Shown here: positions 1 through 51,028 of the stretch, one piece after another
Position numbering within the stretch: the stretch's first letter is position 1
Layout of the letters: each line of letters begins with the position of its first letter
Assembly (NCBI GenBank): GCA_900321605.1
Contig: ONWR01000018.1
Span: forward strand, 1-51,028
DNA length: 51,028 nt
Source: an uncultured Bacteroidales bacterium
GTDB lineage: Bacteria > Bacteroidota > Bacteroidia > Bacteroidales > Paludibacteraceae
Direction of reading: 5' to 3'
Position numbers and translations under genes: made by a program
The notes under the pieces: model-generated
What the model was told of the DNA's origin: nothing
Database searches by the model: none
What the model saw: the letters and a program-made list of their open reading frames with translations, nothing else

Positions 1-37
1 CGACTAACGACAAAAAATTTTAATTTTTAATTTTTTT
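1..37. repeat. Heptamer repeat remnant at window edge
   Basis: The window opens inside a CGACTAA-type heptamer run, followed by an AT-rich TTAATTT-type run. The same pairing of these two families recurs at 50251-50308. It sits directly upstream of the first promoter. Confidence 0.6.
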
Positions 38-38
38 C

Positions 39-69
39 TTGCATATATGCAAAAAAAATTGTACCTTTG
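39..69 (+). promoter_or_regulatory. Bacteroidetes promoter for the DUF4293 gene
   Basis: TTG at 39-41 and TACCTTTG at 62-69, with the first bases 23 apart. This matches the Bacteroidetes sigma-ABfr consensus. Transcription should start near 76, so the heptamer run at 84-123 is in the 5' leader. Confidence 0.85.
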
Positions 70-83
70 CACCCAAATTGAGG

Positions 84-123
84 TCTAACGACCATCGACT
101 AACGACTAACGACAAACGACTAA
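84..123. repeat. Heptamer tandem repeat (ACTAACG type) in leader
   Basis: Consecutive 7-bp units accatcg, actaacg, actaacg, acaaacg, actaaat lie between the promoter and the ATG at 135. The same unit family occurs at 28671-28734, 29481-29534 and 50251-50278. Confidence 0.85.
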
Positions 124-134
124 ATAATTCTCTT

Positions 135-587
135 ATGATACAACGAATTCAGACGCTTTATTTATTGGCGATCGTGATCTTGGGCATCACGTTGTGCTTC
201 AAACCGGTAATCCAACTCGTGACACCCGAAGAAGCCGCAGAGTTGCAAGTATATGAACTGAGTGCGTTAGGTGGGGCTCCTCTTCAAGGCCTTTGGGGCT
301 TGTTGCTCACTACCGTCCTGATGCCGCTCTTGGCACTGGTGGACATCTTTCTTTATAAGAAACGTCTGCTGCAGGCACGCCTCAATATCTTCCTTGCGTT
401 GCTCTGCTTAGGCTACTACGGCGTGCTGGCGATCTATATCTGGCAGGCGAAGTTAGCGCTTGGTGTGGAGTGGAATATATTGCCGTGGGCTTCTATTCCA
501 TTGATTAACTTTGTATTAACCCTCATGGCTACGCGGCGCATCCTTAAGGATGAAGCACTCGTTCGTGCTGCCGATAGAATCCGTTAA
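135..587 (+). CDS. DUF4293 family membrane protein
   Basis: A 150-residue integral membrane protein with four predicted hydrophobic segments (about residues 8-27, 55-75, 85-105 and 115-133). It resembles the DUF4293 family, which is confined to Bacteroidetes and has no assigned function. I chose the ATG at 135, which opens MIQRIQTLYLL, the usual start of this family. The frame is open upstream to 39, but those codons only translate the promoter and the heptamer repeats. The mscS-type gene begins 3 nt after its stop, so the two are probably co-transcribed from the promoter at 39-69. Confidence 0.8.
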   Translation: MIQRIQTLYLLAIVILGITLCFKPVIQLVTPEEAAELQVYELSALGGAPLQGLWGLLLTTVLMPLLALVDIFLYKKRLLQARLNIFLALLCLGYYGVLAIYIWQAKLALGVEWNILPWASIPLINFVLTLMATRRILKDEALVRAADRIR

Positions 588-590
588 ACG

Positions 591-1592
591 ATGAATATAC
601 TGACTATTTTATTGCAAGCCCCTACGGCGGAGCAGATTCGTCAGCATCAGGATTCGCTTCGTGCTAACGCCAGACAGCTGGTCGAATTGGCAAAAGAAGA
701 CCCGGACGAGTTTCTGCATATGTCCATTCAATCGCTGGTCTCCTTTGGTATCAAGGTCTTGGCGGCGTTGGCTATTTTCTTTGTGGGCATGATGCTCCTT
801 CGTTGGGTTCGCACGTTGCTCCGTCGGCGTTTTGAGCGTCATAAGACCGAGCCTACAATCGCTTCGTTCATCATCTCGTTTGTCAATATATCCGTGGTCA
901 CCTTGTTGACCATCGTGAGCGTCAGTACCTTAGGCGTGGACACCACCTCTTTGGCAGCGCTTTTGGCAGCCGGAGGTTTGGCAATCGGAATGGCGCTCTC
1001 CGGTACCGTGCAGAATTTCGCAGGAGGACTGATGATTCTTGCCTTCAAGCCCTTTAAGGCGGGTGATTTCATAGAGGCACAAGGAACAATGGGCAAAGTG
1101 GTAGAGGTGAATATCACCGCCACCAAGATCCTCACGGTCGATAACCGCGTAGTGATCCTGCCCAATGGTGCGCTCTCTAATGGCGTGATCCATAACTACA
1201 ACGGTCGTCCTTTGCGAAGGGTAGAGTGGTCGGTCAGCGTCTCTTATGGCGTGGATGCTGCTGCTTGCAAAGCCGCTATCTTAGCGATCCTCAATAGTGA
1301 CCCGCGTGTGTTGCAGGCGGATACGGATATGAAGAAGTTGTACGACGAACTGAAAATATCCGCCTACCAGCTCTCTACCGTCAATTATCGTATGGAAGCT
1401 ATCCCTGCGCCTTTCGTAGCGCTCAAATCGCTTAACTCGAATGACATCACGTTTGTGGTGCGTGTCTGGGTACGAAGCGATGACTATTGGCCGGTCTTCT
1501 TTGACCTCCAAGAGCGTTTCTATACCGAACTTCCGCCGCAAGGCTTCACCTTTGCCTACCCGCACGTGGATGTTACGATGGTGAAGGAGTAA
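591..1592 (+). CDS. MscS-family mechanosensitive ion channel
   Basis: A 333-residue small-conductance mechanosensitive channel that would open on hypo-osmotic stress in the inner membrane. Residues 1-45 are a soluble N-terminal region. Membrane helices lie near 52-73 and 88-112. The pore-lining third helix near 118-150 is rich in Gly and Ala (LAALLAAGGLAIGMALSG). The cytoplasmic MscS beta domain follows, with FKAGDFIEAQG and VVILPNGALSNG near residues 155-205. The C-terminal alpha/beta part ends near 330. It starts 3 nt after the DUF4293 gene. A GGACAAT heptamer array begins directly after the stop codon. Family assignment is firm; ion selectivity and gating threshold cannot be inferred. Confidence 0.92.
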   Translation: MNILTILLQAPTAEQIRQHQDSLRANARQLVELAKEDPDEFLHMSIQSLVSFGIKVLAALAIFFVGMMLLRWVRTLLRRRFERHKTEPTIASFIISFVNISVVTLLTIVSVSTLGVDTTSLAALLAAGGLAIGMALSGTVQNFAGGLMILAFKPFKAGDFIEAQGTMGKVVEVNITATKILTVDNRVVILPNGALSNGVIHNYNGRPLRRVEWSVSVSYGVDAAACKAAILAILNSDPRVLQADTDMKKLYDELKISAYQLSTVNYRMEAIPAPFVALKSLNSNDITFVVRVWVRSDDYWPVFFDLQERFYTELPPQGFTFAYPHVDVTMVKE

Positions 1593-1626
1593 GGACAATG
1601 GACAATGGACAATGGACAATGGACAA
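1593..1626. repeat. GGACAAT heptamer array
   Basis: Nearly five perfect tandem copies of ggacaat start at the first base after the TAA of the mechanosensitive channel gene. No terminator-like hairpin is seen here. Confidence 0.9.
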
Positions 1627-1685
1627 AAATGATTCGACTATGAGTTGTAAACGTCCGACCGATAGTGACAAGTCTTTTGTCCTTT

Positions 1686-1720
1686 AGCGAAGCGGTCTTT
1701 ACTCTTTCAGCGAAGCGGTC
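1686..1720. repeat. AGCGAAGCGGTC repeat upstream of rlmN
   Basis: Two copies of agcgaagcggtc (1686-1697 and 1709-1720), 23 bp apart, lie just before the rlmN start. Related 16/23-bp units occur inside rlmN (1998-2051) and at the 3' end of the GH2 gene (42923-42975). Confidence 0.8.
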
Positions 1721-1733
1721 AAAAAATAAAAAT

Positions 1734-2846
1734 ATGGAGTGTTTATTAGGAAAAACATTGCCTGAACTGCAAGAGGTAGCGCTTAGCGTCGGTTTGCAGA
1801 AGTTTGCCGGCAAGCAATTAGCCGAGTGGTTATACGTGCGTCGCGTGAGCTCTTTTGATGAGATGACCAATATCTCTCTCAAGGGTCGCGAGGCGCTCAA
1901 GGCGAACTATATAATAGGAAGACATGCGCCTACGCGCGAAGCGGTCAGCGTCGATGGTACCCGTAAGTACCTCTTTGAAATCCAACAGTCCGAAGGACGG
2001 TCTGTCAGTGAAACGGTCTGTCAGTGTAACGGTCTGTCAGCGCAGCGGTCTTATATCGAAACTGTCTATATTCCCGAGGACGATCGGGCTACGCTCTGCG
2101 TCTCCTCACAGGCGGGATGTAAGATGGGGTGCCGTTTCTGCATGACCGGAACGCTTGGTTTCCATGGGCACCTCTCTGCCGCTGACATCCTTAACCAGAT
2201 TTTTGAAATCGATAACTTTCAAACAACATCAAACGATTTCAAACCATTATCAAACTTAGTACTGATGGGCGAAGGAGAACCGATGGATAACCTCGATAAT
2301 GTCCTTCGTGCCTTGGAGATCATGACCGCGCCCTACGGCTGCGCATGGTCGCCCAAACGTATCACCGTCTCTACGGTCGGCATTCCGGCAATGAAGCGTT
2401 TCCTCGATGAGAGTGAGTGTCATCTGGCGGTTTCGATGCATAATCCTTTCCCCTTAGAGCGTGCCGAGATCATGCCTGCCGAACGGATGATGTCCATCGC
2501 TCAGGTCGTCTCGCTGCTCAAGCAGTATGACTGGTCCCATCAACGTCGTGTGAGTTTTGAGTATATCTGCTGGGCAGGGATGAACGATACGCCTCGTCAT
2601 GCCAAGGAACTGCTCCGTCTGCTCAAAGGGCTGAACTGTCGAATTAACCTCATCCGTTTTCACGAAGGAGTAGAGGAGATCAAACCGTCTGAAACGAATA
2701 CCAAACGCTTCCAACCCTCCAACGAAAAACAGATGGAGTGGTTACGGGACTATTTGACGGATCACGGGCTGACTACTACTATCCGTCGTTCCCGAGGAGA
2801 AGACATCCTTGCTGCCTGCGGCATGCTTGTCAACTCCCTTCAGTAA
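1734..2846 (+). CDS. rlmN: 23S rRNA (adenine2503-C2)/tRNA methyltransferase RlmN
   Basis: A 370-residue radical SAM methyltransferase that methylates C2 of A2503 in 23S rRNA and A37 in tRNAs. The 4Fe-4S cysteines are C129, C133 and C136 (GCKMGCRFCMTG). MGEGEPMDN follows near residue 180, and the C-terminal catalytic Cys is in EDILAACGML. I start at 1734 (MECLLGKTLPEL); the open frame upstream to 1665 only translates repeats. Two segments look inserted relative to the family. Residues 89-106 are encoded by three 16-bp repeat units (1998-2051), just before the conserved YIETVYIPEDDRATLC. A shorter stretch near residues 163-176 is made of TCAAAC-led 10-bp units. Both keep the frame. Other motifs are intact, so the enzyme is probably active. 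Confidence 0.95.
   Translation: MECLLGKTLPELQEVALSVGLQKFAGKQLAEWLYVRRVSSFDEMTNISLKGREALKANYIIGRHAPTREAVSVDGTRKYLFEIQQSEGRSVSETVCQCNGLSAQRSYIETVYIPEDDRATLCVSSQAGCKMGCRFCMTGTLGFHGHLSAADILNQIFEIDNFQTTSNDFKPLSNLVLMGEGEPMDNLDNVLRALEIMTAPYGCAWSPKRITVSTVGIPAMKRFLDESECHLAVSMHNPFPLERAEIMPAERMMSIAQVVSLLKQYDWSHQRRVSFEYICWAGMNDTPRHAKELLRLLKGLNCRINLIRFHEGVEEIKPSETNTKRFQPSNEKQMEWLRDYLTDHGLTTTIRRSRGEDILAACGMLVNSLQ
1998..2051. repeat. 16-bp tandem repeat inside rlmN
   Basis: Three 16-bp units beginning cggtctgtcag (1998, 2014 and 2030), plus a partial fourth, total 54 nt or 18 codons. They are read in frame within rlmN. The units differ only in their last bases. Confidence 0.92.
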
Positions 2847-2870
2847 GATCCATAGCGTTTTGAGCTAAAA

Positions 2871-3371
2871 TTACATGTTGGCGTTGTAGTATTGTGGCTG
2901 ACCGGTGACTTCCTCTCCTAACCAATCCGGACGCTCAAAGGCTTCGTCTTCGTCGCTTAACTCGATCTCCGCAAGCACCCTTCCTTCCAGACGCCCGTGA
3001 AAGACATCGACTTCCCATTTGAGGCTGTCTCCTTTGTCCTTTGTCCTTTGTCCTTTGTCCTTTGACCCTTCGCCTTTCGCCTCTATGATATATCTCGTTT
3101 TGGAGATTGCACCGGGCAGGCAGATCTTCATCAGCTCTTTGGCGTCCGACAAGTCGATCTCTTTTTCCCATTCGAACTTCGCTATGCCGTCTCGAAGGAG
3201 TGAAGATTTAATAGTAAGGAACGCACGCGTGTCGCGTATGCGTACGCGAATGGTCTTCTCGGGATCTTTGCAAAGATAACCCTGCATGATTTCATAACTC
3301 GTCGTCGCTTGAGCGATAAAAGCGTCCGACTTAACCAAAAATTTTCGTTCGATTTCGGTGTTTTTTGCCAT
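2871..3371 (-). CDS. CYTH-domain protein (triphosphate tunnel metalloenzyme)
   Basis: A 166-residue CYTH protein. The N-terminal signature EIERKFLV (ExExK) and the basic/acidic pattern RVRIRD and LTIKS are typical of the tunnel that binds triphosphates with metal. Bacterial members are usually inorganic triphosphatases; adenylate cyclase activity is a less likely alternative. Residues about 96-114 are encoded by eight heptamers (3030-3085) and form a Lys/Asp/Gly-rich insert ahead of WEVDVFHG, where the family normally has a short loop. The gene converges on rlmN, with 24 nt between the stops. Its own promoter is at 3391-3421. Confidence 0.85.
   Translation of the reverse strand: MAKNTEIERKFLVKSDAFIAQATTSYEIMQGYLCKDPEKTIRVRIRDTRAFLTIKSSLLRDGIAKFEWEKEIDLSDAKELMKICLPGAISKTRYIIEAKGEGSKDKGQRTKDKGDSLKWEVDVFHGRLEGRVLAEIELSDEDEAFERPDWLGEEVTGQPQYYNANM
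3030..3085. repeat. TCCTTTG / GCCTTTC heptamer array inside the CYTH gene
   Basis: Five perfect tcctttg units (3030-3064) run into three units of a second heptamer family (acccttc, gcctttc, gcctcta). All are in the reading frame of the minus-strand gene. Confidence 0.93.
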
Positions 3372-3390
3372 AATTATGCGTATTTGAGTG

Positions 3391-3421
3391 CAAAATTACA
3401 ACTTTTTTGCCAAATAAACAA
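3391..3421 (-). promoter_or_regulatory. Promoter for the CYTH gene
   Basis: On the minus strand, TTG (3421-3419) and TAATTTTG (3398-3391) are separated by 20 nt. It is divergent from the tRNA promoter, which starts 19 nt away. Confidence 0.75.
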
Positions 3422-3439
3422 AAAAAAGTGCAAAAAAAT

Positions 3440-3470
3440 TTGCGTATGTCATAAAAAAGCAGTACCTTTG
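3440..3470 (+). promoter_or_regulatory. Promoter for tRNA-Ser
   Basis: TTG at 3440-3442 and TACCTTTG at 3463-3470 with the 20-nt spacer. The predicted transcription start near 3477 is about 75 nt before the mature tRNA. Confidence 0.8.
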
Positions 3471-3552
3471 CACCCGCTTTTCGATTTTAGCAACGAAATG
3501 CCGTTTCTGAGCTCCAAACGGAGCACCCGAAAAATTTTAATTTTTGGGGAAA

Positions 3553-3639
<87 letters not shown>

Positions 3640-3640
3640 C

Positions 3641-3665
3641 AAAAGGCACCAAGTCGGTGCCTTTT
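3641..3665 (+). terminator. Terminator of tRNA-Ser
   Basis: A 10-bp stem AAAAGGCACC / GGTGCCTTTT with a 5-nt loop and a T run, starting right after the tRNA. A near-identical copy is at 3765-3789. Confidence 0.88.
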
Positions 3666-3764
3666 TGCGTAAAGAGCGGGGTTCTTCACCCCCGGTCGGG
3701 GGTTCTTATCTCGCTACGCTCGAACGATTATTGCTTCGCAATTTTCGAATCCCCCCTCTTCCGC

Positions 3765-3789
3765 AAAAGGCACCATATCGGTGCCTTTT
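3765..3789 (+). terminator. Duplicated terminator copy
   Basis: The same AAAAGGCACC / GGTGCCTTTT stem as the tRNA terminator, with loop atatc. The stem is conserved while the loop has changed, as expected if the structure matters or the duplication is recent. Confidence 0.75.
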
Positions 3790-3870
3790 TTGCGTAAAGA
3801 GCGGGGTTCTTCACCCCCGGTCGGGGGTTCTTATCTCGCTACGCTCGAACGATTATTGCTTCGCAATTTT

Positions 3871-3990
3871 CTCCGCCGCTTCGCTCTGTCGATTATTGCA
3901 GAGCAATTTTCTCCGCCGCTTCGCTCTGTCGATTATTGCAGAGCAATTTTCTCCGCCGCTTCGCTCTGTCGATTATTGCAGAGCAATTTT
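3871..3990. repeat. Three perfect 40-bp tandem repeats
   Basis: Units 3871-3910, 3911-3950 and 3951-3990 are identical. Each contains the inverted repeat GCTCTG...CAGAGC and ends in TTTT. The array is followed by CGAATCC, the same seven bases that begin the tRNA-tail repeats. No convincing gene lies in 3640-4009. Confidence 0.93.
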
Positions 3991-4009
3991 CGAATCCATA
4001 GTAAAAGCA

Positions 4010-5347
4010 CTACAAAAGCGGAGTCATGTAAACCGGCACAAGGAGTGTTTCTCCATCTTTTCGCAGATCTTTTGTATAAAGCAAGTAGCGATTATTGATA
4101 CGGGAAGAGTACTTCTCGCAGAAAGCATCCAACGAAGCATGTGTTTTGTACCCGGAAGATTTGACTTCAATCGGACAAATCTTATTCCCTCTGGATAGTA
4201 AGAAGTCAACTTCATAATTATGATTATTGCCGTCTGGAAGTGTGTAGTAGAACAATTTATCGCCGTTTGCCACTATCATTTGTGCAATGACATTCTCATA
4301 CACATAGCCCAAATTAGCTTCCAACTTATCGTTGAGCAATTTTTGATAGATCGTATTTTCGGTAAAGGATTTGTCCCAAAACGCAAGCGTAACAAACAAT
4401 CCGGTGTCGCATAAGAATATCTTATATGCTGATTGATTGGTAGTAAGCGACATGCCGACATTCGGATCGTCTGCATGGTAAGCCACATTGACGGTCTTAC
4501 TATCCTGCATAAGAAAAATAAGGTTCTCTATCTGTTCTGCGCGCGTTTTATCAATAACGGTTGTGGGCTGATAGCGATTCGCATTATTCGATAATTGCGC
4601 AGGAATAGCCATAAATAGACGTTCTGCCTTTCCGGTCTTATCAATCTTAATAAAATCCTGTTGGTAGAGGCGAATAATAGCGCGTTTCACCTTGTCCACT
4701 GCTGCAAAATCCTTAGTCGCAATATACTTATTCACTGCCTGCGGCATTCCTCCAACTAACATATATAGCCGAAAATCGCGCATGAGCTTTCGGTTGATCT
4801 CATCGCCAAATCCGCGCTTCTTATCCCATGCTTCTTTGAGCAAATCCATCGTGGTGGTATTCCCCATCGCCCATAGAAATTCCTCATAATCCATAGGATA
4901 CATTTCAAGAGATTCCTCTTCGCTGGGAATGATGATGTTCTCTGTATTCTTATGAATGCTGATTAGCGAACCTGTTTCGATATAATCATATCTGCCATCT
5001 TCCACTAAGGCTTTGATAGCTTGCCGTGCAATGGGATATTTTTGCACTTCATCAAAGATGATCACGCTTTCCCGTTCGTATAAAGTGATGTCTTTTAACA
5101 CGCGTAGTCGGCTAAAGAAGAAATCCATGTCGGAAAGATCCTCAAACAATTCTTTCTCTCCTTTAGTCGCTTTGGAGAAATCGAAGATAGCATATGACTT
5201 GTATTCATTTTGTGCAAACTCACGAACAATCGTACTTTTGCCAACGCGTCTTGCCCCTTCAATTAAAAGAGCTGTTTCACCTTGTGATTCATGCTTCCAA
5301 TCTAACATTTTCTGATAGATTTTGCGCTTAAAAACGATTTCCTTCAT
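4010..5347 (-). CDS. AAA ATPase with DUF4143 domain
   Basis: A 445-residue ATP-binding protein of the AAA_14 plus DUF4143 type. The Walker A motif is GARRVGKST near residue 31. Walker B is VIIFDEVQK near residue 96. A sensor-like ETGSLIS lies near residue 124. The C-terminal half (about 215-445) carries the DUF4143 region with EVDFLLSRGNKICPIEVKSS, a D...E-x-K arrangement like PD-(D/E)XK nuclease folds. The family is abundant in Bacteroidetes and archaea with no settled function; mobile or defence-related roles have been suggested. Its promoter is 5370-5400, with three direct repeats just upstream. A deleted relative lies at 49646-50033, also with leader repeats. The tRNA-tail repeats at its 3' side fit an integration hotspot. 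Confidence 0.88.
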   Translation of the reverse strand: MKEIVFKRKIYQKMLDWKHESQGETALLIEGARRVGKSTIVREFAQNEYKSYAIFDFSKATKGEKELFEDLSDMDFFFSRLRVLKDITLYERESVIIFDEVQKYPIARQAIKALVEDGRYDYIETGSLISIHKNTENIIIPSEEESLEMYPMDYEEFLWAMGNTTTMDLLKEAWDKKRGFGDEINRKLMRDFRLYMLVGGMPQAVNKYIATKDFAAVDKVKRAIIRLYQQDFIKIDKTGKAERLFMAIPAQLSNNANRYQPTTVIDKTRAEQIENLIFLMQDSKTVNVAYHADDPNVGMSLTTNQSAYKIFLCDTGLFVTLAFWDKSFTENTIYQKLLNDKLEANLGYVYENVIAQMIVANGDKLFYYTLPDGNNHNYEVDFLLSRGNKICPIEVKSSGYKTHASLDAFCEKYSSRINNRYLLYTKDLRKDGETLLVPVYMTPLL

Positions 5348-5369
5348 AGTGCAATTTTAAAATTTGCTG

Positions 5370-5400
5370 CAAAGATACGGATTTTTCTTGACATATGCAA
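5370..5400 (-). promoter_or_regulatory. Promoter for the AAA/DUF4143 gene
   Basis: Minus strand TTGCATATG (5400-5392) and TATCTTTG (5377-5370), with a 20-nt spacer. It lies between the leader repeats and the start codon. Confidence 0.85.
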
Positions 5401-5414
5401 ATATTTTCAAATAA

Positions 5415-5505
5415 AAATGTTCCCTGAGCGCAAAATTTATCTTAACAAAATGTTCTCTGAGCGCAAAATCTTTTTTGTGCAAAATGTTCCCTGAGCGCAA
5501 AATTT
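5415..5505. repeat. Three direct repeats upstream of the AAA/DUF4143 promoter
   Basis: Three copies of TGTTCYCTGAGCGCAAAAT begin at 5418, 5451 and 5485 (spacing 33 and 34 bp), within slightly longer A/T-rich conserved flanks. They lie directly upstream of the promoter of the minus-strand ATPase gene, where operators or activator sites would be. Confidence 0.88.
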
Positions 5506-5618
5506 ATTTTAAGAATAGTGCGTAAAATCGCATTTTTGAAAGAATTAAGAAAAGTATGTCTAGAGTCTTGTCTATCACGCAAAAATGTATGCTCAAATAT
5601 ACATTATTGAATAAAAAT

Positions 5619-5649
5619 TTGCGTATGTCAAAAAAAAGCAGTAACTTCG
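5619..5649 (+). promoter_or_regulatory. Promoter-like sequence for a candidate RNA
   Basis: TTG at 5619-5621 and TAACTTCG at 5642-5649, with the usual 20-nt spacer. The last part deviates from TTTG. The core from TTTGCGTATGTC to AGCAGTA is nearly the same as in the tRNA-Ser promoter. Confidence 0.6.
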
Positions 5650-5654
5650 ACCTC

Positions 5655-5846
5655 CTCCCCCCATACATGGGGACCCCTTCGAAAGTACAGTCGCGTCCTG
5701 CCGGACATATACCACCGCGGGCATTTTTTGCCAAGCCTAACGGCTTTCCCTGTTGCATAGGTCTATAAGCCGTTCTTATGCGAGCATAGACGTCTCATAG
5801 CCCCATACAACAGATAAAATTTCATTTTATTCGGCAAAAAATACCC
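5655..5846 (+). ncRNA. Candidate structured RNA with a four-way junction
   Basis: No convincing protein gene lies in 5401-5910. From the promoter at 5619-5649 the sequence folds into many helices. CCCCAT-ac-ATGGGG is at 5659-5672 and GTCC-TGCC-GGAC at 5695-5706. An outer helix pairs 5719-5732 (GGGCATTTTTTGCC) with 5833-5846 (GGCAAAAAATACCC). Inside it, three hairpins pack almost without gaps: AAGCC-TAAC-GGCTT (5733-5746), a long CTGTTG...CAACAG arm (5750-5813), and ATAAAAT-TTC-ATTTTAT (5814-5830). I cannot match it to 6S, SRP, RNase P or tmRNA. A palindromic mobile repeat is the main alternative. Confidence 0.5.
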
Positions 5847-5852
5847 GAACGC

Positions 5853-5883
5853 TTGCATATGTGCAATTTTTGTTGTACCTTTG
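5853..5883 (+). promoter_or_regulatory. Promoter for the esterase gene
   Basis: TTG at 5853-5855 and TACCTTTG at 5876-5883 with a 20-nt spacer, 28 nt before the ATG. Confidence 0.85.
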
Positions 5884-5910
5884 CAGACAAAATTGAAAAA
5901 ACATAACGGA

Positions 5911-6660
5911 ATGAAAAAAATAACTATATCGATTCTGTGGATTCTCTTTTCCTGCCTGTGTGTATGGGCTGAGACGATGGAGAGGGAGCAAACGTCCTTG
6001 GTGGCAGGGAGTGCGGTGCGTGATACGCTGATGGGCGTGCCATGCCGCGTGTATCTGCCTGCGCAGTACGAGCAGCGTGTGGCGGAGCGTTTTCCGGTGC
6101 TCTATCTACACCATGGTATGTATGGCAATGAGAATGACTGGATTGAGCAAGGTGCGCTGATTCCTATCATGGATTCCCTGCTGCGTAAGGGAACCATCAA
6201 AGAGTGGGTGGTGATCATGCCGGATAACTGTCCGAGTCGTCCGACCTTCGAGGAAGAGAAAGCGAATGCGACTACGGGAGAATGGGAGAATATCTTTGCC
6301 CGCTTTATGGACGAAGCGGAGCATCGCTACCGGATCAGTCATGATCCTTCGGAGCGTGCTGTAGCGGGTCTGTCCATGGGTGGCTATCACACGATGCGCG
6401 TGAGCAGCGTGCTCAAAGGGCAGTTTGCTTATGTCGGGATGTTCTCTCCGGCTACTTTTGTGCATAATGCGCCGGAGAACTACAAGCTTTTCTGGATCGG
6501 AATAGGGAAGGACGATTTCTTATATGAGTCCTTGCAGGAATACCGTCGTTGGTTAGATGCCAAGGGCGTGGAATATACGTATTACGAGACCGAAGGCGGA
6601 CATGAGTGGCCTAATTGGCAGGATTATATCTGTCGTTTTCTCCAACTCATTTCCCGATAA
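5911..6660 (+). CDS. Secreted alpha/beta-hydrolase esterase (CE1/esterase D-like)
   Basis: A 249-residue exported esterase. Residues 1-20 are a signal peptide ending near VWA-ET. The nucleophile elbow is GLSMGG with Ser155. Asp201 or Asp202 (GKDD) and His231 (EGGHEW) complete the likely catalytic triad. HHGMYGNENDW near residue 67 gives the oxyanion region. The family includes feruloyl and acetyl-xylan esterases, and the substrate cannot be fixed from sequence. I start at ATG 5911, downstream of the promoter. The Ig-like lipoprotein gene begins 15 nt after the stop and may be co-transcribed. Confidence 0.88.
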   Translation: MKKITISILWILFSCLCVWAETMEREQTSLVAGSAVRDTLMGVPCRVYLPAQYEQRVAERFPVLYLHHGMYGNENDWIEQGALIPIMDSLLRKGTIKEWVVIMPDNCPSRPTFEEEKANATTGEWENIFARFMDEAEHRYRISHDPSERAVAGLSMGGYHTMRVSSVLKGQFAYVGMFSPATFVHNAPENYKLFWIGIGKDDFLYESLQEYRRWLDAKGVEYTYYETEGGHEWPNWQDYICRFLQLISR

Positions 6661-6675
6661 GCTCTACTGAAATTT

Positions 6676-8502
6676 ATGATCATGCGAAAGAAAATATATA
6701 TCTTGCTTGCCTCTTTGGCACTGGTGTCTTGTGCAAACCGAGGCATAGGTCCTCAGGGCGGTCCTCGGGACACGCTTGCACCTCAGCCTGTTCGTTCGGA
6801 GCCGGAGAACGGTGCGCTTAATTTTAACCGGAACCGTATTGAGATCAGTTTCAATGAATATCTGCAGCTGAATAACGTGAGTCAGAATTTTCTGATGTCC
6901 CCTCCTCAGCAGCGTCCGCCTGACGTGAAGGTGCGCGGAAAGAAGGTGGTGGTTCAGTTTGCGGACACGCTTCGGAGCAACACCACATACACCCTCGATT
7001 TCGGCAATGCTATTTGCGATTATAGGGAGCGTAATCCGTTCTCGAATTACTCGTTTGCTTTCTCCACGGGACCGCAGATCGATACCTTGGAAGTGCGCGG
7101 AAAGGTGTATGATGCCTCTAATCTGAATCCGCAGCAGGGCATCATCGTCGGTATCCATGAGAACATGGACGACTCGGCATTTCTGAAGATGCCTTTTACC
7201 CGCATTGGTCGTACGGATTCCGTGGGCGCTTTCCGAATCGGGAACATGCAGGGCGGCTCTTACCGTCTTTATGCGGTCAATGATATTAGCCGTGACTATC
7301 GTCTGACTCCGGGTGAGGCGCTTGCTTATGCCGACTCGCTGCTGACGCCTGTTGTGCGTCCTCATTACCACAAGGACTCGTTGGGTAATGATAGTCTGGT
7401 GGGCTATGAATACGGTCCTGCGGACTTGCAGTTGTTGCTTTTTGAGCAGCAGCAAAAACGTCTATATTTGCAGCGTACCCATCGCGAACAGGCTCATTTA
7501 ATCCGTGTTTGTTTCTCTTCGGAGCCGGACAGCCTGCCTTCATTCCGGGCAATGCGTCCTTCTGAGACGGACTCGACTCGTTCGGATTCGGCATGGATAG
7601 ATCCGATGCCGTACATGCATATGCACTATTCCAAGCTTCGTGATACGGTCACTATCTGGCTGACCGATAGTGCGGCTATCTCGCAGGACTCGATCTTCTT
7701 GGAGGCGCGTTACCGCAGAACCGATTCGGTCTATAACTTGGAGTGGTACACCGACACGTTGCGGGCTATCTGGCGTTCGCCTCGTCTGTCCGCGAAAGCG
7801 AAGAAAGTCTTGGATCGTAAGAACCGAGAGCGTAAGCTGGATCTCAAATCGAATGCAAGACAGGGATTCGAGCTCTATGATACCTTGCGGATCCATTGCT
7901 CTACGCCGATCGCTTCCATTGAGCGCGATTCGATACATTTGTACCAGCAAGTGGACACCATCTTCAAACCGGTCTCATTCCGCATTGCGCCTTATGATAC
8001 ACTCCCGATGCAACTGACGCTGATTGCTTCTCTCGGAGCCGGTAAGAAATACGAGCTGAGGATAGATAGTGCCGCGCTTCATGACGTGTACGGCGCTCCT
8101 AACAAAGCGGAGAAATTTGGATTGCAGGTGAAGAACCCCGAGGAGTACGCTACGCTTCGCGTTAAGTTGAATCCTTTCCTGCCCAAAGCACGTATTCAGC
8201 TGTTGAATACCAGCGATGAACCGGTGCTCGAACTACCGGCTGTGCAAGGAGGTACGTTCTTCCGTTACCTCAAACCGCAGACCTATTATATTCGTTTGTA
8301 TATCGATGAGAACGGAGACGGTCTCTGGACAACAGGCAGCTGGGAGCTCAAACGGCAGCCGGAACCGGTGTATTATTTCCCGGCTAAGTTGCAGACCAAA
8401 TCCAATTGGGATTTTGAGGAAGAGTGGAATTACAAGGCGGTACCTCAGATGGAGGCGAAACCCAAAGAACTCATTCGTACCGGTTCTGCCAAAAAAAAAT
8501 AA
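6676..8502 (+). CDS. Ig-like (Big_5) domain lipoprotein
   Basis: A 608-residue lipoprotein. The N-terminal signal peptide ends in the lipobox LVSC (Cys about residue 19). Residues 30-130 form a Big_5/SbsA-type Ig-like domain (RSEPENGALNFNRNRIEISFNEYL; TYTLDFGNAICD). Beta-rich repeats follow. It is the conserved Bacteroidetes Ig-like domain protein of unknown function, likely at the outer membrane. Either ATG 6676 or ATG 6682 could start it; the second gives MRKKIYILL. The pnuC-like gene follows after 11 nt, suggesting an operon with the esterase upstream. Confidence 0.8.
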   Translation: MIMRKKIYILLASLALVSCANRGIGPQGGPRDTLAPQPVRSEPENGALNFNRNRIEISFNEYLQLNNVSQNFLMSPPQQRPPDVKVRGKKVVVQFADTLRSNTTYTLDFGNAICDYRERNPFSNYSFAFSTGPQIDTLEVRGKVYDASNLNPQQGIIVGIHENMDDSAFLKMPFTRIGRTDSVGAFRIGNMQGGSYRLYAVNDISRDYRLTPGEALAYADSLLTPVVRPHYHKDSLGNDSLVGYEYGPADLQLLLFEQQQKRLYLQRTHREQAHLIRVCFSSEPDSLPSFRAMRPSETDSTRSDSAWIDPMPYMHMHYSKLRDTVTIWLTDSAAISQDSIFLEARYRRTDSVYNLEWYTDTLRAIWRSPRLSAKAKKVLDRKNRERKLDLKSNARQGFELYDTLRIHCSTPIASIERDSIHLYQQVDTIFKPVSFRIAPYDTLPMQLTLIASLGAGKKYELRIDSAALHDVYGAPNKAEKFGLQVKNPEEYATLRVKLNPFLPKARIQLLNTSDEPVLELPAVQGGTFFRYLKPQTYYIRLYIDENGDGLWTTGSWELKRQPEPVYYFPAKLQTKSNWDFEEEWNYKAVPQMEAKPKELIRTGSAKKK

Positions 8503-8513
8503 AAGAGACCAAG

Positions 8514-9185
8514 ATGCTGAAATCGAAGTGGTTTGACTATTGTTTTGTGTCGTCGGGACTGCTTATTCAGGCGGTTGTTTTTGCCGTGACTTGGTATCTG
8601 CCCGATTTCGATGTGTATCAATCGACACTCAGTTTTGTCTGTGGGTGTTTGGGCGTGTGCTCCGTGTGGCTGACAGCGCAGCGCAATATATGGATGTACC
8701 TCTTTGGCTTCGGGCAGGTGGGTATTTATTTATGGCTCTGTGTGCAGCAGCGTTTTTACGGGGGTATAGCTATTAATAGCTATTATCTGCTGACCATGGT
8801 CTATGGTGTCTTTGTGTGGCGTCGGCATTTGGACGAAACCGACCATACACTCACTATCCGCTGCCTGCCTGTGATGAAGACCGTGCTTATCAGTATAGCT
8901 ACGATTGTCGGTTCATGGCTGACAGGGTGGGGTTTGTCCTATTGGACGGATGACACGCAGCCCTATTTAGATGCCTTTACAACAATACCTGCTCTGGTAG
9001 GGCAGGTATTGATGATACTCGGTTTGCGCGAGCATTGGTTGATGTGGCTTGCTGTCGATGTGTTGGGCGTAGTGCTTTGGGTACGAGCCGGAGACGGTTG
9101 TATGACAGCGCAGTACGCCTTCTGGACAGCTAACTGCGTGTACGGATTTTACCTCTGGCGCTCATCCGGCGTCTCGAAAGAGTAG
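8514..9185 (+). CDS. pnuC: PnuC-family vitamin-precursor transporter
   Basis: A 223-residue membrane protein with about seven hydrophobic helices and the PnuC pattern of aromatic residues in the membrane (QRNIWMYLFGFGQVGIYLWL; FWTANCVYGFYLW). PnuC proteins take up nicotinamide riboside. Bacteroidetes also use close relatives for thiamine (PnuT). No TPP riboswitch and no kinase neighbour are visible, so the substrate is open. I start at ATG 8514. Its 3' end overlaps the 3' end of the convergent DUF4837 gene by 37 nt. Confidence 0.82.
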   Translation: MLKSKWFDYCFVSSGLLIQAVVFAVTWYLPDFDVYQSTLSFVCGCLGVCSVWLTAQRNIWMYLFGFGQVGIYLWLCVQQRFYGGIAINSYYLLTMVYGVFVWRRHLDETDHTLTIRCLPVMKTVLISIATIVGSWLTGWGLSYWTDDTQPYLDAFTTIPALVGQVLMILGLREHWLMWLAVDVLGVVLWVRAGDGCMTAQYAFWTANCVYGFYLWRSSGVSKE

Positions 9186-10183
9186 AGGATCGCTTCCAAT
9201 TGGCGCAAGGCATTGCGTTTCTTCTGACCGGCAGCGAAAAGGAATGCTTCTGCGGTCACTACGCGTGCATTCACAGGATCCAAGCGGGTAAGGCTCACAA
9301 ACGGACCGCCCATTGCTTCTCCGTCGAGCATCTTCCATAAACCGCGAGTCTCCATCGCGTAGAATCCTCCCACAGAGTCGCGCAAAGCCGCTACAGAACG
9401 GCTGACCGGCGGAAAATGTTTGTACTCTGTGCCCATGTGGCTACCGGGCACTTGTGCCGTAACGATTCGTCCGAGCACTTCATTGCGCATGGCAACGATC
9501 GACTCGTTGCTGAACTGCTCTTGAGCGGTGTACGGATAGCTGTAAACGAGCACATCCTTACGCATCGGACCTTTGTTATTGCAACACCAAAGAACATTGA
9601 CCTTTTGGTCATCGGAAATGGTTATCTCTTCATTTTTGATGAGCATGAAGTCCTCGGGGATGAGCATGTCGTAGCCTTGTTTATTGAGTATCGCGCGCGC
9701 TTCCTTATTGGTGTTGGCACGGTAGAAACTGAGCTGACGGGCTAACTCCTCCTGTACAAACCACTCCCGGATAGATTCTCCGTTGGTCTGCCAATAGGCT
9801 AAGAAGGCTTCATCGCTCGGTGCCTGAATACGGATCATCGCCTGCGGTTGAGACCATACATTGCGGCTCTTGAGCACTTTGACTTGGGTGTACTTATGCT
9901 CGTTGATATCCGCTAAGAGGATGTTCCTTGTCGATTTGAGAAAATCATCAAACGAGGCCGTGGGCACATGTGTCACGGTAAACGTAGCTTCCATTTGCGG
10001 CAAACCATACATATCTGCTCCCATGGTAGCGCAGACAGCCTCCTTGATTTCCGTACTATTTGGCGAGACCACCAAACATTCATAAATACTACCGGTTGCT
10101 GAGGTCAGCAAACGTTCATGGCTGCTTGTGCATGCACAGAGAAAAGCAGCCGTACAAATGAGTAAAAATAAACCCTTTTTCAT
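9149..10183 (-). CDS. DUF4837 family lipoprotein
   Basis: A 344-residue lipoprotein with signal MKKGLFLLICTAAFLCAC; the lipobox Cys is near residue 18. The rest matches the Bacteroidetes DUF4837 family in length and character (stress-like GSIYECLVV near the N-terminus, ETRGLWKMLDGEAMGGPFVS near the C-terminus). The function is unknown. It is transcribed from its own promoter at 10206-10236, divergently from the AraC regulator, and converges on pnuC with overlapping stops. Confidence 0.82.
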   Translation of the reverse strand: MKKGLFLLICTAAFLCACTSSHERLLTSATGSIYECLVVSPNSTEIKEAVCATMGADMYGLPQMEATFTVTHVPTASFDDFLKSTRNILLADINEHKYTQVKVLKSRNVWSQPQAMIRIQAPSDEAFLAYWQTNGESIREWFVQEELARQLSFYRANTNKEARAILNKQGYDMLIPEDFMLIKNEEITISDDQKVNVLWCCNNKGPMRKDVLVYSYPYTAQEQFSNESIVAMRNEVLGRIVTAQVPGSHMGTEYKHFPPVSRSVAALRDSVGGFYAMETRGLWKMLDGEAMGGPFVSLTRLDPVNARVVTAEAFLFAAGQKKRNALRQLEAILYSFETPDERQR

Positions 10184-10205
10184 AATCTCATGTTTAATTT
10201 GGGTG

Positions 10206-10236
10206 CAAAGTTAATAAAAAAAAACGAAATGTGCAA
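10206..10236 (-). promoter_or_regulatory. Promoter for the DUF4837 gene
   Basis: Minus strand TTG (10236-10234) and TAACTTTG (10213-10206), spacer 20. It is back to back with the AraC-gene promoter. Confidence 0.85.
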
Positions 10237-10253
10237 AAAAATTTGCCAAAAAT

Positions 10254-10284
10254 TTGCATATATAAAAAAAAATCTGTAACTTTG
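10254..10284 (+). promoter_or_regulatory. Promoter for the AraC-type regulator gene
   Basis: TTG at 10254-10256 and TAACTTTG at 10277-10284, spacer 20. It is 24 nt before the ATG. Confidence 0.85.
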
Positions 10285-10307
10285 CGACCGAATTAACAAA
10301 TAATGCC

Positions 10308-11165
10308 ATGACTCTATTTACTGATTCTATTTTTTTGACGGATGAGATGGAGGGTTTTGAAAAGTGCCGAGACACACGTTTTGACACCTCTACGACCGTT
10401 CTTTTATGCACCAAAGGTCACATAGATGTTTCCTATCGTGGTGAGATGATTCGCATTGACACGAATGATGTGTTTATTCGTGTGCCTTATGCGACGGAGA
10501 AGGGACCGTTCAAATGGTCCGATGATTTTGAGTTTATGCAGGTATCTATCCCGATTTCCCTGTATGAGGAGTTGATGTTTGATCATATGCGTGTGGAACC
10601 GCGTTGGTGGCAGAAACAGGAGTACCTCAAGGCGCATCCTATTTTCCATTTGAACGAGATATCCGTTGAGTTCTGCCGCACGTATTTCCATTTGTTGCAG
10701 TTACAGTTGCAGGATAAGCAGTCGGACTACCGTCGTCAGATATTGATGTTGATTGCTCGTGGCGCTACCATGGAGTTGCTCAATTATCTGGATAAGACCT
10801 TGGTGTTTGGTGAATTGGATGTGGAGCGTCAGTCGGTGAACTCGAGCGATTATACCTTCCATGCCTTCACGCATTTGCTGCGTGAGCATCCGCATATGAG
10901 AGAGGTACAATGGTTTGCTAAGCAGCTCAATATCACGCCGAAGTATCTGTCCGAGATCTGCAAAGAGCGTAGCGGACGTTCTGCGAGCGAATGGATTGCC
11001 GAAGTGACGGTTACCGAGCTCAAGAACTATCTGCGCAAAACGACTTTACCTATCCGTGAGATAGCGCGTGTGATGGAGTTCCCGAACGCCAGTTTCTTCT
11101 GCCAATATACCAAGAAACATACCGGTATGACTCCAAACCATTTCCGTAAGATGAAGGAAGCGTAA
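10308..11165 (+). CDS. AraC-family transcriptional regulator
   Basis: A 285-residue regulator. The N-terminal 150 residues look like a cupin-type sensing domain (VLLCTKGHIDVSYRG; IRIDTNDVFIRVP). The C-terminal 100 residues hold the two helix-turn-helix units of AraC/XylS (REVQWFAKQLNITPKYLSEICKE, and IREIARVMEFPNASFFCQY followed by GMTPNHFRK). It binds DNA in the cytoplasm. The effector and targets are unknown; the divergent DUF4837 gene is the closest candidate. The gene ends in a perfect 11-bp terminator stem at 11190-11213, shared with glyA. Confidence 0.93.
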   Translation: MTLFTDSIFLTDEMEGFEKCRDTRFDTSTTVLLCTKGHIDVSYRGEMIRIDTNDVFIRVPYATEKGPFKWSDDFEFMQVSIPISLYEELMFDHMRVEPRWWQKQEYLKAHPIFHLNEISVEFCRTYFHLLQLQLQDKQSDYRRQILMLIARGATMELLNYLDKTLVFGELDVERQSVNSSDYTFHAFTHLLREHPHMREVQWFAKQLNITPKYLSEICKERSGRSASEWIAEVTVTELKNYLRKTTLPIREIARVMEFPNASFFCQYTKKHTGMTPNHFRKMKEA

Positions 11166-11189
11166 TAAGGATTAAGCAAGAGACATAAG

Positions 11190-11213
11190 AAAGGCAGCCG
11201 AGCGGCTGCCTTT
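11190..11213. terminator. Bidirectional terminator between araC-type gene and glyA
   Basis: A perfect 11-bp inverted repeat AAAGGCAGCCG / CGGCTGCCTTT with a 2-nt loop and T or A tracts on both sides, between convergent genes. Confidence 0.92.
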
Positions 11214-11236
11214 CCTTTTCTTTACCATTTCTTTCG

Positions 11237-12526
11237 TTACCATGCAAACAAAGGATGTTGAGTCATCTCTCGATTCACTTCCTCTCGTACCGCCTCAATG
11301 GTACGCTGTGCATCGTTGGTCTGTACATCTCTCAGAACGCGGTCGATCAGTTCCACAATCCATTCCATCTTGTCTTCCTTCAAGCCACGCGTGGTGATAG
11401 CCGGTGTGCCGAAACGCAGACCGCTGGTCTGGAACGCAGAGCGACTGTCGTACGGAACCATATTCTTATTCGTCGTGATATCCGCGCTCACCAAAGCTTG
11501 CTCCGCTACTTTGCCGGTCAACTCCGGATACTTGGTACGCAGGTCAATAAGCATGGAGTGGTTGTCCGTTCCGCCGCTGATCACTTTATAGCCCTTATCG
11601 ATGAACGCTTGTGCCATGACGGCTGCGTTTTTCTTGACTTGCTGCTGATAGAGTTTGAACTCTTCCGTCAAAGCCTCGCCAAAAGCAACCGCTTTAGCTG
11701 CAATCACGTGCTCCAACGGACCGCCTTGTGTACCCGGGAAGACCGCAGAGTCGAGTAGAGTGCTCATCTTCTTGATCTCGCCTTTCGGAGTGGTCTTGCC
11801 CCAAGGATTATCGAAGTCCTTACCCATCAGAATGACACCTCCTCGCGGACCACGAAGCGTCTTATGGGTCGTACTGGTTACGATGTGTGCGTACTTCAAG
11901 GGGTTTTCGAGCAGACCAGCAGCAATCAGACCGGCAGGGTGAGCCATATCGACCATGAAGAGCGCACCTATCTCATCCGCAACGCGGCGAATACGTGCGT
12001 AATCCCATTCTCGGCTATAAGCACTCGCACCGGCAATGATCAGTTTCGGCTTATGGGTGCGTGCTTTCAGCTCCAAATCATCGTAGTTCACACGTCCTGT
12101 CTCGGGATCCAAATCGTAGCCGATAGCGTTGAACATCAGACCGGAGAAGTTCACTGCCGAACCGTGACTCAGGTGACCACCATGACTCAGGTTCAAGCCC
12201 ATGAAGGTATCGCCTGCTTGCAGACACGCCATAAAAACAGCCATATTCGCTTGCGCACCGCTGTGAGGCTGAACATTCACATATTCTGCGTCGTATAGTT
12301 TCTTCAACCGGTCACGAGCGATATTCTCGGCAATATCTACCACCTCGCATCCACCATAATAGCGATGTCCGGGATAGCCCTCTGCGTACTTGTTGGTCAG
12401 CACGCTACCCATCGCTTCCATCACTTGATCACTCACGAAATTCTCGCTCGCAATCAGCTCAATGCCTTTTGTCTGACGTTCCCGCTCACGGCGAATGACG
12501 TCAAAAATCTCTACATCTCGATTCAT
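11237..12526 (-). CDS. glyA: Serine hydroxymethyltransferase
   Basis: A 429-residue PLP enzyme converting serine plus tetrahydrofolate to glycine plus methylene-tetrahydrofolate, central to one-carbon metabolism. Motifs seen are IASENFVS (residue 26), [13 protein letters not shown] (48), HGGHLSHG (115), [12 protein letters not shown] (193) and the PLP lysine K222 in [13 protein letters not shown]. The length is standard. No clear TTG/TTTG promoter is visible in the 47 nt between it and the leucine-rich repeat gene, so its promoter may lie further upstream or read-through may drive it. Confidence 0.97.
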
Positions 12527-12573
12527 TGTTACGAAATTTTTAAGCCAATATACTGTTTATTTATATCTACGTT

Positions 12574-14289
12574 TTAGTTTTTGCATCCTTTGAATGCGTT
12601 TTTGCCGACGCTGATGTGCGACGGGATACCGGGAGCCCGGAGGTTCTTACACTCCAAGAAGGCGTCCGCTCCGATGGTCTGCAAGGAGTCGTTCCATTGT
12701 ACCTCTCTTAGGCTGCGGCATTGACAGAAAGCACCGTCTCCAATGGATTTGAGCGAAGCATTCAGACGAAGCGTACGCAGACTGATGCACTGTGCAAAAG
12801 CACCTTTCTCCAGTTGCTGCAACGAGGCAGGAAGGGTGATGTCCTCTAACAGTTTGCACTCCATGAAGGCGCCTTCCTCGATGAGATGGATGTGATCCAC
12901 CAGAGCGATGCCACGTAACTGCTGGCAGTTATGAAAAGCGCGTACTCCGATGCGGAAAGTAGAGCGGGGGATATTGATCTTCTCCAACGCAATACATCCG
13001 TCGAGCGCTTCTTCGCCGATAGCATACAACCCGTCCGGCAGGTCGATGCGATAGAGATGAGAGCAGCCTTGGAAAGCCTGTTTAGGAAGCGAATTGACTC
13101 CGACAGGAATCACTACCTTACGCAATGCAGCGCATCCTGCAAAAGCCTGTTCGCCCATGAACTCAAGCGTCTGAGGCAGGTCGATAGTCTCTAAGGATGA
13201 ACATCCGGCAAAAGCTCCGTTTCCGATACGTTTGAGGTGGTTTGGCAAAGTCAGCTGTTTGATAGCACGGCACATGAAGAACGTTGCCTGTCCGATAGCT
13301 TCCAGATGGTTGCTCAGCACTTGTTCCTTGAGGTTGACACAGCCGTAGAACACACCCATACCGAGGTATTGAAGTTCGCTCGGAAGGGTAGCCGACTTGA
13401 GCAATCCGCAGTTATAGAATGCGAAATTGCCGACCTCGCGAACAGTCGCGGGAATAGTGACATCCACCAGATTCTCGCAGTTATAGAAAGCGGCAGTCGG
13501 GATAGCGGTTACGGACGCGGGAATAGTCACCGTTTGCAGGTTCTTGCGATTTGCAAAAGCACGCTCGGCAATCAAACGAATAGGGATCTTGTTCTTGAAG
13601 ATGTATTTCGCAGGCAGCGTGTTATTGGTCGCAACCAGACAGTCATCGAGGATCAGTGCTCCTTTCTTCCATTTGTTCTCATTGGCATAGATGCCGCTTC
13701 CGGTGAAGACCTCCTCGCCGATAGAAGTGACGGATAGAGGAATGACCACTTTCTGCAGGTTTTTGCAATCTCGGAACGTCTCATGGTCAATGCGTGTCAG
13801 CCCGTCCGGCAGATCCACACGGGTGATCACTTTATTGCCCTGAAAAGCGCCGGCTGCTATCAGACGCGTGCTGACAGGAACCACAAAACGCGGTTTGATC
13901 GTCTTGTCCGTAGCAATAAGGATGCTGTCTAACCACAGGCAACCTTCCGACCAGTTCTCCTTGTTGAGCATGATACCCGTTCCGTCAAAAGCAGAGCGGT
14001 ACACGCGTTCCAAGGTCTTAGGCAATACTACTGCGGTGAGTGCTTTGCAGCCCTTGAACGCTTTGTCCCCAATAGCGGTGACGGTATATGTGTTTTGCCC
14101 CACCGTAATGGTCTCGGGAATGAATAGTTCCCCGGACACTTTGGGGTTTGACGCCACTTCGGCTGTCAGACGGATGTCATCCAACGTGTAGTGAATGTCT
14201 TGATACTGAGCGTCTTGCGCCGATAAAGGCGAAAGGCTTGTGGCGAAGGGCGAAAGGATACTAACGCACAAGAGCACCGCGCGCATCAT
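12574..14289 (-). CDS. BspA-type leucine-rich repeat protein
   Basis: A 572-residue exported protein made almost wholly of LRR_5 (BspA/TpLRR) repeats. Units of about 23 residues share the pattern G-x-x-A-F-x-x-C-x-x-L-x-x-I-x-L-P (for example IGDKAFKGCKALTAVVLP). Such proteins are surface adhesins or scaffold proteins in Bacteroidetes. The signal peptide is MMRAVLLCVSILSPFATSLS...SAQD. Residues 12-23 of it are encoded by heptamer repeats (14222-14256). I start at 14289; an in-frame ATG at 14325 would add 12 residues. The start overlaps the end of the upstream C-terminal tail frame. The protein ends in a repeat (KNAFKGCKN) without a sorting tail. Confidence 0.88.
   Translation of the reverse strand: MMRAVLLCVSILSPFATSLSPLSAQDAQYQDIHYTLDDIRLTAEVASNPKVSGELFIPETITVGQNTYTVTAIGDKAFKGCKALTAVVLPKTLERVYRSAFDGTGIMLNKENWSEGCLWLDSILIATDKTIKPRFVVPVSTRLIAAGAFQGNKVITRVDLPDGLTRIDHETFRDCKNLQKVVIPLSVTSIGEEVFTGSGIYANENKWKKGALILDDCLVATNNTLPAKYIFKNKIPIRLIAERAFANRKNLQTVTIPASVTAIPTAAFYNCENLVDVTIPATVREVGNFAFYNCGLLKSATLPSELQYLGMGVFYGCVNLKEQVLSNHLEAIGQATFFMCRAIKQLTLPNHLKRIGNGAFAGCSSLETIDLPQTLEFMGEQAFAGCAALRKVVIPVGVNSLPKQAFQGCSHLYRIDLPDGLYAIGEEALDGCIALEKINIPRSTFRIGVRAFHNCQQLRGIALVDHIHLIEEGAFMECKLLEDITLPASLQQLEKGAFAQCISLRTLRLNASLKSIGDGAFCQCRSLREVQWNDSLQTIGADAFLECKNLRAPGIPSHISVGKNAFKGCKN
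14222..14256. repeat. GCGAAAG heptamers inside a signal peptide
   Basis: Units gataaag, gcgaaag, gcttgtg, gcgaagg, gcgaaag encode part of the signal peptide of the LRR protein on the minus strand. This is the same family as 28007-28062, 43424-43458 and the end of 3030-3085, read on the other strand. Confidence 0.8.
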
Positions 14290-14476
14290 ACGTGTGCTCA
14301 CCTCTTTGAATAAATAATTGACCATCTTTGAAATATTTATAATTGGTGATTTGCGATTTGGTGTTGCTCAATCCTGAGGGCATGTCCACGCCGAGTTGGT
14401 AGAGAATAGCGTTCTCGATGAGTTTCTTTCCGTCTGCCGTGAGATACTGTGTGGAGTATTCGGAGACGCCTATCAT
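14261..14476 (-). CDS. Out-of-frame C-terminal tail of the beta-helix protein
   Basis: A 71-residue frame that is almost certainly the C-terminus of the protein encoded at 14479-17130, displaced by one base. Read in the -1 frame from the upstream gene, the sequence continues without a stop as IIMIGVSEYSTQYLTADGKK. It ends in KDGQLFIQRGEHTYDARGALVR-like residues, a C-terminal pattern also seen in the secreted protein ending at 42854. Such tails are typical of Bacteroidales secreted proteins and may be a sorting signal (type IX-like). As a stand-alone gene it would start at ATG 14476, inside the join, which is less likely. Confidence 0.7.
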   Translation of the reverse strand: MIGVSEYSTQYLTADGKKLIENAILYQLGVDMPSGLSNTKSQITNYKYFKDGQLFIQRGEHTYDARGALVR

Positions 14477-14478
14477 GA

Positions 14479-17130
14479 TTATCCGTTTGGGCAGTACACT
14501 AAGGTCACGATACCGGAAGGATCAGTAATCGACCATTCCGAGATAGCCGTAACGGCGTTGGTGTTGCATTGACTAAAGACTTGCAATTCGCCGTTGGTGA
14601 TGGTCAGTCCGCGGAAAAGCGGATGTTCCTCTTGTGCCACGCTGACACTCAGATCCTGTGTGTTGATAGCCGTTCCCCAGCTCCAAACACCGGATTTGAG
14701 CAACCAAGGCTTGAGCAGAACCATCGGAGCGTCATAACCTTTGAGAGGAGTGAAACCTGACGCAGAGGAAGACGGTTTGCTGCCTAAAACGATCACTTCG
14801 TAACTGCTATAATCCACCGTATTGTCCATTGCATCGGTCTCCACAATCCACAAGCTGTCGTTTGTACGGAGATATCGAAGCAGCGGTTTATCTTCCGCAC
14901 AGCCCGGAATAGTAACAAAAGCAACGGCATGAGTGCCTTCCGGTTGAACGGAAGGAACTGTATCTCCTCCCGGCTCGGGATCATGATGCTCTCCCGGTGA
15001 TTCGAAACAGCCGAGATCAGGCGCATCGCCGTTATAGCCGAGGTTCACATCTATACCGGCATCAATAAGCGCCGAGTTTTCCGCGAGACGCATGAAATTC
15101 GTTTCACTGAGGCTTCCGTCCGAAGTACGATACATGAGCACAAGTGAGGTGTCGAGAGATTGAAAATCATTCTTGGAAACGGAGTAGCCGCTATTCCAGC
15201 TATTATGGTCAATCGTCACGACAGTCTTCGATTTGTAACTGTCGCTGTTCTTACCCGCAAAACTGATACAGTTCTGAATAGTGTTGGTACCATAAGCGGT
15301 GGTGAAGCCGTAGTTATAGGCGTTAGCGTACGCGGAGTTGTTATAGATCCACATCGTACCGCCGTTGTTGTTCTGGTCAAAGCCGCGCGCGTAGTTTCCG
15401 ACGGCAAGGCAGTGGTGAACGATGATCTTATGATTTGTATAACCTCCGCCCATCTTAAAGCCGTTTCCGTTACCTTGACAAGGGAACTTGGCAAGGGTGA
15501 TCGTAATGGTATTTCCGTAGCGGTCAGTCATCGTAGTACCCACTTTGGAGTCAAACCAAGGTTTGTCCACACCTAAGGCACGCGGATGATTGCTCATATC
15601 GTAGTACGGCGCACCGTTTGCATAGCAAACGCAGTTCTCAATGACCGTCTCGCTGCTACTCACGCGTTGGAAGAAATCCCATCCGTCATCGCTGTTGTTC
15701 CATGCGCGGCAACCGATATAGTGGTTTCCTGCTCCGGTAAACTGCTTGTCGGCAAAACCATCTGCATTGCCGCCGAAATTGGCAGTCGCACCGGACATGG
15801 TCTCGTAGTCAAAGTTATCATGACTGTCCACATTCAAGATGATGTTGTTGCCGCCATTCTTCATTTGGCATCCAGTATCTGCAGATCCATATATATCAAG
15901 GTTTTCAAAGATGCAGTTACTGCCGTAATTGATGAGGTTGTTCTTACCCGAATAGCGGAGCGTGAGGTTCTTTACGTGCAGGAACGAACAAGTACTCTTG
16001 ATCTGCAACCCGCGATCTCCGTAGGCTGTTTGACGGAAGTCCAAAATAGCTGAATACTTGCCACTTCGGTTAATCCCTTCGTATCCGGAGATGACGATGC
16101 GCTTGGTCGCACTACCGTTGAGGTTGTTCACATCGGTGGTCATCAGGTTGTACTGCCCGCTGAAGAGGTAGAGCGTGTCTCCCGGGAGACTCAGTTTCTT
16201 TAGTCCGCTGGTGAACGAACAGGGGTTAGCAAACGAACCGTCACCATTACCGTCCGGAGAGGCGTAGTAAGTAGCCGCAGAGGCAGGAGAAAGGTGATAA
16301 CTGAGCACGGAGAGCAGTGCTACCATCAGCAATACTGCTGCTTGTTTGGGTGCGACGAAGTCGCGGTCAAGTTTCTTTCTCATTTCCAATACAAAATGAA
16401 TACGTAAACGGGTCATGGTGAGCCAAAGAATACATTTCGCTTTCCAAGTCGTGGCATTGGCAAAGCGGTTCTCGAGTTCCTCTAACACACGTTTCTGCGC
16501 ATCGGGATGAGGCACAGCGGTAGTACTACTCGGATTCTTGGTGTAGAGATAACCGGCGTAGTTGATGCGCTTATATTTGGGGTTTGACAACCAAAGATCC
16601 GTAGAGAAAAGGACATCTTCGTAGATCATGCCGCCCTCGAAACGGATGTCCTTGAGTGCGCTGCGTCGGTAGAGACGCATACAAGGCGAGGTATAACTGT
16701 ACTGATGAATCGGTAAACGCCGAATACCGACATGCCAGCCCGAGTTAGTTTGTCCTTCGGATGTACGGCGATAACCGCTCTGTACATAATCCACATTTTT
16801 GATGGCATGGAGATGCCGGTCACACCAATCCGGAGCCAGACGGTCGTCCGAGTCCACGAAAGCGATATACTCGCCGGTGGCTTTTTGCATGCCTAAGTTA
16901 CGAGCAATGGATTGCCCTGAGTGTTGCTGCGTGAGCAAGACCACTTTGCGACGCGGATCCTCTGCGTGCTTCTTGGCATAAGCCTTTGCAATCGACAAAC
17001 TGTTATCCGTACTGCCATCATCAATCAGGATGATCTCCAGCGGTTCGATAGTCGTTTGTCCGAGCAATGAATCCACGCAATCCGTGAGAAACAAAGCGGC
17101 GTTATAAACGGGTACGATAATGCTAATCAT
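14479..17130 (-). CDS. GT2 glycosyltransferase fused to a secreted beta-helix (pectate lyase-like) protein
   Basis: An 883-residue reading frame with two unlike halves. Residues 1-249 are a complete GT-A family 2 glycosyltransferase: SIIVPVYNAALFL, the DDGSTDNS motif, FVDSDDR and the acceptor motif YEDVLFSTDLW. From Met250 a classic signal peptide appears (MRKKLDRDFVAPKQAAVLLM, then VALLSVLS...ASA). A right-handed beta-helix domain follows, of the pectate lyase/PL9-like kind, with many short N/G-rich coils. The two halves cannot share a compartment without internal export or cleavage, so either translation of the second half starts at Met250 (16383) or the fusion is recent. The frame ends at TAA 14479, directly after a C CCA AAC heptamer; the natural C-terminus lies in the -1 frame (14261-14476). 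The GT4 gene lies 12 nt upstream. Confidence 0.8.
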   Translation of the reverse strand: MISIIVPVYNAALFLTDCVDSLLGQTTIEPLEIILIDDGSTDNSLSIAKAYAKKHAEDPRRKVVLLTQQHSGQSIARNLGMQKATGEYIAFVDSDDRLAPDWCDRHLHAIKNVDYVQSGYRRTSEGQTNSGWHVGIRRLPIHQYSYTSPCMRLYRRSALKDIRFEGGMIYEDVLFSTDLWLSNPKYKRINYAGYLYTKNPSSTTAVPHPDAQKRVLEELENRFANATTWKAKCILWLTMTRLRIHFVLEMRKKLDRDFVAPKQAAVLLMVALLSVLSYHLSPASAATYYASPDGNGDGSFANPCSFTSGLKKLSLPGDTLYLFSGQYNLMTTDVNNLNGSATKRIVISGYEGINRSGKYSAILDFRQTAYGDRGLQIKSTCSFLHVKNLTLRYSGKNNLINYGSNCIFENLDIYGSADTGCQMKNGGNNIILNVDSHDNFDYETMSGATANFGGNADGFADKQFTGAGNHYIGCRAWNNSDDGWDFFQRVSSSETVIENCVCYANGAPYYDMSNHPRALGVDKPWFDSKVGTTMTDRYGNTITITLAKFPCQGNGNGFKMGGGYTNHKIIVHHCLAVGNYARGFDQNNNGGTMWIYNNSAYANAYNYGFTTAYGTNTIQNCISFAGKNSDSYKSKTVVTIDHNSWNSGYSVSKNDFQSLDTSLVLMYRTSDGSLSETNFMRLAENSALIDAGIDVNLGYNGDAPDLGCFESPGEHHDPEPGGDTVPSVQPEGTHAVAFVTIPGCAEDKPLLRYLRTNDSLWIVETDAMDNTVDYSSYEVIVLGSKPSSSASGFTPLKGYDAPMVLLKPWLLKSGVWSWGTAINTQDLSVSVAQEEHPLFRGLTITNGELQVFSQCNTNAVTAISEWSITDPSGIVTLVYCPNG

Positions 17131-17142
17131 TTGTGTATTGTT

Positions 17143-18333
17143 TTATTTGTTTATAGTCGATAGTAGTATTTGTTCCATTTGTTTGGTTTGTGCTTCGCGG
17201 CTGAACTCTTCACGATGCTGTGTCTGTTGGGCGGTGAAGCCGTTCTGCTCCCAAAAGCGGTAGTGCTGCAAGAGGAAAGCTTTGATAGCCTCTATATCGT
17301 CGGTAGTTCTTCCGGCGTTAGTATAGGCCATCAGTTCTGCTAACGCTCCTTGGTCGGAAGGCACGCACAGAATCGGTTTGGCGCAACCGAGTGCCTCGTA
17401 GAACTTGGTGGTCAACATGCCATGCGTGTTCGGCGAAGTGAGGACGAGCATGATACCGCTACGTCGGATAGCATCGCCCAAACGGTCGTGAGCTACCGGA
17501 TGATCTTGCGGCGTGTGGATATCCATCTGAATTCTGAAATCTGAATTCTGAAATCTGAATTCTGACTTCTGACTTCTGAAATCTGAAATCTGACTTCTGA
17601 TCTCTTCCACCGCTTGTTTGACTTTCTCCAAGGCAGGTCTTTGCCAATGGAAAAGCGATCCGATATAGGTTATGGAGAACTGCTCCGTGCGGATGTTCTC
17701 GGGGTAGAACTGCTGCTCGTCAAAACCGTTGTAGATCGTATAGACCGGTACGCTGTTGGCAGTTAGATTCCGAATGAAGTCCTTGTGCCAAGGAGAAACG
17801 GTTGTGATCGCATTGGCTGAACGCAGGACCTTATTCCGACGGCGGATATGTACAGCGCGGTAGAGACGCCTGAAAGGCATAAGCCACCATTGTTGATGCT
17901 GGTATTGGTAGCGCGAGTCATCCACTTGTTCGTCCAAATCCCGAATATCGCATATAAGCGGAACGTGAAGCGTTTGAGCTATCCGCTGTGCAGCCCCTAA
18001 CGGAAAATCACTGAAAGCCGTGCAGAGGACGAGATCAAACCCGCCATGCAGGACGGTTAGAGCTCGTTTGGCAAAAACGCGGTTGTGCCAATCGGTGAGT
18101 AGCGTCCAAACGGTCTTGACAAACCAATCGAACGTATTACCGCTGTACATACGGATCGTCTCGATAGGGTAGTTATGAGCAAAAGGCAGCGGTTCTGACG
18201 TCTCGGTCAGCAGCGTTACGGCATAGCCTTTGCGGTCCAAATAGTCGCAAAGGTATCGCAACCGAGGCAGATAGCCCGGAGCAACCGGCGGGTCAGAGAC
18301 CACTAAAATATGTGTCCTTTTGTCATTTGCCAT
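17143..18333 (-). CDS. GT4-family glycosyltransferase
   Basis: A 396-residue GT-B glycosyltransferase, probably acting in the cytoplasm on an envelope polysaccharide. The N-terminal Rossmann half has ILVVSDPPVAPGYLPR and LVLCTAFSDFPLGAA. The C-terminal half starts at FSITYIGSL and holds the nucleotide-sugar region KFYEALGCAKPILCVP, with an E-x-L-G-x-x-K-P pattern. Residues about 244-270 are a charged insert (Ser/Gln/Asp/Phe/Arg-rich) encoded by eleven TCTGAAN heptamers (17526-17602), sitting between the beta strand after the linker and the following helix. The gene overlaps the upstream deacetylase-like gene by 11 nt. Confidence 0.85.
   Translation of the reverse strand: MANDKRTHILVVSDPPVAPGYLPRLRYLCDYLDRKGYAVTLLTETSEPLPFAHNYPIETIRMYSGNTFDWFVKTVWTLLTDWHNRVFAKRALTVLHGGFDLVLCTAFSDFPLGAAQRIAQTLHVPLICDIRDLDEQVDDSRYQYQHQQWWLMPFRRLYRAVHIRRRNKVLRSANAITTVSPWHKDFIRNLTANSVPVYTIYNGFDEQQFYPENIRTEQFSITYIGSLFHWQRPALEKVKQAVEEIRSQISDFRSQKSEFRFQNSDFRIQMDIHTPQDHPVAHDRLGDAIRRSGIMLVLTSPNTHGMLTTKFYEALGCAKPILCVPSDQGALAELMAYTNAGRTTDDIEAIKAFLLQHYRFWEQNGFTAQQTQHREEFSREAQTKQMEQILLSTINK
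17526..17602. repeat. TCTGAAT/TCTGAAA heptamer array inside a glycosyltransferase
   Basis: Eleven consecutive 7-bp units, all tctgaat, tctgaaa, tctgact or tctgatc. It is the longest intragenic array in the window and is in frame on the minus strand. The same family occurs twice in the GH2 gene. Confidence 0.95.
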
Positions 18334-19480
18334 GTATCAATTCGAGCAGTTTCGGATAGAGGGAACGATGATAAGTGGTGTCGTTAATATTGCTGTTGTG
18401 CCACAACAGGCAAAGGTCGCCATGATGCATATGCACCTTCTCAATCAGCCGCTCGCAGAGGAAATAGGCTTCGTCTTCGCTGAGGTTCATGTAGTTCTCA
18501 TTACTCAGCGTGGTGTCCATGATCACGAGCGGATGTAACGTGAGCGGCGTCAGTTTATAGGTATATGGGTTGATCCATCGTACGGCACGTGTGGTCTGCA
18601 AACGGAATCCTGCTGCGTCCGCAAAACCCATCGTGAAATCATCGGTAATACCGGCTTTTATCCATTGTGTCATGTTGCGGATAGAACCATTGAGGTAGTG
18701 TGCCCGATGCAACGAACTGATAGGTTTGGTCGGCATCTCTCCGTAGTAACTGCTATGCACGCCTAACTTCGCTCCGCTGTCTAACAAGCTCTTTTTGAGG
18801 CGTTTATAATCACGTCCGTGCAAGCTGTACTGTGGATAATCATATCCGCTGCCGCTCGTCTGTTTGACGAAATAGATACACTCTGCTTCCGGAATGCGGC
18901 TGTCTTGCTCCATGAGCCACGGGAAGGTATAAAGCGGATCTTTGTTTATGTCGCGAATAGAATCCCATACTTGTTTCGTCTCTCCTCTTCGTAATCCTCC
19001 GAACGCGCCTCGCAAAGAGCGGTATTGCGTGATAGCATCGATGTCGTGCGTCAGATAGATGTGTCCGAATCCGGGAGTCGGCAAAGGCAGATTGAGCAGT
19101 TTCATCAACAGCCTTGCATGTTCGTCCAAAAGCGGAATCTGCAAACGGTTACCCTGTCCTAAGGTCGAGAACCGTGCAGCAAACCGACCGTGCTCGTCCC
19201 GTTCAGTATTAAACGTCTCTTCTGCGCGCGAAATGAAGAAGAACGTGTTATAAATAATGTCCGTCCGGATGATGGCTTTGCCTTTTGCGGGTTGCTCTAC
19301 CACCACTTTATTCATGTCCGGCAGTACAATAGTGCGGCCTAATTTGCGGTTAGGCACAATGATCACGTCGTGCGTCTCTAATTCTTTCTCATCAGCACTG
19401 TAAGCTACGCGTTTGGCTGCTTCAGCATCTCCATAGCATAGCCAGGTAATCATGTAATCAACAATTTCGTTCAGTTGCAT
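18323..19480 (-). CDS. Polysaccharide deacetylase-like protein (DUF7033 type)
   Basis: A 385-residue cytoplasmic protein without a signal peptide. The middle to C-terminal part resembles NodB-like deacetylases found in capsule and O-antigen clusters: LTHDIDAI (metal-binding DxD/H-type start), GVHSSYYG and LLWHNSNI near the end. The N-terminal 120 residues match the extra domain that accompanies these in Bacteroidetes. It overlaps the glycosyltransferase gene downstream by 11 nt and lies 23 nt from the ABC-F gene upstream, so it belongs to the envelope-glycan run. Catalytic activity is inferred from the family only. Confidence 0.72.
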   Translation of the reverse strand: MQLNEIVDYMITWLCYGDAEAAKRVAYSADEKELETHDVIIVPNRKLGRTIVLPDMNKVVVEQPAKGKAIIRTDIIYNTFFFISRAEETFNTERDEHGRFAARFSTLGQGNRLQIPLLDEHARLLMKLLNLPLPTPGFGHIYLTHDIDAITQYRSLRGAFGGLRRGETKQVWDSIRDINKDPLYTFPWLMEQDSRIPEAECIYFVKQTSGSGYDYPQYSLHGRDYKRLKKSLLDSGAKLGVHSSYYGEMPTKPISSLHRAHYLNGSIRNMTQWIKAGITDDFTMGFADAAGFRLQTTRAVRWINPYTYKLTPLTLHPLVIMDTTLSNENYMNLSEDEAYFLCERLIEKVHMHHGDLCLLWHNSNINDTTYHRSLYPKLLELIHGK

Positions 19481-19503
19481 CTGTGTTTATTTTTTCATGT
19501 TTA

Positions 19504-21345
19504 TTATGTTTCACTTAGTATTTCCCATTCGTATAGTTTTTGCTCGATCTGGTGTTTGACCGATTCGTATTTCTGGAATAGTTCCTGCGTTTGGTTTTCG
19601 GGCAAAGCGAGCAGTTGCTCTATCTCCGCCTGTTGTGCTTCCAAAGCGGCTATCTCTTCTTCCGTTTGTGCAATCTGTTTCTCTTTCTTGCGTCGTTCGG
19701 CAGCTGCGGCTTTCTGTGCGGCATAGTCTAACTTCGCAGTTGAAGGCTCCGAAGTAGCCTGAGATAAGTCGAAAGGTCTAGGATTGGACCGTGATTGATC
19801 CGATATTGGACCGATATTGGACCGTTCAAGCTCTTGAAGGGAGTCAATCTTTTTGGCTCTCAGGAAATCATATATGCCACCGAGGTGCTCTTTGACTCTT
19901 CCGCCGCCGAACTCGTACACTTTCTCCACGAGCCCGTTGAGGAAATCACGGTCGTGCGAGACGCAGATGACCGTTCCGTTGAAGTCCTGCAAGGCGGCTT
20001 TGAGCACATCCTTGGACTGCATGTCGAGGTGGTTTGTCGGCTCATCGAGGATCAGCAGGTTGCATGGTTCGAGTAACAGCCGGATCATCGCCAAACGGCT
20101 TCGCTCACCACCGGAGAGCACTTTGACCTTTTTCTCGGATGCCTCTCCGCCGAACATGAATGCACCGAGGATGTCGCGTATCTTGGTACGAATATCTCCG
20201 ACTGCGACATAGTCGATTGTCTCGAAGACGGTGAGGTTTTCGTCCAAGAGAGCGGCTTGGTTCTGCGCAAAATAGCCGATCTTGACATTGTGGCCGATCT
20301 TGAGGTTGCCCAGATAATCCAACTGCCCCATGATACATTTGACGAGTGTGGATTTGCCTTCTCCGTTCTTGCCCACAAACGCCACTTTCTCTCCTCTGCG
20401 GATAGTGAAGGTTACGTCATGGAAGACATTATGATCCCCAAAATCCTTGCGCAGATCTTCTACTATGAGCGGAAAATCACCACTTCTCGGAGCGGGCGGG
20501 AAACGCAGGTTGAGACGCGAGGTGTCCTCCAAATCCACTTCGAGGCGTTCCAGTTTCTCCAACTGTTTGATGCGGCTTTGTACTTGTACGGCTTTGGTAG
20601 CTTTGTATCGGAAACGCTCGATGAAATCTTCGGTCTCTTGTATCATCTTCTGCTGGTTCTGATAGGCGCGCACTTGTTGCTCATGGCGTTCTTTGCGCAG
20701 CTCCACGAACCGGCTGTAGTTGACATTATAATCGTATATGCGCCCGAGCGTGATCTCAATAGTCCGGTTGCAGACATTATCGATGAACGCACGGTCGTGG
20801 CTGACCATAAGTACCGCACTCTGACTCGCTTTGAGGAAGTCTTCGAGCCACTGGATAGACTCGATGTCCAGATGGTTCGTCGGCTCGTCCAACAGCAGCA
20901 GATCGGGATGACTCAAGAGGATCTTCGCTAACTCGATACGCATTCTCCATCCGCCGGAGAACTCCGAACAAGGCCTTTCAAAATCCTTGCGCTCAAAGCC
21001 CAGACCGATGATAGTTCTGTCCATCTCAGCAATGAACCGCGCTTCGTCCGTTTGTACATCGTCCTTAGTCCCTTTGTCCCTTATACTCATTACTTCTTCG
21101 CGAAGTGTACGGTTGTCTTGGAAAAGCATAACCTGCGGCAGGTAACCGATAGTCATGTCCGATTCCCGTGCAATACGTCCGCCGGTGGGCTGATATTCGC
21201 CTGCAATCAAACGGAGTAGAGTAGTCTTGCCTGCTCCGTTTTTGCCCACCAAGGCAATGCGTTCCTTGCGGTTAACGAGGAACGTAATGTCGTCCAACAC
21301 AGGGCGGGACGAGAACTCCATGCTTATGTGGTCAATCGTGAGCAT
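19504..21345 (-). CDS. ABC-F family ATPase (Uup/EttA-like)
   Basis: A 613-residue soluble protein with two ABC domains and no membrane part, so an ABC-F ribosome-associated factor rather than a transporter. Walker A motifs are GKNGAGKTT (about residue 34) and GKNGEGKST. Signatures are SGGWRMR and SGGERSR, each followed by LLDEPTNHLD-type Walker B sequence. The P-site tRNA interaction linker lies around residues 240-290. A C-terminal coiled coil near 545-605 fits the Uup subgroup. In the linker before it, residues about 510-520 come from an 11-bp repeat (near 19797-19825). The gene overlaps the WecA-like gene by 14 nt. Confidence 0.92.
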   Translation of the reverse strand: MLTIDHISMEFSSRPVLDDITFLVNRKERIALVGKNGAGKTTLLRLIAGEYQPTGGRIARESDMTIGYLPQVMLFQDNRTLREEVMSIRDKGTKDDVQTDEARFIAEMDRTIIGLGFERKDFERPCSEFSGGWRMRIELAKILLSHPDLLLLDEPTNHLDIESIQWLEDFLKASQSAVLMVSHDRAFIDNVCNRTIEITLGRIYDYNVNYSRFVELRKERHEQQVRAYQNQQKMIQETEDFIERFRYKATKAVQVQSRIKQLEKLERLEVDLEDTSRLNLRFPPAPRSGDFPLIVEDLRKDFGDHNVFHDVTFTIRRGEKVAFVGKNGEGKSTLVKCIMGQLDYLGNLKIGHNVKIGYFAQNQAALLDENLTVFETIDYVAVGDIRTKIRDILGAFMFGGEASEKKVKVLSGGERSRLAMIRLLLEPCNLLILDEPTNHLDMQSKDVLKAALQDFNGTVICVSHDRDFLNGLVEKVYEFGGGRVKEHLGGIYDFLRAKKIDSLQELERSNIGPISDQSRSNPRPFDLSQATSEPSTAKLDYAAQKAAAAERRKKEKQIAQTEEEIAALEAQQAEIEQLLALPENQTQELFQKYESVKHQIEQKLYEWEILSET

Positions 21346-22408
21346 TGGCAGCCAGTTTTGTATTGATAATACGCCAAAGAACCAGCGTCAGAACCGTAGC
21401 CAAACCAAAATCGGCAAACATCAGCAGCCACATGTTCCAGTTCCTTCCGAGGATGCCTAATCCGATGAACAGAAGGCTTACGCTCAGCAGCACACAGGTC
21501 GTCTGGAAATGATTCAGCCCGGTGCGAAGCAGTAGATGGTGAATATGGTTCTTGTCCGGCTCAAAGGGCGAGCGGTGTTTCTTGATACGCGTGATACTTA
21601 CGCGGATGGTGTCGAAGATCGGAACGGTCAGTACGCAGATCGCTACCGCCGGAGCTGCACTCATATGAAGTGCCTCAGGAACAGCCGAATAGGCGTTGAT
21701 CTCGCAGAAATGGAAGACGAAAGCCGTCATCAGATAGCCTAAGAGCAGACTACCGCTGTCGCCCATGAAAATCTTGTCCTTGCGGCCGAACACATTGTAG
21801 ATGAAAAAGACCGTCAGCACGCCGATCATACACACGCCAAGAATAGACCAAGTCGTCTCTCCTACCAAACCAAAATAGATGGAGAAGAACAGGCAGTAGA
21901 TGATACCCAAACCGCTGGCAAGACCGTCCACACCGTCAATGAGGTTGATGGCGTTGATGATAGCGAGCAGGATAAAAAGCGACAGCAGATAACTCGGGAT
22001 GATACCTATCTCGTTGATGCCGAAAAGTCCGTGCAGATGCGTGATCCGCAAGTTGGAGAAACCGATGAGTGCGATGCCTGCTAAAGTCTCGCCAAACAGT
22101 TTTGCCATCGGACGGAGAACCAGCACATCGTCGATAAATCCGACCACCATAATGGAGAATAACCCAATGAAAAAGAAGTGATTAGGCTCCGTTGGGTTGA
22201 AGAGCAGATAGGTCAGAATGAAGCTGATACAGATATTCAATCCTCCGATATTGGGCACTTCGCCTTCGTGACTCATTCGTTTATTGGGACGCACTACAAA
22301 GCCTTTCGCTTTGGCGATGCGAATGACAATCGGCATAAGTATAAGACCTAACAGAAAACTGATGAGGCCGATCAGATAATAATGATGTTCAAAAAATGTT
22401 TGTATCAT
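21332..22408 (-). CDS. WecA/MraY-type glycosyl-1-phosphate transferase
   Basis: A 358-residue polytopic membrane enzyme that transfers a sugar-1-phosphate to undecaprenyl phosphate, the first step of O-antigen or capsule synthesis. Motifs seen are the cytoplasmic GFIDDVLVLRP (Mg-binding DD), NAINLIDGVDGLASG, IYNVFGRKDKIFMGDSGSLL and the HIHH motif in DKNHIHHLLL, typical of WecA rather than MraY. There are about ten hydrophobic helices. It overlaps the CapD-like gene by 4 nt and ABC-F by 14 nt, implying coupled translation. GlcNAc-1-P is the likely donor sugar, but this is an inference. Confidence 0.9.
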   Translation of the reverse strand: MIQTFFEHHYYLIGLISFLLGLILMPIVIRIAKAKGFVVRPNKRMSHEGEVPNIGGLNICISFILTYLLFNPTEPNHFFFIGLFSIMVVGFIDDVLVLRPMAKLFGETLAGIALIGFSNLRITHLHGLFGINEIGIIPSYLLSLFILLAIINAINLIDGVDGLASGLGIIYCLFFSIYFGLVGETTWSILGVCMIGVLTVFFIYNVFGRKDKIFMGDSGSLLLGYLMTAFVFHFCEINAYSAVPEALHMSAAPAVAICVLTVPIFDTIRVSITRIKKHRSPFEPDKNHIHHLLLRTGLNHFQTTCVLLSVSLLFIGLGILGRNWNMWLLMFADFGLATVLTLVLWRIINTKLAANAHD

Positions 22409-24363
22409 TGCGGATCAAGTTGTTCAAAGACAGAGTTTTTACTGATGTATTCCGGTACTAATTGTTTCATCAATTTGACGGTGGTGAAAGTTTTGTCCAA
22501 CTCGCTGGTAGCAATCAATTCATCGATTTGCTTGTTGACTGTGTCATAATCGAACTCGCGAACCTTGGCAATCATGATTTTGCTGTTGCTGGTCGGCAGG
22601 GTGTGTTCTTTTTGGTTGAGGAGCTCCTCGTACAGTTTCTCTCCCGGACGCAGACCCGTGAAGACGATCGAGATGTCTTTGTCCGGCGTGTATCCGGCAA
22701 GGCGGATCATGTTTCGTGCTAAATCCAAGATCTTCACCGGTTTACCCATGTCGAAGACGAAGATCTCTCCGCCTTTTCCTAATGTGCTGGCTTCCATGAC
22801 GAGGCAGCAAGCTTCTGGTATTGTCATGAAATAGCGGATGATATCCGGATGCGTCACCGTCACCGGCCCGCCTGCTGCGATCTGTTTCTGGAAATAAGGT
22901 ATCACCGATCCGTTGCTGCCTAACACATTGCCGAAACGGGTGGTAATGAACTTGGTACAATCGGGGTTCTCCTTTTGCAGTTTGTAGAAGAGCGACTGCA
23001 CGTAAATCTCCGCGATACGTTTGCTGGCTCCCATGATATTGGTGGGGTTAACGGCTTTGTCCGTGGAGATCATCACAAAACGTTGCACGCCGTATTTAAC
23101 CGCCATGTCTGCCATGTTCTTGGTTCCCAATACGTTCGCGCGGATAGCTTCGTTGGGATAACTCTCCATGAGCGGCACGTGCTTGTACGCTGCTGCGTGA
23201 TAAACCACATCGGGACGCACTTCGTTGAAAATCTGCTCAATACGCGTTCTGTTGCGCACGTCGGCGATGATCGGGATAAATCGGTTGTTGGGGAACTGCT
23301 TGTTCAGATCCATCGTCAGGTCGTGCAACGGGCTCTCCGCCATCTCTAACAGAACTGTTACCTGCGGCTTGTATTTCTGTACTTGGCGAACCAACTCGCT
23401 ACCGATGCTACCGGCAGCCCCGCTGATGAGCACAACCTTGCCGCTGATGATCTGCCGAACGTTCTCGGTATTGATTTCAATCTCCGGACGCTCTAACAGA
23501 TCCTCGATCTTAATGGCGTCAATACGTCCGATACGCTGTGCATCGATGTCATCGAGATTGTCAAATTTCGTGAAATATGGCGTACTGAGAATGCGGATGT
23601 TATGGTCAATGAACACCTGTAAGTCTTGCGCAGGGTTGATCTCACGCATCTTAATCGGCGAAATGATGACATTTTGTATGTTGCGTTCAGACATCCATTC
23701 AAACAGCTTCTCATCCAGTTTGCGGACAGGCAGACCGACCAACTCAAATCCGTAACGCTCATTGTTGTCGGTAATGAATCCGACCGGATGATAGGGGGTG
23801 TTTCCTGCCGAACGGAGCATCTTGGCGATGGACACACCGGCATATTTGGTACCGTAAATCATGACACGCGGACTACCGCTGCCATATTCCTGTAAGGTCT
23901 CGCCTATTGATTTGACGCCCACACGCAGCGAGAAAAGCAGCACAAAAGCAATCGGAACATAAGTCATAACGACCGTGCTCAACATCGGGTGAGAGTGCGT
24001 CGTGAGGTGCATTGCCACATTGAAAATCAGGATGATAAGACCTGCCGTGAGGTTCGCGCCTAACACCTTGACCATGTCAATGAAAGTCGAGTACCGCAGG
24101 ATGCCGGAATAGGTGTGAAAAGCCCAGAAGGTAATGAGCTGAACACCCATCACAATGAGGTATTGTACTCGGATCGAGTAAATATCTGCACTCTCCGTTT
24201 GATAGTTAAAAACTCCGCTTCCTATCCATACACTCAGCCAAAAAGCGATAGTGCAGAGTAGCATATCAAATAGCAACACACTCCAACGCGGGACATAACC
24301 GATCGCCGGAAGGTGCGAGAAAATGTCTGAACGAAGTAATTCTTTAGTCTTTTCGTGTATCAT
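22405..24363 (-). CDS. CapD/WbpM-type nucleoside-diphosphate sugar epimerase/dehydratase
   Basis: A 652-residue membrane-anchored enzyme. The N-terminal 130 residues hold four hydrophobic helices. A CoA-binding-like Rossmann domain follows at about 170-280 (RVMIYGTKYAGVSIAKML). The catalytic SDR domain starts at about 310, with GAAGSIGSELVRQ for NAD(P), ADVRNR, YHAAAYKHVPLME and GLRPGEKLYEELL. Such enzymes act as UDP-GlcNAc 4,6-dehydratases or 5-epimerases supplying amino-sugars for envelope glycans. It overlaps uvrA by 20 nt and the WecA-like gene by 4 nt. Confidence 0.9.
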   Translation of the reverse strand: MIHEKTKELLRSDIFSHLPAIGYVPRWSVLLFDMLLCTIAFWLSVWIGSGVFNYQTESADIYSIRVQYLIVMGVQLITFWAFHTYSGILRYSTFIDMVKVLGANLTAGLIILIFNVAMHLTTHSHPMLSTVVMTYVPIAFVLLFSLRVGVKSIGETLQEYGSGSPRVMIYGTKYAGVSIAKMLRSAGNTPYHPVGFITDNNERYGFELVGLPVRKLDEKLFEWMSERNIQNVIISPIKMREINPAQDLQVFIDHNIRILSTPYFTKFDNLDDIDAQRIGRIDAIKIEDLLERPEIEINTENVRQIISGKVVLISGAAGSIGSELVRQVQKYKPQVTVLLEMAESPLHDLTMDLNKQFPNNRFIPIIADVRNRTRIEQIFNEVRPDVVYHAAAYKHVPLMESYPNEAIRANVLGTKNMADMAVKYGVQRFVMISTDKAVNPTNIMGASKRIAEIYVQSLFYKLQKENPDCTKFITTRFGNVLGSNGSVIPYFQKQIAAGGPVTVTHPDIIRYFMTIPEACCLVMEASTLGKGGEIFVFDMGKPVKILDLARNMIRLAGYTPDKDISIVFTGLRPGEKLYEELLNQKEHTLPTSNSKIMIAKVREFDYDTVNKQIDELIATSELDKTFTTVKLMKQLVPEYISKNSVFEQLDPQ

Positions 24364-27097
24364 GATTGATTTCTATTTGGTGGGCAAGATACTTGCCGGT
24401 ATAACTCTCTTTGCATTGTGCCACCTCTTCGGGTGTACCTGTGCAGACGATCCGTCCGCCTTCTTTGCCGCCTTCGGGACCCAAGTCAATCACATGATCT
24501 GCCGCTAAGATAACAGCGGGATTGTGCTCAATGATGATGACCGTGTGTCCTTTGCTGATGAGCCGGTTGAGGGCTTGGAGAAGCACCTCTATATCGCGAT
24601 GATGCAGACCCGTCGTCGGTTCATCGAAGACAAAAATAGTGGGTTCGCTCTCTTCCTGTGCGATGAAAGAAGCTAACTTCACGCGCTGACTCTCTCCGCC
24701 GGAAAGCGTACTACTGCTCTGACCTAACTGCACATAGCCGATGCCGACATCTTGCAGCGGTTTGAGACGCTTGACGATCTTCGCGCACTCGGGACTCTCG
24801 CTGAAAAACTCCACCGCTTGATTAACGGTCATGCAGAGGATGTCGTAGATAGATTTGCCTCGGTAGTGAACATCCAAGATGTCCTGTTTGAACCGCCGTC
24901 CGTGGCATTGCTCGCATTCCAACACCAGATCCGCCATGAACTGCATCTCGATGGTGATCGTTCCTTCGCCTTGACAGGTCTCGCATCGTCCGCCGGGAGT
25001 GTTGAACGAGAAATGTGCAGGGGTCAGACCCAACTGTTTGGCAAGCGGCTGTTCCGCAAACAAACGCCTGATATCATCGTACGCCTTGAGGTACGTCACA
25101 GGGTTACTTCTGCTGCTGCGACTCAGCGGATTTTGATCCACAAACTCAATATCGTGCATCAGTTGCAGACTGCCGCTGAGGTGCCCGAAATCGCCGGTAT
25201 GTTCGGCAAACGTGCCGCCGTAGTGTTTCTTAAGGGCAGGGTAGAGCACTTTGCTTACCAACGAACTCTTACCGCTACCACTGACACCCGTCACTACGGT
25301 CATCACATGCAGCGGAAAACGTACCGTCAGATCCTTCAGGTTGTTCTCGCAAGCCCCTTGTATCTCTATATAGTTGTTCCAATGCCGCCTTTGTTTAGGG
25401 ATGTTGAGTGTGAACATCTCCGGTCTCGGTTTACCTTCGTAAACCACTTCTCCGCCGTGACGACCGGCAGCAGGACCGATCTCAATAATATGATCGGCAG
25501 CTGCGATGATGTCTTCGTCATGCTCCACCACCACGATCGTGTTGCCTAAATCGCGCAACTCCTTGAGCACATGAATCAGCCTTTCTGTGTCCCTCGGATG
25601 AAGACCGATAGATGGCTCGTCCAAGACGTAAAGCGAACCTACTAAGCTGCTTCCTAACGATTTAGCGAGGTTGATTCGTTGGCTCTCACCGCCGGAGAGC
25701 GTGTTGCTCTGCCTGTTCAAGGTCAGATAACTCAGACCCACATCTTGCATGAACTGCAAACGGCTGTTGATCTCATGCAGCAGCATCTCCGCCGTCTGAC
25801 GCTCTATATCCGTCAACTCGATATGCTTAAACCACTCCTGTAATTCGGACAGCGGCATCGTGCATAGCTGCTGAATGCTCTTTCCGCTCACGAGCACATA
25901 TTCGGCTTCACGGCGTAAATGCAGACCGTGACAAACCGGACAGGTCGTCTTGCCTTTGTACCGCGCAAGCATCACTTTGTATTGGATGCGGCTGTATTGT
26001 TTCTCTTCCAACTCATGGAAGAAGGCGTTCAGACCCTTAAACCACTGATTACCTGTCCAAATCAGATGTTTCTGTTCGGGTGTTAACGCATAGTAAGCTG
26101 TGTGTATTGGGAAGCCGAACTGAGCCGCGTTATAGATCAACTCATCTAACCAAGGCTGCATCTTCTCACTCTGCCAGCAAGCGATAGCTCCGTCGTAGAT
26201 CGACTTCGATTTGTCGGGCACTACCAAGTCCTCGTCAATACCCATCACAACGCCCACACCCTTACATTCCGGGCAGGCTCCGACAGGGTTATTGAAATCG
26301 AACAAGTGCTCACTCGGCTCCATGAAACGGATACCATCGGCTTCAAAACGCTCGGAGAACACTTTCTCCCGTTTGTTCATCCATAACCGGCATTCGCCTT
26401 GACCTTCAAAGAACGCTGTCTGCACGCTGTCCGCAAAACGGTTACTCGTCGCTTGTTCGCCGTCCGTCACAATACGGTCAACCAGCAGATAAGCCTCGTG
26501 CCCCTTTGCTTTCTCCCATGTGTTGTCGTCCAGACGAACGGTATCTCCGTCAATCAGCAGACGGCTAAAACCCTGACTCTGCCACAAAGCCAACTGTTCC
26601 TGCAGCGTCCGTCCTTCCGGCAGAATAATAGGGCTGATCAGATAAACACGAGTCCCTTTGGGCTGCGCTTCCATGTATGCCACCACATCGCGGATCGTGT
26701 TCTTACGAACCTCCTCTCCGCTCACGGGCGAGTACGTCCTGCCCACGCGCGCGTACAGAAGTTTCAAGTAGTCGTAGATCTCCGTCACGGTTCCCACCGT
26801 TGAACGCGGGTTACGGCTACTCACTTTCTGTTGGATAGCGATAGCAGGCGGGATACCTTCTATCTTCTCCACTTCGGGTTTCTGCATACGGCCCATGAAC
26901 TGACGCGCGTACGCACTTAGGCTCTCTACATATCTGCGCTGACCTTCCGCATAGAGCGTGTCGAACGCCAGCGAACTCTTGCCGCTGCCGCTCACGCCGG
27001 TCACTACCACCAACTTATTGCGCGGTATATCTACCGTCACATGCTTTAAGTTGTGGGTATCTGCGCCCTCGATATGTATAAAATCCTCACTTTTCAC
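24344..27097 (-). CDS. uvrA: Excinuclease ABC subunit A
   Basis: A 917-residue nucleotide excision repair ATPase that recognises DNA damage with UvrB. Two ABC modules are present: GVSGSGKSSLAFDTLYAEGQ near residue 35 and a second GVSGSGKSSL near 613. Signatures are LSGGESQRI and LSGGESQRV. Zinc-finger cysteines are in CPECKGVG, CPVCHGLHL, CETCQGEG and CEQCHGRR. The length is close to the usual 940. The stop of the HU-LysM gene lies one base upstream of its ATG, so it is co-transcribed with nucleoid and rimO genes. Confidence 0.97.
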   Translation of the reverse strand: MKSEDFIHIEGADTHNLKHVTVDIPRNKLVVVTGVSGSGKSSLAFDTLYAEGQRRYVESLSAYARQFMGRMQKPEVEKIEGIPPAIAIQQKVSSRNPRSTVGTVTEIYDYLKLLYARVGRTYSPVSGEEVRKNTIRDVVAYMEAQPKGTRVYLISPIILPEGRTLQEQLALWQSQGFSRLLIDGDTVRLDDNTWEKAKGHEAYLLVDRIVTDGEQATSNRFADSVQTAFFEGQGECRLWMNKREKVFSERFEADGIRFMEPSEHLFDFNNPVGACPECKGVGVVMGIDEDLVVPDKSKSIYDGAIACWQSEKMQPWLDELIYNAAQFGFPIHTAYYALTPEQKHLIWTGNQWFKGLNAFFHELEEKQYSRIQYKVMLARYKGKTTCPVCHGLHLRREAEYVLVSGKSIQQLCTMPLSELQEWFKHIELTDIERQTAEMLLHEINSRLQFMQDVGLSYLTLNRQSNTLSGGESQRINLAKSLGSSLVGSLYVLDEPSIGLHPRDTERLIHVLKELRDLGNTIVVVEHDEDIIAAADHIIEIGPAAGRHGGEVVYEGKPRPEMFTLNIPKQRRHWNNYIEIQGACENNLKDLTVRFPLHVMTVVTGVSGSGKSSLVSKVLYPALKKHYGGTFAEHTGDFGHLSGSLQLMHDIEFVDQNPLSRSSRSNPVTYLKAYDDIRRLFAEQPLAKQLGLTPAHFSFNTPGGRCETCQGEGTITIEMQFMADLVLECEQCHGRRFKQDILDVHYRGKSIYDILCMTVNQAVEFFSESPECAKIVKRLKPLQDVGIGYVQLGQSSSTLSGGESQRVKLASFIAQEESEPTIFVFDEPTTGLHHRDIEVLLQALNRLISKGHTVIIIEHNPAVILAADHVIDLGPEGGKEGGRIVCTGTPEEVAQCKESYTGKYLAHQIEINHDTRKD

Positions 27098-28357
27098 TTA
27101 TTCTGCTGCTTTAAAAGCTTTCTTCTGTATCTCGATAAAACGTGTGTCGGTGGTGTCCCGCATCGCTTTGGTAAGCCTCGGAACGCGAATAGGGGTACCC
27201 ACCGGTATATTACTCGGGTTGGAAATATGATCTTTGTTGGCTTCGTACAAATACGGCCAATAGATCTTGTCTCCGTAGTGCTTCTTGGCTATCCAAGTCA
27301 AACGGCTACCCGGTGTGATCTCTTCGGTCAACAGAATATCGTCAAAACGCCATGTGTCAGCCGTTTTCGGTTGCTCTGTCGTTGTGGGCTTAACCTCTTT
27401 CGGTTCTTCTGCTATTACTTGTTCTTGCTGTTCTTCCTCTTGTTCTGCAACTTCCGGATTAACCGATACAGAATCAGCATGTTGTCCATATATTGGTTCT
27501 TTATATCCCGCTTCTGTTTCGATAGATTCGATCTCAACTCTTTGCTTTGTAATCTCTTCTAACCAGCTACTCAACTGACTCTTCATGAAGAAATAACCGG
27601 TAAAGAGCAGCATCAGCAATAGTACAACGCAGATGAGTATATCTCGTACAAAATGATACTTCTTTTTCTCTTTCGGTCTCTCGACTTCCACTTCCGGCTC
27701 CGGTTGCGGTTTCTCTATCACAGGTTCCGGCTCTGGTTCTACCACAGGTTCCGACTCCGGTTCAACCACCGGCTCCGGTTCCGGTTCTACCACCGGTTCC
27801 GGTTCTGGTTCTACCACCGCTTGCGGTTCCTCTACCACAGGCTCCGGTTCTTTTACCTCCGGCTCCGGTTCCGGCTCTACCACCGCTTCGGAACTCTCCC
27901 CCTCTATGGGGGAGTCGGAGGGGGTTATCGGACTCTGTCCCAATTCGCCGAGAATATCCACAATCTCCTCTGCTTGAGCGCCGAGTTTCTGTATCGGATC
28001 CATCTCCTTTGCCTCTAACCCTTCGCCATTAGCCTCTAACCCTTCGCCTTTAGCCTTTATTTCGCCGCTTTTTTCGACTAACTCCTTCACTCCTGCTTCG
28101 GGCATAAAGGCAATCTTGTTATATCCTTCGATAATAATCTCTTCTCCTGTCGTCACGTTCACGCTCTTACGCGCAGCAACAGCTTGCAAACGGAAGATAC
28201 CCAAACCGTTGATCTTCACCTGCTTATCGACTTTCAGAGCTTCTATCAACTGTGCATTGAAAGCGCTCAGAAAAAGGTTTGCCTCTTTCTCGCTAACACC
28301 GGCACGAGTAGCTAACGCGCGGCGCAATTCGGTCCAACTGAGTTTGTTTTCTGCCAT
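27098..28357 (-). CDS. HU-domain protein with transmembrane segment and LysM domain
   Basis: A 419-residue protein with an unusual order of parts. Residues 1-95 are an HU/IHF-like DNA-binding domain (WTELRRALATRAGVSEKEAN; KINGLGIFRL). Residues 99-118 are a Lys/Glu/Gly/Leu insert encoded by heptamers. Residues 142-156 come from a GC-rich palindrome. Residues 158-225 are a Pro-Glu-Val repeat. Residues about 237-257 form one membrane helix after a KEKKK stop, which places the N-terminus inside. Residues about 345-395 are a LysM domain (ITPGSRLTWIAKKHYGDKIYW). The architecture would tie DNA to peptidoglycan through the inner membrane. It lies 2 nt from the HU gene and 0 nt from uvrA. Confidence 0.85.
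   Translation of the reverse strand: MAENKLSWTELRRALATRAGVSEKEANLFLSAFNAQLIEALKVDKQVKINGLGIFRLQAVAARKSVNVTTGEEIIIEGYNKIAFMPEAGVKELVEKSGEIKAKGEGLEANGEGLEAKEMDPIQKLGAQAEEIVDILGELGQSPITPSDSPIEGESSEAVVEPEPEPEVKEPEPVVEEPQAVVEPEPEPVVEPEPEPVVEPESEPVVEPEPEPVIEKPQPEPEVEVERPKEKKKYHFVRDILICVVLLLMLLFTGYFFMKSQLSSWLEEITKQRVEIESIETEAGYKEPIYGQHADSVSVNPEVAEQEEEQQEQVIAEEPKEVKPTTTEQPKTADTWRFDDILLTEEITPGSRLTWIAKKHYGDKIYWPYLYEANKDHISNPSNIPVGTPIRVPRLTKAMRDTTDTRFIEIQKKAFKAAE
27896..27924. repeat. GC-rich palindrome inserted in the HU-LysM gene
   Basis: CTCCCCC-TCTAT-GGGGGAG (27896-27914) followed by tcggaggggg. It reads in frame as a Ser/Pro/Glu-rich segment. It looks like a REP-type element; its CCCC...GGGG style also resembles the hairpin at 5659-5672. 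Confidence 0.7.
28007..28062. repeat. Heptamer array (CTTCGCC/TCTAACC) in the HU-LysM gene
   Basis: Eight 7-bp units: ctttgcc, tctaacc, cttcgcc, attagcc, tctaacc, cttcgcc, tttagcc, tttattt. They encode residues 99-118, between the HU domain and the rest of the protein. Confidence 0.9.
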
Positions 28358-28359
28358 GA

Positions 28360-28638
28360 TTAGATCTTTTTGAGTTCATCTTTCAGGTTTGCAACAGGTC
28401 TGAATACCAGTTGGTTCTTGCTGGGCACAACGGTACGTTCGCCCGTGCGGGGGTGAACGATGGTACGTGCGCTACGCGTCTTGACTTCAAGCACTCCGAG
28501 TCCTTGTAACTGTATAGCCTTGCCTGCCATCAGGTTTTCACGCAAGATAGCATTGCTTGTACTCAATAACTCTTCTGTTTTCTTTTTACTCAGCCCGGTT
28601 GCGCTGGCTACCAAACCGATTAAGTCTTTTGTAAGCAT
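28360..28638 (-). CDS. HU/IHF family nucleoid protein
   Basis: A 92-residue single-domain HU-family DNA-binding protein. The helical N-terminus is MLTKDLIGLVASATGLSKKK. The beta-arm region is ARTIVHPRTGERTVVPSKNQLVFRP, with the conserved Pro near the arm tip and the RP end. It bends or compacts DNA as a dimer. Only 2 nt separate it from the HU-LysM gene, so a soluble HU and a membrane-linked HU are made together and could form heterodimers (inference). Confidence 0.93.
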   Translation of the reverse strand: MLTKDLIGLVASATGLSKKKTEELLSTSNAILRENLMAGKAIQLQGLGVLEVKTRSARTIVHPRTGERTVVPSKNQLVFRPVANLKDELKKI

Positions 28639-28670
28639 ATTGTGTTTCTTATCTTTTCTTATATTTTAGG

Positions 28671-28734
28671 ACTATCGACTAACGACTATCGACAGCCCTT
28701 GCATGGACTAACGACTAACGACTATCGACCAACG
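28671..28734. repeat. ACTAACG/ACTATCG heptamers at the end of rimO
   Basis: Two blocks of 7-bp units (28671-28691 and 28706-28734) are separated by agcccttgcatgg-like sequence. The second block supplies the last codons (VVGR) and the TAG stop of rimO. Confidence 0.88.
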
Positions 28735-30146
28735 ACTTCTCCATAAAGGTCAAACTCTTCCGCCTTCGTGATCTCTACATTATAGAACTCTCCGACTTTC
28801 AACTCCTCCACTTCTTTCAACTCTAAACTTTCAACTCTCAACTTTTCTATTAGTACTTCGCAATCCACCTCAGGGCTGTCGAATTGCGTCCTGCCAATAA
28901 AATACTCGCCTTCTTTACGGTCGATCACCACGCGCTGAACCGTTCCCACTAACCGTTGCATCAACTCGCCGCTGATACCTTGCTGAATAGCCATCAGTTC
29001 CTCCACGCGTCTCTCTTTCACTTCTTGCGGGATGTCGTCTTTATAGTGTTTGTTAGCGTACGTGCCTTCTTCGTCCGAGTAAGCAAAACAGCCCATACGC
29101 TCAAATCGCATCTCTTTCACCCACGACTTCAGCTCCTCAAAATCCTCCTCTGTCTCGCCCGGATGTCCTACTAAAAGGGTCGTGCGTATACATATGCCCG
29201 GTACGCGCTCGCGTATTTTATGAATGAGTGCATCCTGCTCCGCACGTGTGATATGCCTTCTCATCAGCCCCAACATGTGATCCGTGCAATGCTGCAAAGC
29301 GATATCGAGGTATTTGCACACATTCTTATGTTTCGACATCACATCGAGCAGTCCTTCCGGAAAATCAGTCGGGTACGCGTAGTGCAGCCGGATCCATTCC
29401 ACACCCTCTATCTGTGCCATTTGGTCTATCAGTTCCGGCAGTAAATGTCTTCTCTGATGGCTAACGGATGATGTTTTGGAACTATCGACCAACGACGAAC
29501 GACTATCGACCAACGACGAATGACCATCGACCAAATCGAGCCCATAGCTACTCAAGTCCTGTGCAATCACGTTGATCTCTTTCACCCCTTGCTTGACTAA
29601 CCATCGTACCTCGTCCAGTATCTCCTCCATCGGTCGGCTTGTATGCCTTCCTGTGATCAGCGGTATAGCGCAGTACGAGCACATCCGGTTGCAACCCTCG
29701 CTGATTTTCAGATAAGCATAATGTCCCGGCGTCGTCAGTTTCCGCTCTATCCACTTACAACTTTCAACTCTCGAACTTCTTTCAACTTTCAACTTTAAAC
29801 TTTCAACTATTTTGAGAAAATCGAATTTTCCAAAATATTCATCCACTTCCGGCATCTCCGCCTCCAACTCTGCTCTATATCGTTCGCTCAGGCATCCCAT
29901 GACGATCAGTTTCCGCAGTTTGCCTTTCTTCTTCCGCTCCGCCATCTGGAGAATCATATTGATACTCTCTTCTTTGGCATCGCCGATGAATCCGCAGGTA
30001 TTGATCACGCACACTTCCCCTTTTGGTTCTTTAGGGTCATGTACACACGTCCATCCTGCGGCTTCCAACTGTCGCATCACTCGCTCTGCATCTACCAGAT
30101 TCTTCGAGCATCCCAACGTTATAAAATCAACTACGCCTTTTTGCAT
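28722..30146 (-). CDS. rimO: Ribosomal protein S12 methylthiotransferase RimO
   Basis: A 474-residue radical SAM enzyme that adds a methylthio group to Asp of ribosomal protein S12. N-terminal UPF0004 cysteines are C13 (LGCSKNLVD), C51 (INTCGFI) and C85. Radical SAM cysteines are C152, C156 and C159 (GCNRMCSYCAIP). The S12-type start and ITGRHTSRP separate it from MiaB. A C-terminal TRAM domain (RVVIDRKEGEYFIGRT) is present. It is about 35-40 residues longer than typical. Three heptamer-encoded stretches account for this: residues about 113-131, 206-227 and 431-452. The last codons are also repeat-derived. Core motifs are intact. Confidence 0.95.
   Translation of the reverse strand: MQKGVVDFITLGCSKNLVDAERVMRQLEAAGWTCVHDPKEPKGEVCVINTCGFIGDAKEESINMILQMAERKKKGKLRKLIVMGCLSERYRAELEAEMPEVDEYFGKFDFLKIVESLKLKVERSSRVESCKWIERKLTTPGHYAYLKISEGCNRMCSYCAIPLITGRHTSRPMEEILDEVRWLVKQGVKEINVIAQDLSSYGLDLVDGHSSLVDSRSSLVDSSKTSSVSHQRRHLLPELIDQMAQIEGVEWIRLHYAYPTDFPEGLLDVMSKHKNVCKYLDIALQHCTDHMLGLMRRHITRAEQDALIHKIRERVPGICIRTTLLVGHPGETEEDFEELKSWVKEMRFERMGCFAYSDEEGTYANKHYKDDIPQEVKERRVEELMAIQQGISGELMQRLVGTVQRVVIDRKEGEYFIGRTQFDSPEVDCEVLIEKLRVESLELKEVEELKVGEFYNVEITKAEEFDLYGEVVGR
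28796..28846. repeat. CTTTCAA heptamers, 3' part of rimO
   Basis: Units of ctttcaa, ctctaaa, ctttcaa, ctctcaa with imperfect neighbours encode a Leu/Glu/Lys/Val-rich segment inside the TRAM region. Confidence 0.82.
29481..29534. repeat. ACTATCG/ACCAACG heptamers, middle of rimO
   Basis: Seven and a half units (actatcg, accaacg, acgaacg, actatcg, accaacg, acgaatg, accatcg, accaa) encode residues about 206-227, following SSYGLDL in the radical SAM domain. Confidence 0.94.
29754..29815. repeat. CTTTCAA heptamers, 5' part of rimO
   Basis: Units cttacaa, ctttcaa, ctctcga and then ctttcaa, ctttcaa, ctttaaa, ctttcaa encode residues about 111-131, between the UPF0004 and radical SAM domains. Confidence 0.88.
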
Positions 30147-30147
30147 A

Positions 30148-30588
30148 TTAAAACATATACATCGTACCTTCTTTATCTAAATAATAGTGCTCGGATTGTG
30201 CATTTATAGGCCCAAAATTATATAAAATACCAATAGGTTTCCCTGTTAGTCGCATATAGTTCCATAATTGTTGCCGATGTTCGGCAGCTAAGTTTTCTAC
30301 GGCTTTGCATTCAAGTATGATTTCGTTCTGAATTAAAAAATCCACATAGTGTTTATGTTCTATTCTTTGTCCGTGATAGTTGATACTAAAACAGTATTCT
30401 TTTTGATATGGGATTTGTTGTTCGTTAAATAAAATCTTAAGTCCGTCTTGGTACATATACTCATTCAAAAAGGGTCCTAAATCTTTATGTATGGTCATGC
30501 AACACCCATTAACCGCATAGCATTTCTTTTTGAGTCCTTCAATCCATTCTGGATGAGTATCTATTACCCGTTTTAATGTGTATTGCAT
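30148..30588 (-). CDS. GxxExxY-type PD-(D/E)XK-like protein
   Basis: A 146-residue protein of the GxxExxY family (PDDEXK_3-like). The signature region is IHKDLGPFLNEYMYQDGL near residue 37. A likely catalytic centre is HYVDFLI followed by IILECKAV (D...ExK) near residues 80-95. Late conserved sequence is LWNYMRLTGKPIGILYNFG. The family is common in Bacteroidetes and its function is not established; nuclease folds and mobile or defence settings are typical. It lies one base upstream of rimO. Two direct repeats (30605-30633 and 30670-30697) sit in its upstream region. A/T-rich codon choice differs from neighbouring genes, consistent with recent acquisition. Confidence 0.85.
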   Translation of the reverse strand: MQYTLKRVIDTHPEWIEGLKKKCYAVNGCCMTIHKDLGPFLNEYMYQDGLKILFNEQQIPYQKEYCFSINYHGQRIEHKHYVDFLIQNEIILECKAVENLAAEHRQQLWNYMRLTGKPIGILYNFGPINAQSEHYYLDKEGTMYMF

Positions 30589-30604
30589 ATCCCTTTATCT
30601 CTTC

Positions 30605-30697
30605 TTTTTGTGTCAACTACGATTTTAATCTTTACATTCTGCCGACAATTTTATCTATAGAAACCAAATTTTTGTGTCCACTACGATTTTATCTTTG
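30605..30697. repeat. Two direct repeats upstream of the GxxExxY gene
   Basis: TTTTTGTGTCMACTACGATTTTA occurs at 30605-30627 and 30670-30692, 65 bp apart, followed by wtctt-like bases. Read on the minus strand they lie 17 nt and more upstream of the start codon. They share a CGTAGT core (minus strand) with the repeats at 50043-50123. Confidence 0.85.
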
Positions 30698-30705
30698 TTT
30701 ATCGC

Positions 30706-30855
30706 TGCGAAAGCGTATAGTTTGCTATTATAGCAGCTCTGCTGCTGCGTATTTGGTTTTTAGGGGGCGCTGGAAGCTCGCTTACGAGCGCGCCCTAAAG
30801 AACGAATACGCTCAAGGCCGCGTAGGCCGGAATAGCAAACTATTCCTTTCGCAGT
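30706..30855. repeat. Branched palindromic element
   Basis: Outer arms 30706-30730 and 30832-30855 are inverted repeats (CTGCGAAA, ATAGTTTGCTATT / AATAGCAAACTAT, TTTCGCAG). Inside are AGCAG-ctctg-CTGCT (about 30733-30747), a long arm starting CGTATT and closing AATACG with a nested GGGCGCT / AGCGCGCCC and CTCG-CTTA-CGAG tip, and GGCC-gcgta-GGCC. It is flanked by recQ and the GxxExxY leader. It could be an RNA, a terminator complex or a small non-autonomous mobile element. Confidence 0.75.
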
Positions 30856-30880
30856 ATAAATCTCTGTTTATGTTCGTAAA

Positions 30881-33064
30881 TCAATTCCCAAGGTCGCAAT
30901 GGAACTTCAGTCGTACCAACCGCACATGCATCTCGTCGTAGTAATCCTCGCCCAGTTCCTCCATTGCTTTCTTGATATTATCGTCGTCGGCGTTCTTGAA
31001 ATACTCGTATATATCCGCCTCTTCATCGGGGTCAACCACTTCTTTGATGAAATAGTTGATATTGATCTTCGTGCCGCTGAAAACGATCGCTTCCAACTCG
31101 TCCATCATCTCTTCCATGGACATTCCGTTGCTCTCTGCCAAATCGTCCAGATCCACACGCCTATCAATCGCCTGAATGATCTGTTTCTTACGCGTGGACT
31201 TCTTTGCAACGGTGCGAATACGCAAATCTTCCGGACGAATGATCTCATTCTCCTCTACGTATTCCTTAATTACGCGCAGGAACTCGTCTCCGTAACGTTT
31301 GGCTTTCGCTACGCCCACACCCGGGATCATCAGCAGCTCTTCCATCGTGATAGGATAGGTAGTTGCCATCGCTTCCAGACTCGGGTCTTGGAAGATCACA
31401 AACGGCGGTACGTCGTTCTTCTTGGCTACCTTACGGCGGATATCTTTGAGGATAGCGAACAGCACTTCATCGGCTGCCGAACAAGTAGCGCCTCCGCCTT
31501 CCATATCCATCTCGTCGTCGTCATGAACCTCTATCGGCACTTCGAACTTACCCGGCTTGCGAATAAATTTCGTACCTTCTTTGGTCAACTTCAGATCGCC
31601 GTAACTGTCCACATCTTTGGTGATCATGCCCACCAGCAACGCCTGTCGCAGGATAGCGTGCAGCGTGCTCTCGTCTTCGTCACTCGCAGCTCCGAAGTTC
31701 TCCAACTCATCGTGGTGATAGCTCATCACTTCAGCCGTCTGGTTTCCGTGCAGAATATCCACGATGTGCTCGGCTTTATGATGCTCGTTCACCTGCTGGA
31801 TCGTCTCCAACGCCAATTGCAGCAACTCGCTTGCATCTACTTGCTTATACGTCTTACGGCAGTTATCGCAGTTACCGCATTTCTCTTCCGTGTACTCCTC
31901 GCCGAAATAGTGAAGCAGCAACTTACGGCGGCAGATCGTACTCTCCGCATAGCTCTGCGTCTCAAACAGTAACTGGTTGCCGATACCTATCTCCTTCGGA
32001 GTCTTGTCTTTCTGGAATCGTCTCAGCCGCTCAATGTCATCCGGGCTGTAGAAACAGAGGCAGTAACCCTCACCACCGTCTCGTCCCGCACGACCGGTCT
32101 CCTGATAGTATCCCTCCAAGCTCTTCGGGATGTCGTAGTGTACCACGAACCGCACATCCGGTTTGTCGATACCCATACCGAAAGCGATTGTGGCTACGAT
32201 CACCTGCACTTCTTCCATGAGGAACGCATCTTGGTTTGCCGAACGGGTAGCAGCATCCATGCCTGCGTGATACGGACGTGCGGAGATACCGTTCACTTTC
32301 AGCACTTCCGCCAAATCCTCCACTTCCTTGCGCGATAAACAATATACGATACCGCTCTTACCTTCCATTCCGCGAATGAAACGTACCAAATCTTTATCTA
32401 CGTCCGATGTCTTCGTACGTACTTCGTAATACAAGTTCGGCCTGTTGAAACTGCTCTTGAAAACCGTTGCATCCATCATCCCTAAGTTCTTCTGGATGTC
32501 TTTCTGCACTTTCGGCGTAGCCGTGGCTGTCAGAGCGATGATAGGCGCCTTACCGATACGTTGTACCATACTGCGGATCTGGCTGTACTCCGGACGGAAA
32601 TCGTGACCCCATTCCGATATACAGTGTGCCTCATCCACGGCGTAGTAAGAGATCTTCACGCCTTTCAGGAAGTCCACGTTCTCTGCTTTCTGCAAGCTCT
32701 CCGGAGCCAGATACAGCAGTTTCGTCTTGCCTGCCAAGACATCTTCTTTGACAGCGTTAATCTCGCCTCTGCTCAAACTCGAGTTGATGAAATGGGCAAC
32801 GCCCTCTTCTTCCGAGTAGTTGCGCATAGCATCTACTTGGTTCTTCATCAGCGCTATAAGCGGTGAGATAACAATCGCCAAACCGTCCATGATCAACGAT
32901 GGTAACTGGAAACACAAACTCTTACCGCCGCCTGTTGGCATCAGTACGAATGTGTCTCTTCCTTCCATCACATTCCGGATGATGGCTTCCTGATTCCCTT
33001 TGAACGTGTCAAAACCAAAATAGTTTTGCAACGCCTTAATTAATTCCTCGTGTGTTATATCCAT
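30881..33064 (-). CDS. recQ: ATP-dependent DNA helicase RecQ
   Basis: A 727-residue 3'-5' DNA helicase. Motif I is PTGGGKSLCFQLP near residue 41. The DEAH box is AVDEAHCISEWGHDFRPEY. Motif VI is QETGRAGRDG. The RQC zinc site is CRRKLLLHYF...CGNCDNC near residues 380-405. A C-terminal HRDC-like domain contains VPPFVIFQDPSLEAMATTYP and the GVGVAKAKRYGDEF turn. An extra acidic tail (DDLAESNGMSMEEMMDELE) follows, as in other Bacteroidetes RecQ. It has its own promoter at 33160-33190 and an octamer array in the leader. Confidence 0.96.
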   Translation of the reverse strand: MDITHEELIKALQNYFGFDTFKGNQEAIIRNVMEGRDTFVLMPTGGGKSLCFQLPSLIMDGLAIVISPLIALMKNQVDAMRNYSEEEGVAHFINSSLSRGEINAVKEDVLAGKTKLLYLAPESLQKAENVDFLKGVKISYYAVDEAHCISEWGHDFRPEYSQIRSMVQRIGKAPIIALTATATPKVQKDIQKNLGMMDATVFKSSFNRPNLYYEVRTKTSDVDKDLVRFIRGMEGKSGIVYCLSRKEVEDLAEVLKVNGISARPYHAGMDAATRSANQDAFLMEEVQVIVATIAFGMGIDKPDVRFVVHYDIPKSLEGYYQETGRAGRDGGEGYCLCFYSPDDIERLRRFQKDKTPKEIGIGNQLLFETQSYAESTICRRKLLLHYFGEEYTEEKCGNCDNCRKTYKQVDASELLQLALETIQQVNEHHKAEHIVDILHGNQTAEVMSYHHDELENFGAASDEDESTLHAILRQALLVGMITKDVDSYGDLKLTKEGTKFIRKPGKFEVPIEVHDDDEMDMEGGGATCSAADEVLFAILKDIRRKVAKKNDVPPFVIFQDPSLEAMATTYPITMEELLMIPGVGVAKAKRYGDEFLRVIKEYVEENEIIRPEDLRIRTVAKKSTRKKQIIQAIDRRVDLDDLAESNGMSMEEMMDELEAIVFSGTKININYFIKEVVDPDEEADIYEYFKNADDDNIKKAMEELGEDYYDEMHVRLVRLKFHCDLGN

Positions 33065-33090
33065 AATTTTTATTTATATTCTTTTCATCT

Positions 33091-33151
33091 CTCATCCCCT
33101 CATCCTCTCATCCTCTCATCCACTAATCCACTAATCCCCTCATCCACTCAT
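33091..33151. repeat. CTCATCCN octamer array in the recQ leader
   Basis: Seven and a half 8-bp units (ctcatccc, ctcatcct, ctcatcct, ctcatcca, ctaatcca, ctaatccc, ctcatcca, ctcat) lie between the recQ promoter and its ATG, so they are in the 5' leader. The same octamer is found inside galK. Confidence 0.93.
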
Positions 33152-33159
33152 TTCGGGTG

Positions 33160-33190
33160 CAAAGTTACACATAATTTTTTATATATGCAA
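33160..33190 (-). promoter_or_regulatory. Promoter for recQ
   Basis: Minus strand TTGCATATAT from 33190 and TAACTTTG (33167-33160), spacer 20. The leader to the recQ ATG is about 90 nt. Confidence 0.87.
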
Positions 33191-33289
33191 GAGTACATGA
33201 CTTTTTTTTGTAAAAAAACGTATTTTGTCCCCCAAAACCTCCGATGAATTCGGCATTTTTAGCCCTTTTTTTGCTCATCTCTCTAACCT

Positions 33290-33416
33290 CCTCCCACCGA
33301 CCCGTCTCGTACCTCCCACCGACCCATCTCGGTCCCTCATCGACTCGTCCACGTATCAACCTCGATATCATGCCAAATGATACCCCAAACATACCCAAAG
33401 GATACCCCAAGGATAC
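33290..33416. repeat. 22-bp and 11-bp tandem repeats in a gene-free region
   Basis: The 690-base gap 33065-33756 has no convincing gene. It holds two 22-bp units starting cctcccaccgaccc (33290 and 33312). Four 11-bp units follow (33373-33416: ccaaatgatac, cccaaacatac, ccaaaggatac, cccaaggatac). Past 33420 the sequence is A/T-rich up to the MFS promoter. Confidence 0.85.
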
Positions 33417-33647
33417 AACCTCCATTTTGTCCAAAACCACGCAAAAATGCCACATTTACTATATAATACTTTAGTATTATATACTTTTTGTGTTATTTTT
33501 GACCTTTTATGAAGAAAATACCATTTCAGAGAACCTGCCTTTTATCTTTGTTTTTCTTATTGTGTTTTTATGTTTATCTGTATTTATGTTCTATAACATA
33601 TTTTACCGAAAAAATGCATAAATTTTACGAAAAAAATGCAAAAACTC

Positions 33648-33678
33648 TTGCATATATCAAAAAAATGTTGTAATTTTG
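33648..33678 (+). promoter_or_regulatory. Promoter for the MFS/SusCD locus
   Basis: TTGCATATATC from 33648 and TAATTTTG at 33671-33678, spacer 20. The leader to the MFS ATG is about 70 nt and very A/T-rich. Confidence 0.82.
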
Positions 33679-33756
33679 TGCCCGATTTGTAAGATATATT
33701 TTACAATTGCAATATAAAATTTTTAATATTTATCAAAGAATCAATCATTTGATACC

Positions 33757-35106
33757 ATGCAGAAACGGAATTTATCCTTCACACAACTCTTCAATCTGAG
33801 TTTTGGATTTTTCGGAGTACAGATTGCTTATGCGCTTCAGAGCGCCAACATCTCCCGTATTTTTGCTACCTTAGGAGCAGATCCTCACACCTTGAGCTTC
33901 TTCTGGATCCTTCCGCCCCTTATGGGCATGATTGTCCAGCCGCTCGTTGGTAAGTACAGCGACAAGACTTGGAATCGTCTCGGTCGTCGTAAACCTTATT
34001 TGCTCGTGGGCGCGCTCATCGCGGTAGCCGTTATGTTGTTGCTGCCTAACGCAGGTAACTTCACTTTTACGCAGTCTCTCTTCTTGGGCTTGAATGCTGC
34101 TATGTGGTTCGGACTGTTCAGCCTCATGTTCCTCGACACCTCGATCAACATTGCTATGCAGCCGTTCAAGATGATGGTGGGCGATATGGTCAATGAGGAG
34201 CAGAAGGGTACCGCTTATGCGATTCAGTCTGCTCTCTGTAACGCAGGTTCGTTGGTTGGTTACGTCTTCCCGATCTTCTTCACGTGGATCGGTATCGCTA
34301 ATACAGCTCCCGAAGGTGTCATCCCTGACTCCGTCAAATGGTCCTTCTACGCGGGCGCGCTTATCCTTATTCTCTGTTCGCTCTATACCTTCGCTACGGT
34401 CAAGGAGCTCAATCCGCAGGAATATGCGGAGTTCCATGGAATTGACCCCAAGAAGGAAGACAAGAAAGAATACGATGAGGAACCGGGCTTCATCTCCCTC
34501 CTTGTGAAAGCGCCTTCGGCTTTCTGGACAGTGGGTCTCGTGCAGTTCTTCTGCTGGGCAGCGTTCATGTATATGTGGACGTATTCCAATGGAGCAATTG
34601 CTTCTAACTGTTACGGCTGGGATGGTGTTAGCGCAGCCGATGCTGCTTTCCAGACTGCCGGTAACTGGGTGGGAGTAGTGTTCGCTATTCAGGCTGTCGG
34701 CTCGCTCCTTTGGGCAATGGTGTTGCCGAAGTTGGAGCACGCGTTTGGTAACAAAGGCGCTTATGCGATCTCCCTCATCGTCGGAGCTATTGGATTTATC
34801 TCGGTTTATTATGTGACCGACCCGTATATCCTCTGGCTCAGCTACGCACTCATCGGAGCCGCTTGGGCTGCTATGCTTGCATTGCCGTTCACGATCGTGA
34901 CCAATGCTATCAAGGGCGGAAACATGGGTTACTACCTCGGTCTGTTCAACTGCACGATCTGCGTGCCGCAAATCGTTGCAGCCCTCTGCGGTGGTGTACT
35001 CCTTAAATATATGTGCGCGCACGTACAAGCCGGAATGCTCGTCGTTGCCGGTGTCCTCCTTATCCTCGGTGCCGCTTCCGTCTTCTTGATCAAGGAGAAA
35101 GAGTAA
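33757..35106 (+). CDS. MFS sugar transporter (SLC45/GPH-like)
   Basis: A 449-residue inner-membrane transporter with about twelve helices. Features of the SLC45/GPH group are NLSFGFFGVQIAYALQSANISRIF at the N-terminus, the loop DKTWNRLGRRKPYLLVGA between helices 2 and 3, and MVGDMVNEEQKGTAYAIQS. Relatives carry maltose, sucrose or other oligosaccharides with protons. In Bacteroidetes such carriers often accompany glucan utilisation genes, which fits the SusC/SusD pair 1.1 kb downstream. The start at 33757 follows a clear promoter. Confidence 0.88.
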   Translation: MQKRNLSFTQLFNLSFGFFGVQIAYALQSANISRIFATLGADPHTLSFFWILPPLMGMIVQPLVGKYSDKTWNRLGRRKPYLLVGALIAVAVMLLLPNAGNFTFTQSLFLGLNAAMWFGLFSLMFLDTSINIAMQPFKMMVGDMVNEEQKGTAYAIQSALCNAGSLVGYVFPIFFTWIGIANTAPEGVIPDSVKWSFYAGALILILCSLYTFATVKELNPQEYAEFHGIDPKKEDKKEYDEEPGFISLLVKAPSAFWTVGLVQFFCWAAFMYMWTYSNGAIASNCYGWDGVSAADAAFQTAGNWVGVVFAIQAVGSLLWAMVLPKLEHAFGNKGAYAISLIVGAIGFISVYYVTDPYILWLSYALIGAAWAAMLALPFTIVTNAIKGGNMGYYLGLFNCTICVPQIVAALCGGVLLKYMCAHVQAGMLVVAGVLLILGAASVFLIKEKE

Positions 35107-35111
35107 TACCT

Positions 35112-35204
35112 ATCCGCCAATTTTGGCGGATCCCTCGCATCGTGCATTGATGCACGATCAACGCCCCGCCTCGTGCATAAATCCATCCGCCAATTTTGGC
35201 GGAT
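35112..35204. repeat. Set of three perfect stem-loops after the MFS gene
   Basis: ATCCGCCAATTTTGGCGGAT occurs twice (35112-35131 and 35185-35204). Between them is ATCGTGCATTGATGCACGAT (35139-35158), and a half copy cgtgcat follows at about 35172-35178. Each is a perfect inverted repeat. None has a T tract. They could set mRNA stability between the transporter and the SusCD genes, or be palindromic repeats. Confidence 0.85.
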
Positions 35205-35241
35205 CCCAATAGAAAGAATAAATATCAAAATAACTAACATT

Positions 35242-36210
35242 ATGAAAAACAAACTACTTGTAACGCTTTGTGCGGCAGTGGCAGTCTCCTTGGCTTTCAC
35301 TTCCTGCAAACCGAAGTCTGACGCGAAGGACGTGTGCGATGATTTGTTGAAAACCAGCATGCACAAGTCTCCACGCAGCCTTTTGCAACTGAAAGGTGAG
35401 ACCCTCACCATTAAGGAGTTTGAGTTCGCATCTGCGAATGTCAATGACAATCGTATTATCTACCGCGAGATCTCCTTTGGTAACGGTGTGGATCAAACAA
35501 AGAAAGTACTGAATCTCACCTATGAGTACGGTGATTGGAATGACAATAATACCGGTTATTCCCTCTCTTTCAATCCTGCTACTCCTTACGCTTCTGCTTG
35601 GTTTAGCGGTAACTCCCTCATTACCCCCGATGGTCTTGCTTTCGGTGGTGAGGGTAACGCCAACACTGCCCGTGTAGAGAAATGGGAGAAAACATTAGGT
35701 ACTATCCTCAATACTGATTGGGAAGGAACCTTCAGAGATAAGTATGAGACGGATAGTATATTCCGTGATTCGATCTACAAACACATGTCTCATGGTAAGA
35801 TCGTTCGTGATACCATTAAGGTGTTTGACCACTTGGATACACTGTGCGCAGATACTACTGCATGCTATTATTTGACGCTTAATCGCGATGCGGAGTATAA
35901 AAACACAGGACATTTCTATTTAAAGGAGTTCCACGCTAAATATGATACCTTGAACAAAAAGGTGGATACGTTTGATATTAAGATAAGAGAGTATGACTTA
36001 GAATGGTATTTCACAAGTGTTTCTTCAGACTCGAAGTTTATGATACAACTCAAGAATACTGCTTCTGGAGAAAAAGAAGATGTTTTTGATATCTCGAAAT
36101 ATAAATATGAAGAGAAGTACGTACAGGATACTACGACGATGGTAATGGATACTATTGTTACACATGAGTTCCTGCGTGGCGGCTTGATGTTCTATCACCC
36201 CAAACACTAA
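35242..36210 (+). CDS. Lipoprotein of unknown function upstream of susC
   Basis: A 322-residue lipoprotein (MKNKLLVTLCAAVAVSLAFT, then the lipobox Cys near residue 21). I do not recognise a named family. The body is polar and beta-rich, with no cysteine pattern that suggests an enzyme. The first part (DVCDDLLKTSMHKSPRSLL) is helical. I start at ATG 35242; the upstream in-frame codons cross the palindromes. It lies 30 nt before susC and is probably part of the same transcript, perhaps as a surface accessory protein. Confidence 0.7.
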   Translation: MKNKLLVTLCAAVAVSLAFTSCKPKSDAKDVCDDLLKTSMHKSPRSLLQLKGETLTIKEFEFASANVNDNRIIYREISFGNGVDQTKKVLNLTYEYGDWNDNNTGYSLSFNPATPYASAWFSGNSLITPDGLAFGGEGNANTARVEKWEKTLGTILNTDWEGTFRDKYETDSIFRDSIYKHMSHGKIVRDTIKVFDHLDTLCADTTACYYLTLNRDAEYKNTGHFYLKEFHAKYDTLNKKVDTFDIKIREYDLEWYFTSVSSDSKFMIQLKNTASGEKEDVFDISKYKYEEKYVQDTTTMVMDTIVTHEFLRGGLMFYHPKH

Positions 36211-36240
36211 TCCTAATAAATACCATAAACATTTGAAACA

Positions 36241-39200
36241 ATGAAAAAGACTAACTTGAATATGTTTCGCACTATTTCCATCGCCCTTATGCTGATGCTG
36301 GGCGTTGGTACCGCAGCTGCACAGCTCGCCGTACAAGGTGTGGTTGTGGATGCAGCTAACGGTGAACCGATTATTGGTGCTTCCATCCTCGAAATGGGTA
36401 CTACCAACGGTACCGTAACGGACTGGGATGGTAATTTTGAACTCAATGTTAAGCCGGGTGCCAAGCTCGCTATCTCCTATATGGGTTATAAAACCCAAGA
36501 GCTGGATGCCAAGGCATCGATGAACGTCAAATTAGGCGAAGATGCTGCGGTCTTGGATGAAGTAGTCGTTGTAGGTTATGGTGTCGTTAAGAAAAACGAT
36601 GCTACCGGTTCGGTTACCGCTATCAAACCCGATGACATGAACAAAGGTCTGCAGACCAACGCACAAGACATGATCCAAGGTAAGATCGCCGGTGTGAACG
36701 TTTCTACCGATGGTGGTACTCCTGGTGGTGGTGCTACGATCCGTATTCGTGGTGGTTCGTCTCTGAACGCTTCCAACGACCCGTTGATCGTCATCGATGG
36801 ACTTGCTATGGATAACAATGGTATTCAAGGTGTCTCTAACCCGCTCTCGTTGGTGAACCCGAATGATATCGAGACCTTCACCGTCCTCAAGGATGCGTCC
36901 GCTACCGCTATCTACGGTTCGCGTGCATCCAACGGTGTCATCCTCATTACTACCAAGAAAGGTAAATCCGGTTCGAAGATGAAAGTGTCCTATGATGGTA
37001 ACGTTTCCTTCGGTTCCGTGCTCAAGCATCTGAACGTCCTCACCGGTGATGAACTCCGTGCTTACGCTACGAGTGCCGGTCAGTCTCGTCAGCAGAATGC
37101 GTACCTCATGAATGACGATGTAGATTGGTTTAAGAAAATCTATCGTACCGCTATCTCTACCGACCATAACATCTCGTTGACCGGTGGTTTCAAAAACAAG
37201 AATGTCGATATGCCGTATCGTGCTTCGGTCGGTTATACCCTCAATAATGGTGCTGTCAAAGGTTCGCAGATGCAGCGTGTTACCGCTTCTTTGAACCTCA
37301 ACCCATCTTTCTTGGACAATCACCTCTCCTTCAACATCAATGCGAAGGGAATGTATATCTACAATGAGTACGAACCCGGTATCGCAGGTGCTTATCTGGA
37401 TAAAGACCCGACTCAGCCGATCTATTCGGACGGTAATCTCACCAATATCTATGGTGACCGTATTTTGGCGGGTTCCGCGAATGGTAAAGACTTCTACTTG
37501 ACTAAAGAAGAGTTGGATGAGCACTGGGATGGTTATTTCCAGCCGCTCGGTACTTCGTCCAGCGCGTATGGTCCGTACGAGGATACCACTTGGATGTACA
37601 GCCTCAAATCGCAGGCTAACCCCCTCGCTATGCTCAAACATCAGTCCAATAAATCCAACGCCGCTCAGTTCGTTGGTAATATTGAGGCTACCTATAAGAT
37701 TCACGGTTTTGAAGACCTGATGCTGCATGCTAACTTCGGTGCTGACTACTCTTTCGGTAAGCAGACCAATAAGAACAGCGCCTATGGTACAGCAAGCCAC
37801 TATACCGGCTGGGATGGTTATTCACAGAAAATGAAATACAACCTCCAGTTCAACTGCTTCGCACAGTACGGACATGACTGGGAGAATGCTCACCAGCACT
37901 TCGACATCATGGCGGGTTACGAGTGGCAACATTTCTACAATGACTTCAAGAGCTACGGTAGCGGTTTCTATCCGATGACTTATCTCGGTGATAAGACCAA
38001 AGCCGGTCAAGCTGCTTATGCTTCTACTTCTACCGGTAAAGGTGAGAACTACCTCGTTTCCTTCTTCGGACGTCTCAACTGGATCGGTTGGAACCAGATC
38101 ATGGTTACCGCTACTGTCCGTGGTGATGGTTCTTCTCGCTTCCATAAGAGTCACCGTTGGGGTGTATTCCCCTCTGTGGCAGTGGGTTGGAAGATCAAAG
38201 AGTCCTTCATGAAGGATGTTCATTGGCTCAATGACCTCAAGCTCCGTCTCGGTTATGGTATCACCGGTCAGCAGGATGGTATCGGCGATCATGCATACAT
38301 GCCGTCTTATCAGCAGACCACGGGTCACACCTCGTATTATCCGGTCGGAGGAGGCAACTATGCTACCGAGGATAACGATACCCGTATCGTAGATGTGGTA
38401 TATGACCAAGACGGTCTGCCCCTCTTCATCTCTGATCGCCCGAACTCCTTCAACCCCGATCTGACTTGGGAGAAGACTACGACGTACAATGCCGGTCTTG
38501 ACTTCGCGTTCCTCAATAACCGAATCTCCGGTTCTATTGACTACTACTATCGTAAAACAACCGACCTGCTCAATAACGTCAACGTAGCTATGGGTACTAA
38601 CTTCCGTAAGCGTGTGATGTCGAACATCGGTTCGCTCCGTAACCAAGGTGTCGAGTTTGCTATCAACGCTGTCGTTCTCGACTACGGAAAACGCTTCAAA
38701 TGGGATATCGGCTATAACGTTACTTGGAATGAGAACCGTATTACCAAGATCAACGGTGAAGAGACTATGATCGATGGTAGCGGTTACGGTGGAGCAGGTC
38801 TTGGTGGTAAATCCATCACCAAATATGCTGTGGACAAACCGACCAACTCTTTCTACCTCTATGAGGCTAAACAGGGTACTCGTGCTGATGGTACGAAATA
38901 CTGGTATATCGTTGATCAGCAGGCTCAGGGTGAGGATGGTTACGGTAAGATCGACGAGCGTGATAAGGTCTTCAAACATAGTCCTATTGCTCCCGTTACG
39001 ATGGGCTTCCAGATGAAGTTCCAGTTCTACAACTTCGACCTCGGAATGTCTTTCCGTGCTGCAATCGGAAACTATGTATTCAACAATGTCATTTCTTCTC
39101 GTCTCCAGAATGTGCCTATCGGAAACTTGGCGCGTGACGGTTACTACAAGAACCTCCCGTTGGATGTATTCGATGCATACTACGTAGATGGTTATAACAT

Positions 39201-39483
39201 GTCTATCTATGATGCAGAGGGTAAGAGCATCGTTGGAAATGCAGAGTATGATATCACAGACCGCTTCTTGGAGAACGCTTCCTTCCTGCGCTGTGATAAC
39301 ATCACACTCGGTTACTCCTTCTCTAAGAACAGAGTTTCCGGTCGTGCATACTGCACCGTTTCCAACCCCTTCGTTATCACCAAGTATTCGGGTCTTGATC
39401 CGGAAATCGGTATCGGTGGTGTAGATAACTCCATCTATCCGCGTTCCATGACTACCGTTCTTGGTATCAACCTCCAATTCTAA
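36241..39483 (+). CDS. SusC/RagA-type TonB-dependent outer-membrane transporter
   Basis: A 1080-residue outer-membrane porin that imports oligosaccharides bound by SusD, powered by TonB. The signal peptide ends near AAAQ. Residues about 28-105 are the carboxypeptidase-regulatory-like domain (VVDAANGEPIIGASI; GYKTQELDA). The TonB box is VLDEVVVVGYG near residue 103. The plug carries GKIAGVNV and IRIRGGSSLNASNDPLIVIDG, then the AIYGSRASNGVILITTKKG motif. The rest is a beta barrel ending with aromatic sequence NLQF. It pairs with the SusD gene 48 nt downstream. The glycan is not readable from sequence. Confidence 0.97.
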   Translation: MKKTNLNMFRTISIALMLMLGVGTAAAQLAVQGVVVDAANGEPIIGASILEMGTTNGTVTDWDGNFELNVKPGAKLAISYMGYKTQELDAKASMNVKLGEDAAVLDEVVVVGYGVVKKNDATGSVTAIKPDDMNKGLQTNAQDMIQGKIAGVNVSTDGGTPGGGATIRIRGGSSLNASNDPLIVIDGLAMDNNGIQGVSNPLSLVNPNDIETFTVLKDASATAIYGSRASNGVILITTKKGKSGSKMKVSYDGNVSFGSVLKHLNVLTGDELRAYATSAGQSRQQNAYLMNDDVDWFKKIYRTAISTDHNISLTGGFKNKNVDMPYRASVGYTLNNGAVKGSQMQRVTASLNLNPSFLDNHLSFNINAKGMYIYNEYEPGIAGAYLDKDPTQPIYSDGNLTNIYGDRILAGSANGKDFYLTKEELDEHWDGYFQPLGTSSSAYGPYEDTTWMYSLKSQANPLAMLKHQSNKSNAAQFVGNIEATYKIHGFEDLMLHANFGADYSFGKQTNKNSAYGTASHYTGWDGYSQKMKYNLQFNCFAQYGHDWENAHQHFDIMAGYEWQHFYNDFKSYGSGFYPMTYLGDKTKAGQAAYASTSTGKGENYLVSFFGRLNWIGWNQIMVTATVRGDGSSRFHKSHRWGVFPSVAVGWKIKESFMKDVHWLNDLKLRLGYGITGQQDGIGDHAYMPSYQQTTGHTSYYPVGGGNYATEDNDTRIVDVVYDQDGLPLFISDRPNSFNPDLTWEKTTTYNAGLDFAFLNNRISGSIDYYYRKTTDLLNNVNVAMGTNFRKRVMSNIGSLRNQGVEFAINAVVLDYGKRFKWDIGYNVTWNENRITKINGEETMIDGSGYGGAGLGGKSITKYAVDKPTNSFYLYEAKQGTRADGTKYWYIVDQQAQGEDGYGKIDERDKVFKHSPIAPVTMGFQMKFQFYNFDLGMSFRAAIGNYVFNNVISSRLQNVPIGNLARDGYYKNLPLDVFDAYYVDGYNMSIYDAEGKSIVGNAEYDITDRFLENASFLRCDNITLGYSFSKNRVSGRAYCTVSNPFVITKYSGLDPEIGIGGVDNSIYPRSMTTVLGINLQF

Positions 39484-39500
39484 TAACTGCGAAAAAAGAT

Positions 39501-39528
39501 ATTAATTATTCATTATTAATTATTCATT
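39501..39528. repeat. ATTAATT/ATTCATT heptamers before susD
   Basis: Four 7-bp units lie between susC and susD and end four bases before the susD start codon. The same family is between galK and galM (46491-46520). Confidence 0.85.
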
Positions 39529-39531
39529 AAT

Positions 39532-41301
39532 ATGAAACGTTTAGTAAAATATTCTTTGATGGTTTGTATCGCATTGGCGTTTACCGCTTGTGTGAAAGAC
39601 CTCAATACCAAACCTATTGACCCGAACTCTTCTACATCCTTTAACCAGGATCGTATGTTCACCAAGTGCTATGCTTGCTTAGCTGTAATTGGTCAGAAGG
39701 GACCGGGTGAAGACTCGGATGTCGAGGATATCGATGCCGGTACTTCCGGTTTCTACCGTACCATCTGGTATTGCAACGAGCTCTCTACCGATGAGGCTTG
39801 GTGGATCTGGGATGATGCGGAAGCAAAACAGTTGAATACCACCAACTGGACCGGTACCAATACCATGATCCGTGCTATCTATACGCGTCTCGTGCTGGAT
39901 ATTAAGTATTGCAACCACTATCTGACCTATGCTTCGGAGGATAACGACGAAGAGAAATACCGTAAGGCAGAAGTGCGCTTCATCCGTGCGTTGCATTTCT
40001 TCTATCTCATGGATATGTATCTCTATGCTCCGTTTGTAACGGAGGATTCCAATGAGTTCCCGCACTTCATTCCGCGTCATCAGCTCTACAGCTGGTTGGT
40101 GGACGAGCTCAAAGAGTTGATCGTTCTCCTGCCGGATCATCGTATTACCAAATACCGTGTTGGTAAAGCAGCTGCAAAACTCCTCTTGGCGCGTATCTAT
40201 CTCAATGCCGATGTCTATAACGCTAAAAACAAAGCATGGATCAAAAGGAGTGCGCTCGATAACGCTATCAAGTATGCTTCGCAGGCTATTCACGATGATG
40301 GACAGCATGATCTTGTTACCTCTCCGATTACTACCGACTCCGGTTTCGTATATTCTGCTTACCAGCGTCTGTTCATGGGTGACAACCATAACGATGATGT
40401 CATCAAGGAGTCTCTCCTCCAAATCTATCAGGACGGTCTCTATGCGCAGAGCTATGCCAGCTCGCAGATGTTGATTGCTGCTAACCGTAACCCGGGTATG
40501 TTGCCTTGGGGTATTGAGAAAGAGTGGCACTCAATGCGTACTTCGCCTACTTTGGTGGACAAGTTCCTCAACGTTAGTACCTTGCAGAATATTGATCGTG
40601 AGACCGCCAAGGGTATGGTTTACGACGAGTACCATATGCCGGCTCAGCTGAAAGATGACCGTGCTATCTTCTGCTCCGATGGTTTGAATACCGGATATAA
40701 GTTTACCATCAATGGTGATATGAATCTGGGTGATACCAAATATATGTTCAACTCTTGGGCAGGACTTAAGTTCACCGGTGTGTATTCTACCGCTTCGCTG
40801 CCGAAATACTCGCCTCGTCAGAGCAAAGACTGGCCTGATACCGATATTCCTTTGCTCCGTTTGGCAGAAGCTTACCTCATTCAGGGTGAAGCAAAAGCAC
40901 GTAAGTCCGGTAACTGGAATGATGCTCTCACAGATGTCAATGTGCTCCGTGACCGTGCAAACGCTCCGAGACTGACCACTATGACTGAAGAGGACATGTT
41001 GGACGAGTGGAGCCGTGAGTTCTGGTATGAAGGTCGTCGTCGTATTGACCTCGTTCGCTTCGACCGTTTCTTCGGACCCGAGTCTGACAAGTATCGCTAC
41101 CACTGGGAAGGACGTATGGGTAAGCAAGACATGCCGCCCGCTGTCAACAGCCCGTTCTTCGTTTCCGGTACACCCGAGTATATGAACTGGTTCCCCGTTC
41201 CATCGGAGGATAAACGCTCTAACCCGAACTACAGAACCGACGTAGAGGGTGATCCCCTCAACACCTATGCGGCACAGGGTGGTGACGGTTATCCGTACTA
41301 A
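39532..41301 (+). CDS. SusD/RagB-type glycan-binding lipoprotein
   Basis: A 589-residue outer-surface lipoprotein that caps SusC and binds the glycan. Lipobox ALAFTAC, with Cys near residue 20. The TPR-like helical SusD fold is shown by ALHFFYLMDMYLYAPFV near residue 165, AAKLLLARIYLNADVY, and the C-terminal RagB pattern LLRLAEAYLIQGEAKARKSGN and FWYEGRRRIDLVRFDRF. It ends in the usual GYPY tail. It belongs to the same operon as susC. Confidence 0.96.
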   Translation: MKRLVKYSLMVCIALAFTACVKDLNTKPIDPNSSTSFNQDRMFTKCYACLAVIGQKGPGEDSDVEDIDAGTSGFYRTIWYCNELSTDEAWWIWDDAEAKQLNTTNWTGTNTMIRAIYTRLVLDIKYCNHYLTYASEDNDEEKYRKAEVRFIRALHFFYLMDMYLYAPFVTEDSNEFPHFIPRHQLYSWLVDELKELIVLLPDHRITKYRVGKAAAKLLLARIYLNADVYNAKNKAWIKRSALDNAIKYASQAIHDDGQHDLVTSPITTDSGFVYSAYQRLFMGDNHNDDVIKESLLQIYQDGLYAQSYASSQMLIAANRNPGMLPWGIEKEWHSMRTSPTLVDKFLNVSTLQNIDRETAKGMVYDEYHMPAQLKDDRAIFCSDGLNTGYKFTINGDMNLGDTKYMFNSWAGLKFTGVYSTASLPKYSPRQSKDWPDTDIPLLRLAEAYLIQGEAKARKSGNWNDALTDVNVLRDRANAPRLTTMTEEDMLDEWSREFWYEGRRRIDLVRFDRFFGPESDKYRYHWEGRMGKQDMPPAVNSPFFVSGTPEYMNWFPVPSEDKRSNPNYRTDVEGDPLNTYAAQGGDGYPY

Positions 41302-41332
41302 TCATTAGAAGATAAATATCGACGTATCGAGC

Positions 41333-41359
41333 TTTTCGATATTATCGATTTATCGAAAA
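41333..41359 (+). terminator. Possible stem-loop after susD
   Basis: Inverted repeat TTTTCGAT / ATCGAAAA with an 11-nt loop, 31 nt after the susD stop. It is A/T-rich without a strong GC stem, so a terminator role is uncertain. Confidence 0.4.
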
Positions 41360-41397
41360 TATTAACAACTAATTAACATTATTAACCAAATTTATGA

Positions 41398-41452
41398 AGT
41401 TTTGTGCTAGTCGAGTGTAAGCTCGCTTACCCAACTCGACGAAGCCAAAACT
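41398..41452. repeat. Nested inverted repeat before the CBM-like gene
   Basis: Three nested stems: AGTTTTG / CAAAACT (41398 and 41446), GTCGAGT / ACTCGAC (41410 and 41434) and GTAAGC-tc-GCTTAC (41417-41430). It shares AAGCTCGCTTAC with the tip of the branched element at 30706-30855. It sits 25 nt before the next start codon. Confidence 0.8.
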
Positions 41453-41477
41453 CCAGAATTTTAAAAAAATTAAAATT

Positions 41478-42854
41478 ATGAAAAAGTTTTATGCTTTTTT
41501 GGCAGCTGCGCTGATGAGTGTTAACGTATTTGCTGCAAAGGACGTAGTTCCGTCTGACGCTGTCCTCGCTAATTACTATGAGCAGGGTAATGTATGCGTA
41601 TGTATTTATGTGCCAGGCGACATGGCTTGTTACGACATCGTTTTAGTCGGATCTTTCCATGCTGATGAAAACAAAAGCTGGATTACTAGTCCTGTGTCTG
41701 ATCTGCCTAAATTTGAGCCGGTAGAAAATTACGACGGTTGGTACGTAGCTTCTTTTACACCGGAGGCTGAACCGGATGCTTCGAAGGGTATTCAGGCAAA
41801 ACCGGTTATGCTGGACGTAGATGGTAACTTCAACTGGTCGTACCAAGTAGGTGCTGCTACCGCTATCCGCGGTGGTGTACAGGTTGTACAAGGTGCTTAT
41901 GCTGGTGAGATTGACCTGATTAACTACGGTGCTGACGCTCCGAACGTATTCACTGTGGACGCTTGGAAAAGCAATCCGTGTACTGCTATTTACCACAATT
42001 ACAAAGTAATTGTTATCAGCGATGGTTGCGATGGTTATGCAGTTCCATTTATCATTGGTGATATGAACAGCTGGGCATTTGAGCAAATGCAGTTGGATGA
42101 GGACCTCACCCTTGCTAATGACGCTCCGACTTACACGTACTACAAGAAAATGGCTGAGAATACTAAATATCAGATCGTTAGTGGTTTGGTTGATGATAAT
42201 GGTGAAATCGTTGAAGCTCCGGCTTGGAGTGACATCGCTTACATGCAGAAGCTCGTTGACGAAATGTGGGTTCGTATCCCGGGTGAGGAAGGTGACAACC
42301 AGCTGACCCATGAGAACGCTGAGATCGTATGGGATCTCCGCGCTGAGGATCTCCGTTGGGCTCGTTGCGATGATTCGCCTATTGAGACCGTTGAGGTTAG
42401 TGTTAAACTCCCGGCAGCGAACTTCCCTGTAGAAGGCGTAGAAATCATCGGTTCTTTCGATGATTGGGCTGGTACTGCTATGGAAATGGATGGTGATGTC
42501 TATAAAGCAACTGTCGAGGCTAAGGCTTCGCAGTTCTTCAAGTTCCGCTCCGCTGGTAAATGGCCGGGTGATGAAGGTGGTACCGAAATCGAGGTTTATC
42601 GCGCTGACGATGAGTGGACTGCCATTCAGAATAACGAACTCGTATTTGGTCAACTCTGGGAGGGCGAAGAAGGTGCTCGTACTTTGTACATTGACTTAAG
42701 CGATGCTGAAGCTTATCGTTGGCAAGCACGTGAGGAGCAAGGTATCGAGAACGTTGTTCTGACCGAGAAGGCTCACAAAGTTGTTGTTGATGGTGTTATC
42801 TACATCGTTCGTGACAACAAACTCTTCAACCTCCAAGGTGCACAAGTTCGCTAA
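41478..42854 (+). CDS. Secreted CBM/E-set-like protein in the SusCD locus
   Basis: A 458-residue exported protein with signal MKKFYAFLAAALMSVNVFA. The region near residues 315-390 (VEGVEIIGSFDDWAGTAMEM, then FKFRSAGKWPG) resembles glycogen-binding E-set/CBM48-like domains. Residues 20-230 are beta-rich with a second possible copy (YAVPFIIGDMNSWAFEQM). The C-terminus ends in KVVVDGVIYIVRDNKLFN plus GAQVR, a tail like that of the beta-helix protein near 14261. Its place after susD matches SusE/SusF-type surface glycan-binding proteins, but it lacks a lipobox, so release or sorting by the C-terminal tail is likelier. An alpha-glucan substrate is an inference. Confidence 0.75.
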   Translation: MKKFYAFLAAALMSVNVFAAKDVVPSDAVLANYYEQGNVCVCIYVPGDMACYDIVLVGSFHADENKSWITSPVSDLPKFEPVENYDGWYVASFTPEAEPDASKGIQAKPVMLDVDGNFNWSYQVGAATAIRGGVQVVQGAYAGEIDLINYGADAPNVFTVDAWKSNPCTAIYHNYKVIVISDGCDGYAVPFIIGDMNSWAFEQMQLDEDLTLANDAPTYTYYKKMAENTKYQIVSGLVDDNGEIVEAPAWSDIAYMQKLVDEMWVRIPGEEGDNQLTHENAEIVWDLRAEDLRWARCDDSPIETVEVSVKLPAANFPVEGVEIIGSFDDWAGTAMEMDGDVYKATVEAKASQFFKFRSAGKWPGDEGGTEIEVYRADDEWTAIQNNELVFGQLWEGEEGARTLYIDLSDAEAYRWQAREEQGIENVVLTEKAHKVVVDGVIYIVRDNKLFNLQGAQVR

Positions 42855-42875
42855 TCAACGACTTACACACAAAAG

Positions 42876-42901
42876 AATAGGAGCGTTTCGACGCTCCTAT
42901 T
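42876..42901. terminator. Terminator of the SusCD locus
   Basis: A perfect 11-bp stem AATAGGAGCGT / ACGCTCCTATT closed by a TTCG tetraloop, with pyrimidine tracts after it. It lies between the convergent CBM-like and GH2 genes. Confidence 0.92.
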
Positions 42902-42922
42902 TCTTTTATCCTACAGGTCTAC

Positions 42923-42975
42923 CGGTCTGTACTCTGTCAGTGAAACGGTCTGTATTCTGTCAGCGTTAGCGGTCT
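42923..42975. repeat. 23-bp repeats of the CGGTCTGT family at the GH2 3' end
   Basis: cggtctgtactctgtcagtgaaa (23 bp), a 24-bp variant, then cggtct. These are the rlmN 16-bp units extended by seven bases. The array supplies the last codons and TAA of the GH2 gene. Confidence 0.88.
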
Positions 42976-45440
42976 ATTCGAAAACTTCCCTTGGAATGTT
43001 TCCGAACAATAAACGTGCATTGACCTGCGAACGCGTGCATCTGCGGTTCTACAAAACTGTCCAGACATGCAGCATCGCCGTTAGCAGCTGCTACAAATCC
43101 TTCGCCTTCATAGCGAATGACGTTATTGGCATTCGGGCAGAGATGACCGTCTTTATCTACCACGCGCACGGTGTAGTAGCATAACTCCTCCGGTTGCTCT
43201 TTCTCGTTTGCCCAAACCACCTCTACATGATCCGGCTCTCCGGCAGTGTAGATCTTCTCACGTGCTGCCTCTTTGCCCTCTGCGTCATAAGCGACCACTT
43301 CTATCTCGCCTTGCTCAAACGGCACATCGAACCACATCAGTCGGTAACGGGGCAATAACTCCGGTCTCGGTGCCGAACCCCAAACAGGAATCTCAAACTG
43401 ACCCACTTTCGGCATCTCGCTCACATTAGCCTCTAACCGTTCGCCTTTCGCCATCTGCTCTGCCTCTTCTTTCGTTGCATGACGCAGTTTGCCGTAACTC
43501 TTACCGTTAACAAACAGCTCTGCCTGAGGATAACTCGTATAGCAGAAGACAGGCACAAGATCGCCTTCCTTCCAGTTCCAGTGCGGCAACAGATGCAAAG
43601 TGGCGTCCTCTTTGTTCCACTGACTGCGATACAGCCAATAACGGTCTTTGGGCAGCGAAGCCAAGTCGATTATTCCGAAATAGCTGCTATGACTGGGCCA
43701 TGCGTCCGTATCGTACGGAGAGGGTTCGCCTAAGTAATCAAAACCTGTCCAGACAAACTGTCCGAGCGTCCAATCATAATCGTCCTGCAACTGAAAATCC
43801 TGCTCCGGTAGTCCCGACCATGCGCAGTACTCGAGGTCATAACCCGAAGACTGCTGATCCTCGTAGAGCGCGTCCGGCTGAATGAGGGCAGGGATCTTAT
43901 ATACCCCTCGGCTGGAGACGGTAGAAGCCGTTTCGGAGCCTAAGATCATCTTCTGCGGCAGGTTCTCGTAACCCTCTATATACCGTCCTGTACGGTAGTT
44001 GAAACCCGGTATCTCCACCGCTGCACCAAACCCGTTGTGGATCACGTGCATCGCTTGATCCATGCCGTTCGTTACCGGACGGGTGGGGTCGAGTTGATGG
44101 AACAACTCCTGTAACTTCGTGACAATCTCAATACCGTCCGGCAGCACTTGGTTCCAAACCTCGTTACCGCTCGACCAAAGCATCACAGAAGCGTTGTTGC
44201 GGTAGTGCTTCACCATGTTGGTGATGTCCCATTTCCACCAGTCGTCGAACTCCACGCTGTAGTCATTCTCCGTCTTGCCGTGGTTCCATACATCGAAAGG
44301 CTCGATCATCATCATCATTCCCATCTCGTCGCAGAGCTCTACGAGTTCCGGAGCCGGCATGTTATGACTGGTGCGGATAGCGTCGCAACCCATCTCTTTG
44401 AGCATCGTGATCTGGTGCTTAAGGGCGTCCTTATGCACCGCTGCACCCAAGGGACCTAAGTCATGGTGGTTGCACACACCCTTGAACTTACGGGTCTGAC
44501 CGTTGAGCTGGAACCCCTTCTCGGCGGTGTAGCTGATAGACCGGATACCGAAACGCGTCTCTACCTCATCAAGCAGTTCTTCGCCCTTCAGCACTTTCGT
44601 ACGTGCAACATATAGATTTGGCGTCTCCGGACTCCAAAGATGCGGTTTCGCCACTTGCGTTTGCCCCTCTTGACCTTCTATCGTGGCTACCACCTTGCCG
44701 TCATAGAGTATGTCGGTCTGAATTCTGAAATCTGAATCCTGAATTCTAATCTCCTCCACGCCATCTTGCAACTCCACCTCTATCGTTACCGTAGCTTGGT
44801 CCTTTTTAACTTCCGGAGTGCGCACTAACACGCCGAAGGTCGGTATATGAATCGGGTTCGTTTCTACCAGATGTACGTTTCTGTACAGACCGGCACCCGG
44901 GTACCAACGGCTCTGCTGCGGTTTGTTCTCCAAATAGACATCAATGGTCACCTCTGAACTCTGATCTCTGAATTCTGAATTCTCTATCAGTTGCGGCAAA
45001 ATATAGCAGTCAAAGGTGTTGTACCCGTACGGCCAATAGACCATCTCTTCGCCGTTCACATAGACGTCGGCATGACTCATCGCGCCGTCAAAAACGAGGG
45101 TGTAGAACTTCTCTTTGTTCACTTTCACCTTCGTGCGGTAGTGTCCTTTGCCCATCCATGGGAGACCACCGCTACGTCCTGTTTTCCACGTCGGTTCTTT
45201 CTCGCCGTTCTGCACCACGATCACCTCTTGCAGGTCGTTCGCACGGTCGAAAGGACCGCTGATTGCCCAGTCATGCGGGATCGTGACCTCTTGCCAAACG
45301 GGGTTCTCCGTGGTGTCTTGGGTAAACTGCCACTGACGAATCAGTGTATCCGTACGGACAGATTGCTTATCCGTACAAGCATAAAACACCATGCTACTGA
45401 TCAGCAGCATGGTATAAAGAATATATGATTTACCTTTCAT
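42966..45440 (-). CDS. Glycoside hydrolase family 2, beta-galactosidase-like lipoprotein
   Basis: An 824-residue lipoprotein (signal MKGKSYILYTMLLISSMVFY, then AC) of family GH2. The N-terminal sugar-binding domain has WQEVTIPHDWAISGPFD and GGLPWMGKGHYR. The catalytic TIM barrel starts near residue 300. The acid/base Glu is in MLWSSGNEVWNQ and the nucleophile Glu in LGSETASTVSSRG. A DUF4982-type domain and a C-terminal Ig-like domain follow. Three heptamer inserts lie at residues about 152-163, 231-242 and 662-673. The last three codons come from another repeat. Position after galM and galK supports beta-galactosidase activity feeding galactose metabolism. Confidence 0.9.
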   Translation of the reverse strand: MKGKSYILYTMLLISSMVFYACTDKQSVRTDTLIRQWQFTQDTTENPVWQEVTIPHDWAISGPFDRANDLQEVIVVQNGEKEPTWKTGRSGGLPWMGKGHYRTKVKVNKEKFYTLVFDGAMSHADVYVNGEEMVYWPYGYNTFDCYILPQLIENSEFRDQSSEVTIDVYLENKPQQSRWYPGAGLYRNVHLVETNPIHIPTFGVLVRTPEVKKDQATVTIEVELQDGVEEIRIQDSDFRIQTDILYDGKVVATIEGQEGQTQVAKPHLWSPETPNLYVARTKVLKGEELLDEVETRFGIRSISYTAEKGFQLNGQTRKFKGVCNHHDLGPLGAAVHKDALKHQITMLKEMGCDAIRTSHNMPAPELVELCDEMGMMMMIEPFDVWNHGKTENDYSVEFDDWWKWDITNMVKHYRNNASVMLWSSGNEVWNQVLPDGIEIVTKLQELFHQLDPTRPVTNGMDQAMHVIHNGFGAAVEIPGFNYRTGRYIEGYENLPQKMILGSETASTVSSRGVYKIPALIQPDALYEDQQSSGYDLEYCAWSGLPEQDFQLQDDYDWTLGQFVWTGFDYLGEPSPYDTDAWPSHSSYFGIIDLASLPKDRYWLYRSQWNKEDATLHLLPHWNWKEGDLVPVFCYTSYPQAELFVNGKSYGKLRHATKEEAEQMAKGERLEANVSEMPKVGQFEIPVWGSAPRPELLPRYRLMWFDVPFEQGEIEVVAYDAEGKEAAREKIYTAGEPDHVEVVWANEKEQPEELCYYTVRVVDKDGHLCPNANNVIRYEGEGFVAAANGDAACLDSFVEPQMHAFAGQCTFIVRKHSKGSFRIDR
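43424..43458. repeat. CTTTCGC/CTCTAAC heptamers in the GH2 gene
   Basis: Units cattagc, ctctaac, cgttcgc, ctttcgc, catctgc encode residues about 662-673. Confidence 0.82.
44717..44751. repeat. TCTGAAT heptamers in the GH2 gene, copy A
   Basis: tctgaat, tctgaaa, tctgaat, cctgaat, tctaatc encode residues about 231-242, in a surface region of the N-terminal beta domains. Confidence 0.87.
44953..44987. repeat. TCTGAAT heptamers in the GH2 gene, copy B
   Basis: tctgaac, tctgatc, tctgaat, tctgaat, tctctat encode residues about 152-163, directly before the conserved VTIDVYLEN segment. Confidence 0.87.
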
Positions 45441-45442
45441 TC

Positions 45443-45477
45443 GTAATTCTTAATTCTTAATTTTTAATTTTTAATTA
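45443..45477. repeat. TTAATTT heptamers between galM and the GH2 gene
   Basis: Five 7-bp units (gtaattc, ttaattc, ttaattt, ttaattt, ttaatta) fill nearly the whole gap and provide the TAA of galM. Confidence 0.92.
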
Positions 45478-46485
45478 CAGAAATCGGTATTCGGTGGTTT
45501 CGTCTAATTTCTCTCCGGGCATCAGAACGACATTCGGGAAATCGTCATGGTGAACGCTGTCCGGCCAGTTTTGTGCTTCCAGACATACGGCATGTTGGAT
45601 GTCGTACATCGAGCCGCTTTTGCCTTCATGCTGCTCGATCCAGTTGCCGGTATAGACCTGCAAACCTTTCATCGTCGTCCAGCACTCCATCGTCCGTCCG
45701 TCAGCCTGTAAGGTCGCCGCATGACGCAACTCTTTCGGCGCATCGGCTGCGCAGAGACACCAGTTGTTGTCTATGCCTCGCCAAACCTCAAAGAACTTAT
45801 CGTGCATCCTGTCTCCCAGACGAACCGGTTGACGGAAATCCATCGGTGTGCCCTCTACGTCCTTGATCTCGCCGGTCGGACAGGTGAACTCGTCAAACGG
45901 CGTGTACCGGTCTGCGAATACCTGAAGCACATGGTCGTCCACCGTTCCGCTGCCCTCACCTGCAAGGTTGAAGTACGCGTGGTTGGTCATTGCTACCAGG
46001 GTGGGGGCATCGGTCTTCGCTTCGTAGTGAATAACGAGACGGTTGTCTTTGGTCGCCGTATAGGTCACCCATACGTCCAGATTGCCGGGATAACCCTCCT
46101 CGCCGTCCTTGGAGCGGTAGTGCAGCTTGATCTCATAGATGCTTTGTTCCACCACCTCCCACATCTTGGCGTTGAAACCCTCGATGCCGCCATGCAGACT
46201 GTTCGGACCGTTGTTGATGGGCAGTTTATAAACTTTCAACTTTCCACTTTCATCTTTCAACTCAAACACTCCTCCCTTGATGCGGTTCGCTACTCGTCCG
46301 CAGATAGCATTGAAATAGGTCTCTTGGGTACGCCATTCGTCCGCGGTACGGAAGCCAAGAACAATGTCCTTGACTTCCCCTTTGCGGTTTGCGACCAGCA
46401 GTTTGGTGATCTTTGCCCCGAGATTCGAGATCTCCACTTTCAACCCACCACTGCTCTTAATTGTATAAAACTGAATCGGTTTCAC
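45475..46485 (-). CDS. galM: Aldose 1-epimerase (galactose mutarotase)
   Basis: A 336-residue cytoplasmic mutarotase that interconverts alpha and beta galactose before GalK acts. Motifs: NGPNSLHGGIEGFNAKMW, the catalytic His in MTNHAYFNLAGEG, DRYTPFDEFTCPTGEI, and the late catalytic Glu in CLEAQNWPDS. Residues about 74-85 (Glu/Lys/Ser-rich, between GVFELKDE and YKLPINNG) are encoded by CTTTCAA heptamers (46233-46267). It is the middle gene of the operon, 37 nt after galK. Confidence 0.95.
   Translation of the reverse strand: MKPIQFYTIKSSGGLKVEISNLGAKITKLLVANRKGEVKDIVLGFRTADEWRTQETYFNAICGRVANRIKGGVFELKDESGKLKVYKLPINNGPNSLHGGIEGFNAKMWEVVEQSIYEIKLHYRSKDGEEGYPGNLDVWVTYTATKDNRLVIHYEAKTDAPTLVAMTNHAYFNLAGEGSGTVDDHVLQVFADRYTPFDEFTCPTGEIKDVEGTPMDFRQPVRLGDRMHDKFFEVWRGIDNNWCLCAADAPKELRHAATLQADGRTMECWTTMKGLQVYTGNWIEQHEGKSGSMYDIQHAVCLEAQNWPDSVHHDDFPNVVLMPGEKLDETTEYRFL
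46233..46267. repeat. CTTTCAA heptamers inside galM
   Basis: Units ctttcaa, ctttcca, ctttcat, ctttcaa, ctcaaac. It is the same family as the two CTTTCAA arrays in rimO. Confidence 0.88.
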
Positions 46486-46490
46486 GAAAT

Positions 46491-46520
46491 ATTAATTATT
46501 AATTATTCATTATTAATTAT
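46491..46520. repeat. ATTAATT/ATTCATT heptamers between galK and galM
   Basis: Four 7-bp units fill the 37-nt spacer between the two genes, stopping three bases short of the galK stop. Confidence 0.88.
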
Positions 46521-46522
46521 CT

Positions 46523-47728
46523 TCACGCAAGGCGTGTTACTCCGTCTCCAATCTCCGCTACATAGAAATCTGCCTTGAGTCCGGTTTTCTTCTCGTACTC
46601 GGCGCCTACGAACGCTTTGAAATGCTCGATGGCTTCCTCTTTGACGAGGCTCACGGTGCAACCACCGAAACCGCCTCCGGTCATACGGCTTCCGAGAACA
46701 CCCTCTACCTGCCAAGCGGCTTCAGCAAGAGCGTCCAACTCCGGACCGGTCACTTCGTAGTCATCGCGCAGCGACACATGACTGGCGGTCATCAGTTCAC
46801 CGAAATAAGCGATCTCACCTTTCTTGAGCGCCTCTACAGCAGCTGCCGTACGGGCTACTTCGCCTACCACGTGACGCGCACGTTTCTTAGCTATCGGGTC
46901 GGTGATAGCGCTCTCTACTTGTGCCCAGTCTTCTTCTGTCAGTTCGGCAAGGAACTTGATCGGTTTCACTTTGCTGATCTGCTCTACAGCCGTGTGGCAT
47001 TGACGTACACGGTCGTTATACGCACCGCTGTCCAAGTGGTGAGGACTATGGGTATTGCTGATCACTACTTTGATGCCCTCTAATTTCACGGGTACGTGCT
47101 CGAACTCTAAGGTGTCGCAGTTGAGGTAGATAGCATGATCTTTCTTGCCCTGCGCCGAAGCGAACTGATCCATCACACCGCACATCACGCCTGCGTACTC
47201 ATGCTCGCAAGCTTGACCGATGAGTGCCAACTCCGTGCGATATTTTTTCTCGCTCTCCGGTCCGCTCATCCACTCATCCACTAATCCTTTCATCATCTCC
47301 TCTGTAAACGCGCGCGCAGTAACCACTTCCATTGCGGCACTACTGCTCAGACCGGCTCCTGCAGGTACGTTACCGTAGTACAACAGGTCATAACCGCTCT
47401 CCAATTTAGCCTCCGGATGACGGCGGGCGATGATGTCAATACAGCCTAAAGCGTAGTTGCACCATGCGCGATCTGCCTGCGGTTTGATTTCTGAAATTGG
47501 AATACTGTAAGTCTGCTCCATGTTCAGCGATTTGAAGCGCAGTACGCCGTCCTCATTCTTACTCATCAGCAGCCATGCACCAAAACTCAATGCGCAGGGG
47601 AACACACAACCACCATTGTAGTCGGTGTGCTCGCCGATGAGGTTTACTCGTCCCGGGGAAAAAAACATCTTCTCTGCTTTACGACCGTATGCTTGTTCGA
47701 AAGCAGCATTCATCTCTTGTGTTGTCAT
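46523..47728 (-). CDS. galK: Galactokinase
   Basis: A 401-residue GHMP kinase phosphorylating galactose to galactose-1-phosphate in the Leloir pathway. The galactokinase signature is GRVNLIGEHTDYNGG near residue 28. The GHMP ATP loop is GNVPAGAGLSSSAAMEV near 118. The C-terminal motif is GSRMTGGGFGGCTVSLV. I start at ATG 47728 (MTTQEMNAAFEQAYG). The frame stays open upstream to 47899, but that stretch contains the promoter at 47767-47797. Residues about 145-155 (LVDEWMSGPES region) come from four octamer units (47265-47296) not expected in the family. It is the first gene of galK-galM-GH2. Confidence 0.96.
   Translation of the reverse strand: MTTQEMNAAFEQAYGRKAEKMFFSPGRVNLIGEHTDYNGGCVFPCALSFGAWLLMSKNEDGVLRFKSLNMEQTYSIPISEIKPQADRAWCNYALGCIDIIARRHPEAKLESGYDLLYYGNVPAGAGLSSSAAMEVVTARAFTEEMMKGLVDEWMSGPESEKKYRTELALIGQACEHEYAGVMCGVMDQFASAQGKKDHAIYLNCDTLEFEHVPVKLEGIKVVISNTHSPHHLDSGAYNDRVRQCHTAVEQISKVKPIKFLAELTEEDWAQVESAITDPIAKKRARHVVGEVARTAAAVEALKKGEIAYFGELMTASHVSLRDDYEVTGPELDALAEAAWQVEGVLGSRMTGGGFGGCTVSLVKEEAIEHFKAFVGAEYEKKTGLKADFYVAEIGDGVTRLA
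47265..47296. repeat. CTCATCCA octamers inside galK
   Basis: Units ctcatcca, ctcatcca, ctaatcct, ttcatcat total 32 nt. It is the same octamer family as the recQ leader. Gain or loss of one unit would shift the galK frame. Confidence 0.9.
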
Positions 47729-47766
47729 AGTAATCGTTTTTATTAAATTTACACTAATTTTGAGTG

Positions 47767-47797
47767 CAAAGGTACGAAAAATTATTGAAATATACAA
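47767..47797 (-). promoter_or_regulatory. Promoter of the gal operon
   Basis: Minus strand TTG (47797-47795) and TACCTTTG (47774-47767), spacer 20. The leader to galK is about 30 nt. It is divergent from the promoter at 47847-47877. Confidence 0.85.
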
Positions 47798-47846
47798 AAA
47801 AAATGAAAAAAAATGTCCATTTATGTTATAAAACATACTAAAAGTA

Positions 47847-47877
47847 TTGCGTCTTTCGTAAAAAAGTAGTAACTTTG
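47847..47877 (+). promoter_or_regulatory. Promoter for the 47928 membrane protein gene
   Basis: TTG at 47847-47849 and TAACTTTG at 47870-47877, spacer 20. Confidence 0.85.
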
Positions 47878-47927
47878 CAGCAAATTTTAAAATAGGCATA
47901 TATTAACCTTATAAAAACAATACTGAT

Positions 47928-48671
47928 ATGATCGAATTTGTACTTTATGCTATCCTCTTCATCCTCATTGGATGGACCTTGGTTTCTTTCTTCTTGGTTT
48001 GGAACTGGTTCGATGCACGTGACCGTCTCAAAGTGGTTCGTGAGGTGACGCGTGAGCAGACGATTCATGCTATTAAGGCGAGTGTCGCCAAGTGTAACAA
48101 ACTCGTTTGGATCGGTTTGTGTATCGCTATCATTTTCATTGCGTTCCCTTTCTTGAGCAATGATTATTATGGTACGCTCACGTATTCGGGTGTGATCATC
48201 ATCGCGGATGTGTTGCTGCTCGTTTCCTTGAAGATCAATGCCAATAAGTATCTGAACTTGGTGGATGATTACGTCAATGAGAATGAGGAGCACGTGCGTG
48301 AGGCTGCTGCCGAGAGAGCACGTATGCGTGAGGAGTGGAAACGTCAGGCGCCTGTCCTCAACCCGCAGGCTGAAGCGCAGATCAAAGAGGCGCTCGGTGA
48401 CAACTACGAGGTGTGGTTCAAGCATGATATTCTCGTGGGTCGTAATGTATTGGCGAATATGGAGACAGAGATGCTCTATGTACAGGGTGTCGTTATCCCC
48501 TTCAAGGAGATCATGGAGGTGCGTCCGGGACGTAAGGATCTCAAACTGGTGACCAGCGACAGTATGCATCCTTTCGTCACCATCGACTTCGGTGCCCTGC
48601 CTATTAACCCCGAGACCGGTAATAAGTATATGGACGAGATTGCAGAGCGTCTCGCGAAAATTGTTGAATGA
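47928..48671 (+). CDS. Membrane protein of unknown family
   Basis: A 247-residue protein that I do not recognise. Hydrophobic helices are at about residues 4-26, 62-80 and 85-105. A highly charged helix follows (VNENEEHVREAAAERARMREEWK, near 118-140), then a compact C-terminal domain that looks PH-like or YcxB-like (YEVWFKHDILVGRNV; YVQGVVIPFKEIMEVRPGRKD). It could be a membrane-bound sensor or scaffold. Its stop overlaps the hemolysin III gene start by 4 nt, so the two are translationally coupled. Confidence 0.7.
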   Translation: MIEFVLYAILFILIGWTLVSFFLVWNWFDARDRLKVVREVTREQTIHAIKASVAKCNKLVWIGLCIAIIFIAFPFLSNDYYGTLTYSGVIIIADVLLLVSLKINANKYLNLVDDYVNENEEHVREAAAERARMREEWKRQAPVLNPQAEAQIKEALGDNYEVWFKHDILVGRNVLANMETEMLYVQGVVIPFKEIMEVRPGRKDLKLVTSDSMHPFVTIDFGALPINPETGNKYMDEIAERLAKIVE

Positions 48672-49300
48672 TGATTAGTTCTGAAGAGAAAGCGAATACT
48701 CTCATACATCTTATTCCTTTTGCGGCTACGTTAGCTTTAGCGTGGCCGCTTTTGCGTTTAGCTGCCCAACACACATCCGAGTACCCGTATGCCTTGTTGG
48801 GAACGGTGCTGTTCCTTGTGGGCATGACGCTGATGTTCGGCTCCTCCACGCTCTATCATGCGGTCTCCTCTCCGGAGCTCAAACGCCGTCTGAGGATCGT
48901 GGATCATATAGCTATCTATGTGATGATAGCCGGTTCGTACTCGGTGATCTGCCTCTCGGCATTGGGCGGATGGATCGGATGGGCGTTGTTTACCTTCCTT
49001 TGGATATGCGTCATAGCCGGAACAGTCGGGAAATTAGTAGCGTTTGGCAAACACCCGAACTTATCCCTCGTCCTCTATCTGGCGATGGGATGGGCGGCGC
49101 TGCTTGTGCTCGGACCGATGTGGAAGAGCATGTCCCATCTCGCTTTCGCTTGGATCGTTGCCGAAGGGGTCTTTTATACCATCGGAGCGTATTTTTTTCA
49201 TAACGATGAGAAACATGCCTACTGGCATGCTATTTGGCATGTGTTCATCGTCTTAGGTGCCACTTCACATACTGTAGCAACATGGATAATAGTAAGTTAA
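48668..49300 (+). CDS. Hemolysin III / PAQR family membrane protein
   Basis: A 210-residue protein with seven predicted helices, of the HlyIII/YqfA group. Family signatures are the N-terminal EEKANTLIHLIPF, STLYHAVSS with its conserved His, VDHIAIYVMIAGSY, and the C-terminal HAIWHVFIVLGATSHTVA with paired His residues that bind metal in PAQR relatives. Despite the name, haemolysis is not the established role; lipid or membrane homeostasis is more likely. It starts inside the previous gene's stop and overlaps the next gene by 19 nt. Confidence 0.9.
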   Translation: MMISSEEKANTLIHLIPFAATLALAWPLLRLAAQHTSEYPYALLGTVLFLVGMTLMFGSSTLYHAVSSPELKRRLRIVDHIAIYVMIAGSYSVICLSALGGWIGWALFTFLWICVIAGTVGKLVAFGKHPNLSLVLYLAMGWAALLVLGPMWKSMSHLAFAWIVAEGVFYTIGAYFFHNDEKHAYWHAIWHVFIVLGATSHTVATWIIVS

Positions 49301-49605
49301 TTTTCTTTTCTTTAGCGCTCTGCGCTATGCCGCTCATGTATGCGGCGGATACCAAACCGGCTAAGCCCCAAACAGAGACCACCAAGCAGTCTAATAAACG
49401 CACGGTGGTGCTCCATTGTGATCTGCATTGCCAAGGTTGTTGTGATAAGATCATGAAGAATATTGCTTGGGAGAAAGGCGTCAAGGATCTCGTCTGTGAT
49501 CTCCAAAAGAAGACCGTTACCGTGACCTACGATACCCGCAAAACGGATCTGGAGACCCTTCTCAAAGCCTTCGAAAAAATCGGCAAACCCGCTACCTTGT
49601 TGTAA
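49282..49605 (+). CDS. Exported heavy-metal-associated (HMA) domain protein
   Basis: A 107-residue protein with a signal peptide (MDNSKLIFFSLALCAMPLMY, cleaved near AA) followed by an HMA fold. The metal site lies in LHCDLHCQGCCDKIMKNI, a GxxCxxC-like arrangement with an extra Cys. The beta-alpha-beta end is KTVTVTYDTRKTDLETLLKAFEKIG. It would bind copper or a similar soft metal in the periplasm, as a chaperone or part of a partner system not seen here. I start at ATG 49282, overlapping the hemolysin III gene. Confidence 0.85.
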   Translation: MDNSKLIFFSLALCAMPLMYAADTKPAKPQTETTKQSNKRTVVLHCDLHCQGCCDKIMKNIAWEKGVKDLVCDLQKKTVTVTYDTRKTDLETLLKAFEKIGKPATLL

Positions 49606-49645
49606 TTAAAATTGGTACGAGAAATGGCACTCCGATTATCTGAAG

Positions 49646-50033
49646 TTAAAAGAGAGGCACCATATATAATGGTAGATAACGTATATCTCCGTCTATTCGG
49701 CTATCTGATGCATGTACAACAGTAGGTGAGGTAACGAACTCGCCGAATTTGCGCACACATTTCTGCAAAGATGTAATCGTATACCCCGATGACGATTTAG
49801 CTTCGATAGGAATGATGTTATGCCGCGAGGTGATTGTGTCTTTGCGAATCAGAAAATCAATCTCCATGCGGTTAGTGGCATCCAATGAGGATATAAGAGG
49901 TATATTCGTTTTTAGCAAATTCCTCTACGATATAGCTCTTGCCTATACGTCTTGCGCCTTCAATCAATAGTGCTACTTCACCTTTTCGGGTGTTTTTCCA
50001 ATCTAATAACTGGCTGTAAATCTTGCGTTTCAT
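49646..50033 (-). pseudogene. AAA/DUF4143 ATPase gene, internally deleted
   Basis: A relic of a gene like that at 4010-5347. From ATG 50033 the first about 48 codons read MKRKIYSQLLDWKN, then ALLIEGARRIGKSYIVEEFA and NEYTSYI, aligning with the N-terminus and Walker A of the intact copy. The frame then breaks (ILIGCH-stop) near 49895. In another frame the sequence continues as RMEIDFLIRKD, IIPIEAKSSSGYT and YLPLYMVPLF, aligning with the C-terminus of DUF4143. About 300 codons including Walker B are missing. Promoter and leader repeats remain upstream. ATP binding alone could persist, but a functional protein is unlikely. Confidence 0.88.
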
Positions 50034-50042
50034 AATCTATCA

Positions 50043-50123
50043 TACACATTTTCTAAGACTACAAAAGTGCGTTTCAATACACATTTTCGAGGACTACGAA
50101 ATAGTGTTTCAATACACATTTTC
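50043..50123. repeat. Three 35-bp direct repeats in the leader of the AAA/DUF4143 relic
   Basis: TACACATTTTC starts copies at 50043, 50078 and 50113, exactly 35 bp apart, with well conserved sequence between (AGGACTACRAAA and GTTTCAA segments). On the minus strand they lie between the promoter (50139-50169) and the start codon, so they would be transcribed into the 5' leader. Confidence 0.92.
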
Positions 50124-50138
50124 GACCTTTTGACGCTG

Positions 50139-50169
50139 CAAAGGTACTACTTTTATTTGAAATAACCAA
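50139..50169 (-). promoter_or_regulatory. Promoter of the AAA/DUF4143 relic
   Basis: Minus strand TTG (50169-50167) and TACCTTTG (50146-50139), spacer 20, still intact although the gene is broken. Confidence 0.82.
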
Positions 50170-50250
50170 ATTTTTAGGTAAAAAAGTGTAGATTTATACG
50201 AATTGTGCTAATTAATCATCTTTCCATCGTACATTTTTTTCGATTTTTGG

Positions 50251-50308
50251 ACCATCGACTAACGACCAACGACTGCATTTTTAATTCTTAATTTTTAATT
50301 TTTAATTG
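50251..50308. repeat. ACTAACG then TTAATTT heptamers
   Basis: accatcg, actaacg, accaacg, actgcat (50251-50278), followed by ttaattc, ttaattt, ttaattt, ttaattg to 50308, ending just before the promoter at 50315. It is the same order of two families as at the start of the window. Confidence 0.9.
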
Positions 50309-50314
50309 ATTTAT

Positions 50315-50345
50315 TTGCATATCTCAGAAAAAAGCAGTACCTTTG
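50315..50345 (+). promoter_or_regulatory. Promoter for a short leader or small RNA
   Basis: TTG at 50315-50317 and TACCTTTG at 50338-50345, spacer 20. The expected start is near 50351. Confidence 0.85.
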
Positions 50346-50351
50346 TGCCCA

Positions 50352-50450
50352 TAAATGCGCGAATGTGAAACAATCAAGGCATAAATAGATAACTGATTAC
50401 CGATTAAAACCTCTCGGCAAGCTCATGCGTTGCGTGAGTTTGCTTTTTTT
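50352..50450 (+). ncRNA. Candidate small RNA or attenuated leader (about 100 nt)
   Basis: A strong promoter is followed after about 100 nt by a complete terminator, before any recognisable gene. The transcript would be a free small RNA or an attenuator for the DUF4248-like gene at 50575. A tiny frame ATG 50355 to TAA 50384 (nine codons) could be a leader peptide. The rest of 50451-50574 holds hairpins CCTGCCT / AGGCAGG (50497-50517) and GGTCGA-caa-TCGACC, but no gene. Confidence 0.55.
50417..50450 (+). terminator. Rho-independent terminator in the leader
   Basis: Stem GCAAGCTCATGC (50417-50428) pairs with GCGTGAGTTTGC (50432-50443) through Watson-Crick and G-T pairs, loop GTT, then seven T. 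Confidence 0.9.
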
Positions 50451-50574
50451 ATGCCCCGCGCCCCTCCCTTATTACTTGTTTATCTTGGACTTATCCTGCC
50501 TTTTTGAGAGGCAGGCAAATCAATCATTCTATGTTAATCACGGTCGACAATCGACCCCTAAAACAAGTAAAACA

Positions 50575-50766
50575 ATGACAACATATAAAGCAATGCTCAA
50601 ATCAGAGCTGGCTGATGCAGCAGGCGTCAGCCTTTTTACATTCACTTCATGGTTGCGCAATGATCAAGATTTCTTGCGTAAACTCAATATCTCTAAACGC
50701 GCCAAATATCTGCCTCCTTGTGCAGTACGCTATCTGTGCGAGAAATATGACATTGATCTCACATAA
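50575..50766 (+). CDS. Small HTH-like protein, DUF4248-like
   Basis: A 63-residue protein starting MTTYKAMLKSELADAAGVSL. The layout (KSELADAAGV, then FTSWLRNDQDF, then KYLPPCAVRYLCEKYDI) resembles DUF4248 and MerR-like small DNA-binding proteins of Bacteroidetes. Such genes often sit beside mobile or variable regions; the function is unknown. ATG 50575 is preferred over the longer open frame from 50425, because the latter runs through a terminator and hairpins. Confidence 0.65.
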   Translation: MTTYKAMLKSELADAAGVSLFTFTSWLRNDQDFLRKLNISKRAKYLPPCAVRYLCEKYDIDLT

Positions 50767-50789
50767 AGAATGTAGTTATTCGTAGTTAT

Positions 50790-50821
50790 GGACAGTTGGC
50801 GGCACTTGCTGCCAATTGTCC
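50790..50821 (+). terminator. Stem-loop after the DUF4248-like gene
   Basis: GGACAGTTGGC pairs with GCCAATTGTCC (one G-T pair), with a 10-nt loop that can pair further. A T-rich stretch appears about ten bases later. Confidence 0.7.
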
Positions 50822-50844
50822 GTAACGGTTTCTCTTTTTTGTAG

Positions 50845-50852
50845 TACCTTTG
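50845..50852 (+). promoter_or_regulatory. -7 element before the last gene
   Basis: TACCTTTG followed by CACC, as in the other promoters, but no TTG at the standard 20-nt spacing. It is therefore a weaker call. Confidence 0.5.
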
Positions 50853-50902
50853 CACCGGATTTCAGCTGTGGCAACGTCGCCGCACATAAAGATCCGATGT
50901 AT

Positions 50903-51028
50903 ATGAGTAAAATCAATTTTGAGGTCATAGACCAATTTTTCGCAGCACAAATCGCTGCCAACGAGAGTGAAGCAACCCTTGAAAGTCTCCGTCCACAGGT
51001 GGAGGTAGCCGTCAAAGAGATGATGCGG
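50903..51028 (+). CDS. Partial gene of unknown function cut by the window end
   Basis: Forty-two codons from ATG 50903 run off the end: MSKINFEVIDQFFAAQIAAN, then Glu/Leu-rich helical sequence ending KEMMR. It is downstream of a -7 element at 50845. The visible part is too short to name a family. Confidence 0.6.
   Translation, partial: MSKINFEVIDQFFAAQIAANESEATLESLRPQVEVAVKEMMR

What the first reader, a model, noticed from the sequence alone, without database searches (positions are those of the whole stretch)
84..50308. Heptanucleotide tandem repeats pervade both spacers and coding regions
At least eight unrelated 7-bp unit families occur (ACTAACG, GGACAAT, TCCTTTG, CTTTCGC/CTCTAAC, TCTGAAT, CTTTCAA, TTAATTT, ATTAATT). 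Different sequences keep the same unit length, and related arrays recur at several unlinked sites. This points to a mechanism that generates or selects 7-bp periodicity rather than descent from one element. Short heptamer repeats (STRR) are known in cyanobacteria; here many lie inside conserved genes.
Basis: partly seen in the sequence, partly recalled or inferred. Interest (0 to 1): 0.8.

Follow-up and report, generated by a model that had tools for sequence, protein, structure and literature searches.

The report
Seven-base repeats invading conserved genes
An uncultured gut bacterium carries many short stretches of DNA in which a seven-letter word is repeated, with favourite words that differ between species, and these stretches sit between genes, at gene ends and inside the loops of ordinary enzymes, which makes it a good system for asking why bacteria make repeats of exactly this length.

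Summary
In 631 kb of the window's genome, exact 7-bp tandem runs number 105 against 0.67 in shuffles; periods 5, 6, 8, 9 give 2, 12, 25, 10. The host is a rumen-type Bacteroidales (Paludibacteraceae), not a cyanobacterium. Of 112 arrays (median 34 bp), 44 lie inside coding sequence, 34 touch a gene end, 34 are intergenic. Inside genes they encode mostly hydrophilic loops: one lengthens an aldose-epimerase turn that is short in all 29 relatives compared; others lie in RimO and a family-2 glycosidase. Orthologous sites are mostly empty or hold another unit (with caveats). Units form species 'dialects': two arrays of one genome share a unit about 10 to 54 times more often than 7-mer frequencies predict. 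Density was 40 to 258 per Mb in four congeners and zero in 188 kb of two sister genera. Best reading: arrays growing by 7-nt slippage, with units also spreading within a genome, kept where tolerated; the spread is inferred. Dispersed heptamer repeats are known in other phyla; many-family invasion of enzyme loops makes this a new variant of a known kind.

The parts
18..35 (.). heptamer array TTTTAAT x2.6
   Evidence: exact run
89..123 (.). heptamer array CGACTAA x5, inside called ORF 39-587 (+)
1593..1626 (.). heptamer array GGACAAT x4.9, starting at the 3' end of the MscS-type gene 591-1592
3030..3082 (.). heptamer array TCCTTTG x5 running into CCTTTCG-like units, inside the CYTH-domain gene 2871-3371 (-)
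17526..17600 (.). heptamer array TCTGAAT/TCTGAAA/TCTGACT x10.7, inside glycosyltransferase gene 17143-18333 (-)
28006..28059 (.). degenerate heptamer array (21-bp repeat GCCTCTAACCCTTCGCCATTA x2.2), in the linker after the HU-like domain of gene 27098-28357 (-)
   Evidence: linker variable among 67 aligned sequences
28670..28736 (.). heptamer arrays GACTATC/GACTAAC, spacer plus 3' end of rimO; the unit supplies the rimO stop codon (CTA at 28722-28724)
28722..30146 (-). rimO-like gene (UPF0004, radical SAM, TRAM domains) carrying in-frame heptamer arrays at three loops
28814..28845 (.). heptamer array CTTTCAA/CTCTAAA in the TRAM loop of rimO (aa about 434-444)
29486..29533 (.). heptamer array CGACCAA/CGACGAA/CGACTAT in rimO (aa about 205-220); no equivalent insert in the T. 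maritima RimO sequence of 4jc0
29753..29808 (.). heptamer array CTTTCAA in rimO (aa about 113-131)
39500..39529 (.). heptamer array TATTAAT/TATTCAT, intergenic
42966..45440 (-). glycoside hydrolase family 2 gene with two heptamer-derived loops
44717..44747 (.). heptamer array TCTGAAT in the GH2 gene
44952..44983 (.). heptamer array CTCTGAA/TTCTGAA in place of the loop TGDS or similar that 11 close relatives have
45439..45476 (.). heptamer array ATTCTTA/ATTTTTA, gap between GH2 and epimerase genes, overlapping the epimerase 3' end by 2 bases
45475..46485 (-). aldose 1-epimerase gene
46231..46262 (.). heptamer array AACTTTC lengthening a short turn (mostly LDGx) of the epimerase; not in any of the 29 relatives compared
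46487..46520 (.). heptamer array TATTAAT, intergenic
50256..50307 (.). two adjacent heptamer arrays, CGACTAA then ATTTTTA, intergenic

Best explanation
These are short tandemly repeated heptanucleotide arrays (STRR-like) produced by a lineage-specific tendency to duplicate DNA in 7-nt steps, as in replication slippage. Step 1 (supported by sequence patterns, not observed directly): arrays grow by adding neighbouring 7-nt copies that then mutate. Step 2 (inferred): unit sequences are also passed between loci of one genome, most plausibly by short-homology template switching or ectopic conversion between arrays, which gives each species its own set of units and makes neighbouring arrays alike. 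Step 3 (supported): purifying selection removes most copies in coding DNA. What survives lies in spacers, at gene ends where a stop-bearing unit simply ends the frame, and in loops of proteins where the sense strand is open, hydrophilic and in frame; there similarity tends to recur at 21 nt, three units (borderline). No function of the arrays as such is claimed.
For: Period 7 in excess. In the 29 of 70 non-coding arrays of 35 bp or more, identity falls steadily with lag (0.867, 0.818, 0.788, 0.750 at 7, 14, 21, 28), as expected of neighbour-by-neighbour duplication. In the 44 of 108 coding arrays of that length lag 21 (0.847) exceeds lag 14 (0.802), but the bootstrap interval of the difference just includes zero (-0.004 to 0.098). 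Placement of 112 own arrays: 44 in CDS against 93.9 by random placement, 26 over 3' ends and 8 over 5' ends against 3.2 for both. 108 coding arrays: mean hydropathy -0.74 in sense, +0.37 if read antisense, proteome -0.19; 62 of 108 would have a stop if reversed. Low-confidence segments of the RimO model overlap the three array sites (205-231 fully; 120-137 and 442-445 partly). Dialects: the chance that two arrays share the main unit is 0.039, 0.033, 0.055, 0.011 within own, G002, G035, G017; 0.002-0.027 between genomes; 0.001 for random 7-mers. Neighbours share units: under 300 bp apart 17 of 39 pairs within one mismatch, against 1333 of 9437 on other contigs; permutation P for pairs under 1 kb 0.039 (own) and 0.001 (G035). 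Empty orthologues share slightly longer words with the resident unit than with other units (mean rank 0.69, 21 arrays).
Against: Spread in trans was not seen happening; no closely related strain pair was available. The seed test also fits purely local birth, and at least one case in it (array 121, shared word of 9) is probably an undetected degenerate array; part of the effect may be base composition. The excess at gene ends is partly forced, because a stop-bearing array inside a gene tail necessarily ends the ORF. Gene calls are my own hexamer-based calls. The CGAC family lies in sense orientation to its gene in 20 of 25 own-genome arrays with an assignable strand, which a neutral model does not predict. 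The 21-nt recurrence in coding arrays is borderline. G035 shows some flank sharing, so part of the unit sharing there may be ordinary segmental duplication.
Confidence: 0.55

Rival explanations
1. Purely local slippage: every array is born at its site from a chance partial repeat, with 7 nt favoured by the polymerase or fork geometry, and no exchange between loci. Shared units would reflect composition and selection only.
For: Lag profile of non-coding arrays, seed signal, and the polymerase-footprint idea of the 2007 SSR survey as cited in PMC4692102.
Against: Unit sharing within genomes is about 10 to 54 times the 7-mer frequency null and differs between congeners (GC 43.5-51%); the pattern CGACYAACGACYAACGAC has 114 overlapping matches in the own genome, 194 in G283, and none in 125 of 151 genus genomes.
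Confidence: 0.27
2. Functional sites: arrays are kept as binding sites for an RNA- or DNA-binding regulator or as all-frame stop cassettes, as proposed for TAACTGA repeats upstream of starts in Beggiatoaceae.
For: 26 of 112 arrays straddle gene 3' ends; CGAC family sense-oriented in 20 of 25.
Against: 44 of 112 lie inside CDS; units are many and change between species; 25 of 32 coding arrays with a scored orthologue had only orthologues scored empty (an overcount in part); the largest single unit class AAAAATT runs both ways in co-directional spacers (3 sense, 5 antisense, four genomes pooled).
Confidence: 0.1
3. Arrays are remnants or cargo of a mobile element (REP/RAYT, MITE) or products of a reverse transcriptase with a repeat template.
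For: Other dispersed short repeats, including palindromes, occupy the same RimO loops in relatives. Some flank sharing in G035.
Against: Own genome (94.9% complete) has no match to Y1 transposase PF01797 or reverse transcriptase PF00078; G035, the densest of the four sampled, has one borderline Y1 match and no RT, while the one RT is in G002, the sparsest; own-genome flanks are not shared.
Confidence: 0.05
4. Assembly or binning artefact.
For: All sequences here are MAG data.
Against: Own arrays are 22 to 84 bp, shorter than usual reads (read length recalled, not checked); frames stay open; homologous arrays recur in RimO of MAGs from different projects and hosts, e.g. L003 goat, L016 dairy cattle, L021 red deer, L037 RUG.
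Confidence: 0.02

Closest known systems
Cyanobacterial STRR heptanucleotides and the degenerate 7-nt repeats of the Nostoc trnL intron P6b loop (passages of PMC4476775; STRR itself from search listings and recall)
   Same: Degenerate 7-nt units in tandem; gain or loss of 7-nt units; repeated shifts from one unit class to the other at one site in Nostoc
   Different: Other phylum; many more unit families in one genome here and many arrays inside protein genes
TAACTGA direct repeats of Beggiatoaceae, cyanobacteria and five Bacteroidetes (PMC4679880: abstract, sections 10 and 15 read)
   Same: Heptamer arrays, patchy between genomes, some over stop codons, indels mostly in 7-nt steps between two Cyanothece strains; Paludibacter propionicigenes has two sets
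   Different: In the Beggiatoaceae genome one unit dominates and most sets lie just upstream of starts; ORF cases lie mostly at protein ends (one exception in an RNA-polymerase-like ORF). Here tens of units and internal enzyme loops
Geobacter metallireducens heptamer elements GGGACCG (49 places) and MTYCTGA (passages of PMC2700814)
   Same: Dispersed heptamer arrays between and within genes; MTYCTGA includes this window's unit ATTCTGA
   Different: A few conserved families annotated as regulatory elements; replacement of enzyme loops not mentioned in the passages seen
Xanthomonas GGGAATC and Nostoc GGGGAYT repeats (passages of PMC4692102)
   Same: Dispersed degenerate heptamers, varying in length and sequence between close relatives
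   Different: G-rich, studied as intergenic quadruplex-forming families
Tandem repeats of archaeal Borgs (passages of PMC9879509)
   Same: About half in ORFs, genome-specific, rapid independent origin, disordered peptides
   Different: In Borgs, unit lengths within ORFs are divisible by three; here the unit stays 7 nt inside genes

Membership tests
STRR-type heptanucleotide repeats | unit of 7 nt in tandem, in excess of other periods | tested here: met
STRR-type heptanucleotide repeats | dispersed at many loci, with degenerate units | tested here: met
   112 arrays in 631 kb
STRR-type heptanucleotide repeats | cyanobacterial host (as originally defined; recalled) | tested here: not met
   nearest named relatives are Bacteroidales/Paludibacteraceae MAGs
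TAACTGA repeats | unit TAACTGA (class AACTGAT) | tested here: not met
   not among the 53 exact-run unit classes of the 27% own-genome sample; one array of that class in G035
TAACTGA repeats | mostly just upstream of start codons, in one orientation | tested here: not met
   8 of 112 touch a 5' end, 44 in CDS, 26 over 3' ends; distances of intergenic arrays to starts not tabulated
Borg-type ORF tandem repeats | unit length divisible by three in ORFs | tested here: not met
   unit 7 nt in 44 own CDS arrays
REP/RAYT elements | Y1 transposase (RAYT) in the genome | tested here: not met
   0 matches in own genome
REP/RAYT elements | conserved element sequence beyond the repeat unit | tested here: not met
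   own flank identity 0.268 against 0.259 background; G035 0.285 against 0.251 with one duplicated pair or more; palindromic ends not scanned
Rickettsia-type in-frame palindromic elements (recalled; search listing only) | in-frame insertion in conserved genes at tolerant positions | tested here: met
Rickettsia-type in-frame palindromic elements (recalled; search listing only) | the insert is a palindromic element | tested here: not met
   inserts considered here are tandem heptamers; palindromes do occur at the same RimO loops in relatives

The most novel reading that the evidence does not exclude
An unidentified process, using neither a Y1 transposase nor a reverse transcriptase, copies heptamer units from array to array within a genome, so that many unlinked arrays, including protein-coding loops, drift together towards species-specific units. 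Loops of conserved enzymes would then be rewritten in concert by a non-coding repeat process. A possible example is the GH2 loop: the window has AATTCAG, AATTCAG, AGATCAG, AGTTCAG and G034 (L160) has CAGTCAG, CAATCAG, CGATCAG, CAATCAG in the same register and length (28 of 36 bases identical), with first base A in all four units of one and C in all four of the other. Against this example: the G034-type unit is not frequent in G034 (4 overlapping matches at two other places), while the window-type unit has 9 in the own genome and none in G034.
Probability: 0.25. Interest if true: 0.85.

Novelty: new variant of a known kind. Interest (0 to 1): 0.6.

Why it matters
Over-representation of heptamers in bacteria was noted in 2007 (as cited in PMC4692102), with a polymerase-footprint suggestion; the passages I saw report no test of it. 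Four genomes of one genus span 40 to 258 arrays per Mb and samples of two sister genera have none, so the cause (polymerase, repair or recombination gene) can be sought by comparing genomes. It also shows a route by which slippage supplies new loops of conserved enzymes: because 7 is not a multiple of 3, a stop-free unit gives the same seven-residue peptide cycle in every frame.

Tried and rejected
Variable positions two apart in the unit (pattern of four fixed, N, fixed, N): 49, 29, 28 of 106 arrays with exactly two variable columns lie at circular distance 2, 1, 3; with the stricter rule 19, 12, 12 of 43, and arrays are not independent. Not claimed.

Replication-strand orientation of the CGAC family: neighbouring sites on one contig mostly share a strand (20 of 25 pairs among the 100 listed of 193 matches), but beyond 3 kb it is 13 of 18, and orientation follows GC skew only weakly (r = -0.34, n = 27). 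Not claimed.

Mini-hairpin GCGNAGC as a companion of arrays: mildly over-represented in the own sample (520 against a mean of 271 and a maximum of 480 for permuted controls) but not near arrays (14 of 520 against 11 of 623 controls). Dropped.

The reversed-pattern control is no control, since reversed CAACTTTC is the same repeat; that happens to be the own-genome CGACTAA unit (39 matches in own, 7 in G035, 5 in G015, 0 in six others).

CYTH gene comparison: 38 of 41 genomes have the gene, but loci could not be cut, so its array was not checked in relatives. The glycosyltransferase array had too few homologues (5 sequences including the window). Epimerase: 36 relatives had a match, 29 were compared.

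caveats: the 'no array' count (173 of 192 segments) is too high at RimO site 205, where segments were cut short (compare); degenerate arrays below my threshold are missed; orthologues under 60% flank identity were dropped (e.g. array 125, whose orthologue carries the same unit at 52%). Of 108 CDS arrays 87 had usable flanks, 37 found any orthologue, 32 entered the count. The 110 RimO sequences include some species twice, from two collections (e.g. L011 and L084).

Papers: none was read whole. PMC4679880: abstract and sections 10 and 15. Passages only: PMC4692102, PMC9879509, PMC6749651, PMC2700814, PMC4476775, PMC12699852. The 2007 PNAS SSR survey is not held. That heptamer invasion of Paludibacteraceae genes is not in print rests only on searches (listings of the best few, not all papers found).

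Full report
What is there. The window is bases 1-51,028 of contig C31 of a 2.32-Mb MAG, 94.9% complete. Its nearest named relatives by the RimO protein are rumen and gut Paludibacteraceae/Bacteroidales MAGs. TRF lists 20 rows of period 7 in the window. With exact runs, period 7 gives 13 in the window, other periods from 4 to 13 none to three. In 41 pieces of the same genome (630,992 bp, 27%) period 7 gives 105 runs, local shuffles 0.67; periods 8 and 11 give 25 each, 6 and 9 give 12 and 10, 5 gives 2. A mismatch-tolerant definition finds 112 arrays, 177.5 per Mb, median 34 bp, 0.66% of the sequence.

Distribution. Per Mb: own 177.5, G002 40, G035 258, G017 80, all one genus, from 313 to 631 kb each. 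The 58 named Paludibacteraceae/Bacteroidales loci L002-L059 together give 107, but the six of them with RimO identity 70-75% (71 kb) give none. There were 0 in 100 kb of G081 and 88 kb of G191 (same family, other genera), and 0 in 349 kb of 22 Bacteroidaceae and other loci (one array there by the exact-run count). Elsewhere in the order one array type (CAACTTTC) occurs in 10 of 198 genomes, the own one included, so such arrays are patchy rather than unique to the genus.

Dialects. The chance that two arrays of one genome have the same main unit is 0.039, 0.033, 0.055 and 0.011 (own, G002, G035, G017); between genomes 0.002 to 0.027; from genome 7-mer frequencies 0.001. The own genome favours AACGACT/AACGACC and AAAAATT; G035 favours AAAAATT, AATAATG and AAAGGTG. 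CGACYAACGACYAACGAC has 114 overlapping matches in the own genome and 194 in G283; 125 of 151 genus genomes have none. TTCAGAATTCAGAA has 9 matches in the own genome, 8 in G015 and none in seven other congeners.

Placement. With home-made gene calls (439 genes, 85% coding), 44 of 112 arrays lie in CDS, 26 over a 3' end, 8 over a 5' end, 34 between genes; random placement gives 93.9, 3.2 (both ends) and 14.9. In rimO the stop codon is part of a CGATAGT unit on the coding strand. A stop-bearing array necessarily ends an ORF, so the end excess is partly forced. In four genomes, 39 of 42 arrays at 3' ends have a stop in the sense strand; of 108 arrays in CDS the consensus unit has stops only antisense in 39, only sense in 16, both in 11, neither in 42. 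Coding arrays encode hydrophilic peptides on average (hydropathy -0.74; +0.37 if reversed; proteome -0.19).

Conserved genes. RimO: 110 sequences were aligned. Inserts of 6 or more residues occur at three places in 39, 27 and 15 of them. A period-7 signal is seen at these places in 17, 19 and 35 of 110 (whether or not the insert reaches 6 residues), against 69 of 1799 80-nt tiles over the whole genes. Units at one place differ between species (GGACAAA, GTACAAT, AAAGTCG, TCAGCCG, AAAGGTG, CGACCAA); other inserts are palindromes or other repeats. T. maritima RimO (4jc0) has no counterpart of residues 206-231. A model of the window protein has pLDDT under 50 at 205-231 and, partly overlapping the other two array sites, at 120-137 and 442-445; it is also low at 159-166, which is no array site. 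Aldose epimerase: all 29 relatives compared have a short turn where the window has an AACTTTC array and five more residues. GH2: the window and L160 carry heptamer loops where 11 close relatives have TGDS or similar; 13 distant ones have other short loops, and L165 is not covered there (27 sequences). In a wider census, 32 coding arrays from four genomes had an orthologue with at least 60% flank identity: 25 had only orthologues scored empty, 5 only a different unit, 2 mixed (caveats under Tried and rejected).

How it works. Non-coding arrays (29 of 70 long enough) lose identity steadily with lag, as neighbour duplication predicts; coding arrays (44 of 108) regain it at 21 nt, the shortest lag that keeps both unit and frame, but only at borderline strength. 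Arrays close together share units more often (17 of 39 pairs under 300 bp within one mismatch; 1333 of 9437 on other contigs). Flanks are not shared between same-family arrays of the own genome; in G035 they are slightly, with at least one duplicated pair. The own genome has no match to the Y1 transposase and reverse transcriptase families tried. I therefore favour slippage in 7-nt steps plus exchange of units between arrays, followed by purifying selection. The growth pattern and selection in genes are supported by sequence; exchange is inferred. Local birth alone is the main rival: empty orthologues share slightly longer words with the resident unit than with other units (mean 4.6 against 4.0, mean rank 0.69, n = 21).

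Known background. Heptamer excess is reported for many bacteria, with a polymerase-footprint suggestion (PMC4692102, passages). TAACTGA repeats (PMC4679880, abstract and two sections), Geobacter elements (PMC2700814, passages), Nostoc trnL repeats with repeated unit shifts (PMC4476775, passages) and Borg repeats in ORFs (PMC9879509, passages) are the closest cases I found; a survey of prokaryote satellites mentions abundant families derived from heptamers (PMC6749651, passages). The present case differs by the number of unit families in one genome, the species dialects, and repeated replacement of internal enzyme loops by units not divisible by three.

Noticed in passing
window 33091-33151 and 47261-47287: 8-bp arrays (CTCATCCA, TCCACTCA). 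Period-8 arrays run at 35-42 and period-11 arrays at 25-27 per Mb in own, G002 and G035 alike (14 and 11 in G017), while period 7 varies sixfold. The galactokinase 8-mer insert is shared with L310.
   Followed up: partly
window 3620-3991: 125-bp unit twice and 40-bp unit 3.5 times, starting at the end of a tRNA-Ser gene (3553-3640).
   Followed up: no
window 27714-27883: 24-bp repeats (about 7 copies) in the tail of an HU-like DNA-binding gene.
   Followed up: no
window 5414-5512 and 50042-50125: 33-bp and 35-bp tandem repeats in spacers.
   Followed up: no
L012, L013, L020, L045, L083 (RimO loci): REP-like palindromes (ccggatgccatccgg), hairpins and other dispersed repeats inserted in frame at the same RimO loops that take heptamers in other species.
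   Followed up: partly
window 17526-17600, 44717-44983: Unit ATTCTGA is one form of the MTYCTGA heptamer reported in Geobacter metallireducens (PMC2700814): convergence or shared bias across phyla.
   Followed up: no
own-genome CGAC family, e.g. window 89-123: Sense-oriented to its gene in 20 of 25 arrays, not explained by stop codons since the CGACTAA unit has them on both strands.
   Followed up: partly
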